From: an uncultured Prevotellaceae bacterium
GTDB taxonomy: Bacteria; Bacteroidota; Bacteroidia; Bacteroidales; Bacteroidaceae
Assembly (NCBI GenBank): GCA_946185805.1
Contig: CAMHKU010000014.1
Coordinates: forward strand, 1 to 38,410
Reading direction: 5' to 3'
Length of the DNA stretch: 38,410 bases
Below, piece by piece: positions 1 through 38,410 of the stretch. Every line of letters starts with the position of its first letter. Position 1 is the first letter of the stretch. Made by a program: the position numbers and the translations under genes. The notes below the pieces were generated by a model. The model searched no databases. It saw nothing but the letters and a program-made list of their open reading frames with translations, and was not told where the DNA came from.

Positions 1-141
1 AGTTAGAAGGAGTTAGAAGGAGTTAGAAGGAGTTAGAAGGAGTTAGAAGTCAATACCTTGTCCCGTCATTTAACCATAATATATTAAGGGTAGGAGTATT
101 GACTTCTAACTCCTTCTAACTCCCTTTAACTCCTTCTAACT
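1..141. repeat. Decamer tandem array forming a long inverted repeat
   Basis: Bases 1-50 are five near-identical copies of the 10-mer agttagaagg. After a spacer the same units return in inverted orientation from about 96 to 141. The central arms (41-56 and 96-111) pair perfectly over 16 nt, and the next outward unit (31-40 with 112-121) also pairs. The array is cut by the window edge, so its full length is unknown. It lies just downstream of rsmD, and related units run on through 151 into the end of that gene. It could fold into a large hairpin and act as a terminator, but it has no GC-rich stem and no clean T tract. The same decamer family reappears at about 29363-29390. Confidence 0.85.
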
Positions 142-148
142 CCTTCTT

Positions 149-694
149 TTAACTCCTTCTTCTAAAGATTGAGAAGTTGACGCTGCCATACTGGCGGTGC
201 TCCACGAAGTGCGGAGCATCAGCAAAGGAGTAATCCTTACCGTGCTCAAAGACCAGAATGCCGCCCTCCTTCAGCAGCTGGCGCTCAAAGATGAGTGCCG
301 GGATTGTGGGCAGCTCCTTCAGCGCGTATGGCGGGTCGGCAAAGATGAAGTCAAACTGCAGCTTACACGACTTCATGAAGCGGAAGACATCGCCACGGAT
401 ACACTGCACATTGTCTGGCAGGCACTGGAGCTTGGCTACACACTGCTGGATAAAGCGGTGATGGTCGCGGTCCAACTCTACGCTCACCACCTGGGCACAG
501 CCGCGCGAGAGCAGTTCCAGCGTGATGCTGCCCGTGCCCGAGAAGAGGTCGAGGGCTGTGGCGCCGTCGAAGTCGATATAGCCATTAAGCACATTGAAGA
601 TATTCTCCTTGGCAAAGTCTGTCGTCGGCCTCGCCTTAAATGTCCGCGGCACCTCAAAGTGCCGCCCCTTATACTGTCCTGTAATAATCCTCAT
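149..694 (-). CDS. rsmD: 16S rRNA (guanine(966)-N(2))-methyltransferase RsmD
   Basis: Cytoplasmic SAM-dependent methyltransferase that methylates N2 of G966 in 16S rRNA during 30S assembly. The 181-residue protein has the family's usual length. A Rossmann-type SAM motif (DLFSGTGS, residues 49-56) and the catalytic DPPY motif (residues 120-123) are both visible, and the N-terminus MRIITGQYKG is typical of RsmD. It is the last gene of a leftward group, 76 nt after DUF3822, and the gap is filled by a heptamer tract. The final residues RRRS and the stop codon are written by copies of the flanking AACTCCTTCT repeat, so the natural C-terminus appears to have been replaced by repeat DNA. Identification is firm. 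Confidence 0.95.
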   Translation of the reverse strand: MRIITGQYKGRHFEVPRTFKARPTTDFAKENIFNVLNGYIDFDGATALDLFSGTGSITLELLSRGCAQVVSVELDRDHHRFIQQCVAKLQCLPDNVQCIRGDVFRFMKSCKLQFDFIFADPPYALKELPTIPALIFERQLLKEGGILVFEHGKDYSFADAPHFVEHRQYGSVNFSIFRRRS

Positions 695-700
695 CGCCTA

Positions 701-768
701 TCACTTTTCACTCTTCACTTTTCACTCTTCACTTTTCACTCTTCACTCTTCACTAGGCACGCAGTGCC
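701..768. repeat. Heptamer tract (TTCACTY) followed by a GC mini-hairpin
   Basis: About eight copies of a 7-nt unit (tcacttt alternating with tcactct) run from 701 to 755. They are followed at once by a perfect 5-bp stem with a 3-nt loop, GGCAC-GCA-GTGCC (756-768). The element fills the gap between DUF3822 and rsmD and ends 3 nt before the DUF3822 stop codon. The pattern of a heptamer tract plus a small trinucleotide-loop hairpin recurs elsewhere in the window. Confidence 0.85.
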
Positions 769-770
769 GC

Positions 771-1583
771 CTACCGTCCTTTGGTCAGCAGCGTCATCAA
801 GTCAAAAGGCATACCCTTCACCCCCGTTGCCGGCGCCTGATGTAACTCTGCCGAGGGATTGATTTTGTACACCTTCTGCAGGTATCGCCGCAGCTCATCC
901 ATCAGCCACTCCTGCTCCGGCAGGTCACCCACAAGGTGCAACTCGTCATGCTCGGGCTGTAACATCAGCTGTTTCCACACGTACAACAGGAAATAGAGGA
1001 TGTCGTGAGCATTATTCACCTCAAACTGATTGCAGAACTTAAAACGGTTCTGCTGGAAAGAGAACACATCAAGCCTGCGCTCACGGAAATAGCCGTAGAG
1101 CTTGTTGCGGGCACCGGTGAACGACCGCTGGTAGAGATGCCGCCATACCGGCGACATAGCCACGATAAACTTCGCATCGCTGAAGTTATCGTCGACAACC
1201 AGCTTCAGGTCTTTGTTCATAGCAAACACCGTGACGGCATTCAAGTCAGGCAGCACATTATAGAGCACGGCATCCTGGTCATGACCCGGAAAGGCGTAGC
1301 GATAGAGTTCCACTATGTCGGGTTCCTGAAACTGTTCTACCGGCACCATCAGCACTGGCACATCCATCAATACCTGTACCTTGCAGATATCCTGACTGCG
1401 CAGGTCGGCACCCTTGAACGCCTCACGCAGGTTGGCAGCCATCGACATGCCGCTCTTCACCACATAGGGCTGAAAGGTGACCGGCGCCGACGACAGCGCA
1501 GGGGCTATGGAGGCAAACGACAGGCTATGCTTACCAATCCTGATAACCAAGCGGAGATTCCGCTGATTCTGTTCTATTTCCAT
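771..1583 (-). CDS. DUF3822 family protein
   Basis: A 270-residue soluble protein without a signal peptide or membrane segment. I recognise it as a DUF3822 protein, a Bacteroidetes family of unknown biochemical role. The N-terminal beta-rich pattern (RLVIRIGKHSLSFA, about residues 11-24) and the later VNNAHDILYFLLYVWKQLML stretch fit this family and suggest an actin-like ATPase-type fold, though that is inference. It sits directly upstream of rsmD in the same orientation, an arrangement I recall as common in Bacteroidales. The start ATG (1581-1583) is 7 nt downstream of the stop of a tiny membrane-protein gene. The family assignment is from recalled sequence features, not a search. Confidence 0.8.
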   Translation of the reverse strand: MEIEQNQRNLRLVIRIGKHSLSFASIAPALSSAPVTFQPYVVKSGMSMAANLREAFKGADLRSQDICKVQVLMDVPVLMVPVEQFQEPDIVELYRYAFPGHDQDAVLYNVLPDLNAVTVFAMNKDLKLVVDDNFSDAKFIVAMSPVWRHLYQRSFTGARNKLYGYFRERRLDVFSFQQNRFKFCNQFEVNNAHDILYFLLYVWKQLMLQPEHDELHLVGDLPEQEWLMDELRRYLQKVYKINPSAELHQAPATGVKGMPFDLMTLLTKGR

Positions 1584-1590
1584 ATCTTTG

Positions 1591-1689
1591 CTATTTCACT
1601 GCCGACACCACACTGGCCACGCAGAGCGCCAGCAGGGCAGCGGCAATGAGCGTCAGCACAACATTTATCAGCTTGTTTGATGTAATCAT
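1591..1689 (-). CDS. Putative 32-residue single-pass membrane protein
   Basis: A short reading frame starts with ATG at 1689 and ends with TAG at 1591. Its product begins MITSNKLINVVLTLIAAALL and continues with a hydrophobic, alanine- and valine-rich stretch ending VVSAVK. Residues 7-30 would form one transmembrane helix with a short polar, lysine-bearing N-terminus. It begins 27 nt downstream of a strong TAATTTTG box and is followed after 7 nt by DUF3822, so position supports translation. Small hydrophobic proteins of about 30 residues (for example those called smalltalk) are known in Bacteroidales, and I cannot say that this belongs to that family. No function is assigned. Confidence 0.55.
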   Translation of the reverse strand: MITSNKLINVVLTLIAAALLALCVASVVSAVK

Positions 1690-1696
1690 TCAAATT

Positions 1697-1731
1697 ATTT
1701 TCGTACCTTTGCGCTGCAAAATTACGAAAAT
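1697..1731. promoter_or_regulatory. Near-palindromic bidirectional promoter
   Basis: The arms 1697-1712 (attttcgtacctttgc) and 1716-1731 (gcaaaattacgaaaat) are inverted copies matching at 14 of 16 positions around a 3-nt centre. Each arm carries a Bacteroidetes -7 box: TACCTTTG on the plus strand (1704-1711) for the helicase gene, and TAATTTTG on the minus strand (1717-1724) for the small ORF, DUF3822 and rsmD. The boxes interlock, so the two predicted start sites lie within a few bases of each other and the two polymerases could not bind at the same time. I saw no convincing -33 elements at the standard spacing. Confidence 0.75.
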
Positions 1732-1741
1732 ATTTTGAATA

Positions 1742-3415
1742 ATGATTGCCGACGAACTAAAATATCGTATTTTTGAAGCTTTTAGCTTTCCGCCAACGAC
1801 GGAACAGGCGGTGGCCATCAGTGTGTTCACCGACTTCCTAACGTGCCGCGATCCTCGGGCGGTGATGATTCTGCGCGGCTCGGCGGGTACGGGTAAGACC
1901 ACGCTGGCCGCCGCTATCGTCAAGGCGCTAACGGTGCTCAGGCAGAAGCTGGTGCTCATGGCTCCCACGGGACGGGCGGCCAAGGTATTTTCCCTATATG
2001 CCGGACAGCCGGCCTACACCATCCACCGCCGTATCTACCGTCAGCGGTCGGCGGGCGACATGTCGACATTCAACCTCAATGTCAATCTCAGCAACGACAC
2101 ACTCTTCATCGTCGACGAGGCATCGATGATCAGCAACCAGGGCTTTGGCGAATCGACCTTCGGCTCTGGCTGTCTGCTCGACGACCTGATCACCTTTGTC
2201 TACAGCAACGACGGCCAGTCGGTAGTAAGGCGCGCCGGGGGCGAGAACTGCCGCCTGCTGCTCATCGGCGACCGCGCCCAGCTGCCGCCCGTGGGCGAGG
2301 AAACAAGTCCCGCATTGTCGGCAGAGGTGCTCCGCGGCTACGGGCTGCAAGTTTTCGAGACCGACCTCAATGAGGTGCTGCGCCAGTCGCAGCAATCGGG
2401 TATCCTGTGGAACGCTACGATGATCAGAGGTGAGGGGCTTCTTAGTGGTGAGGAGTCTATTAGAGGTGAGGGGCAAGAGGTGAGAGGTGAGAGGTTTTCA
2501 CTGCCGAGAATCCGGCTGCAGGGGTTTAGTGACATCCACGTGGTGCCTGGCGACGAACTGATAGAGTCGCTGGCCACGAGCTACAGCCGCGCCGGCATGG
2601 ACGACACGCTGGTCATCACCCGCAGCAACAAACGTGCCAACATATACAACCAGGGCATCCGCAACACCGTGCTCGACCGCGAGGAACTGCTCTGCCGCGG
2701 CGACCGACTGATGATTGTGAAGAACAATTATTATTGGATAACCACCCAACACCCCACCACCCTACAACCCACCCCCAACCCCTCCCGAAGGGAGGGGGGC
2801 TTAGATACCTCTACCCGAGATAACTCCGCACAAAATCAGCAGCAGAGTAATCAGACTCCCCTCCCTTCGGGAGGGGTTGGGGGTGGGTTGTTGGGTGGGG
2901 GGTTGTTGGGTGGGGGAGGGTCTTCTTTCCTCGCCAACGGCGACATGGCCACGGTGCAGCGGGTACGCAACGTCCATGAGCAATACGGCTTCCACTTCGC
3001 CGAGGTGACACTGCAGTTTCCTGACTACGACGACATGGAGCTTACCTGCATGGTGCTGCTCGACACGCTCACCGCTGAAGCGCCGTCGCTCACCCGCGAC
3101 CAGCAACAGCAGCTCTACGAGGGTGTCATGGCCGACTATGCCGACATCCCGCTGAAGAGCGACCGTCTGAGGAAACTCAAGGAAGACCGCTACTACAACG
3201 CCCTGCAGGTAAAGTTTGCCTATGCTGTCACCTGCCACAAGGCGCAGGGCGGGCAGTGGGCGCATGTCTACATAGACCAGGGCTACATGACCGACGACAT
3301 GGCGGGCGGCGACTACCTGCACTGGCTATACACGGCTTTCACCCGCGCCACAGAGCAGCTCTTCTTGGTCAACTGGCCGGCAAGTATGTTGTCAGGACAC
3401 ACTAACAGCCAATAA
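1742..3415 (+). CDS. RecD-like ATP-dependent DNA helicase with two inserted loops
   Basis: Superfamily 1 helicase of the RecD/AAA_30 type, 557 residues. The Walker A motif GSAGTGKT (46-53), a Walker B-like FIVDEAS (about 120) and the C-terminal UvrD_C_2 signature VTCHKAQGGQW followed by YTAFTRATEQLFLV are all present. It probably acts in DNA repair or recombination as a stand-alone 5'-3' helicase, since no RecB or RecC partner is nearby. Two segments look foreign: residues about 228-256 (Arg/Gly/Glu-rich, from a gaggtga tract) and about 334-396 (Pro/Thr then Gly/Leu-rich, from a large inverted repeat). Without them the protein would be about 465 residues, nearer the size I expect. Both inserts are in frame and avoid the motifs. 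Confidence 0.9.
   Translation: MIADELKYRIFEAFSFPPTTEQAVAISVFTDFLTCRDPRAVMILRGSAGTGKTTLAAAIVKALTVLRQKLVLMAPTGRAAKVFSLYAGQPAYTIHRRIYRQRSAGDMSTFNLNVNLSNDTLFIVDEASMISNQGFGESTFGSGCLLDDLITFVYSNDGQSVVRRAGGENCRLLLIGDRAQLPPVGEETSPALSAEVLRGYGLQVFETDLNEVLRQSQQSGILWNATMIRGEGLLSGEESIRGEGQEVRGERFSLPRIRLQGFSDIHVVPGDELIESLATSYSRAGMDDTLVITRSNKRANIYNQGIRNTVLDREELLCRGDRLMIVKNNYYWITTQHPTTLQPTPNPSRREGGLDTSTRDNSAQNQQQSNQTPLPSGGVGGGLLGGGLLGGGGSSFLANGDMATVQRVRNVHEQYGFHFAEVTLQFPDYDDMELTCMVLLDTLTAEAPSLTRDQQQQLYEGVMADYADIPLKSDRLRKLKEDRYYNALQVKFAYAVTCHKAQGGQWAHVYIDQGYMTDDMAGGDYLHWLYTAFTRATEQLFLVNWPASMLSGHTNSQ
2424..2505. repeat. In-frame heptamer tract in the helicase gene
   Basis: A degenerate gaggtga/gaggggc tract encodes an Arg/Gly/Glu-rich loop in the RecD-like helicase. 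The repeat type is the same as the gagaggt tract inside mutY (4433-4458) and the intergenic tract at 18211-18250. It contains no stop in the used frame and keeps the downstream helicase motifs in frame. Confidence 0.7.
2740..2932. repeat. Large in-frame inverted-repeat element in the helicase gene
   Basis: Arms 2765-2796 and 2859-2890 are perfect 32-nt inverted copies separated by about 62 nt. Each arm contains its own small palindrome, CCCTCCC-GAA-GGGAGGG (2780-2796) and CCCCTCCC-TTC-GGGAGGGG (2858-2876). Degenerate ccaccc/gggtgg repeats continue outward on both sides. The whole segment is translated in frame as a Pro/Thr-rich, Gln/Ser-rich, then Gly/Leu-rich loop of about 60 residues. A related palindrome lies in nadB (9780-9800). 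It behaves like a small non-autonomous element tolerated in a coding sequence. Confidence 0.8.
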
Positions 3416-3538
3416 CTTAATTCATGTTTCGCATTCGCGCAACTTGCATGTAGTAAAGGATTTATGGTGATGTGGAGGCTTACAGACTTACAGATGACAG
3501 ACGGATGGACATCGGAAAAGTCATAGTGCTTGATTATT

Positions 3539-3612
3539 AACACGAATGACCATGAATTAAACACGAATTTTTCATAAATTTAATTTTTGAATAATTCGTG
3601 GCAATTCGTGTT
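3539..3612. repeat. Nested inverted repeat between the helicase gene and purN
   Basis: In the 225-nt gap between two convergent genes, aacacgaat (3539-3547) pairs with attcgtgtt (3604-3612). Inner copies cacgaatt (3562-3569) and aattcgtg (3593-3600) also pair, giving alternative stems around an AT-rich loop. It may serve as a bidirectional transcript end or be a dispersed palindromic repeat. No gene is seen in the rest of the gap (3416-3640). Confidence 0.65.
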
Positions 3613-3640
3613 TGAATATAATTACTATGAATAATGTAGG

Positions 3641-4216
3641 CTAAAGTTCTTGGACTACCTGTTCCACAATCTTCGGGAAGTGTGTCATCTCCAGTTCGTG
3701 TTCCTTGCGGGCAATGTCGTCGGCAGTGTCGTCGGGGCAGAGAGCTACCTTTACTTGCGCAATAATCTCGCCACTGTCGCAGACGGGCGTCACCCAGTGA
3801 ACGGTCATGCCCGTCTCCGTCTCGCCGGCAGCCTTCACCGCCTCGTGCACGTGGTGTCCCCACATGCCCTTGCCGCCATACTTGGGCAGCAGCGCCGGGT
3901 GGAGATTGATGATACGGCGGGGGAAGGCGTCAATCAGGAAATTGGGCACCAAAGGCAGGAAGCCTGCCAGCACGATGAAGCCAATACGATGGTCACGCAG
4001 CAGCGGCAGCATAAACTCCGGATCATTAAGCTGCGGCTTCGGTGCTACGGCGGTCTCTACGCCGAGGCGCCGGGCGCGCTCCAGGGCTAAGGCATCAGGT
4101 TTGTTACTCACCACCAGGGCGCAACAGACGCGCTCACTGTCGGCGAAATACTTAATCAAGTTTTCACAGTTCGTGCCGCTTCCCGACACAAAGATGGCTA
4201 TGTTTAGTTTTTCCAT
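3641..4216 (-). CDS. purN: Phosphoribosylglycinamide formyltransferase PurN
   Basis: Transfers the formyl group of 10-formyl-THF to GAR, the third step of de novo purine synthesis. With the start chosen here the protein has 191 residues and begins MEKLNIAIFVSGSGTN, the usual family N-terminus with the phosphate-binding SGSGTN loop. The catalytic Asn and His lie in INLHPALLPKYGG, and the catalytic Asp in CDSGEI. A second in-frame ATG at 4240 would add the octapeptide MEKPNIAI, an almost exact duplicate of the next eight codons. I prefer the inner ATG because the duplicated segment adds nothing the family has and overlaps mutY. Purine-pathway neighbours are absent. It is the last gene of the dacB-to-purN run. 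Confidence 0.93.
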   Translation of the reverse strand: MEKLNIAIFVSGSGTNCENLIKYFADSERVCCALVVSNKPDALALERARRLGVETAVAPKPQLNDPEFMLPLLRDHRIGFIVLAGFLPLVPNFLIDAFPRRIINLHPALLPKYGGKGMWGHHVHEAVKAAGETETGMTVHWVTPVCDSGEIIAQVKVALCPDDTADDIARKEHELEMTHFPKIVEQVVQEL

Positions 4217-4240
4217 AATAGCTATGTTTGGTTTTTCCAT
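4193..4240 (-). repeat. 24-bp tandem duplication of the purN start
   Basis: Two adjacent 24-nt copies, each starting with atggaaaaac and differing at two positions, encode MEKPNIAI and MEKLNIAI. The outer copy reaches into the end of mutY, whose stop codon is at 4222-4224. The duplication gives purN two possible ATG starts, one overlapping mutY and one 5 nt after it. Confidence 0.85.
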
Positions 4241-5289
4241 AATTCTTCCAACAACAGTTCTATGAGCCGCGGCACGGCATACTGGTCTATCTCATCTTCC
4301 CTGATCCAAAAATAGCCGTCGGGCAATGCCGGCCGCTCTTCCGGCTCCCAGAGGTAGAAGTCTGCATAGAGCACACGGTGGGTCAACACATGCTTGACGC
4401 TTTTCTTTAGAAGGGAGAGATTGTTTAGAGGGGAGAGGTGAGAGGTGAGAGGTGAGAGAATACCTAAAGCACTGAAAATTTCTCTTACCTCTCCCCTCTC
4501 ACCACTTACTTCTAAACACAGCGGCTCATAGAGTCCCTGCCAGATGTCGCCGGGGCCGCGACGGTGGATGGCTGTACAGCCATTGCTGCGGATATATATA
4601 TAAATAAGGTGGCGCTCGGCAACCTTCAGCTTGCGTTCCTTCACGGGCAGCTCCCCCACCCTACCCTCACGCAGGGCTACACACGTCTCAGCCAGCGGAC
4701 ACCGCCCGCAATGCGGACTCTGCGGCGTACACTGCAGGGCGCCAAAGTCCATAATCGCCTGGTTGTAGTCTGCCACGGTCTCTGGCAACAAGCTCTGCGC
4801 CAGCGCCGCAAACACTTTCTTCCCCTCCGTAGTATTGATAGGCGTGTCGATGCCGAAATGCCGGCTGAGCACGCGGTAGACATTGCCATCGACCACCGCC
4901 GCCGACAGTCCGAAGGCGAAGCTGCCGATGGCCGCCGCCGTATAGTCGCCCACGCCCTTGAGGGCTCGCAGACCCTCTACCGTGGTGGGGAACCCGCCTT
5001 GCGCCACCACCTGGCGGGCAGCGGCATGCAGGTTGCGCGCACGGCTGTAGTAGCCTAAGCCCTGCCACTCTCGCAGCACCTCGTCCTCGGTGGCGGCGGC
5101 GAGGTCGGCCACCGTCGGCCACCGACGCATGAACCGCTGCCAGTAGGCCATGCCCTGCTTCACCTGTGTCTGCTGCAGAATAATCTCTGACAGCCAGATG
5201 GCATAGGGGTCGCAAGTCTGCCGCCAGGGCAGCTCACGGCCGTTCTCACGAAACCAGCGGAGGAGGGACAGGGCAAAGTAACTATTCAA
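4222..5289 (-). CDS. mutY: A/G-specific adenine glycosylase MutY
   Basis: Removes adenine mispaired with 8-oxoguanine. The 355-residue protein has the HhH-GPD glycosylase domain: LPWR near residue 19, catalytic Glu35 in SEIILQQTQV, helix-hairpin-helix KGVGDYTAAAIG (111-122) and catalytic Asp134 in VVDGNVYR. The iron-sulfur cysteines Cys187, Cys194, Cys197 and Cys203 have the exact C-X6-C-X2-C-X5-C spacing. The C-terminal NUDIX-like 8-oxoG recognition domain is present but carries a foreign Ser/Leu-rich insert (about 251-284) written by a heptamer tract. The start codon is TTG. No in-frame ATG exists between it and the upstream stop, and the family alignment needs a start here. It overlaps the purN start region. 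Confidence 0.95.
   Translation of the reverse strand: MNSYFALSLLRWFRENGRELPWRQTCDPYAIWLSEIILQQTQVKQGMAYWQRFMRRWPTVADLAAATEDEVLREWQGLGYYSRARNLHAAARQVVAQGGFPTTVEGLRALKGVGDYTAAAIGSFAFGLSAAVVDGNVYRVLSRHFGIDTPINTTEGKKVFAALAQSLLPETVADYNQAIMDFGALQCTPQSPHCGRCPLAETCVALREGRVGELPVKERKLKVAERHLIYIYIRSNGCTAIHRRGPGDIWQGLYEPLCLEVSGERGEVREIFSALGILSPLTSHLSPLNNLSLLKKSVKHVLTHRVLYADFYLWEPEERPALPDGYFWIREDEIDQYAVPRLIELLLEELWKNQT
4433..4503. repeat. In-frame heptamer tract with inverted partner inside mutY
   Basis: Three full gagaggt units plus a partial one (4433-4458) are followed about 25 nt later by an imperfect inverted copy (ctcttacctctcccctctcacc split over 4482-4503). Together they can form a hairpin. On the minus strand the segment is translated as the Ser/Leu/Pro-rich loop of MutY's C-terminal domain, with no stop. 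Confidence 0.75.
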
Positions 5290-5334
5290 CTCTTCAATCT
5301 TTGATTTTCTAATCTTTTAATTTTTCAATTTTCC

Positions 5335-6612
5335 CTACATTTTGCCTTGGTCGCCGAGATAGCTGTCCTTGAACCCGAGGAAATAGAGCACACCGTCGAG
5401 GCCGAGGCTTGAGATGCTCTGCTTGGCGTTGGCCACCACGCGGGGCTTGGCATGGAAAGCTATGCCGAGGCCGGCCTCCGAGATCATCGGCAGGTCGTTG
5501 GCACCGTCGCCCACGGCGATGGTCTGCGCCAGGTTCACCTTCTCCACCTGTGCTATGAGCTTCAGCAGCTCGGCCTTGCGGTGGCCGTCGACCACCTCGC
5601 CCACATAGCGGCCGGTGAGCTTGCCGTCGTCGCCAATCTCCAGCTCGTTGGCATACACGTAGTCGATGCCGTACTTGCGCTGCAGATACTCGCCGAAATA
5701 GGTAAAACCACCGCTAAGGATGGCAATCTTGTAGCCGCAGCGCTTGAGGATGGTCATCAGACGGTCCACACCCTCGGTAATGGGCAAGTGCTCGGCAATG
5801 TCCTGCATCACGCTCACGTCGAGGCCCTTCAACAGCGCCACCCGCCGGGTGAAGCTCTCCTTGAAGTCTATCTCGCCGCGCATGGCACTCTCGGTGATAG
5901 CCCTCACCTCGGCGCCCACGCCGTTGCGCTCTGCCAGCTCGTCGATACACTCGGTCTGTATCAGTGTGGAGTCCATATCGAAACAGATGAGGCGGCGCAT
6001 GCGGCGGAACATATCGTCGCGCTGGAACGAGCAGTCAATCTCCATCTCCTCCGACAGCCGCAGCAGCTGGCGCTGCATCTCCTGACGGTCGGCGGGCTCG
6101 CCGCGCAGCGAGAACTCTATGCAGGCCCTGATGTGCTTGGCGGGGTTCTTGATGCTCTTACGGCCCGTCATGCGGCGTATGGCGTCGATATTGAATCCCT
6201 GGTCGGCAATGAGGCGCGTGGCAGCCTCTATCTGGCGTGCCTCCAGCTCGCGGCCCATGACCATCAGTATGTAGCGGTTCTTGCCCTGATGGCCCACCCA
6301 ATCCTCGTACTCGTCGTCGCCGATGGGCGAGAAGCCGATGTTCACACCCAGCTCTGTAGCCTTAAACAGCAGCTCCTTCATCACCTGTCCGGAGTGCATC
6401 TCGTCCATGCGGATGAGGATGCCCAAGGAGAGTGTGGAGTGGATGTCGGCCTGACCGATGTCTAAGATCTGGGCGTCGTACTTGGCCAGGATGGCCATGA
6501 CGGCAGCCGTCAGTCCGGGGCGGTCCTGACCGGTGATGCGCACTAATATCTGCTCTTGCGCCTGATTGTCGGCGGCTGGCGTGGCGGCTGTTGCACTGTT
6601 TGTCTGTTCCAT
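5335..6612 (-). CDS. serB: Phosphoserine phosphatase SerB with N-terminal ACT domains
   Basis: Final step of serine synthesis: hydrolyses phosphoserine to serine. The 425-residue protein has two ACT-type regulatory domains (about 21-98, with ITGQDRPGLTAAV, and about 112-190), then a HAD phosphatase domain. Motif I is FDMDST (211-216, nucleophile Asp212), motif II is the serine in ILSGGFTYF (about 295), and motif IV is VGDGANDLPM (about 367). The ACT pair suggests control by an amino acid, probably serine, which is inference. It lies 31 nt after the PagL-like gene and 45 nt before mutY, in the same direction. The 5290-5334 gap is an AT-rich degenerate repeat tract. Confidence 0.95.
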   Translation of the reverse strand: MEQTNSATAATPAADNQAQEQILVRITGQDRPGLTAAVMAILAKYDAQILDIGQADIHSTLSLGILIRMDEMHSGQVMKELLFKATELGVNIGFSPIGDDEYEDWVGHQGKNRYILMVMGRELEARQIEAATRLIADQGFNIDAIRRMTGRKSIKNPAKHIRACIEFSLRGEPADRQEMQRQLLRLSEEMEIDCSFQRDDMFRRMRRLICFDMDSTLIQTECIDELAERNGVGAEVRAITESAMRGEIDFKESFTRRVALLKGLDVSVMQDIAEHLPITEGVDRLMTILKRCGYKIAILSGGFTYFGEYLQRKYGIDYVYANELEIGDDGKLTGRYVGEVVDGHRKAELLKLIAQVEKVNLAQTIAVGDGANDLPMISEAGLGIAFHAKPRVVANAKQSISSLGLDGVLYFLGFKDSYLGDQGKM

Positions 6613-6643
6613 AAGCGTTGATAGTTGAATGGGGGTGTTATGA

Positions 6644-7906
6644 TTATAATTTGATAGGGTAACTGATTACTAATTCCGTAAAGTCGGCCTTCGTCAAGTG
6701 GGCGTTCAGGCTCACGCCGAGGGTCAGGTTGCTGAGCGCGGAAAACGTATAGAAGAGCCCTATGCGCTCGTAGTAGGGTTTCTCTATCTCTTTGGCATTG
6801 CTGCCCATCTCGCGGTAGAGATAGTAGCCTATGGCCATCTGCAGCGAGGCGTTGTGATAATACACGGTATGGTTGGCCGAGAGTCCCACCGACCAGGGGC
6901 TGTGCTTCACATGTCGCCCTGCCCGCTCGTCAAGGTCGGCCACGTGGTCGGCATAGGAACCGTAGAAGAGGTCGGCACCGATGCCCGACGCCCAGCGGCG
7001 CGCATAGCGGTACATCAGCTTGGTATGCAGCGAGTAAGCCATATAAAAGGTAAAGTCCTCGGTGCAGTAGTCGGGGTCGCTCACGGGCAGCGCCTGCGTG
7101 CGGTGCCAGTCTTCGAGCAGCGTCTTGCCACCCACTCCAAGAGAGAGGTCTAAGGTGATGGGTGATGGGTGATGGGTGGTGGGTGACGGGTGATGGGTGG
7201 TGGGTGATGGGTGGTGGATGGAGGGTGACGGGTAGTGGGTGGTAGCCTCATAGTAGGGCGTATAGACCAGTGAGAGCGATGGGCCGAGGGAGTTGGCGCC
7301 TTTATTAGGGCGCGCCAGGGCGCCGTTGCTGTGGTGACAGAACTCCACGCCGGCCTTGATGCCCCAGTTGGGCACGGGATGATAGGTGACGTGCAGGCCG
7401 GCATTGAAATAGATGGACAGGTGGGAACCAATCAGCTCGTTGTCGATGTCGTCGGTCTTGTTGTAAATCGTGCTGCTGTAGCCCACGCCTGTGCCTAAGG
7501 CGTAGTCGGCCTCCCAGTGGCGACTGCGGAAGAAGGGTCTTGAGAAGGTGCCATAGAGCGTCAGCGTGTTGCCCAGCGGCGAAAAGTAGTCGGTGGTGCG
7601 CGGCTTCTGCATCTTCACGTGGCGGTTGTCGCCATAGCGTAGGCCGACGCTGATGGTGGGATAGCCGAAGTCACGGTCGATGGCCGAGCTGTCGCCGGGC
7701 AGTGCCGAGTGTATCGCCTCCACGCTGACGGCGAAGCCATCGTTGTCGTAGAGCCACTGTCTGACCCACTCGTCGAGGGCCAGCTGCCAGTTGGGGTTCA
7801 CGCTCACGCCGTAGCCCCAGTGGCGCAGGGAGTCGCCGCCGGCAGCCATCGCTACCGCCGCTTGCCACAGCATGGCCGTCACGATTAAAAAGCGGCCTAT
7901 TCGCAT
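6644..7906 (-). CDS. PagL-like lipid A deacylase / acyloxyacyl hydrolase family outer membrane protein
   Basis: A 420-residue exported protein with a signal peptide (MRIGRFLIVTAMLWQAAVAMA) and an alternating beta-barrel pattern ending in KL. The HHSNGA motif (191-196) matches the His-Ser active-site region of the PagL family, which removes or trims acyl chains of lipid A in the outer membrane. The ATG at 7906 is chosen; an in-frame TTG at 7918 adds four residues. The start overlaps the dacB stop by 10 nt, so the two are probably translationally coupled. After residue 220 a foreign Tyr/His-Pro-Ser-rich loop with a 7-residue period is encoded by a gggtgat tract. The family is confident, the exact substrate is not. 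Confidence 0.8.
   Translation of the reverse strand: MRIGRFLIVTAMLWQAAVAMAAGGDSLRHWGYGVSVNPNWQLALDEWVRQWLYDNDGFAVSVEAIHSALPGDSSAIDRDFGYPTISVGLRYGDNRHVKMQKPRTTDYFSPLGNTLTLYGTFSRPFFRSRHWEADYALGTGVGYSSTIYNKTDDIDNELIGSHLSIYFNAGLHVTYHPVPNWGIKAGVEFCHHSNGALARPNKGANSLGPSLSLVYTPYYEATTHYPSPSIHHPSPTTHHPSPTTHHPSPITLDLSLGVGGKTLLEDWHRTQALPVSDPDYCTEDFTFYMAYSLHTKLMYRYARRWASGIGADLFYGSYADHVADLDERAGRHVKHSPWSVGLSANHTVYYHNASLQMAIGYYLYREMGSNAKEIEKPYYERIGLFYTFSALSNLTLGVSLNAHLTKADFTELVISYPIKL
7152..7250. repeat. In-frame heptamer tract inside the PagL-like gene
   Basis: About twelve to fourteen degenerate 7-nt units (gggtgat, gggtggt, gggtgac) run through the coding sequence. Because 7 is not a multiple of 3, the translation repeats every 21 nt, giving the 7-residue motif HHPSPTT three times plus a variant HYPSPSI. 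All reading phases of the tract avoid stops in the used strand. It is probably a surface or periplasmic loop between beta strands. Confidence 0.85.
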
Positions 7907-9144
7907 AGTGTGTTGCAAATCTGATCTTGGAACCCGCGGCCGTCGGCCATACGCATGATACCCTGGTTGATGATACAGAAAGCCAGGGTGTGGCCGTTTG
8001 GCGCCTTACAATATCCCGCCAGCGACGAGATACCGCTCACGGTGCCCGTCTTAGCGCGCACATTGCCCGCCGCCGGCCCTTTCGCCATGCGGCTGGCCAG
8101 CGTGCCGTCGACGCCGGCAATGGGCAGCGACGCCAGCAGCAGGTCGAAAATCTCACGGTGCTGCCAGGCATAGCGCAGCAGGCGCACCTCAAGCTCTGCC
8201 GACACATAATTATATAGAGACAGTCCTGAACCGTCGGCCACACGATAGTCGCCGGGGTTGAGACCAACGCGCTGAATCATGCGCTTCACCTGATTGGCGG
8301 CCTGTTTGCCCTTGGCGGGCCGTCCTTCGGTGTTGGCGGCTATCAGGTAGAACAGGCACTCAGCAAACAGGTTGTCGCTATCTTTCATCATCGGCACCAG
8401 CAGCTCGCCTATTCCGTGGCTGCAGCTGCAGACGAAATGACGCTGCCGCTGGCTAGGGGTCATGCTACTATAAAAGGTGTCGACGATGACCACGCCGCCG
8501 CGTCGCAGCTCGCGGCGCAAAGCTTCAAGGAAGTCGTCCTTGCGGTTGTAGAGCAGCGGCGTGAGTGAGTAGTTGTCGTCGTCCCAGCACCACCCTTCGC
8601 CCCACCGGTCGTCGTCTTTCATCGTCACGTCGGCCAGCAGGCGGCCGCGGATGGTGTCGATTCCCGCATGACGCACCTTGCTGATAAAGGCTGCCAGGTC
8701 ATTGCGGTCGAAAAGAGGATCCATGCCGCCTACGCTGACGAGGTTGCCACGGAGGGTGCCGCCGCTCACGCTGCCGGTATAGTATAGAGAGGTCTTCATC
8801 TGGAAGTCGGCACCCAGGGTCTCAATGCCGGTGATGGCCGTCAGCAGCTTCATGGTCGACGCCGGCCGCAGCGTCTGGCGGTGACCGTAGGTATAGAGCG
8901 TAGAGTCGTCCGTCAGGTCGTAGACCATCAGCCCCAGCTGCGACCGCTCCAGCAAGGGGCTGGCCACGAGAGAGTCCAGACGCTGGCGCAGCCGTACCGT
9001 CCACGGCAGGCTGTCGCTCACGGCAACACTGTCGGCCACCAAACTATCATCGGCTGTCGGCGAAGCCACAGCAACGCTATCCTGCGCCCCCGCAAAAGAG
9101 TGGCACAGACAAAAAGCGAGCAGAAAGATCAGAATTTTCTTCAT
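7897..9144 (-). CDS. dacB: D-alanyl-D-alanine carboxypeptidase/endopeptidase (PBP4, DacB type)
   Basis: Periplasmic penicillin-binding protein of family S13 that trims or cleaves peptidoglycan cross-links. The 415-residue protein has a signal peptide (MKKILIFLLAFCLCHSFAGA). All three active-site motifs are present: SxxK as STMK (96-99), SxN as SDN (256-258) and KTG (365-367). Its length is somewhat below E. coli DacB, consistent with a smaller insert domain. It is the first gene of the leftward run to purN and overlaps the PagL-like gene by 10 nt, which puts two envelope-remodelling enzymes together. Its TAATTTTG promoter box ends only 8 nt before the ATG, so the mRNA is likely leaderless or nearly so. 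Confidence 0.93.
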   Translation of the reverse strand: MKKILIFLLAFCLCHSFAGAQDSVAVASPTADDSLVADSVAVSDSLPWTVRLRQRLDSLVASPLLERSQLGLMVYDLTDDSTLYTYGHRQTLRPASTMKLLTAITGIETLGADFQMKTSLYYTGSVSGGTLRGNLVSVGGMDPLFDRNDLAAFISKVRHAGIDTIRGRLLADVTMKDDDRWGEGWCWDDDNYSLTPLLYNRKDDFLEALRRELRRGGVVIVDTFYSSMTPSQRQRHFVCSCSHGIGELLVPMMKDSDNLFAECLFYLIAANTEGRPAKGKQAANQVKRMIQRVGLNPGDYRVADGSGLSLYNYVSAELEVRLLRYAWQHREIFDLLLASLPIAGVDGTLASRMAKGPAAGNVRAKTGTVSGISSLAGYCKAPNGHTLAFCIINQGIMRMADGRGFQDQICNTLCE

Positions 9145-9152
9145 TTCGGCTG

Positions 9153-9179
9153 CAAAATTACTAAAAATTATTATCTTTG
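9153..9179. promoter_or_regulatory. Divergent -7 boxes for dacB and nadB
   Basis: A minus-strand TAATTTTG (9153-9160) faces dacB and a plus-strand TATCTTTG (9172-9179) faces nadB, both matching the Bacteroidetes TAnnTTTG -7 consensus. The dacB box is followed by CAGCCGAA and then the ATG, leaving room for a leader of only a few bases. nadB has about 20 nt between its box and its ATG. No clear -33 element is visible. Confidence 0.7.
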
Positions 9180-9199
9180 CACCCTCAAAACGCGTTTTT

Positions 9200-10828
9200 A
9201 TGGTCTACAAATACGATTTCCTGATTATCGGAGCCGGCGTTGCCGGCATGAGCTATGCCCTGAAAGTGGCTCGCGCCAAGAAGGGCAAGGTGTGCATGAT
9301 TTGTAAGGCTGGCCTCGACGAGGCCAACACATCGTTTGCCCAGGGTGGTGTGGCCAGTGTCACCAACCTGGAGCTCGACAACTTTGACAAACATATTGAA
9401 GACACGATGATTGCCGGCGACTACATCAGCGACCGCCAGGCCGTGGAACAGGTAGTGCGCAACGCCCCCAAGCAGATTGAGGAACTGGTGAAGTGGGGTG
9501 TGAACTTCGACCGCAAGTCCGACGGCACCTTCGACCTTCATCGCGAGGGTGGTCACTCCGAGTTCCGCATCCTCCACCACGCCGACGACACGGGCGCCGA
9601 GATTCAGCGCGGTCTGATAGAGGCCGTGCGCGCCTGTCCCGACATCGAGGTGAAAGAGCACCACTTCGCCGTGGAAATCATCACCCAGCACCACCTCGGC
9701 GTGCGCGTCACCCGCCGCTCGCCCAACATCAAGTGTTACGGAGCCTATGTGATGGATTGTAGTCAGCAAGGTAAACTCACCCCTCCCTCGCAGGGAGGGG
9801 ACGGGGGCGGCTCCGTCGACACCTATCTGGCCAAGATTACCGTGCTCTGCACCGGTGGCTGCGGCGCCGTCTACCTGACCACTTCGAACCCTGTCATTGC
9901 CACTGGCGACGGCATCGCCATGGCCTACCGCGCCAAGGCTACCGTGGCCGACATGGAGTTTGTACAGTTTCACCCCACAGTGCTCCACAACCCCAGTGAG
10001 ACCCACCCCGCCTACCTCATCACCGAGGCCATGCGCGGCTATGGCGGCATACTGAAACTGCCCAACGGCCAGACGTTTATGGAGAAATATGACGAGCGTC
10101 TGTCGTTGGCACCCCGCGACATCGTGGCCCGCGCCATCGACAAGGAGATGAAAATCCACGGTCTAGATCACGTCTGCCTCGACGTCACCCACAAAGACCC
10201 GGCAGAGACGCGCAAGCACTTCCCCAACATCTACCAGAAGTGCTTGTCTATCGGCATCGACATCACCCAGGACTATATCCCCGTGCGCCCTGCTGCCCAC
10301 TACATGTGCGGCGGCATCAAGGTCGACCTCAACGGGCAGTCAAGCATCGAGCGCCTCTACGCTTTGGGTGAGTGCTCGTGCACGGGTCTGCACGGCGGCA
10401 ACCGCCTGGCCTCCAACTCACTGATTGAGGCCGTGGTCTATGCCGACGCTGCCGCCCGCGACTCGCTGCAGCACGTAGACCTCTACGACTGGAACGAGCG
10501 CGTGCCGGAATGGAACGACGAGGGCACGATGACCAACGAGGAGAAGGTGCTCATCACGCAGAGCGTGAAGGAGGTCAACCAGATCATGTCCAACTACGTG
10601 GGCATCGTGCGTAGCGACCTGCGCCTGCACCGCGCCTGGGACCGCCTCGACATGCTCTATGAGGAGACCGAGCGCCTGTTCAAGCGCGTGCGCGCCACCC
10701 GCGACATCTGCGAGCTGCGCAACATGATCAACGTGGGCTACCTCATCACCCGCTGGGCATTGGAGCGCAAGGAGTGCCGCGGGCTGCATTTCACCACCGA
10801 CTACCCCTTGCACGCCTACGACAAATAG
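9200..10828 (+). CDS. nadB: L-aspartate oxidase NadB
   Basis: FAD enzyme that oxidises L-aspartate to iminoaspartate, the first step of de novo NAD synthesis. The 542-residue protein has the dinucleotide-binding GAGVAGMSYA (11-20), the SFAQGGVA loop (45-52), a succinate dehydrogenase/fumarate reductase-type active-site region HREGGHSEFRILHHADDTG (114-132), and the C-terminal helical domain. The second FAD-contact motif is GECSCTGLHGGNRLASNSL. Residues about 188-205 (GKLTPPSQGGDGGGSV region) are an insert encoded by a small palindromic repeat in an otherwise conserved loop. nadA and nadC are not adjacent. Instead the stop codon directly abuts the ATG of a DUF3575 envelope gene. Confidence 0.95.
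   Translation: MVYKYDFLIIGAGVAGMSYALKVARAKKGKVCMICKAGLDEANTSFAQGGVASVTNLELDNFDKHIEDTMIAGDYISDRQAVEQVVRNAPKQIEELVKWGVNFDRKSDGTFDLHREGGHSEFRILHHADDTGAEIQRGLIEAVRACPDIEVKEHHFAVEIITQHHLGVRVTRRSPNIKCYGAYVMDCSQQGKLTPPSQGGDGGGSVDTYLAKITVLCTGGCGAVYLTTSNPVIATGDGIAMAYRAKATVADMEFVQFHPTVLHNPSETHPAYLITEAMRGYGGILKLPNGQTFMEKYDERLSLAPRDIVARAIDKEMKIHGLDHVCLDVTHKDPAETRKHFPNIYQKCLSIGIDITQDYIPVRPAAHYMCGGIKVDLNGQSSIERLYALGECSCTGLHGGNRLASNSLIEAVVYADAAARDSLQHVDLYDWNERVPEWNDEGTMTNEEKVLITQSVKEVNQIMSNYVGIVRSDLRLHRAWDRLDMLYEETERLFKRVRATRDICELRNMINVGYLITRWALERKECRGLHFTTDYPLHAYDK
9761..9814. repeat. In-frame palindromic insert in nadB
   Basis: A perfect 9-bp stem with a 3-nt loop, CCCCTCCCT-CGC-AGGGAGGGG (9780-9800), followed by a G-rich stretch, is read in frame through NadB. 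It resembles the CCCTCCC-GAA-GGGAGGG palindromes in the helicase gene, so the same class of element has entered two conserved genes about 7 kb apart. Confidence 0.75.
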
Positions 10829-11800
10829 ATGTTACGCAGTAAGTCTGTTGCCGTCTGTTTAGCCCTCATCGCCGTACTTACCCTATCAGCAAGCGCACCC
10901 GGCAACCACCGCCATTACCCATCAGCTATGGCGGCGGGCATAGTTCGTCCGCGCAACATGCTCAACACACGGAAGCTCGACACGCTTAGGATGCATGAGC
11001 GCTTCGCCTTACGCACCAACGGCATAGGGTGGCTACTGCTGTCGCCCAACATCGGCGTAGAGATGACCTTGGGCAACTATAACTGGAGCCACGTCACCCT
11101 GGGCATCAACGGCCGCCTGATGCGCACCACATCGGCGCAGACAAACCCCTACATGCAACGGTTCCTCAACGAGGGGCGCATAGAGGCGCGCTACTACCGC
11201 CACGGCCGCAGCCTGCGCCGCTCATGGTTTGCGGGCGTCTACGGCGGCTATACGGTTTTTAACCAGAAGCTCGCCGCTACGGGCTATCGCGGCGAGGGCT
11301 ACATTGCCGGCCTCACCGCAGGCACCATTGCCCCCCTCTACGGCTATCGCAACGGCAGCAGCCTCGACTTAGAGTTCAGCGTCAATGCCGGTGTGCTCGT
11401 GGCCGACGTGCAACAGTATGCCTGCACCGACGGTCGTGAGTATTACGTCGAGACAAGCCCCTACAGCGGGCGTCGCCTCACTTGGAACGCCCTGCCCTGG
11501 GTCGTGGCCACCGACGTAGTGCGCGTCAGCTTTGTCTATCACTTCGGCCCCTCGGTAGCCGACCGCTACCGCCCGCGCGCCACCATTGACGACGCCTTCC
11601 GCCAGCTGCAGGCAGAGATTGCCCTGCAGCGCGACTCCATAGCCCAGGTGAAACAGCAAGAAGACGAGCGCCGCCGCGACTCCCTTGAAAAGGCCGACTA
11701 CGAACGTCGCTTCGAAGAGCAGCGCAAGGAGCTTGAAAAAATGCACCTGCGCGACTCCCTGCAGCGCGTAAAACTCAGAATGAAGAATGAAAAGAAGTAA
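10829..11800 (+). CDS. DUF3575 family protein with C-terminal coiled coil
   Basis: A 323-residue exported protein. A hydrophobic N-terminal signal (SVAVCLALIAVLTLSASA) is followed by a DUF3575-like beta-rich domain (about 55-245; TNGIGWLLLSPNIGVEMTLG and SRRLTW-type strands), then a highly charged helical tail (about 247-323) rich in Glu, Arg, Gln and Lys, likely a coiled coil. DUF3575 proteins occur in Bacteroidales fimbrial loci as putative outer membrane accessory proteins; the role is inferred. The ATG follows the nadB TAG with no gap. The next gene starts inside its last codons (14-nt overlap), so translation is probably coupled. The coiled tail could contact the partner proteins or the cell wall. 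Confidence 0.7.
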   Translation: MLRSKSVAVCLALIAVLTLSASAPGNHRHYPSAMAAGIVRPRNMLNTRKLDTLRMHERFALRTNGIGWLLLSPNIGVEMTLGNYNWSHVTLGINGRLMRTTSAQTNPYMQRFLNEGRIEARYYRHGRSLRRSWFAGVYGGYTVFNQKLAATGYRGEGYIAGLTAGTIAPLYGYRNGSSLDLEFSVNAGVLVADVQQYACTDGREYYVETSPYSGRRLTWNALPWVVATDVVRVSFVYHFGPSVADRYRPRATIDDAFRQLQAEIALQRDSIAQVKQQEDERRRDSLEKADYERRFEEQRKELEKMHLRDSLQRVKLRMKNEKK

Positions 11801-12353
11801 GCTCCGCCTCCTGTCTATGCCCGCCGCCAGACGCCTTCTGTCTATGCCCGCCGCCAGGCGCCTTCTGTCGTTGCTGGTCGGCTGTGCAGCGGCGCTGCCG
11901 CTGCCCGCCCAGAAGCTCGCCGCCGGCGTCGACGCCCTCTGGCTGGCCACGGGCATGGCCAACATAGGCGCCGAAATGACCGTAGGCCGCGCCTCCACCC
12001 TGAGCCTCTACTTCATGGGCATCAGCCACCCCTGGGTGAACACCGACATGAAAGGCATTGCCCTGCAGCCCGAATGGCGATACTATCTCAGCGGACGCCC
12101 CATGTACCACCACTTCATAGGCATCGGCGCCATCACCGGCACGTATAACTTCAAATTTAACAATAAGCTGTACAACGGCTCCGCTGCCGGTGTGGGACTC
12201 ACCTTCGGCTACGTGCTGCCCCTCTCCGCCCGCCTCAACATCGACCTGCACGCCGGCTACGGCCTGATACACGCCCAAGACCGCGAGCGCGGCAAGCACA
12301 ACTACATGCTGCCCACCCGAGCGGGCGTCACCGTCAGCTATATCTTCAGATAG
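11787..12353 (+). CDS. DUF3575 family outer membrane protein
   Basis: A 188-residue protein with a signal region and a compact DUF3575 barrel-like domain (KLAAGVDALWLATGMANIGAE onward, ending VSYIFR with a terminal aromatic strand). It is shorter than its upstream paralogue and lacks the coiled tail. The signal peptide contains a tandem nine-codon duplication (RLLSMPAAR twice, then RLLSLLVGC). The segment GCAAALPLPAQ is nearly identical at DNA level to the signal region of the 1142-residue protein two genes downstream. Likely an outer membrane or surface accessory protein of the same envelope operon. Exact function unknown. Confidence 0.75.
   Translation: MKRSKLRLLSMPAARRLLSMPAARRLLSLLVGCAAALPLPAQKLAAGVDALWLATGMANIGAEMTVGRASTLSLYFMGISHPWVNTDMKGIALQPEWRYYLSGRPMYHHFIGIGAITGTYNFKFNNKLYNGSAAGVGLTFGYVLPLSARLNIDLHAGYGLIHAQDRERGKHNYMLPTRAGVTVSYIFR
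11806..11871 (+). repeat. 27-bp tandem duplication in a signal peptide
   Basis: Two complete copies and part of a third of a 27-nt unit (beginning cgccttctgtctatgcccgc) encode RLLSMPAAR. The second gene that shows a nine-codon duplication in its signal region is the large outer membrane protein (14830-14911, LPRASHAAA). Both duplications sit in the signal-peptide region of proteins from the same operon. Confidence 0.8.
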
Positions 12354-12410
12354 AAAATGCTTATGACCAATAGCGAGAGTTTTCGAGGTGCGAGGTGCGA
12401 GATACAAGGT

Positions 12411-14786
12411 ATGAGAATAGCCTGCCATAGACTATGGCGGGTATTCGCTATACTCCTTTTGACCTTGTTCACCCTGACGCTGCCCGCGGCGGCACAGGTG
12501 GTGCACATCACCGGCGAGGTGATGCGCCAGATGCGCGGCACCGACGGTCGCCAGCAGCAGATGCCGCTGAGCGTGCCCGTCTACATCTTCGACAATGCCA
12601 ACGACGCGCGCCAGCAGGTAGCCCTCTACCGCCAGCAGTCGCAGCAGCAGGGACAGTACACGACACTCAAGGCCGCCGACGTGGTGACCCCCGACTACGA
12701 GGGCCACTTCGAGGCCGACCTGTCGCAGCGCGGCGCCCTGGTGGTCATCAGCGAGGGTACCATCGTGGTCACACCCATCGACCAGCGCCTGCACTACACC
12801 ATCCTCATCAATGGCGACAGTGCCGACGGCATCCTGCTGAAGAATACCGACGTCGTAGGCGAGAAGCGCGGTCTGAAGATGCGCGAACTGCCAGCCATCG
12901 ACGACGGGCCTACGGTGCGCTGGGACGTCATGCTCACGCTGCCCGAGGGCTACATCACCACCGACACGCGCCTCATCCTGCAGCCCGTAGCCATCGACTG
13001 CGACAGCGGCGACACCATACAATACTTGGAGCCGCTCATTGGCGAGGGACGCCGCTACCACCGCCTGCAGCAGCGCATGAAGAGCTACGACTACCGGCGC
13101 CACGACCCCCTGGCCCCCTACTACCGCCCGGGACTGCTCGACAGCGAGGCTCTGCACTGGACATCGACCTTCGTCAAGCCCAATGCCGACCACACCTACA
13201 AATGGCAGGCTCACCTGCGGCTTGAAGACTACAGCCACGTCTATTACGACAATGCCTCCAAGGAGGGTTCCTGCAACAGCCGCAAGCCGTGGCGCATGCT
13301 CGACGTGAGCATGGCACGCCGCGAAATGGCCCTCAGCAAGGAGTACTACGAACCTTCGCGGGCACAGCTCATGGAGGCCGCCCGCGACTTGGAGCTCACC
13401 TTCCGCGTGGGCACGGCACAACTCACCGACGACTCTGTCAACAGCGCCACCATCCGCCAGCTGGCCCGCGAGCTGCAGAGCTACGGGCGCCAGCTCATCA
13501 ACGTCAAGATCCAGGGCACGGCATCGCCCGACGGCAACCCCCAGCGCAATGCCGAGCTCGCCGCCCAGCGCGCCGCCAAGGCGCTGAGCCTCATCAGCGG
13601 CTACACCCGCGGCACGAGCATGCAGACCATCGCCCCGAAGGTGTACACCTGGAGCGACGTGGCCGACTCGCTCGTTGCCCGCGGCCAGCAGCGCGAGGGC
13701 GACGAGCTGCGCGCCTATGCCCAGACCGGCAACCAGGCAGCCATCCGCCGCATGATGGAGAGCAACCCCGCCATCGGCGAGATTCTGCAGCACCAGCGAC
13801 TTATGCGCTGTGCCTACCTGATCCGCCAGAACAAGGTGCTGGAACCCGACGAAGCACTCTGGGTATACCGCAACGACACCACCTATGCCGAGGGCGGCTC
13901 CAGCAAGTTCAGCAACGGCGACTACTACAACCTGCTGACACTCATCACCGACAGCGCCGAGCGCCAGCACCTCATCCAGCGTATCTACCGCGAGCAGAGC
14001 CAGCGCTCCACATCACGGTTCAGCCCCTTTGCCGCCTATGTGGCCAACAGCGTGGCCTGCCACCTACTCGACGCCGACAGTACCAACACCGCCGTGCTGC
14101 AACCTTTCTGCGACCTGAGGTCGGGCTTGGAAGTGAGCCGCCAGATAGCCTTCGACAACGCCTACCGCTATACCGTCAACCGCCGTGAGGTGGTGGCCAA
14201 CCAGGCGGTGATGCTCTTCCGCGACCTCAAGCTCAGCGCCGCCGCCCACATGGCCGACAAGCTGCCCGACACGCCTGAATACCGCGACATCAAGATGTTT
14301 ACTGACTTGGAGACGCTCTTCTTCAAACCCCAAAAGAGTGCCGACGAAGAGCGACGGGCACTGCGCGCCCTGCAATACGTCATGGCTACGAGCCTGCAAA
14401 ATCGCGCCGTGCTCACCTATGAACTGGCACCGGAACTGGGACTCTCGACGGCCGAAGTAGAGCGCGTGGTCGACAGCCTTGACGCCACCAATGCCAAGCG
14501 GTGGTATATGAAAGCGATGATTGCTGCCGGCAGCAGCGCCAACAGCGAGGCCGACTTCATGGAGCTGGTCAACAAGTACGGCGTCGACGAGGCCCTGCGG
14601 CGTCAGGACAACGACACACCGCTGTTTCTGGCTTTCCTACAGCACGCCTTCGACCTCGACCCCTCACTGCAGCGGCTCTACGCCAGCGACGTTCACCTGA
14701 GCGACGAGCAGCGCAAGCGTCATCCCTACGACCCTGCCAAGGCCGCCGTCTACCGTGAAAAATTCAAAGACACTACCACCCCATGA
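12411..14786 (+). CDS. Large exported OmpA-like / DUF3868-type protein
   Basis: A 791-residue exported protein from the start chosen here (MRIACHRLWRVFAILLLTLF, a clear signal peptide ending LPAAAQ). An earlier ATG at 12357 adds 18 residues made from a cgaggtg heptamer tract and is less likely. The N-terminal 300 residues are beta-rich. An OmpA-like peptidoglycan-binding pattern follows (about 330-395): KIQGTASPDGNPQRNAELAAQ then RAAKAL, similar to the D..N..L...RA signature. The C-terminal half is mostly helical and charged. DUF3868/OmpA-like proteins accompany DUF3575 in Bacteroidales fimbrial clusters, so an anchoring role between wall and outer membrane is plausible but inferred. The stop overlaps the next ATG by 4 nt. 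Confidence 0.65.
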   Translation: MRIACHRLWRVFAILLLTLFTLTLPAAAQVVHITGEVMRQMRGTDGRQQQMPLSVPVYIFDNANDARQQVALYRQQSQQQGQYTTLKAADVVTPDYEGHFEADLSQRGALVVISEGTIVVTPIDQRLHYTILINGDSADGILLKNTDVVGEKRGLKMRELPAIDDGPTVRWDVMLTLPEGYITTDTRLILQPVAIDCDSGDTIQYLEPLIGEGRRYHRLQQRMKSYDYRRHDPLAPYYRPGLLDSEALHWTSTFVKPNADHTYKWQAHLRLEDYSHVYYDNASKEGSCNSRKPWRMLDVSMARREMALSKEYYEPSRAQLMEAARDLELTFRVGTAQLTDDSVNSATIRQLARELQSYGRQLINVKIQGTASPDGNPQRNAELAAQRAAKALSLISGYTRGTSMQTIAPKVYTWSDVADSLVARGQQREGDELRAYAQTGNQAAIRRMMESNPAIGEILQHQRLMRCAYLIRQNKVLEPDEALWVYRNDTTYAEGGSSKFSNGDYYNLLTLITDSAERQHLIQRIYREQSQRSTSRFSPFAAYVANSVACHLLDADSTNTAVLQPFCDLRSGLEVSRQIAFDNAYRYTVNRREVVANQAVMLFRDLKLSAAAHMADKLPDTPEYRDIKMFTDLETLFFKPQKSADEERRALRALQYVMATSLQNRAVLTYELAPELGLSTAEVERVVDSLDATNAKRWYMKAMIAAGSSANSEADFMELVNKYGVDEALRRQDNDTPLFLAFLQHAFDLDPSLQRLYASDVHLSDEQRKRHPYDPAKAAVYREKFKDTTTP

Positions 14787-17700
14787 GACTATTCCTGTTC
14801 CTTATACTTTCCACCCTTCTGTCCGTCCTGCCCCGTGCCAGCCATGCAGCCGCCCTGCCCCGCGCCAGCCATGCAGCTGCCTTGCCTCAAGTCGGCTATG
14901 CAGCGGCGTTGCCGCTGCCCACCGCGCAGCCCAACGACACCCTCGCCATCGACAGCACCTACGCCCCGCTGCCTCAGCGCAACTTCAACGCCCTTGACTA
15001 CTCTCTCGACGCCCCCCACTACTACCGCGGCGACAGCCTCGCCCACAGATTCACTTTCCTGCAGCTCGGCGGCGGACGCATGGCCATCAACGATACTCAC
15101 CGCCACGACCCCGACCCACTATATTTGATGCACCTGCGCCTGGGCCGACAGTTCAACACCGTCAGCAGCCTGCGACTGGGCGTCGAAGGTGCTTTGGGCT
15201 TTATACCGCAGGCCGCAGAGAACACCTTCTACAACTCCACCAACGCCCGCATAGCCTTTGAGGCCGACTATCTCTACAGTCTCTCCTCTCACCTGCTGGG
15301 CTACCGTCCCGACCGTCTGCTCGACGTCTCGGCCATGGTGGGCATCGGCGGAGCCTACTCCAAGCTCTTCAGGAGCGACATGGACGACTGGAGCTCCGAA
15401 TTCAATACTGCCAGCACCTCCATCTTCGGCAAGGCGGGCTTCCAGTTCAAGTTCTTGGCAGGTCCACAGGCAGCACTGGCCATTGAGCCTTACGTCATGG
15501 CCTCCACCCGCGGCATCGACCTCGTCCGCTCAGAGCATGAGTTCTACAGCTACCGCATGGGATGGGGCTTCGATATCGCATTCATACAATACTTCGGCAA
15601 CCACCTTACTCCCACCCACCACGACGGCGACTTCCGCCGACACTATACACGCCGACAGCGCTTTTTTGCCGGCGACGTGCCCTCATGGCTGCTCCGCCGC
15701 CCGCTCTTCGCTGGTATGCAGACGGGAGTGGCGGGGGTCAGCGGCGACGGGCGCACCTTCAACAAGTCGGCGGGTGTAGGCCAGCGGGCATACATAGGAT
15801 GGTGGATGTCGCCGGCTATCGGCATACGCGCACTGGTCGGCTTTGAGAACATGAAATGGCAGGAGAACGAACACGCTTCACTACGCGACTTCATCAGCTA
15901 TCGCCACGGAGCCCTCTCGCTGCTGGTCAACCCCTTTGGACTGATGCGCCGTGCCACATACGCCGCCCCCGTGGGCATCACCCTTCTCGCCGGTTACGAA
16001 GGAGGATGGGCGGCACGCGAGGAAGGACGGCAAGGTTTCCCCGCCTTCGGCTATCATCTGGGGGCCAATCTCTGGCTGCGTCTCACCGACGGACTCAAGC
16101 TTACCGTCGAGCCACAATACACCGTGCTCACCCACAAGAACGACGCCAGCCGTGCCAGTATCGATAACCTTACCCGCGCCAGCATCGGACTGGAATTCAC
16201 ATTTAATAATCCCAGCTTCCCTCCGATAGCAAGCCAACAGAATGTAAGCACACCCTTCGGACTTCAAAATTATTTCATTGGCATCTCCGGCGGCCGCAAC
16301 TTCACGCCCCGCTACTATCAGGACAACAGCCGCGTACGCGACTATATCAAGAGCGCGCTGCTCACGGCAGGCTACGAGTATACCCCCCGGCACACCTTGA
16401 GACTGTCAGCAGAATACATGACCGACGTCTTCTACGCTAACCATGAGTACGACCGCCAGCACCGAGTGATGGCCACCATCGGCTATCAGCACAACCTGCT
16501 TCACACACAATTCAATATTCAAAATACAAAGTACAAAATCCATAGACCCTGGGCGCTCTGCGTCAACATCGGCCCGACCATTGCCTTCGGTGGCGACAAG
16601 CCCGTGATGGGCCTCAACGGCGGCGCACAGCTCAGCTACCGCCTGTCAACACAATTCTCACTGTTCCTGGCCGAAAACCTCTACTGGATACCCAGCGGCC
16701 TGTGGAACACCGACCAGAACACTGAGCTCAACATCACGTCGAGCTGGAATCTGGGACTGATGTACCATTTCGAGAGCCTCGTAAGGCCTACCGTGAAGGC
16801 TGCCACCGCCACCGCTGCCGTTGTTGCCACCGCCGCCACGGCCACGGGCCACGCCATAGCTACCGCCGCCACCGCCACAGGCCACGCCATAGCTACCGCC
16901 GCCACCGCCACGGGCAGGGCCGTGGCCACCGTGGGCACCGCCATGACCGACCAGCGCGAGCACCCCGTCTTCGTCGACTACGCCATGGGCTATCACCACT
17001 TCATGCACATGCCCACGACGGGCAGCGACCCCTGGGAACCGGAGCTGCAACTCAGCGCCGGCTGGTGGGCACTGCCGGCGGCAGGTCTGCGCATAGGGGG
17101 CGACTTCCTGCGCGGCTATTCCGGCGAGTCAGAGGTAAAGACGGCTACAGAAACCTTTACGCGCTACGACAAGATACGCCTGTCTTACGTCTATGCCGAC
17201 CTGATGGTCAATCCCTTAGGCTTTGCCCGCCAGTATAACTGGGACTCAAAGGCCGGCATCGTCCTCATTGGCGGCCGTACGCTTGTCAACCTGAACGACG
17301 GCAACATGGAGAAGCGCTACTGGAACAATGGCTGGCGCCTGGGCACACAGTTGTGGGCACGGATTGCTCCGGGCCTGCGCGTGCACGTGGAGCCGATGTT
17401 CTCGCTCTTCGACTGCAATCAGCAGAGCGACAACCCCGCCGACTATACCGGCCGCGACCACCGCGAACTCTTCTCGCTGAAGGCAGGCCTGACGATGCTC
17501 CTGCGCAACGGCAAGGAGGCTGCAAAGCACGGCAACACGAAAGCAACTACGGATCATAGTGCCAGTAACCAGGCAGGCTCTATGTACAGCCACGCCTCCC
17601 GGTGGGCTATAGGTCTGGGCGGCGGCCTGCACTTCAACAAAGACGATTATCGCCTCAGCGGCAGCGGCACCAACAGCAACCTACAGGCTCTTGTCAGCTA

Positions 17701-18211
17701 CCAACTGTGGACAAACACCAAACTTACCTTAAGCGAGGAACTGACCTTTGACCACTTCATAGACCCCTGCACCTATCGGCTCACGGCCGGCCCCGATGCC
17801 GGAGAGCAACGCTCAGGACGGGCACTGACCACTTACCGCTACCTCTTCTCGTCGCTGGCCTATGAATACGACATCTTGGGCCTCTTCAATGGCGACCCCC
17901 GCCGCCGCTGGTCGTTCAACATCTTGGGGGGAGTATGTCTGTCATACTATCTTAACGAGAGTAGCAGCGTGCCCGGCGAGAGCGCCGACCACGAGGTGGC
18001 TCACAGCGAGCGTAACAGCCCCATTAACTTCAACAGCCTCATCGGTGCATCCGTCAGCTATCGCCTGTCGTCGCGGCTGTCGGTCTATTACCACCACCAC
18101 CTGTTCACCTACAGCTTCAGTCACCCCTACTGGGTACACTACACACCGCAGTTGGTCTCACGCTATGGCCACATCAACACCTTCAACATCGGACTGATGC
18201 TGCATCTGTAG
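14783..18211 (+). CDS. Giant outer membrane protein with five tandem beta-barrel-like units
   Basis: A 1142-residue protein with a signal peptide carrying three nine-residue repeats (LPRASHAAA, LPRASHAAA, LPQVGYAAA). I see five related units at about residues 114-280, 307-475, 495-665, 728-907 and 938-1142. Each repeats a pattern of alternating hydrophobic strands with a common core: GYHLGANLWLRLTDGLKLTVEP (unit 2), GWRLGTQLWARIAPGLRVHVEP (unit 4), GASVSYRLSSRLSVYY (unit 5), with matching versions in units 1 and 3. A preceding VNPFGLMRR / VNPLGFARQ motif aligns units 2 and 4. Units 3 and 4 are joined by an Ala/Thr-rich linker (669-721). A heptamer-derived insert lies at about 575-586. Function unknown; outer membrane location inferred from the strand pattern, the terminal LMLHL and the operon. 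Confidence 0.7.
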   Translation: MRLFLFLILSTLLSVLPRASHAAALPRASHAAALPQVGYAAALPLPTAQPNDTLAIDSTYAPLPQRNFNALDYSLDAPHYYRGDSLAHRFTFLQLGGGRMAINDTHRHDPDPLYLMHLRLGRQFNTVSSLRLGVEGALGFIPQAAENTFYNSTNARIAFEADYLYSLSSHLLGYRPDRLLDVSAMVGIGGAYSKLFRSDMDDWSSEFNTASTSIFGKAGFQFKFLAGPQAALAIEPYVMASTRGIDLVRSEHEFYSYRMGWGFDIAFIQYFGNHLTPTHHDGDFRRHYTRRQRFFAGDVPSWLLRRPLFAGMQTGVAGVSGDGRTFNKSAGVGQRAYIGWWMSPAIGIRALVGFENMKWQENEHASLRDFISYRHGALSLLVNPFGLMRRATYAAPVGITLLAGYEGGWAAREEGRQGFPAFGYHLGANLWLRLTDGLKLTVEPQYTVLTHKNDASRASIDNLTRASIGLEFTFNNPSFPPIASQQNVSTPFGLQNYFIGISGGRNFTPRYYQDNSRVRDYIKSALLTAGYEYTPRHTLRLSAEYMTDVFYANHEYDRQHRVMATIGYQHNLLHTQFNIQNTKYKIHRPWALCVNIGPTIAFGGDKPVMGLNGGAQLSYRLSTQFSLFLAENLYWIPSGLWNTDQNTELNITSSWNLGLMYHFESLVRPTVKAATATAAVVATAATATGHAIATAATATGHAIATAATATGRAVATVGTAMTDQREHPVFVDYAMGYHHFMHMPTTGSDPWEPELQLSAGWWALPAAGLRIGGDFLRGYSGESEVKTATETFTRYDKIRLSYVYADLMVNPLGFARQYNWDSKAGIVLIGGRTLVNLNDGNMEKRYWNNGWRLGTQLWARIAPGLRVHVEPMFSLFDCNQQSDNPADYTGRDHRELFSLKAGLTMLLRNGKEAAKHGNTKATTDHSASNQAGSMYSHASRWAIGLGGGLHFNKDDYRLSGSGTNSNLQALVSYQLWTNTKLTLSEELTFDHFIDPCTYRLTAGPDAGEQRSGRALTTYRYLFSSLAYEYDILGLFNGDPRRRWSFNILGGVCLSYYLNESSSVPGESADHEVAHSERNSPINFNSLIGASVSYRLSSRLSVYYHHHLFTYSFSHPYWVHYTPQLVSRYGHINTFNIGLMLHL
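16505..16541. repeat. In-frame heptamer tract in the multi-barrel gene
   Basis: A degenerate AT-rich tract (attcaat, attcaaa, atacaaa, gtacaaa) interrupts a GC-rich gene between two predicted strands of unit 3. It encodes an Asn/Lys/Gln-rich loop (TQFNIQNTKYKI). The local drop in GC compared with its surroundings marks it as foreign. Confidence 0.75.
16787..16945 (+). repeat. 33-bp tandem repeats encoding an Ala/Thr linker
   Basis: About three 33-nt units encode ATAATATGHAI, ATAATATGHAI and ATAATATGRAV, flanked by further Ala/Thr-rich sequence. The linker separates the third and fourth barrel-like units of the large outer membrane protein. The near-identical copies suggest that repeat number could vary between strains. 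Confidence 0.85.
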
Positions 18212-18250
18212 TGGTAAGAGGCAAGAGGGGTGTGGTGAGAGGTAAGAGTA
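18211..18250. repeat. Degenerate heptamer tract between convergent genes
   Basis: Units such as ggtaaga, ggcaaga, ggtgaga and ggtaaga fill the 45-nt space between the multi-barrel gene and the TPR gene that faces it. No classical terminator hairpin is seen here. Confidence 0.65.
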
Positions 18251-18256
18251 ATGTTT

Positions 18257-19585
18257 TCACGACGTCAGCGCCTGGCTGAGCCTGAGGGCGTAGCTGTCGG
18301 TAGGATTCACGTCGAGAATCTTGTCGATGTACTGCATCGAGCTCTGCTTGTCATGCTTCACGAAATAATAGTAAGCCAGGTACTTATACGCTTCGAGCAG
18401 CTGGCCGCCGCCCTTCTGCTCGGTCATTTCTATCACCTGCTGGTAGTAGGGCTTGGCCAGCCCCTTCTCTGTCTCCGGGTCCATGGCCACATTGGTACGT
18501 GCCTGCCAGTAGACGCCTAAGTAGCTGTCAGGCCTCATGCGCGCCACCTCGGCAAAGGTTTCGTCGGCTTTCTGCAGCGCTTCCTTCTTCACAGGTGTCA
18601 GGCCGTCGCCACCTGCGGTGTCGGTGCCTTGGGCATAATACAGGCGCCCCAGTTCGTAAATCACGAAAGGCGTCACCTCTTCCTTGTCGAGTTTCGTCAT
18701 ATACTGCCGGTAGTAATCAACAGCCTGCTGATAGCGCCCAATGTTCTGGTAAGCCTTCGAGATGGCCAGCAGCACGTCGGCACGGTCGCCGCCCTCTAAC
18801 TGCAGCGCCTTGTTAAACTGCTCGATACCCAGCTCATATTTCCCTAAGCCATTATGCACATAGCCATAGTAAATATAGTCGAGGTAAGTAGGTTTGACGG
18901 TTTTCGCTTCCGACGACGACGAGGGGTGGAAAAATATCCAGGCGGCTTCGAGGGCGGCTTCATACTCTTTCAGCTCTGTATGGTTATACATGTCCAGGCG
19001 TGTAAAGATACGGTCGTGAGGCCATTGCTTGCGACCGTGAGTCACCACTTTGAGCGACTTCTGGTAGTCTTTCATCAGGTAGGCCGACATGGCGTAGGCC
19101 ACCTGCTCGTCGCGGCTAAGGCTGTCGATGGCTATAGAGTCGTAGGCAGCCACGGCCTGCTCTACTTTGTTGGCACTATACCATACGCCCGCTATCAGGT
19201 AGTCTACGCGGAAGTCGGGGCGGTAGCGTCCCAACTGCTGCAACCTTGCCACGGCCAGCTGCGGCTCGTCTTTCTGGTGCATCCTGACATAGTGCATGTA
19301 TCCGGTAGTGTCGCGGGGGTCGAAGTAGATGGCACGCCCGTAGTAGTAGTCGGCCTGCTCACGGTCGTTTTTTGCCATGGCGATGTCGCCGGCCAATGAG
19401 ATAATGCTTGTGGTGATTTTCTTCAACTTATAGCCCTGGGCATAGCAACGCTCCGCACCGGCAATATCGCCGCGGCGCAAGAGTTCAAAGCCCTGACGAG
19501 CCAACACGTCGGGGTCTTTGCTGTCTTTGCCCGCCCACGCACACAGCGTCAGGCCCAGCACGGCTATCGTTATCAGTGGTCTCAT
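18257..19585 (-). CDS. Exported tetratricopeptide repeat protein
   Basis: A 442-residue protein with a short signal peptide (MRPLITIAVLGLTLCAWAG) followed by TPR-type helical pairs along its whole length. The clearest are around AERCYAQGYKLKKITTSII, QADYYYGRAIYFDPRD, GIEQFNKALQLE and AVDYYRQYMTKL. It should be a periplasmic or outer-membrane-associated scaffold for protein-protein contacts. The ATG at 19585 is preferred over one eight codons upstream because it places the signal peptide at the N-terminus. It follows the HerA-like gene by 68 nt in the same direction. Partner and function are unknown. Confidence 0.85.
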   Translation of the reverse strand: MRPLITIAVLGLTLCAWAGKDSKDPDVLARQGFELLRRGDIAGAERCYAQGYKLKKITTSIISLAGDIAMAKNDREQADYYYGRAIYFDPRDTTGYMHYVRMHQKDEPQLAVARLQQLGRYRPDFRVDYLIAGVWYSANKVEQAVAAYDSIAIDSLSRDEQVAYAMSAYLMKDYQKSLKVVTHGRKQWPHDRIFTRLDMYNHTELKEYEAALEAAWIFFHPSSSSEAKTVKPTYLDYIYYGYVHNGLGKYELGIEQFNKALQLEGGDRADVLLAISKAYQNIGRYQQAVDYYRQYMTKLDKEEVTPFVIYELGRLYYAQGTDTAGGDGLTPVKKEALQKADETFAEVARMRPDSYLGVYWQARTNVAMDPETEKGLAKPYYQQVIEMTEQKGGGQLLEAYKYLAYYYFVKHDKQSSMQYIDKILDVNPTDSYALRLSQALTS

Positions 19586-19653
19586 GTCTACTGGTTCTTC
19601 AGTGGCCATTTAGTAGTCTCGCACCTCAAGAATCCCTACTTGTTTTTTGCTTG

Positions 19654-21273
19654 TTACTTAGTAAGATTACCCAAGATGTCGCGCGTCAGCTCGCGGGTGA
19701 TGGTGCGCGTGGCGGCGCTGGTGGCGTTTTTCACCACCTTCTCGCGGGCCGAGGTGCGGCTCTTCGACGATTTGCCGCTGACCTTGTTGCTCACCCAGGT
19801 GCCGAGGACGGTGGCAAGGGTAGAGGTGACAGCGGTGAGCACGGCCTTCCATACTTTCGACATGATACCGGCCTTCTTGCTGGCGGGTTTGGTGTCGGCG
19901 GAGTCAGAATCGGAGTCGCCGGGGGTTACGGATTTGCCAGAAGACACTTCGGTCTCCTGCAGGGCGCGCTCCTCGTCGGCGAGGATGACCTCAAAGGCGC
20001 TCTCGCGGTCCAAAGCCTGGTCGTACTTATGAGCCACGGGACTCTGCGCCAAGATGTCGCGGCGCTGCTCGTCGCTGATGGCGCCAATCTGCGACAGGGG
20101 GAAGAGCACCTTGGCGCGCTGCACCATCTGCGGGGCGCCCTTCTCGTCGAGGAAGCTGACGAGGGCCTCGCCGGTCTCAAGGTTCATGATAGCCTCATCA
20201 GTCTTGAACGCCGGATTGGCGCGGAAGGTCTCGGCGGCAGTCTTCACGGCTTTCTGGTCCTTCGGAGTATAGGCGCGCAGGGCGTGCTGCACGCGATTAC
20301 CTAACTGGCCGAGGATGTTCTCGGGAATGTCCGTAGGGCTCTGGGTGATGAAGTACACGCCCACGCCCTTGGAGCGTATGAGTCGCACCACCTGCTCAAT
20401 CTTGTCCAACAGTGCCTTGCTGGTGTCGGCAAACAGCATGTGGGCCTCGTCGAAGAAGAACACCAGTTTGGGCTGCGGCAGGTCGCCCACCTCGGGCAGC
20501 GTGCTGTAAAGCTCGCTGAGGAGCCAAAGCAGGAAGGTGGAGTAGAGCTTGGGCTGCATCATCAGCTTGTCGGCGGCCAGGACGCTCATCACGCCCTTGC
20601 GGCCCGTCGGCGAGGCGCTGTCGGGCATGGTGGCCAGCAGGTCCTGGATGTCGAAGGAGGGCAGGCCGAAGAACTTGTCGGCGCCCTGATTTTCTAACTG
20701 CAGCAGGGCGCGCTGGATGGCACCGACGGAGGCGCTGGCCACATTGCCATATTTAGAGGCATACTCCTTGGCGTGCTTGGCCACGAAGCCAAGCACGGCG
20801 CGCAGGTCTTTCAGGTCGTCGAGCAGCCAGCCGCGCTCGTCGGCAATGCGGAAGACGATGTTCAGCACACCGTCCTGCGTATCGTTCAGTCCGAGCAGTC
20901 GCGACAGCAGCAGCGGCCCCATCTGGCTGATGGTAGCCCGCATGGGGTGTCCCTGCTCGCCGAAGACGTCGTAGAACCTTACCGGGCAACTCTGGAACTG
21001 CGGGGCTTCGAGCCCGAACTCCGGCAGTCGTTTCTCTATAAAGCTGCTCATCTTGCCAACCTGCGAGATGCCGCTGAGATCGCCCTTCATGTCGGCCATG
21101 AAGCAGGGCACGCCGGCCTGGCAGAAGGTCTCGGCCATCACCTGCAACGTCACCGTCTTTCCTGTACCCGTGGCACCGGCAATCAGACCGTGCCGGTTGG
21201 CCATCTTTCCTGTTATACTCAGTGCCCCCTCTGAGCTGTGGGCAATGTATAGCCCCCGTTGCTTATCATACAT
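19654..21273 (-). CDS. HerA-like helicase domain protein (DUF853, YjgR type)
   Basis: A 539-residue cytoplasmic ATPase of the FtsK/HerA superfamily. The Walker A motif is GATGTGKT (33-40), and Walker B is LVFFFDEAH (about 265-275), followed by an arginine/sensor region (FITQSPTDIPENILGQLGNRVQHAL). The family is widespread (YjgR in E. coli) with no settled function, so DNA translocation is inferred from the fold. The C-terminal 100 residues hold a Ser/Asp-rich linker and a Thr/Arg-rich basic end (SKVWKAVLTAVTSTLATVLG onward). It is divergent from dxs, with its own TATCTTTG box at 21305-21312. The NurA partner of archaeal HerA is absent here. Confidence 0.9.
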   Translation of the reverse strand: MYDKQRGLYIAHSSEGALSITGKMANRHGLIAGATGTGKTVTLQVMAETFCQAGVPCFMADMKGDLSGISQVGKMSSFIEKRLPEFGLEAPQFQSCPVRFYDVFGEQGHPMRATISQMGPLLLSRLLGLNDTQDGVLNIVFRIADERGWLLDDLKDLRAVLGFVAKHAKEYASKYGNVASASVGAIQRALLQLENQGADKFFGLPSFDIQDLLATMPDSASPTGRKGVMSVLAADKLMMQPKLYSTFLLWLLSELYSTLPEVGDLPQPKLVFFFDEAHMLFADTSKALLDKIEQVVRLIRSKGVGVYFITQSPTDIPENILGQLGNRVQHALRAYTPKDQKAVKTAAETFRANPAFKTDEAIMNLETGEALVSFLDEKGAPQMVQRAKVLFPLSQIGAISDEQRRDILAQSPVAHKYDQALDRESAFEVILADEERALQETEVSSGKSVTPGDSDSDSADTKPASKKAGIMSKVWKAVLTAVTSTLATVLGTWVSNKVSGKSSKSRTSAREKVVKNATSAATRTITRELTRDILGNLTK

Positions 21274-21304
21274 ATCTATTATTCTTGTCTTAGCAATCTG
21301 GGTG

Positions 21305-21382
21305 CAAAGATAGTGTTTTTTTCTTGATAATGAATAAAAAGCGCGTTTTTATTTTTTTTTACCGCTAATTTTTGTAATTTTG
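21305..21382. promoter_or_regulatory. Divergent promoters for the HerA-like gene and dxs
   Basis: A minus-strand TATCTTTG (21305-21312) faces the HerA-like gene and a plus-strand TAATTTTG (21375-21382) faces dxs. The dxs box is followed by only CAGCCAA before the ATG, almost the same junction as at dacB. A run of nine T residues (21352-21360) lies 14 nt upstream of the dxs box, in the region between the -33 and -7 positions, so its length could affect promoter strength. Confidence 0.7.
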
Positions 21383-21389
21383 CAGCCAA

Positions 21390-23327
21390 ATGGAAAAAGA
21401 AACGTTAAGGCTGCTCAAGGACATCGACTCGCCGTCGGACCTGCGCCGCCTCAAGATAGACGATTTGCCGGAGTTGTGCCGTGAGCTGAGACAGGATATT
21501 GTCGAAGAGCTGTCGGTAAACCCTGGACACTTGGCGTCGAGCCTGGGAGTCATCGAGCTGACGGTGGCCCTGCACTATGTGTTCGACACCCCCGACGATC
21601 GCATCGTCTGGGATGTGGGGCATCAGGCCTACGGTCACAAGATTCTGACCGGGCGCCGCGAGCAGTTCAGCACCAACCGCAAGCTGGGCGGCATCCGCCC
21701 CTTCCCCTCGCCCTTGGAGAGCGAGTACGACACCTTTGCCTGCGGCCATGCCTCCAACAGCATCTCCGCCGCCCTGGGCATGGCGGTGGCATCGCGCATA
21801 GAGAATTCTCAAACCTCAAGCCTCCATTCTCAAAACAACAGACGCGTCGTGGCCGTCATCGGCGACGGTGCTATGTCGGGTGGTCTGGCCTTTGAGGGGC
21901 TTAACAACGTGTCGTCGTCGCCCAACGATCTGCTCATCGTATTAAACGACAACAACATGTCGATAGACCGCTCCGTGGGCGGCATGAAGCAGTATCTGTT
22001 AGGGCTGAACACCAACGAGACGTATAACGCCCTGCGGTTTAAGGCCTCACGATGGCTCCACGGCCGCGGCATGCTGGAGGACGACCGCCGCAAGGGGCTG
22101 ATACGGCTGTCGAACGCGGTGAAGAGCGCCATCTCGCACCAGCAGAACATCTTCGAGGGCATGAACATCCGCTACTTCGGACCCTTCGACGGCCACGACG
22201 TGAAGGAACTGGTGCGCATCCTGCGCCAGTTGAAAGACATGAAAGGCCCCAAGCTGCTGCACCTGCACACGCAGAAAGGCCACGGCTATGCCCCGGCTGA
22301 GCGCGACGTCACCACGTGGCACGCCCCGGGGAAGTTCGACCCCGAGACCGGCGAGCGCATCGTAGAGAGCGACCCCTCACAGCCGCAGAAATACCAGGAC
22401 GTCTTCGGCCACACCCTCTTGGAACTGGCTGAGCAGAACCCCAAGATTGTGGGTGTGACGCCCGCCATGCCCACGGGCTGCTCTATGAATATCATGATGA
22501 AAGCCATGCCCGAACGCACCTTCGACGTGGGCATTGCCGAGGGGCACGCCGTCACCTTCTCGGGCGGCATGGCTAAGGACGGGCTCGTGCCCTTCTGCAA
22601 TATCTACAGCGCCTTTGCACAGCGGGCTTACGACAATATCATCCACGACGTGGCCCTACTGGGGCTGCACGTCGTCTTCTGCTTAGACCGCGCCGGACTG
22701 GTGGGCGAAGACGGGCCTACGCACCACGGCGCCTTCGACCTGGCGGCCCTGCGCCCCATACCCAACCTGACCATCGCCTCGCCCATGGACGAGCACGAGC
22801 TGCGACGGCTGATGTACACCGCACAGATGGACGGCCAGGGACCGTTCGTCATACGCTACCCCCGCGGCGGCGGCGTGCTCAAAGACTGGCGCTGCCCCTT
22901 GGAGGCCGTCAAGGTGGGAACCGGACGACGGCTCCACGACGGCACCGACGTGGCCGTGCTGAGCATCGGGCCCATAGGCAACAACGTGACGGAGGCCATC
23001 AAGGGCATTGAGAATGGAGAACCCTCCGTTGCCCACTACGACATGCGGTTCCTCAAGCCGCTGGACGAGGACATTCTCCACGAGGTAGGCCGCAAGTTCA
23101 AGCGGGTGGTGACGGTGGAGAACGGCGTGAGGAACGGCGGCTTAGGGTCGGCGGTCATGGAATGGCTGAACGACCACGGCTACAGCGTCAGCGTTACCCG
23201 TCTGGGACTGCCCGACGACCACTTCGTAGAGCATGGCACCGTCGGCGAGCTGCAGCACCTCTGCGGCATCGATGCCGAGGGCATTGCCAAGGCTATTGTA
23301 AATAGCCAAACCGTAAATTGTAAATAG
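21390..23327 (+). CDS. dxs: 1-deoxy-D-xylulose-5-phosphate synthase
   Basis: Thiamine-diphosphate enzyme that condenses pyruvate and glyceraldehyde 3-phosphate, the first step of the MEP isoprenoid pathway; its product also feeds thiamine and pyridoxal synthesis. The 645-residue protein has [16 protein letters not shown] (75-90), the ThDP motif GDGAMSGG...NN (158-173), the pyrimidine-binding domain with [14 protein letters not shown], and a transketolase C-terminal domain. Residues 138-150 are a Ser/Gln/Asn-rich insert from a heptamer tract, immediately before the ThDP motif, where other family members have a short loop. The last residues VNSQTVNCK and the stop come from a 22-bp tandem repeat. 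trkA follows after 20 nt. Confidence 0.96.
21801..21839. repeat. In-frame heptamer tract inside dxs
   Basis: Units attctca, aacctca, agcctcc and attctca form a 39-nt AT-richer island in a GC-rich gene, translated as 13 residues. It occupies the loop before the ThDP-binding motif and keeps the frame. It resembles the intergenic tract before manA (26321-26350). Confidence 0.75.
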
Positions 23328-23338
23328 TCAAACCGTAA
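23295..23338. repeat. 22-bp tandem repeat spanning the dxs stop codon
   Basis: Two 22-nt copies starting attgtaaatag (23295-23316 and 23317-23338) differ at one base. The first is translated as the tail of Dxs, and the second supplies the stop (23325-23327) and most of the 20-nt spacer before trkA. Confidence 0.85.
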
Positions 23339-23347
23339 ATTACATAG

Positions 23348-24703
23348 ATGAAGATTGTCATCGTAGGAGCCGGAGCCGTAGGCACCCACCTGTCAAAATT
23401 ACTGTCGCGCGAGCACCAGAACTGCGTACTCATCGACGACGACGAGGAACGGCTGGCGGGCGTCAGCGAGTATGACGTGATGACCTACAACGCCTCGCCG
23501 ACGAGCATCACCGCCCTGAAGGAGTCGGGCACCGACAAGGCCGACCTCTTTATTGGCGTCACCACCGAGGAGACGACCAATATCGCCGCCTGCGTGATGG
23601 CCCACGCCATGGGCGCGAAGAAGACCGTGGCGAGGATTGACAACTATGAGTACCTGAAGCCGCAAAACCAGGAATTCTTCCGCCGACTGGGCATCGACTC
23701 GATGGTCTACCCCGAGGTGCTGGCGGCCATCGACATCACCAACGGCCTGAAGATGTCGTGGGTGCGCCAGCGGTGGGACGTCCACAACGGTGCTCTGGTG
23801 CTGCTGGGCATCAAGTTGCGCGAGGGTGCCGAGATACTGAACCAGCCGCTGAAAGACCTCTGCGGCCCTGACGACCCTTACCATGTGGTGGCCATCAAGC
23901 GCGGCGAGGAGACAATCATTCCAGGCGGCATGGACACCCTGCAGCTCAACGACTTAGGATACTTCATGACCACCCGCGAATATATACCCTACATACGCAA
24001 GATTGTAGGTAAGGAGCATTATGCCGACGTGAAGAACGTCATCATCATGGGCGGCGGCAAGACGTCGGTGAGGGCGGCACTGACTATCCCCGACTACATG
24101 AACGTGAAAATCATTGAGAAAGATGCCGACCGCTGCGAGAAGCTCAACCAGCTGCTGACAGAGAGCGACGCCATGGTGATTCACGGCGACGGCCGCGACC
24201 TGGGACTACTTGAGGAGGAGGGCATCAAGAACACGCAGGCCTTCGTGGCACTCACCGGCAATGCCGAGACCAACATCCTGGCCTGTCTGACGGCAAAGAA
24301 GCTGGGTGTGCGCAAGACGGTGGCCATGGTAGAGAACCTGGACTATGTGTCGATGGCCGAGAGCTTAGACATTGGCACCATCATCAACAAGAAGACAGTG
24401 GCCGCCAGCCATATCTACCAAATGCTGCTGGACGCCGACGTGAGCAACCTGCGGTCGCTGATGCTCGTCGACTCCGAGGTGGCCGAGTTTGTGGCTGCCG
24501 AGGGTTCGCGCGTCACTAAGCGCCAGGTGAAGGACTTAGGACTGCCCTTCGGCACCACCATCGGCGGTCTGGTGCGCAACGGCGAGGGTATGCTCGTCAA
24601 CGGCTCGTCGCAGATCCAGGCCGGCGACTCCGTCATGGTCTTCTGCCACGAGCAGAAACTCAACAACATCGAAAAGTTCTTCAAGAAGTCCACCTTCTTC
24701 TAA
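23348..24703 (+). CDS. trkA: Trk potassium uptake regulatory protein TrkA
   Basis: Peripheral NAD(H)-binding subunit that gates the TrkH potassium channel from the cytoplasmic side. The 451-residue protein has the duplicated TrkA-N/TrkA-C layout: a first Rossmann motif VGAGAVGTHLS (5-15) with acidic end IDDDEER, and a second starting NVIIMGGGKTSVR (about 230). Each is followed by a small TrkA-C domain, the last ending QAGDSVMVFCHEQ. The second glycine motif is less canonical (GGGKTS). It precedes trkH by 82 nt that are filled by a heptamer tract. Function is firm for the pair. Confidence 0.95.
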   Translation: MKIVIVGAGAVGTHLSKLLSREHQNCVLIDDDEERLAGVSEYDVMTYNASPTSITALKESGTDKADLFIGVTTEETTNIAACVMAHAMGAKKTVARIDNYEYLKPQNQEFFRRLGIDSMVYPEVLAAIDITNGLKMSWVRQRWDVHNGALVLLGIKLREGAEILNQPLKDLCGPDDPYHVVAIKRGEETIIPGGMDTLQLNDLGYFMTTREYIPYIRKIVGKEHYADVKNVIIMGGGKTSVRAALTIPDYMNVKIIEKDADRCEKLNQLLTESDAMVIHGDGRDLGLLEEEGIKNTQAFVALTGNAETNILACLTAKKLGVRKTVAMVENLDYVSMAESLDIGTIINKKTVAASHIYQMLLDADVSNLRSLMLVDSEVAEFVAAEGSRVTKRQVKDLGLPFGTTIGGLVRNGEGMLVNGSSQIQAGDSVMVFCHEQKLNNIEKFFKKSTFF

Positions 24704-24710
24704 CCGCCCG

Positions 24711-24780
24711 TCCCCCCCCACCCATCACCTATCACCTATCACCTATCACCCATCACCTATCACCCATCACCCATCACCAA
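24711..24780. repeat. C tract and heptamer tract between trkA and trkH
   Basis: An eight-C run is followed by about eight units of cctatca or cccatca. The tract ends five bases before the trkH start. It takes up nearly the whole intergenic space and would form the trkH 5' leader region if trkA and trkH are cotranscribed. Confidence 0.85.
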
Positions 24781-24785
24781 ACAAT

Positions 24786-26246
24786 ATGGTCAACTTCCGC
24801 ATCATCTTCAAGATTATCGGCTCGCTGCTATTCATCGAGGCCCTGTTTATGGGACTCTGCTTAGCAATAGCCATGACCCACCACGAAGACGATGTGCTGG
24901 CCTTTATCGTGTCGATGCTCATCACCTATATAGGCGGGTTCATATTCCTCTATCATGGCCAGCAGGCAGAGAACACGCTGAGCCGCCGCGACGCCTACGT
25001 CGTGGTGACCGCCGTATGGGTCATTTTCTCTATCTTCGGCATGTTCCCCTTTCTCATCCACGGCAGCATCACCAGCCTCACCGACGCATATTTTGAAACG
25101 ATGTCAGGATTCACCACCACTGGCGCCTCGATTATTGACGATGTGGAGCGACTGCCCCACGGCATACTCTTCTGGCGCTCGCTGATGCAGTGGATTGGAG
25201 GCCTGGGAATCGTGTTCTTCACCATTGCCATCTTGCCGTCGCTTGTCGGCGGTAGCGTCAAAATCTTTGCCGCCGAAGCCACCGGCCCTATCAAGGCCAA
25301 GATGCACCCGCGGCTGACAACGACGGCCAAATGGATCTGGACCATCTACCTGCTGCTGACCCTGGGCTGCGGCTTCTCATATTGGGCCGCCGGCATGGGG
25401 TGGTTTGAGGCCACCACCTACGCCATGACCACCACGGCCACAGGCGGCTTTGCCGTACACAACGACAGTACGGCCTACTACCACTCGCCCGCCATCGACT
25501 ACATCAGCATCTTGTTCCAGTTTCTCTCGGGCATTAATTTCACCTTATTGTATATGAGCATGTTTAAGCTCAGGTTTACCGCCCTGTTCAAGAACTCTGA
25601 GTTTAAGTTCTACCTCTCTACCGTCGCCGTGGCAACGCTGCTGGTGACCTATCTGCTGTTTGCCCACACAGACTACACGTTAGAGCATGCCTTCCGCTCG
25701 GCACTGTTCCATATCGTGTCGTTCATTACCACCACCGGCATGCTCATGGGCGACGACATAGGCCAGTGGCCCAGTCTGACGTGGGTTATCCTGGCGCTGG
25801 TGATGTATCTCGGCGCCTGTGCCGGCAGCACCAGCGGCGGTTTCAAGTGCATACGCGGCGTGATGCTGCTGCAGGTGGTGCGCAATAACTTCCGCCAGAT
25901 TCTGCATCCCAACGCCGTGTTGCCCGTGCGCATCAACGGCCAGAGCATACCGTCATCAAAGCTCGTGGCGGTGTTCGCATTCTTCGTGCTCACCATCCTC
26001 ATGGTGTTCTTCACCGTGGTGGCCATGATTATGTCGGGCGTCGACTTTGCCAATGCCTTTACCATCGCCGTCAGCTGTGTGGGCAATGTGGGACCGTCGC
26101 TGAGCACCACCATCGGCGAGGTGACGTCGTGGTCGGCACTACCCGCAGGCACGAAATGGCTACTCTGCCTACTCATGCTCATGGGGCGTCTAGAAATCAT
26201 GACCGTACTCGTGCTCTTCACCCCTCAATTCTGGAAAGAAAACTGA
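24786..26246 (+). CDS. trkH: Trk potassium uptake channel subunit TrkH
   Basis: Inner membrane potassium-translocating subunit. The 486-residue protein is strongly hydrophobic and holds four selectivity-filter loops: SGFTTTGASI (about 109-118), TTTATGGFAV (about 214-223), FITTTGMLMG (about 311-320) and GSTSGGFKC (about 347-355). These are the four P-loops of the SKT superfamily. It starts by an ATG after AACAAT, following the heptamer tract. Works with TrkA encoded directly upstream. Confidence 0.95.
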   Translation: MVNFRIIFKIIGSLLFIEALFMGLCLAIAMTHHEDDVLAFIVSMLITYIGGFIFLYHGQQAENTLSRRDAYVVVTAVWVIFSIFGMFPFLIHGSITSLTDAYFETMSGFTTTGASIIDDVERLPHGILFWRSLMQWIGGLGIVFFTIAILPSLVGGSVKIFAAEATGPIKAKMHPRLTTTAKWIWTIYLLLTLGCGFSYWAAGMGWFEATTYAMTTTATGGFAVHNDSTAYYHSPAIDYISILFQFLSGINFTLLYMSMFKLRFTALFKNSEFKFYLSTVAVATLLVTYLLFAHTDYTLEHAFRSALFHIVSFITTTGMLMGDDIGQWPSLTWVILALVMYLGACAGSTSGGFKCIRGVMLLQVVRNNFRQILHPNAVLPVRINGQSIPSSKLVAVFAFFVLTILMVFFTVVAMIMSGVDFANAFTIAVSCVGNVGPSLSTTIGEVTSWSALPAGTKWLLCLLMLMGRLEIMTVLVLFTPQFWKEN

Positions 26247-26354
26247 AATAATTCATTATTCACAATGCACAATGCATAATTCATCACAATGCATAATTCA
26301 TAATCGCGAAGCGACAACTCTAAATTCTAAACTCTAAACTCCTAATTCTCAAAC
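26247..26354. repeat. Two heptamer tracts joined by a mini-hairpin before manA
   Basis: A tract of cataatt/cacaatg units is followed by a perfect TCGC-GAA-GCGA stem (26304-26314), and then by a second tract of taaattc/taaactc units up to the manA start. The arrangement repeats the tract-plus-trinucleotide-loop-hairpin layout seen at 701-768 and 30276-30368. No gene is present in this gap. Confidence 0.85.
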
Positions 26355-27314
26355 ATGTATAAGTTCAATCCGATATTAAAGCAAACCATCTGGGGCGGCG
26401 ACCGCATCGCCGCCTTCAAGCGATTAGGAAAAGACCTACCCTCCAGCATCGGCGAGAGTTGGGAGGTGTCAGGCGTTGCCGGCAGCATCTCCGTCGTTGC
26501 CGACGGCCCTGAGGCTGGCAAGTCACTCACCGACCTCGTGGCTGAGCACCGTGGAGACCTTGTAGGTCAGGAGAACTTCGAGCGCTTCGGCACGGAGTTT
26601 CCCCTGCTGGTGAAGTTTATCGACGCCCACCAGAACCTCTCTATCCAGGTGCACCCCAACGACGAGGTGGCCCGCCGCCACGGTTTCCCCCACGGCAAGA
26701 CTGAGATGTGGTATGCCCTGAAATCGGCTCCCGGAGCTCAGCTCTACAACGGGCTGCGCCAGCCACTGACCCCCGAGCAGTATAAGCAGATGGTGGCCGA
26801 CGGCACCATCGTCAAGGCACTGGCTCACTATACCGTCCACGACGGCGACGTATTCTTCATCCCCGCCGGCCGCATCCATGCCATCGGCGCCGGATGTTTC
26901 GTGGTGGAGGTGCAGCAGACGTCGGACGTCACCTACCGCATCTACGACTACCAGCGGCGCGACAAGCAGGGCAACCTGCGACAGCTGCACACCGCCAAGG
27001 CCGCCGAGGCTATAGACTATACGGTGAAGGAAAACTACCGTACCTACTACGAGCCGATGCAGGACGAGGGCGTGCCGCTCATAGCATGTGAGCACTTCAC
27101 CACCGCCGTCTACGACCTCAACGAGCCGATGACCATCGACTACTCTGAGCTCGACTCCTTTGTCATCTTCGTAGGACTACAGGGGGCGGGCGAGATTACC
27201 GATGATAGCGGCGAAACCATCACAATCAGCGAGGGCGAGAGCGTACTGTTGCCCGCCACGGTGAAAAACATTCGCGTGGAAGGCACCATCAAGTTCTTGG
27301 AGACCTACGTATAA
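26355..27314 (+). CDS. manA: Mannose-6-phosphate isomerase, class I
   Basis: Zinc enzyme interconverting fructose 6-phosphate and mannose 6-phosphate, which links glycolysis to GDP-mannose and surface polysaccharide synthesis. The 319-residue protein is the short (B. subtilis-like) type. Metal ligands are visible as Gln98 and His100 in IQVHPND, Glu117 in KTEMWYAL and His175 in GRIHAIGAG. It begins with the characteristic IWGG (12-15). The gene is preceded by repeats and no -7 box was recognised, so it may be read from the trk transcript. The next gene follows after 33 nt. Confidence 0.95.
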   Translation: MYKFNPILKQTIWGGDRIAAFKRLGKDLPSSIGESWEVSGVAGSISVVADGPEAGKSLTDLVAEHRGDLVGQENFERFGTEFPLLVKFIDAHQNLSIQVHPNDEVARRHGFPHGKTEMWYALKSAPGAQLYNGLRQPLTPEQYKQMVADGTIVKALAHYTVHDGDVFFIPAGRIHAIGAGCFVVEVQQTSDVTYRIYDYQRRDKQGNLRQLHTAKAAEAIDYTVKENYRTYYEPMQDEGVPLIACEHFTTAVYDLNEPMTIDYSELDSFVIFVGLQGAGEITDDSGETITISEGESVLLPATVKNIRVEGTIKFLETYV

Positions 27315-27347
27315 CACAAACACATCAATAACCTTGCAACATAAAAG

Positions 27348-29360
27348 ATGTGGCGACTGACAAAGGTTATTATAAAATCCATAGCTGCCATCTTCCTGCT
27401 GACGATACTGGCAATGGCGGGGCTGTTTGTTGCTATAGAGACTGACAGCATCCAGCAGTCATTGTTAAAGAAAGCTACGGCAATCATTAGCCAACGGCTG
27501 GGAACGATGGTGAACATAGGCCACATCAGCCTCGACCTGATGGGTCTGCACGTGGTCATGAGCGACATAGCCATAGCCGACCTGCAGCAGCGGCATCTGC
27601 TGCAGATAGATGAATTAGGAGTACACTTGGACGCCTGGCAACTGATTGACAGACAGCTGGTGGTGACCGAGGCCCATGTAGAGGGCATGGCGGCAAAGCT
27701 ACATCAGGCACGTGGAGACACAGTAGCTAACTACCAGTTTCTGATTGACGCCCTGCGCGACACCACCAAAACGGCGCATCGCGACAGCACGGCTATAGCG
27801 AGAAAGAAGCGGAAAATGCAGCTCGACGTGAGACGGCTGCGCCTAGAACGCATCACTATTGACTATGAGAAGGAGGGCAAGGAGCAGCATGTAAGAATAG
27901 GCATGGGCGACATGCATCGCCGTGACGAGCGCTACCTGATAGATATTGACACCCTCTATATCGTAACCGACAACCACCGTCCGCGGAAGAACCACGGCAA
28001 GCCCAAACGTGGATTCTTCGACGTCGGTCATCTGAACATCATGGCTCGCGTGAACATGGAGGTGACGCCACGTGGCCATGACAGCATAGAAGCCGTCATC
28101 AACAACTTGGCGGCCACTGACATCGGCTCAGGACTGACGGTGAAAAGCCTGACAGCTCGCGTAGTTACCAACAAAGAGCTGGCAAACGTGGAGGCACTCA
28201 CTATCAGCCTGCCACAGACGACGCTCAACATTCCCCGCGCCGTAGTGCGGCTGCCGAGCAAGAAGGCCGGCAGAAGGCTGGCATGGAGTGCACCGAGAGT
28301 GAAAGGACGCGTAGTGCTACAGGATATTGCCCACGCCTTCGCCCCAGTACTCAGAAACTTCACGGAACCGCTGATGCTACAGACGGCGTTCAGCGGTACC
28401 GATGACGGTTTGCGCTTCACTGGCGTCAACGTGAGCACACCCGACAAGAAACTACATATCAAAGCCGCCGGCGCCATTAACCACCTGAAGAAAGGGCGCG
28501 AACTGAAGATTCACTTCGACGTGCAACAGATGAGAGCGAAGACGGGCGTCAAAGAGCGCATTATCAGCCAGTTCCCGGTAAAGAAACTGATGATGACTCA
28601 GCTCCACGCCCTCGGCGACATTGGCTATCAGGGACATTTCGATGTGGTGTGGCGGCGGGAGACCTTTGCTGGACTGCTGACGACCGCCGGCGGACCGCTG
28701 CGCTTTAACTTCACTATCGATGGTAACAGTAAGTATGTGACGGGCGCTGTGAAGACCGACTCCTTTGAGTTAGGACAGGTGATGAACCTCAAACAAATAG
28801 GTAAGATAGCCTGCGAGGCGCAATTTAAGATAGACATCTCGAAACCCCGCACAGCTCGCATGCGACGTGAGAAAGGTGGCAAACTACCCATCGGCGAAGT
28901 CGAAGCACATGTCTTTGAAGCCAAGCATAAACTGGGTCGCGTGAAAAACCTCTACGCTACGATCGCCAGTGACGGCGCCGTGGCCGAAGGAAGCCTCTGC
29001 ATCCACGGCAAGCACATGGACGTGGTCTGCAGCTTCTCGTTTACCAATACTGACGACATGCACAAAATGAAAGTAAAGCCAGGCCTGAAGTTCCATAAAC
29101 TGACCGAAGAAGACCGTGCAGCCAAGGAACAACGCAAAGCCGAGAAGGCGGCAGCCAAAGAGCAACGCAAAGCCGAGAAGGCGGCAGCCAAGGAACAGCG
29201 CAAAGCCGAGAAGGCGGCAGCCAAGGAGCAGCGCAAAGCCGAGAAGGCGGCAGCCAAGGAGCAGCGCAAAGCCGAGAAAGCGGCAGCCAAAGAGCAGCGC
29301 AAAGCCGAGAAAGCGGCAGCCAAAGAGCAGCGCAAAGCCGAGAAAGCCGCCGCGAAGTAA
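27348..29360 (+). CDS. AsmA-family protein with Lys/Ala-rich repeat tail
   Basis: A 670-residue membrane-anchored protein. One N-terminal transmembrane helix (about 10-30, SIAAIFLLTILAMAGLFVAI) is followed by the AsmA-like N-terminal pattern (SQRLGTMVNIGHISLDLMGLHVVMSDIAI) and a long beta-rich periplasmic part. This family bridges inner and outer membranes and is linked to lipid transport and outer membrane homeostasis; the precise role is inferred. The C-terminus is seven 11-residue repeats of KEQRKAEKAAA (593-669), predicted to be a long basic helix. I do not know such a tail in typical AsmA proteins. It lies in the long rightward run from dxs. Confidence 0.75.
   Translation: MWRLTKVIIKSIAAIFLLTILAMAGLFVAIETDSIQQSLLKKATAIISQRLGTMVNIGHISLDLMGLHVVMSDIAIADLQQRHLLQIDELGVHLDAWQLIDRQLVVTEAHVEGMAAKLHQARGDTVANYQFLIDALRDTTKTAHRDSTAIARKKRKMQLDVRRLRLERITIDYEKEGKEQHVRIGMGDMHRRDERYLIDIDTLYIVTDNHRPRKNHGKPKRGFFDVGHLNIMARVNMEVTPRGHDSIEAVINNLAATDIGSGLTVKSLTARVVTNKELANVEALTISLPQTTLNIPRAVVRLPSKKAGRRLAWSAPRVKGRVVLQDIAHAFAPVLRNFTEPLMLQTAFSGTDDGLRFTGVNVSTPDKKLHIKAAGAINHLKKGRELKIHFDVQQMRAKTGVKERIISQFPVKKLMMTQLHALGDIGYQGHFDVVWRRETFAGLLTTAGGPLRFNFTIDGNSKYVTGAVKTDSFELGQVMNLKQIGKIACEAQFKIDISKPRTARMRREKGGKLPIGEVEAHVFEAKHKLGRVKNLYATIASDGAVAEGSLCIHGKHMDVVCSFSFTNTDDMHKMKVKPGLKFHKLTEEDRAAKEQRKAEKAAAKEQRKAEKAAAKEQRKAEKAAAKEQRKAEKAAAKEQRKAEKAAAKEQRKAEKAAAKEQRKAEKAAAK
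29124..29354 (+). repeat. Seven 33-bp tandem repeats (KEQRKAEKAAA)
   Basis: Seven consecutive 33-nt copies differ only at a few silent sites (aag/aaa, gaa/gag, aac/cag region) and encode the 11-residue helix unit of the AsmA-like protein. The low synonymous divergence points to recent expansion. The array is in frame, so gain or loss of a unit changes tail length only. Confidence 0.92.
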
Positions 29361-29395
29361 TAACTTCTAATTCCTTCTAACTCCTTCTAAAAAGA

Positions 29396-29977
29396 ATGAT
29401 TTACATTGACGACCATATCAACGACTTTGACTTGGAGGCTGGGCTGGAACTCATCAGCGACCAGCGGCGCGAGCAGGCACTGAAGTTCAGACACGAGCAG
29501 GGCCAGCGAACATGTGTGCTGGCATACCTGCTACTGATGCGTGGGCTGCGCCAGGAGTTCGACATCAGCGAACAACCGATATTCGAGTATAGCGAGCACG
29601 GCAAACCATACATCGTTGGTCACCCTGAAGTGCACTTCAACCTAAGCCACTGCCGCGAAGCTGTTTTCTGTGCCGTCAGCCACCAGCCGGTGGGCGTTGA
29701 CGTAGAGTCTGTGCGCGAGTACAAGGAGTCGCTGATAGACTATACCATGAATGTCGACGAGCAGGCACTGATACGCCGCGCCGAGCGCCCAGAGGTGGCG
29801 TTCACCAAGCTGTGGACGCAGAAGGAGGCACTGCTGAAGCTCACCGGCGAGGGCATCAGCCGCGACCTGAAGACGGTGCTCTCTCAGGCCAGCGGTGTCA
29901 GCTTCACCACGGTGGAGCGATTAGACAAGAACTACATATACACAATATGTAAATATAATGGTAAAAAAGATTGTTAA
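29396..29977 (+). CDS. 4'-phosphopantetheinyl transferase superfamily protein
   Basis: Transfers the phosphopantetheine arm of CoA to a carrier-protein serine. The 193-residue protein is of Sfp/AcpT type: Mg-binding Asp102 and Glu104 in VGVDVESV, and the W-x3-E-x3-K signature in KLWTQKEALLKLTGEG (Trp140, Glu144, Lys148). The FNLSH motif (81-85) precedes. The carrier protein is not in the window, so the substrate is open (ACP of fatty acid or aryl-polyene synthesis are candidates). Its leader is a decamer repeat (29363-29390) of the aactccttct family. The last 20 nt overlap the next gene. Confidence 0.88.
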   Translation: MIYIDDHINDFDLEAGLELISDQRREQALKFRHEQGQRTCVLAYLLLMRGLRQEFDISEQPIFEYSEHGKPYIVGHPEVHFNLSHCREAVFCAVSHQPVGVDVESVREYKESLIDYTMNVDEQALIRRAERPEVAFTKLWTQKEALLKLTGEGISRDLKTVLSQASGVSFTTVERLDKNYIYTICKYNGKKDC

Positions 29978-31070
29978 GTTTCTAAAAGAGTGGACACTGG
30001 CCTGCGCCATAACGGTGGGTACGTTGGTCTATCTCACATTCTACTGGGTACCGCAGTTAGACGAACTGGGCAACCGTCTGTCACCTGTCATCGACACGCT
30101 GTTTCCGCTATCAGTGTTCATGACACTGTTTGTAACCTTCTGCAAGATAGACTTTCACCAGATGCGCCCCCACCGCTGGCACGCCGCCGTACTCGCGGCC
30201 CAGCTGCTGCTGGTAGCAGTGACCGTAGCAATTATACTATGGGCTAAGCAGGGCGCCACCGCCGGCGACAGCAAATTCTTCACTCTCCACTCTTCACTCT
30301 CCACTATCCACTCTTCTTGCGTCCCTTCGGTAGCAAGCGAGCAGAGCTCGAGCGCACTCTTCACTAACGAAGCGCCCCTATTGTGGGAGGCTCTGCTCAC
30401 CTGCATCATAGGCCCGGCAGCATCGGCATCACCCGTGGTGGTGGGCAAGCTGGGCGGCAACATCTCAACCATGACTGGCTACGTACTGTTGTCGTCGCTG
30501 GCCTCAGCTGTCATGATTCCACTGGTATTTCCCATGCTTGAGCAAGCGGTTCATGTAGACTTCACCACGGCTTTCCTCATCATTCTCGAAAAGGTATCCA
30601 CCGTACTGCTGCTGCCGCTGGCCTTAGGCTGGGTGGTGCAGCACTATCTGCCGCGACTGCAACAACGCATCGCCGTCCACCCTAACCTGAGTTTCTACTG
30701 CTGGGCGGTGTCGCTGAGCATCACCACGGGCATCACCGTCAAAAACATCGTCCACAGCGAGGCTGCCGTCAGCCTGCTCATAGCCATCGCCATTGCCTCC
30801 TTATTGCTCTGCTTCTTGCAGTTTGCCATCGGCCGCGGCATAGGACGGATGATGAGCAGCGACAACACCGCCAAAAACAACAGACCGACGGAGATTGAGA
30901 TTAACACCGGCCAGGCGCTGTTTCAGAAAAACACGGCACTGAGCATCTGGGTGGCCTACATGTATCTCAATCCCGTAGCATCTATCGGCGCCGGCTGCTA
31001 CGTGCTCTGGCAAAATATCATCAACACCGTAGAGATATGGCAACATCATAAATTGAATATTGAACATTGA
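29958..31070 (+). CDS. BASS-family (bile acid:sodium symporter-like) transporter
   Basis: A 370-residue inner membrane protein with about nine to ten hydrophobic helices. The region LLTCIIGPAASASPVVVGKLGG and the later QALFQKNTALSIWVAYMYLNP resemble the crossover substrate- and sodium-binding motifs of the BASS fold. The substrate is unknown; members move bile acids, pantoate, pyruvate and other organic anions. The start overlaps the phosphopantetheinyl transferase gene by 20 nt, so coupling is likely. A link to pantothenate metabolism would be attractive but is speculation. Residues about 107-137 are a Ser-rich insert from a heptamer tract between predicted helices 3 and 4. Confidence 0.75.
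   Translation: MVKKIVKFLKEWTLACAITVGTLVYLTFYWVPQLDELGNRLSPVIDTLFPLSVFMTLFVTFCKIDFHQMRPHRWHAAVLAAQLLLVAVTVAIILWAKQGATAGDSKFFTLHSSLSTIHSSCVPSVASEQSSSALFTNEAPLLWEALLTCIIGPAASASPVVVGKLGGNISTMTGYVLLSSLASAVMIPLVFPMLEQAVHVDFTTAFLIILEKVSTVLLLPLALGWVVQHYLPRLQQRIAVHPNLSFYCWAVSLSITTGITVKNIVHSEAAVSLLIAIAIASLLLCFLQFAIGRGIGRMMSSDNTAKNNRPTEIEINTGQALFQKNTALSIWVAYMYLNPVASIGAGCYVLWQNIINTVEIWQHHKLNIEH
30276..30368. repeat. In-frame heptamer tract plus hairpin inside the transporter gene
   Basis: Units of ttcactc/tccactc/tatccac are followed by a CTTGC...GCAAG stem (30316-30337), a perfect CGAGC-AGA-GCTCG stem (30338-30350), and a further ttcacta unit. It is translated in frame as a Ser/Thr/His-rich loop. This is a coding-sequence copy of the intergenic module seen at 701-768. 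Confidence 0.85.
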
Positions 31071-31085
31071 AGATTGAAGATTGTA
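31047..31085. repeat. Heptamer tract at the end of the transporter gene
   Basis: Units attgaat, attgaac, attgaag and attgaag overlap the last codons of the transporter (residues KLNIEH and the TGA) and run into the gap. As with rsmD and dxs, the tract appears to supply the gene's C-terminus and stop. Confidence 0.75.
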
Positions 31086-31113
31086 AGCGCTAAAAAATAA
31101 CTTGGCACAACTC

Positions 31114-31360
31114 AACCCTTCACAACACGCGCAAGAGCTTAATAATCAATGTTTTAACGTGAATTGTTGCCGTGCGACGGGAGGCCACCGCCCCCCTGGC
31201 GGGAGCGGCAGTGAGTGATTACCTTGCGAGGGGGGGGGTGGTATTGCTGACGCAGGTCAGCAGTTCTGCTGACCTGCGTCAGCAATACCACCGGAACAAC
31301 CCTTCACACCAAGTAACTAATTTACAGTTAGTTACATCATACGTGAAGGGTTAAGAGCTT
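31114..31360. repeat. Composite intergenic element with a 56-nt perfect palindrome
   Basis: Two direct copies of aacccttcac (31114-31123 and 31298-31307) and aagagctt (31133-31140 and 31353-31360) frame the element. Between them lie a nine-G run (31230-31238) and a perfect inverted repeat with 27-bp arms and a 2-nt loop (31237-31263 and 31266-31292). Downstream a two-tier stem follows: aacccttcac (31298) pairs with gtgaagggtt (31343-31352) around GTAACTAA (31313-31320) and TTAGTTAC (31328-31335). It lies between two convergent genes. It may be a bidirectional terminator or a non-autonomous mobile element; no T tract follows the long stem. No ORF of note is present in this 312-nt gap. Confidence 0.85.
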
Positions 31361-31382
31361 TATAGTTTTATCATTGATAAGA

Positions 31383-33551
31383 CTATTTTCCTTTAGGATT
31401 GAGATACCAGTCTTCGTTCTTTGAGCCCTTACTTGACGACCAGCCCAGGAAGGTGGGATAGAACACGTCGATAGTGTTAATCTCGCCGCCCTTATTCAAG
31501 ATGGTGTCGAAGAAAGCCTCTGCCTTGGTACCTGAGAGGTAGAAAGCAAAGGGATAGAGTCCCTGACGCACGAAATACTCACCCTTGCTGGGGTTGGAGC
31601 GGTCGTTGGCCGTACCGAAATAGCTGGTATTCATGCGGCTCGTAGGCTTGGCATAGGGGATATGCACCTCCCAGAACTTGTTGTTGTCCTCAGCGCGATA
31701 GATGAACGGCTCTATCTCTGCCGTCTTTGTGGCATCAATGGCCGACGCATATTTCACTTCAATGATATAGGTTGAACCTAACTCTGACTCCACTTTGTCA
31801 GTGAGATAGTAAACCCTGCCGGTAGTGTCGTCATATCTGGTGAAGTTAGCAGTAACAGCCTTGCTGACATCTGTCACGCCGGGGGCTATTCTCTTCATCG
31901 TTATCGTAGCATTGCTGGGAAGGTTGGTAAGGCGTGATGCCAAACCATTGACAAAGTCTACATTCTTCTGATAGGTGGTCATCAGAAACGCCTGCTTCGT
32001 CACCTTGCCGTTGTTATTGAAATACATCTCGGTCTTCACATTGACCACCACGTCGTTCATGTCGTAGTCGCCACGCTCGGGCCACATATCCTCAAAAGCA
32101 AAGACGCCGACGGTGCTGGTCTTGTTGTCGCCCACCTCAGCCAACGTCGTGAAAGCATTGGCAGGGTTGAGCGTGAAGATGACGTCGCTATAGTTGAGGT
32201 CGTTGTTAGCATCCTCGAACGACACGATAGCATACTCCGTGCCGTCCTTGGCGGTATAGCCGAACTTGGCCGTACGGCTGGCGCCTGTAGGATTGAGGTA
32301 GCTGCCGATACCGCTCATCCCCGTAGCATCGCAATACGACAGGCCGTCGGTAGACGTGGGCCACGTGTTGTACTTGCGCTCACAGTCCCAGCCTATGCCG
32401 CCAACGCCCTGCTTCAAGCCGTAGCCAGAACCCTGAGACCCCCAGCCATTGGTCTTCATAATAAAGCCAATCTTCGTGCCGGCGGGGAACTTGGTGGTAG
32501 CTCCGGAAAAGTCGCCCTTGGCAATATTAGGATAATACATCAGCTGCACGGCATCACCATTGTGGACACCAATGTTACCTTGGAAGTCACAACTTGGCTT
32601 GTCGGCATAGTATTCGTTCATGGTGTTGGGAAACAGCATGATGATATTCATGTCGGTAGTCTTCTTAGGCTTGGTGGCATCGGTGTAGTAGTAATAGCCC
32701 AAGGTGCTGCACCAGCAAGTGTTGCCGCCAATCATAGTAATACTCACCTCCGACTCCTTCTGCAGAGTCATATCGGCCTGCGACAGCAACTCGGCACCTG
32801 CCGACGAGGTAGACTTCAGCGCAGCTTTGGCAGCATTGTAAAGGCCGGTAAGGTCGGCATCGTCGAACACCAGTCCCTTGGCCATGTTAGCAGCCGTGCG
32901 CTCCAGCAGATAGTTAGGACGCCCGGAGGCAGCATCCCAAGTACCCAGTGGTGTTAACCAGTCTTTGTATACACGCACGCCGGTATTGGCACCTTTGGCG
33001 TCAATCTTATAAGAGAGGTTATAGAATTTCGACATGTCGTTAGTGGCGGCACTAGCCACAGGCGCACGGGTGATATTGCGCGAGGACGCCGAAGGCAGGG
33101 GCTTTTCAGCCACAGCCTTGGCCACACCATTGACAACCTCAGCAAGCATGCGCTTCTGGCTGACATACAAATCGCCGGTAACGATATACAGCAGTTTGGC
33201 ATAGGCTGGCAGCGTGACGGTGGCGTCATACTTGCCATAAGCATCGGTGTAGTCGGTAAAGAGGGGGTCGATGCTCTCATCTATCCAGTAAGGGTTCTCC
33301 TCTATGCCTTTAACAAAAGGATCACGGGCGTAGATGCTGAAACGCACAGGACCATAGGTATTGAAAGCCGAATAGTCGACAATCAGGTCTACGCTGCGGA
33401 TTGTAGAGAAGTCAAAAGAATTAATCTCCTCCGTCACTGTCTTATCCTCCTTAGAGGAGAAGAACTCATCAGTCTCTTTGCATGAATTTGCAATAAACAG
33501 TAAGCCTGCAAATAGGCAAATGTTAGTAATAAGGCGGTTAAATGTAAACAT
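31383..33551 (-). CDS. LruC-domain surface lipoprotein
   Basis: A 722-residue protein. The ATG at 33551 is chosen because it gives a lipoprotein signal (MFTFNRLITNICLFAGLLFI, then ANSC with Cys24); upstream in-frame starts would add an improbable extension through the promoter. The residues after the cysteine, KETDE, fit the charged export signal of Bacteroidetes surface lipoproteins. A DUF4114-like segment (YAIVSFEDANNDLNYSDVIF) is followed by the LruC core FAFEDMWPERGDYDMNDVVV, an acidic calcium-binding-like motif, and the C-terminal beta domain. Function of the family is not settled; a surface adhesion or matrix role is inferred. Monocistronic, divergent from parC. Confidence 0.88.
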   Translation of the reverse strand: MFTFNRLITNICLFAGLLFIANSCKETDEFFSSKEDKTVTEEINSFDFSTIRSVDLIVDYSAFNTYGPVRFSIYARDPFVKGIEENPYWIDESIDPLFTDYTDAYGKYDATVTLPAYAKLLYIVTGDLYVSQKRMLAEVVNGVAKAVAEKPLPSASSRNITRAPVASAATNDMSKFYNLSYKIDAKGANTGVRVYKDWLTPLGTWDAASGRPNYLLERTAANMAKGLVFDDADLTGLYNAAKAALKSTSSAGAELLSQADMTLQKESEVSITMIGGNTCWCSTLGYYYYTDATKPKKTTDMNIIMLFPNTMNEYYADKPSCDFQGNIGVHNGDAVQLMYYPNIAKGDFSGATTKFPAGTKIGFIMKTNGWGSQGSGYGLKQGVGGIGWDCERKYNTWPTSTDGLSYCDATGMSGIGSYLNPTGASRTAKFGYTAKDGTEYAIVSFEDANNDLNYSDVIFTLNPANAFTTLAEVGDNKTSTVGVFAFEDMWPERGDYDMNDVVVNVKTEMYFNNNGKVTKQAFLMTTYQKNVDFVNGLASRLTNLPSNATITMKRIAPGVTDVSKAVTANFTRYDDTTGRVYYLTDKVESELGSTYIIEVKYASAIDATKTAEIEPFIYRAEDNNKFWEVHIPYAKPTSRMNTSYFGTANDRSNPSKGEYFVRQGLYPFAFYLSGTKAEAFFDTILNKGGEINTIDVFYPTFLGWSSSKGSKNEDWYLNPKGK

Positions 33552-33568
33552 ATTTTTAGATTTTGTTG

Positions 33569-33628
33569 CAAAGATAAGAAAAAAAATCATAAAATCCGCC
33601 GTTTTCAGAGATTTTTTTCGTATTTTTG
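33569..33628. promoter_or_regulatory. Divergent -7 boxes for the LruC lipoprotein and parC
   Basis: A minus-strand TATCTTTG (33569-33576) precedes the lipoprotein gene by 17 nt and supports its start at 33551. A plus-strand TATTTTTG (33621-33628) precedes parC by 25 nt. Both match TAnnTTTG. The AT-rich spacer between them shows no other clear site. Confidence 0.7.
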
Positions 33629-33653
33629 CACGAAAATAGCTAAAAGCCGAAAT

Positions 33654-36401
33654 ATGGACGACGAAATCATAGAGGAGGGACAAACGATAAGCGAAGAATC
33701 AAAAAACGAGGAAAGCGGGACCAGGAGTGAGGAACAAGAGGCTCATTCCGACTACAAGCCTGTTAACAGGTTTGACGCCTCTGCCGTTCACCACCTGAGC
33801 GGCATGTACCAGAACTGGTTTCTGGACTATGCCTCTTACGTTATCCTGGAGCGTGCCGTGCCCAACATCGAGGACGGCTTTAAGCCCGTGCAGCGCCGTA
33901 TCATGCACTCGATGAAGCGCATGGACGACGGACGATATAACAAGGTGGCCAACATTGTAGGTCACACCATGCAGTTTCATCCCCACGGCGACGCCTCCAT
34001 CGGCGACGCCCTGGTGCAGTTAGGACAGAAAGACCTGCTCGTCGACACCCAGGGCAACTGGGGCAACATACTCACCGGCGACCGCGCCGCCGCACCACGA
34101 TACATCGAGGCGCGGCTGTCGAAGTTTGCCCTTGACACCGTCTTCAATCCCAAAACCACCGACTGGCAACTGAGCTACGACGGCCGCAACAAGGAGCCTA
34201 TCACGCTGCCGGTGAAGTTTCCGCTGCTGTTGGCACAGGGCGCCGAGGGTATTGCGGTAGGCCTCAGCTCAAAAATCCTGCCCCACAACTTCTGCGAGAT
34301 CTGCGACGCCGCCGTAAGCTACCTGCACGGCGAGCCGTTTCAGCTGTATCCCGACTTCCAGACCGGCGGCTCCATCGACGTAAGCAAGTATAACGACGGC
34401 CAGCGCGGCGGCGTGCTCAAGGTGAGGGCAAAGATTGAGAAATTAGACCAGAAGACGCTCGTCATCCGCGACCTGCCCTACTCGAAGACCGTGGAAACGC
34501 TCATCGAGAGCATCAAGAAAGCCATCGAGAAGGGCAAGATCAAGGCCAAGCGCGTTGACGACCTCACCTCGGCACAGGTAGAGATACAGATTCACCTCAT
34601 GCCCGGCGTAAGCAGCGACAAGACGCTTGACGCCCTCTACGCCTTTACCGACTGCGAAATCAACATCTCGCCCAACTGCTGCGTCATCAGCGACCAGAAG
34701 CCGCAGTTCCTCACCGTGAGCGACGTGCTGCGCCACAGCGTCGACCGCACCAAGGACCTGATACGCCAGGAGCTGGAAATCCGTCGTGGAGAGCTGCTAG
34801 AACAGTATCACTTCTGCTCGCTGGAGAAAATCTTTATCGAGGAGCGCATCTACAAGGACAAGAAGTTTGAAGAGGCGCCCAACGTCGACCGCGTCTGCGA
34901 GCATATCGACGAGCGGCTGACGCCGTGGTACCCCCAGCTGGTGCGCGAGGTGACCAAGGACGACATCCTCAGGCTGCTGGAAATCAAGATGCAGCGCATA
35001 CTGAAGTTTAACAAAGACAAGGCCGACGAGCTAATGGCGCGTATCAAGGCCGAGATTGACGAGATAGACCGCGACCTGGCGAACCTGGTGGAGGTGACCG
35101 CCGACTGGTTCCGGTTCCTCAAGGACAAGTACGGGGCGCAACACCCGCGGCTGACAGAAATACGCAACTTCGACACCATCGAGGCCACGAAGGTGGCCGA
35201 GGCCAACCAGAAGTTGTATATCAACCGCAACGACGGCTTCATAGGCATGGGACTGAAGAAGGACGAGTTTGTGTGTAACTGCTCCGACATCGACGACATC
35301 ATACTCTTCTACAAGGACGGCAAGTACAAGGTCATCCGCGTGGCCGACAAGATATTCGTGGGCAAGAACGTGCTCCACGTGCAGGTATTCAAGAAGAACG
35401 ACACGCGCACGATATATAATGTGGTGTACCGCGACGGCAAGAAGGGCGCCTGCTATATCAAGCGCTTCAACGTGACGAGCATGACCCGCGACAAGGAGTA
35501 TGACCTGACGCAGGGCACACCGGGGTCGAAGGTGATGTATTTCACCGCTAACCCCAACGGCGAGGCCGAGGTGATCAAGGTGACCCTGGACCCCAACCCC
35601 AAGCTGAAGAAGATTTTCATTGACAAGGATTTCTCGGAGGTGCTCATCAAGGGCCGTGCCTCAAAGGGCAACCTGCTGACGAAATTCAGCGTCCACCGCA
35701 TAGGTCTGAAGAGCCACGGACACTCCACACTGGGCGGCCGCAAGGTGTGGTACGACCCCGATGTCAACCGACTGAACTACGATGAGCACGGCCGCCTGCT
35801 GGGCGAGTTCTTCGACGACGACCAGATACTCGTGGTGCTCAAGAACGGCGACTTCTACCTGACCAACTTCGACGTGAACAACCACTACGAGGCCGACATC
35901 CTGAGAATAGAGAAGTTTGACGCCGACAAAGTGTGGAGCGCCGTGCTCTACGATGCCGACAACCAGGGCTACCCCTATGTCAAGCGCTTCCTGATGGAGG
36001 CCACCAAGCGCAAGCAGAACTTCGTGGGCGAGAACTCCGTGTCGAAGCTCATACTGCTCACCGACGTGGTCTATCCCCTCATCAAGGTGACCTACGGCGG
36101 CAACGACGAGTTCCGCGGTTCTGAGGAGGTGGACATAGAGCAGTTTATCAGTGTCAAGGGCTTCAAGGCCAAGGGCAAGCGACTGACAACCTACCAGATA
36201 GAGAGCATCCAGGAACTGGAACCCACACGATTCCCCGAAGTCTCCGAAGACCCAGAGGCCTCAGAAGCCCCAGAAGCCCCAGCCCCCCCCACCGAGAACC
36301 TCGACCCTGACGCCGGCAAAAGCCAGCAGCAGATTATTGACGAGATAACCGGGCAAACCAACCTGTTTGCAGCCTTCGACCTAAATGACGATGAGAAATG
36401 A
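33654..36401 (+). CDS. parC: DNA topoisomerase IV subunit A (GyrA/ParC family)
   Basis: Breakage-reunion subunit of a type IIA topoisomerase that decatenates daughter chromosomes. The 915-residue protein has an acidic N-terminal tail (1-35), the winged-helix domain with catalytic Tyr150 in AAAPRYIEARLS, and the resistance-determining loop FHPHGDASIGDAL (108-120). A coiled coil and beta-pinwheel domain follow, and the tail is Pro/Glu/Ala-rich (about 860-885). It lacks the GyrA-box signature as far as I can see, so ParC is preferred over GyrA. Ala114 and Asp118 stand at the positions of E. coli ParC Ser80 and Glu84. An eight-C run (36283-36290) lies in the tail. The parE gene is not in the window. 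Confidence 0.9.
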   Translation: MDDEIIEEGQTISEESKNEESGTRSEEQEAHSDYKPVNRFDASAVHHLSGMYQNWFLDYASYVILERAVPNIEDGFKPVQRRIMHSMKRMDDGRYNKVANIVGHTMQFHPHGDASIGDALVQLGQKDLLVDTQGNWGNILTGDRAAAPRYIEARLSKFALDTVFNPKTTDWQLSYDGRNKEPITLPVKFPLLLAQGAEGIAVGLSSKILPHNFCEICDAAVSYLHGEPFQLYPDFQTGGSIDVSKYNDGQRGGVLKVRAKIEKLDQKTLVIRDLPYSKTVETLIESIKKAIEKGKIKAKRVDDLTSAQVEIQIHLMPGVSSDKTLDALYAFTDCEINISPNCCVISDQKPQFLTVSDVLRHSVDRTKDLIRQELEIRRGELLEQYHFCSLEKIFIEERIYKDKKFEEAPNVDRVCEHIDERLTPWYPQLVREVTKDDILRLLEIKMQRILKFNKDKADELMARIKAEIDEIDRDLANLVEVTADWFRFLKDKYGAQHPRLTEIRNFDTIEATKVAEANQKLYINRNDGFIGMGLKKDEFVCNCSDIDDIILFYKDGKYKVIRVADKIFVGKNVLHVQVFKKNDTRTIYNVVYRDGKKGACYIKRFNVTSMTRDKEYDLTQGTPGSKVMYFTANPNGEAEVIKVTLDPNPKLKKIFIDKDFSEVLIKGRASKGNLLTKFSVHRIGLKSHGHSTLGGRKVWYDPDVNRLNYDEHGRLLGEFFDDDQILVVLKNGDFYLTNFDVNNHYEADILRIEKFDADKVWSAVLYDADNQGYPYVKRFLMEATKRKQNFVGENSVSKLILLTDVVYPLIKVTYGGNDEFRGSEEVDIEQFISVKGFKAKGKRLTTYQIESIQELEPTRFPEVSEDPEASEAPEAPAPPTENLDPDAGKSQQQIIDEITGQTNLFAAFDLNDDEK

Positions 36402-36402
36402 T

Positions 36403-36502
36403 AAATGATAAATGACAAATGATAAACGTGGGGAGGGTATGCGGTAGTAAACGACTGAGAATGGCAGCGAGTTTGTCATTGATTATTTGTCATTTATCAT
36501 TT
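36403..36502. repeat. Heptamer inverted repeat across the parC/DUF3316 junction
   Basis: The arm aaatgataaatgacaaat (36403-36420) is perfectly complementary to 36485-36502. Both arms are built of 7-nt units (gataaat, gacaaat). The right arm is followed at once by a GCCC-GCA-GGGC mini-hairpin (36504-36514). The left arm holds the first bases of the downstream start codon, and the right arm encodes the hydrophobic core of that protein's signal peptide. In mRNA the stem would cover the start codon. Confidence 0.85.
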
Positions 36503-37249
36503 AGCCCGCAGGGCGCCTATGCTCAGACTGATGTAACAACAACCTATCAGGCAGGCGTGGGCGGCACCAACGTTCTTGACACTTACCTCTCACAAGAGAA
36601 GTTCAGCGGCACAGGCTTCACCCTGCTCTTTAGCAACGAGCGGCGACGCCCCGACAAGGCATGGTCGACGATGATTGAGCATGAGCTGAACATTGCACCA
36701 ACAAAAGACCGCTCCACTACCGTCAGTGAGCTGCAGGGCGACTACACGTTTTTCATAGGACGCTATCGGCAGTGGCGGTTAGGGCGTCTTGACCTGCAGG
36801 CCGGCGCTCTGGCAGCCCTCAATCTGGGATTTATCTACAACACCAGCAACAGCAACAACCCCGCCCAAGGACGGCTGTCGCTACAGGCCATGCCGTCAGG
36901 CACCGCCACTTACCATTTCCCACTGCTCGGCCGCCAGTGGTCACTGCGCTACGAGCTTGAGTTGCCGCTACTGGGCGTCATGTTCAGCCCTAACTACGGA
37001 CAGTCATACTATGAAATATTCTCACGCGGCAACTACGACCACAATATCGTGCCCACAACTTTCGTCTCAACACCTCATGTGCGCCAGCAGCTTACTGTCA
37101 GTTGCCGCGTAAGTCCCTCACTGACGCTGCTCGTGGGCTATCTCGGCAACTACCAACAGGCAGAAGTCAATAATCTGAAGTCACATATCTATCACCACCG
37201 CGTCATGATTGGTGTCGTGCGACAACTTACCATCACTCCACGTCTATGA
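36419..37249 (+). CDS. DUF3316 family exported protein
   Basis: A 276-residue protein with an N-terminal signal (basic n-region KRLRM, hydrophobic [12 protein letters not shown], cleavage near GAYAQ) and a beta-barrel-like body rich in alternating strands. I recognise it as DUF3316, a Bacteroidales family of unknown function probably in the outer membrane. The ATG at 36419 gives a rather long n-region; Met15 (36461) is an alternative. The signal-peptide core is written by a heptamer repeat arm and its end by a mini-hairpin. It follows parC by 17 nt and overlaps the S41 protease gene by 4 nt (ATGA), so the latter two are probably coupled. Confidence 0.75.
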
Positions 37250-38259
37250 GAAATATCGTCGCTTTCATCACATACTTTCTTGCAGCAATATGCCTGACAT
37301 CTTGTGTTGACGAGGAAGAATTCCCCGACACGCCGCAGGGTAATTTTGAGGCTCTGTGGAAGATTATCGACGAGCACTACTGCTTCCTCGACTACAAAGG
37401 CCATCAGTATGGGCTCGACTGGCAGGAAGTCCACGACCGCTATGCCCGCCAAATCAGCAGCAAGATGACCGATACGCAGCTGTTTGAGACTCTCGGCAAC
37501 ATGCTCAGCGAGTTGCGCGACGGTCATGTCAACCTTACAGCGGCCCACAATATGGCACGCTATTGGCAGTGGTTTGAGCAAGCCCCGACAAACTACAGCG
37601 ACACCCTGGAACGCATCTATTTGGGAACAGACTACAAGATTGCCGCCGGCATGAAATACAAGATCTTCGACGATAACATAGGCTATATACGTTATGAGTC
37701 GTTCCTCGACGGCGTAGGCGCCGGCAACCTGAGCGAGGTGCTAAGCTATTTTCTGCTCTGCCGCGGACTCATTATCGACATCCGTGGCAACGGCGGGGGC
37801 AACCTTACCAATGCCGAGAAGATTGCCTCCCGATTTACCAATGAGCGTACACTCATTGGCTACATACAGCACAAGACCGGACCTGGCCACAGCGACTTCT
37901 CCGACCCAGAACCCCGCTATCTCGACCCTGCTGCCAGCCTGCGATGGCAAAAGCCCGTCTGCGTGCTCACCAACCGTCACGTCTTCTCCGCCGCCAATGA
38001 GTTTACGATGTATATGAAAGCCCTACCCTTGGTCACCGTGGTGGGCGACGACACCGGCGGCGGCGCCGGCATGCCTTTCAGCTCATCGCTACCCAACGGC
38101 TGGATTGTGCGATTCTCGGCGGTACCGATGTACGACGCCGACCACCAGTCTACAGAGTTCGGCATTGCCCCACATGTGCGCGTCAGCCTCACCGAACGTG
38201 ACTTCATACGCGGGAAAGACACGCTGATTGAGACGGCAAGAAAGCTTTTGGCCAACTAA
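37246..38259 (+). CDS. S41 family peptidase lipoprotein
   Basis: A 337-residue lipoprotein serine protease. The lipobox ends at Cys20 (ICLTSC), followed by VDEEEF, an acidic sequence consistent with surface export in Bacteroidetes. The S41 core shows LRDGHVNL (His94), [12 protein letters not shown] (175-186), and the nucleophile region [10 protein letters not shown] with Ser248. No PDZ domain is evident, which fits the S41B-like subgroup. The substrate is unknown. The start overlaps the DUF3316 stop by 4 nt, and the pairing suggests that both act together at the outer membrane, which is inference. Confidence 0.88.
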
Positions 38260-38284
38260 GCCCGTCAAATAGTTAACAAATCAT

Positions 38285-38312
38285 AAAGTTCAAAGTTCAA
38301 AGTTCAAAGTTC
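38285..38312. repeat. Perfect heptamer tract before the tRNA promoter
   Basis: Four exact copies of aaagttc stand 13 nt upstream of the -7 box of the tRNA-Leu promoter. This is the cleanest heptamer tract in the window and lies where a -33 element would be expected. Confidence 0.9.
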
Positions 38313-38325
38313 AAAAAATTATTCG

Positions 38326-38333
38326 TACCTTTG
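38326..38333 (+). promoter_or_regulatory. -7 box of the tRNA-Leu promoter
   Basis: TACCTTTG fits the Bacteroidetes -7 consensus and lies 22 nt before the mature tRNA 5' end. It is the same octamer as the box for the RecD-like helicase (1704-1711). Confidence 0.65.
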
Positions 38334-38355
38334 CACCCGCTTTCCATAACAGTCC

Positions 38356-38410
38356 GCGCCTGTGGCGGAATTGGTAGACGCGCTAGACTTAGGATCTAGT
38401 ATCTCACGAT
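38356..38410 (+). tRNA. tRNA-Leu (anticodon TAG), 3' end beyond the window
   Basis: The 5' acceptor strand GCGCCTG is followed by TG and a class II D-arm GCGGAATTGGTAGACGCG. The anticodon stem-loop CTAGA-CTTAGGA-TCTAG has anticodon TAG at loop positions 3-5, reading CUA codons. The window ends in the variable arm (ATCTCACGAT), so the T-arm and acceptor 3' strand are not seen. Confidence 0.92.

Follow-up and report, generated by a model that had tools for sequence, protein, structure and literature searches.

Heptanucleotide tandem tracts with changing units and inverted arms in an uncultured Prevotellaceae bacterium and related rumen Prevotella

An uncultured Prevotellaceae bacterium and its close rumen Prevotella relatives carry tandem tracts whose unit is seven nucleotides long. 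The excess of the 7-nt unit is detectable already at two copies, and the placement of the tracts obeys the reading frame. At orthologous sites the unit changes while its length stays constant, and close tracts are inverted complements of each other more often than expected. We lean slightly towards slippage during replication that favours 7-nt steps, combined with hairpin-templated strand switching that copies a tract into an inverted arm, as the mechanism behind this pattern.

Heptamer tracts in the window

The window is the whole stretch of DNA that was analysed (38,410 nt, contig CAMHKU010000014.1). A sequence-only reading had named 16 tracts in it, and 14 of these have a period-7 TRF row at a score of at least 30; 11 period-7 rows of the window reach a score of at least 40. 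The tracts at 12371-12410 and 16505-16541 have weak scores (TRF 36 and 35). Those at 18211-18250 and 21801-21839 are degenerate and have no TRF row; of 1000 random window pieces, 26 and 22 scored at least as high as their lag-7 values of 7.0 and 7.5, in draws that include the tracts themselves. A lag scan of the window gave 8 lag-7 segments versus 0 in 20 Markov resamplings. Genes, as called by a simple custom gene caller, contain at least four of the tracts on that list (7154-7241, 2462-2495, 30277-30314 and, in mutY, 4427-4458). The main tracts and arms are as follows.

701..754, minus strand: AGTGAAG/AGTGAAA tract between two co-directional genes (TRF)
2462..2495, plus strand: AGAGGTG tract, degenerate, within gene 1742-3415 for a RecD2-like helicase (TRF, gene calls)
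4427..4458, minus strand: CTCTCAC heptamers, in frame, in the MutY linker of gene 4222-5289 (NCBIfam MutY, TRF, 30 orthologous linkers)
4480..4505, minus strand: complementary arm, upstream in the MutY linker (fold z -4.2; complement scores 18 and 21)
7154..7241, minus strand: tract inside gene 6644-7906; GGTGATG on the plus strand, hence the coding strand is stop-free (TRF, gene calls)
24719..24778, plus strand: CACCCAT/CACCTAT tract, most of the trkA-trkH junction (TRF, orthologs, tree)
26248..26341, plus strand: trkH-manA junction, with two degenerate tracts, ATAATTC and AACTCTA (TRF)
30277..30314, plus strand: TCTCCAC tract inside gene 29958-31070, with a hairpin module after it (TRF, gene calls)
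31052..31083, plus strand: ATTGAAG tract containing the stop codon of gene 29958-31070 (TRF, gene calls)
36391..36426, plus strand: 5' arm of ATGATAA heptamers (TRF, gene calls, orthologs)
36472..36503, plus strand: 3' arm of TTTATCA/TTTGTCA heptamers, reverse-complementary to the 5' arm (TRF, inverted pair)
38285..38315, plus strand: AAAGTTC tract of 4.4 perfect copies, past gene 37246-38259 (TRF)

Ahead of the tract at 701..754, read on its sense strand, lie a mini-hairpin, GGCACTGCGTGCC, and TAG.

Unit length in the genome and its relatives

The source genome was sampled over 810 of its 2747 kb, in an assembly that is 73.6% complete. TRF found 178 tracts with unit 7 in these 810 kb, versus 31 with unit 8, 33 with unit 9 and 23 with unit 10; unit lists vary with the TRF settings. 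The sharp peak bears out the claim that the unit length stays at seven. The units do not differ completely, as had been stated, since recurrent classes exist (ACCCATC in 27, AAGATTG in 19 and AAATAGT in 17 of the 178 tracts), and the suggested second peak at 10 nt is modest in the source genome and absent from the relatives (6 tracts). The 7-nt peak is also present in the close rumen Prevotella (182 tracts in 1.52 Mb), while other Prevotellaceae genera, covered by 280 kb out of 14 genomes, had no 7-nt tract. Unit classes are shared within the source genome at 5.5%, as against 1.7% between genomes.

The same tendency is seen in two-copy runs. At co-directional junctions, two-copy lag-7 runs number 70 in the source genome versus 12.7 expected, and 71 versus 14 in the relatives. 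Runs at lags 4 to 6 are fewer than expected, and lags 8, 9 and 10 show a smaller excess in the source genome (25 vs 6.3, 15 vs 2.1 and 9 vs 0.7 expected). Counting all lag-7 runs gives 133 versus 10.6 expected in the source genome and 103 versus 15.0 in the relatives, i.e. a 7-nt tandem unit above chance, as in heptanucleotide SSRs. A weak lag-7 excess occurs outside the genus (10 vs 3.4 expected in other genera of the family, 17 vs 6.5 in the class).

Position of the tracts with respect to genes

Tracts occur at 96 of 431 co-directional junctions of the source genome versus 6 of 116 other junctions (p 6e-6); the corresponding values for the relatives are 93 of 883 and 16 of 262 (p 0.03). Where a tract of the source genome touches the upstream stop codon, stops are borne by the sense strand only in 46 cases and by the antisense strand only in 5. 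This bias weakens more than 10 nt from the stop (19 vs 10 in the source genome, 6 vs 15 in the relatives). Most intragenic tracts are without stops on the sense strand.

We also considered the start-stop overlap (NTGA, never CTGA) as a key to the unit, a pattern that seemed perfect on visual inspection. Once the scarcity of C in the units was taken into account, its signal in junctions was weak (p 0.05 in the source genome, 0.005 in the relatives) and inside genes there was none (p 0.26 and 0.31), and the idea was abandoned.

Turnover of the unit between species

Six orthologous sites have a changing unit of constant length 7, i.e. the junctions trkA-trkH, dxs-trkA, trkH-manA, glyS-bamJ and parC-secreted protein, and the MutY linker. 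The comparison genomes are one per species, so the unit change is seen between species only. On trees with hand-set labels, the glyS site has 13 presence changes across 53 taxa, and trkA-trkH has 8 changes for 8 tracts of 7 unit types. The latter count comprises 7 hand-labelled tracts plus that of the source genome, TRF finding a tract in 9 of 79 relatives; the TrkA loci compared were the best 80 of 311. The signal tract at glyS can be read as an outgrowth of native codons, ATACTGTTC.

A sharp peak at 7 together with differing tract sequences at orthologous sites had been proposed beforehand as the support for active turnover, and both were found. The accompanying view, that a generating mechanism rather than descent explains the tracts, stands in part: the 7-nt peak and the differences at orthologous sites speak for it, whereas recurrent classes and flanking modules are compatible with dispersal. 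Copying of blocks between loci was considered and rejected. Shared unit runs in six classes were not clearly beyond shuffles (the run was reached by 7 of 200 shuffles for AAATAGT and 12 of 200 for ACCCATC, the smallest values, and by 112 to 184 of 200 for the other four classes), and the lack of a clear common variant order within a unit class argues against block copying.

The MutY linker carries a tract in 18 and strong arms in 7 of the 30 linkers compared, with 13 unit classes; these loci are the 30 best-scoring of 83 matching genomes, which favours near relatives. The data did not support the idea that an ancestral tract in MutY has drifted slowly (unit distance vs MutY identity, rho -0.12, reached by 133 of 1000 permutations). 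The closest pairs of linkers carry similar units. Nor was a link seen with loss of SbcCD as the cause: SbcD, judged by eye among 14 genomes of the genus, occurs in 1 of 6 with a MutY tract and 1 of 8 without. SbcD exceeds the cut-off in 12 of 60 genomes of the genus and, in other genera, in 29 of 56 (p 0.0004); this is one clade contrast and no more than a lead.

Inverted arms and signal peptides

Close tract pairs are inverted complements in 18 of 25 cases in the relatives (expected 5.5%) and in 8 of 29 in the source genome (expected 7.4%). The 18 pairs are not 18 independent events, since 8 lie at one orthologous site and 5 have a common loop core. Reverse-complement arms within about 200 nt, as template switching would leave, are thus present, and many tracts are without such a partner. 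The sequence-only reading had correctly seen two arms at 36394-36502, which proved to be inverted, but had missed the generality of the pairing.

The arms also change together across species. At the glyS site arm complementarity is 15.4 within and 8.8 between species (n=20), and at the parC site 8.2 and 5.9 (n=19), with 0 of 5000 permutations reaching the difference in either case. Leaders, gaps between convergent genes and the body of the MutY gene all contain inverted arms, a distribution consistent with a process acting on DNA. Arm mismatches read in sense orientation are G-U in 37 and A-C in 7 cases (21 and 5 in the source genome); at the glyS site the counts are 23 and 15, which is not significant (p 0.26). 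RNA folds had z scores of -4.2 to -13.4 in four examples, picked for pairing. In the window and five loci, Rfam gave no match over the gathering score except a tRNA in L061.

A recurrent layout places one arm directly 3' of the upstream stop and the complementary arm in the likely signal-peptide core of the next protein. The region 36391-36503 is an example. Its 5' arm contains the stop codon of a parC-like gene (33654-36401) and continues into the following gene's leader; its 3' arm encodes 10 residues that form the putative hydrophobic signal-peptide core of that gene's product, signal peptides and lipoboxes being assigned by eye or by simple motif. The predicted RNA fold of the region is -38.8 kcal/mol (z -4.9). 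A lag-7 tract is found at the 3'-arm position in 7 of 30 orthologs, our own counted, among the 30 best-scoring of 129 matching genomes (near relatives are favoured).

Discussion

In the mechanism towards which we lean, slippage with a 7-nt step would extend the tandem unit, a hairpin-templated strand switch would copy the tract into a nearby inverted arm, and the reading frame would filter which tracts persist. The tract would often begin in DNA that encodes a signal peptide or a linker, and its inverted copy, the leader arm, would come later, as suggested by species that have the signal tract without the leader arm. The encoded hydrophobic heptapeptides (e.g. FIIYHLS, LFTIHCS) may serve as signal-peptide cores, and the leader fold may influence translation. 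We note that several observations count against this mechanism: lags 8, 9 and 10 are in excess too, the inverted pairs of the relatives are not all independent, SbcD did not track MutY tracts among the 14 genomes compared, the excess of G-U over A-C mismatches hints at selection on RNA pairing, and the enrichment of mini-hairpins with TAR before tracts suggests a larger element.

Rickettsia palindromic elements, REP and MITE are palindromic and dispersed, and can lie in frame inside genes. Such an element could have inserted at junctions and in frame, its heptamer arms then diverging fast; we consider this unlikely, though it has to be taken seriously. In the source genome, 14 of 438 mini-hairpins with TAR lead into a tract (three of the 14 being one nested hairpin) versus 25 of 7694 without TAR (odds ratio 10, p 6e-9), and in the relatives 10 of 623 versus 16 of 9846. 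Moreover, AGCGCTACGCT has 9 copies in the source genome, several directly before AGTGAAG tracts, the loop core defined by eye from the relatives' five pairs recurs at two more places in L063 and weakly in L018 of the source genome, and the greater sharing of unit classes within this genome points the same way. Nevertheless, most tracts differ from such elements in having no fixed consensus, and hairpin or loop modules occur at a minority of tracts and are missing at most. The one hairpin core that was searched mostly recovers its own seeds, 6 of its 9 matches having been chosen beside tracts and 1 of the 3 new ones adjoining a tract. Unit order is not clearly common within a class, the glyS signal tract is readable as growth from native codons, and seven unit types in the eight trkA-trkH tracts would demand eight insertions.

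The arms could instead be selected as RNA, either as mRNA hairpins in leaders or between genes or as spacers rich in stops; they would then tune translation, and their turnover would be compensatory. The strong folds of the picked examples, the G-U mismatches and the sense-strand bias of tracts at the upstream stop all agree with this. We find it improbable, however, as inverted arms also lie mid-gene in mutY and between convergent genes, the G-U excess at the glyS site is not significant, and the stop bias fades away from the stop, as expected from a reading-frame filter alone. Ordinary heptanucleotide microsatellites, made by polymerase slippage alone with incidental pairing, would agree with heptamers being the commonest bacterial repeats of their kind and with the idea of a polymerase footprint (Mrazek 2007, as cited in PMC4679880), but inverted pairing and arm covariation far exceed chance, and we hold this explanation to be very improbable.

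Heptamer repeats themselves are known, and repeat density is high in Bacteroidota in general (PMC12699852). Among long SSRs of 5-11 nt in prokaryotes 7 is the commonest unit, and slippage has been proposed (Mrazek 2007, as cited in PMC4679880 and PMC4692102); our tracts share the unit length and differ in their inverted, co-varying arms, in units that vary at orthologous sites and in their presence in the linker of a repair protein and in likely signal peptides. TAACTGA direct repeats are described in Beggiatoaceae, cyanobacteria and five Bacteroidetes (MacGregor 2015, PMC4679880). They are in print for Paludibacter propionicigenes, order Bacteroidales, so that a related phenomenon is on record for the order in which the sequence-only reading knew of no described equivalent. 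Like our tracts they are mostly intergenic heptamers with stops in all frames of one strand, may overlap the end of the upstream gene and are readable in reverse inside genes, and some Bacteroidetes have other heptamer repeats beside them (PMC4679880). That system is presented as one fixed sequence with one indirect repeat (PMC4679880), whereas here there are many units and inverted pairs are common. TAACTGA is absent from the 33 canonical unit classes of 89 tracts of the source genome (438 kb).

The repeats GGGAATC in Xanthomonas and GGGGA(C/T)T in Nostoc are likewise heptamers, mostly non-coding and variable in length and sequence between close relatives, and some in Xanthomonas have inverted neighbours as here; they are described as single-consensus G-quadruplex formers (PMC4692102), in contrast to our many unit kinds. 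Template-switch mutations can create or repair hairpins, and these resemble our pairs in their close, homogenised reverse-complement arms, also in coding DNA, but are reported from RNA genes and yeast genes (PMC8794818, PMC8604942), whereas here tandem heptamer arms recur across a lineage. In the open-licence literature searched, we found no heptamer-built signal peptides and no Prevotella heptamer tracts described, nor the paired, signal-building form.

The bacterial preference for heptamers has been noted before, apparently without a tested cause, and rumen Prevotella offer dense, orthologous and fast-changing cases in which slippage, strand switching and selection can be distinguished. Heptamer tracts may supply new export signals quickly. 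A bolder reading, which we put forward tentatively and rather doubt, is that the lineage has a built-in generator that writes 7-nt ladders and mirror copies around gene starts, repeatedly replacing native signal peptides and linkers with frame-proof, species-specific ones, the mirror copy forming the matching leader hairpin; the replacement would be frame-proof since a heptamer ladder free of stops reads as one hydrophobic heptapeptide whichever of the three frames is used. If the slippage and strand-switching mechanism is correct, it would be a concrete natural route to new signal peptides and mRNA hairpins, and arm covariation alone would be an unsafe proof of RNA function.

Unit length and lineage distribution of the tracts

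The sequence-only reading had named 16 tracts, i.e. tandem arrays of 7-nt units, in the window; 14 of them gave a period-7 row in TRF, while the other two proved only degenerate. By lag scanning the window contains 8 lag-7 segments, against zero in 20 Markov resamplings. The assembly holding the window (contig C14) comprises 2.75 Mb in 150 contigs and is 73.6% complete; 40 stretches and the window gave a source-genome sample of 810 kb with deduplicated TRF arrays. Records of rumen Prevotella and Prevotellaceae match the window TrkA at identities of up to 89%, and 1.52 Mb around trkA was taken from 80 such relatives (the best 80 of 311). The family sample drew 400 kb on 17 genomes, three of which belong to the same genus (120 kb) and 14 to other genera (280 kb); the class and phylum samples covered 400 kb each.

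The unit-length peak at 7 that the sequence-only reading had set as a check is present: the source genome has 178 arrays of period 7 vs 31 of period 8, 33 of 9, 23 of 10 and 11 of 12, and the relatives (best 80 of 311) have 182, 42, 30, 6 and 13, respectively. Heptamer arrays numbered two in the same-genus part of the family sample (both in one genome, G052), none by TRF in the 280 kb from other genera, 8 in the class sample and 1 in the phylum sample. Since the relatives are rich in them and the other genera are not, their abundance is a property of the lineage and not of the whole family. Arrays of 22-nt period form a second peak (21 in the best 80 of 311 relatives, 7 in the family sample).

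Exact two-copy runs were tallied separately from longer runs. In co-directional junctions lag 7 is in excess (source genome 70 vs 12.7 expected, relatives 71 vs 14), lag 8 more weakly so (17 and 32 vs 5.7 expected in each), lags 9 and 10 show a small excess in the source genome, and lags 4 to 6 are rarer than expected. A lag-7 excess, smaller per base, is also present in junctions of convergent or divergent genes (16 vs 2.4 expected; 35 vs 6.8), in the family's other genera (10 vs 3.4) and in the class (17 vs 6.5), and is absent from co-directional junctions of the phylum sample (5 vs 4.3). It thus looks as if a mild 7-nt duplication bias extends beyond the lineage and is strongly amplified within it.

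Placement and strand

By our own gene calls, on which all junction and in-gene counts rest, tracts occupy 96 of 431 co-directional vs 6 of 116 convergent or divergent junctions in the source genome (p 6e-6), and 93 of 883 vs 16 of 262 in the relatives (p 0.03). Units that carry a stop codon on one or both strands make up 159 of 168 in the source genome (letter-shuffled mean 130, maximum 142 in 300 shuffles) and 140 of 159 in the relatives (mean 130, maximum 141), the latter being within reach of chance. Where a tract touches the upstream stop, the stop is sense-only in 46 and antisense-only in 5 cases (relatives 26 and 8); more than 10 nt away the bias is not significant (19 vs 10; relatives 6 vs 15). 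Intragenic tracts mostly lack a sense-strand stop (56 of 61; relatives 50 of 61). Both patterns are as a reading-frame filter would give. PMC4679880 and PMC4692102 already describe a bacterial heptamer excess and stop-bearing heptamers overlapping gene ends. Among the 51 source-genome junctions listed, about 8 (loci L008, L009, L014, L021) end just before a gene start resembling ATTATGATTAC, with proteins that open with MIT.

Unit turnover at orthologous sites

Different units at orthologous sites, the second check set by the sequence-only reading, are seen at trkA-trkH, dxs-trkA, trkH-manA and the MutY linker. At trkA-trkH the genes overlap directly in many relatives; others have CCTCTTA, CACCTTT, AAAGTTC, CACCCTT, ATTGAAG or an 8-mer, and on the TrkA tree, with labels set by hand, the 8 heptamer tracts need 8 changes. 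Tracts with other units occur at dxs-trkA in 6 of 78 relatives and at trkH-manA in 5 of 42. The MutY linker joins the catalytic and C-terminal parts; among the best 30 of 83 loci, the source genome included, 7 is the top lag at score >=12 in 18, and no other lag tops at that score. By TRF, strands merged, 18 loci hold 14 unit classes (13 among the loci at score >=12), including CTCTCAC, CTCTTAC, CTCTCTC, GGAGACA, AATTGTC, AAGGAGA, ACCGCTC, GGAAGAG, ATTATCC, AATTGAG and AGCCAAG.

Inverted pairs and likely signal peptides

Close pairs (tracts less than 200 nt apart) are inverted in 8 of 29 cases in the source genome (expected 7.4%; none direct) and in 18 of 25 in the best 80 of 311 relatives (expected 5.5%; 2 direct), the independence of these 18 being limited because 8 lie at one orthologous site and 5 share a loop core. 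They lie between genes (two between convergent genes), where 14 to 126 nt, in many cases 40-60, separate the arms, and around gene starts; strong inverted arms also lie within 7 of 30 MutY linkers (best 30 of 83). Repeat features of the window include the following.

1-49 and 103-165: 10-nt tandem AGTTAGAAGG and, about 54 nt on, its reverse complement (complement score 39), laid out like a heptamer pair with unit 10
2741-2921: long inverted pair (ACCACCCAACAACCC... / GGGTTGTTGGGTGGG, with CCCCTCCCGAAGGGAGGGG) that falls in the open frame of the RecD2-like helicase (1742-3415)
4427-4458 (-): MutY linker tract
29118-29344: 33-nt tandem (a multiple of three), 6.9 copies, within gene 27348-29360
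30314-30354: hairpin module TTCTTGCGTCCCTTCGGTAGCAAGCGAGCAGAGCTCGAGCG
36391-36503: parC-linked inverted pair

The 3' neighbour of glyS (NCBIfam glycine--tRNA ligase) in 53 relatives is a lipoprotein, of the BamJ family as identified in L040. With lipoboxes and signal peptides assigned by eye or from a simple motif, 20 of the 53 genes have a tandem within 50 nt before the lipobox cysteine (lag 7 in 15, lag 8 in 2, lag 9 in 3) and 33 have none; the tree requires 13 changes of presence. Downstream of the glyS stop, the leader complements the signal tract of its own species (mean score within species 15.4, n=20, vs 8.8 between them; 0 of 5000 permutations reach the former), and a complementary leader (score >=12) is found in 4 of the 33 species that this cut-off leaves tract-free. 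The parC-linked gene of the window behaves alike: it has 30 orthologs (own included; best 30 of 129), all adjoining parC, with a lag-7 tract in 7 (units read as TTTATCA, ACTGTTC or TCTCATT) and none in 23; its arms score 8.2 within vs 5.9 between species (n=19, 0 of 5000 permutations). Because the leader arm is slight or missing in L214 and L216 (parC site) and in L056 and L067 (glyS site), which do carry a signal tract, the signal arm may have come first and the leader arm later.

Where a tract begins no more than 150 nt from a gene start, the encoded peptide has a mean hydropathy >=1 in 8 of 12 source-genome cases (relatives 16 of 21, 15 of these 16 from the glyS site), e.g. ILFTIHCSLF. As 7 and 3 share no factor, each of the three frames of a 7-nt ladder reads as the same cyclic heptapeptide. 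In L042, L048, L069 and L071 the native, tract-free signal sequence of the bamJ-type gene is a near-perfect hairpin, TGATACTGTTCCCA...TGGGGATGGTATCA. A search of open-licence papers gave no account of co-varying inverted heptamer pairs, heptamer-built signal peptides or heptamer tracts in Prevotella.

Possible origin of the tracts

From sequence comparison we favour 7-nt slippage, which would generate the tracts, plus strand switching, which would write the inverted arms alongside it, on account of the two-copy excess at 7, the in-place unit differences, the covariation of arms in coding and non-coding positions, and the order of variants, which showed no clear sharing between loci. Template switching is described as maker and mender of hairpins in PMC8794818 and PMC8604942. 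The excess of G-U over A-C arm mismatches (37 vs 7; source genome 21 vs 5; glyS site 23 vs 15, not significant) and the recurrent modules beside tracts count against this reading. Such modules would suit a dispersed element, which stays a serious rival because they adjoin tracts and because, in the source genome, 14 of 438 tri- or tetraloop mini-hairpins followed by TAR lead into a tract (12 distinct places) vs 25 of 7694 without TAR. However, the hairpin module at 30314 had 9 matches, 6 of them its own seeds, and one of the three new ones lies beside a tract. With its copies at L189 (2383), L006 (9059), L110 (8182) and L106 (11246), this module occupies several source-genome places and a single MutY linker, and matched changes distinguish the small stems of the copies.

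Gain or loss of one 7-nt unit at 4427-4458 would frameshift the MutY repair gene, and a switchable mutator, hypothetically operated by unit changes in this linker, is conceivable.
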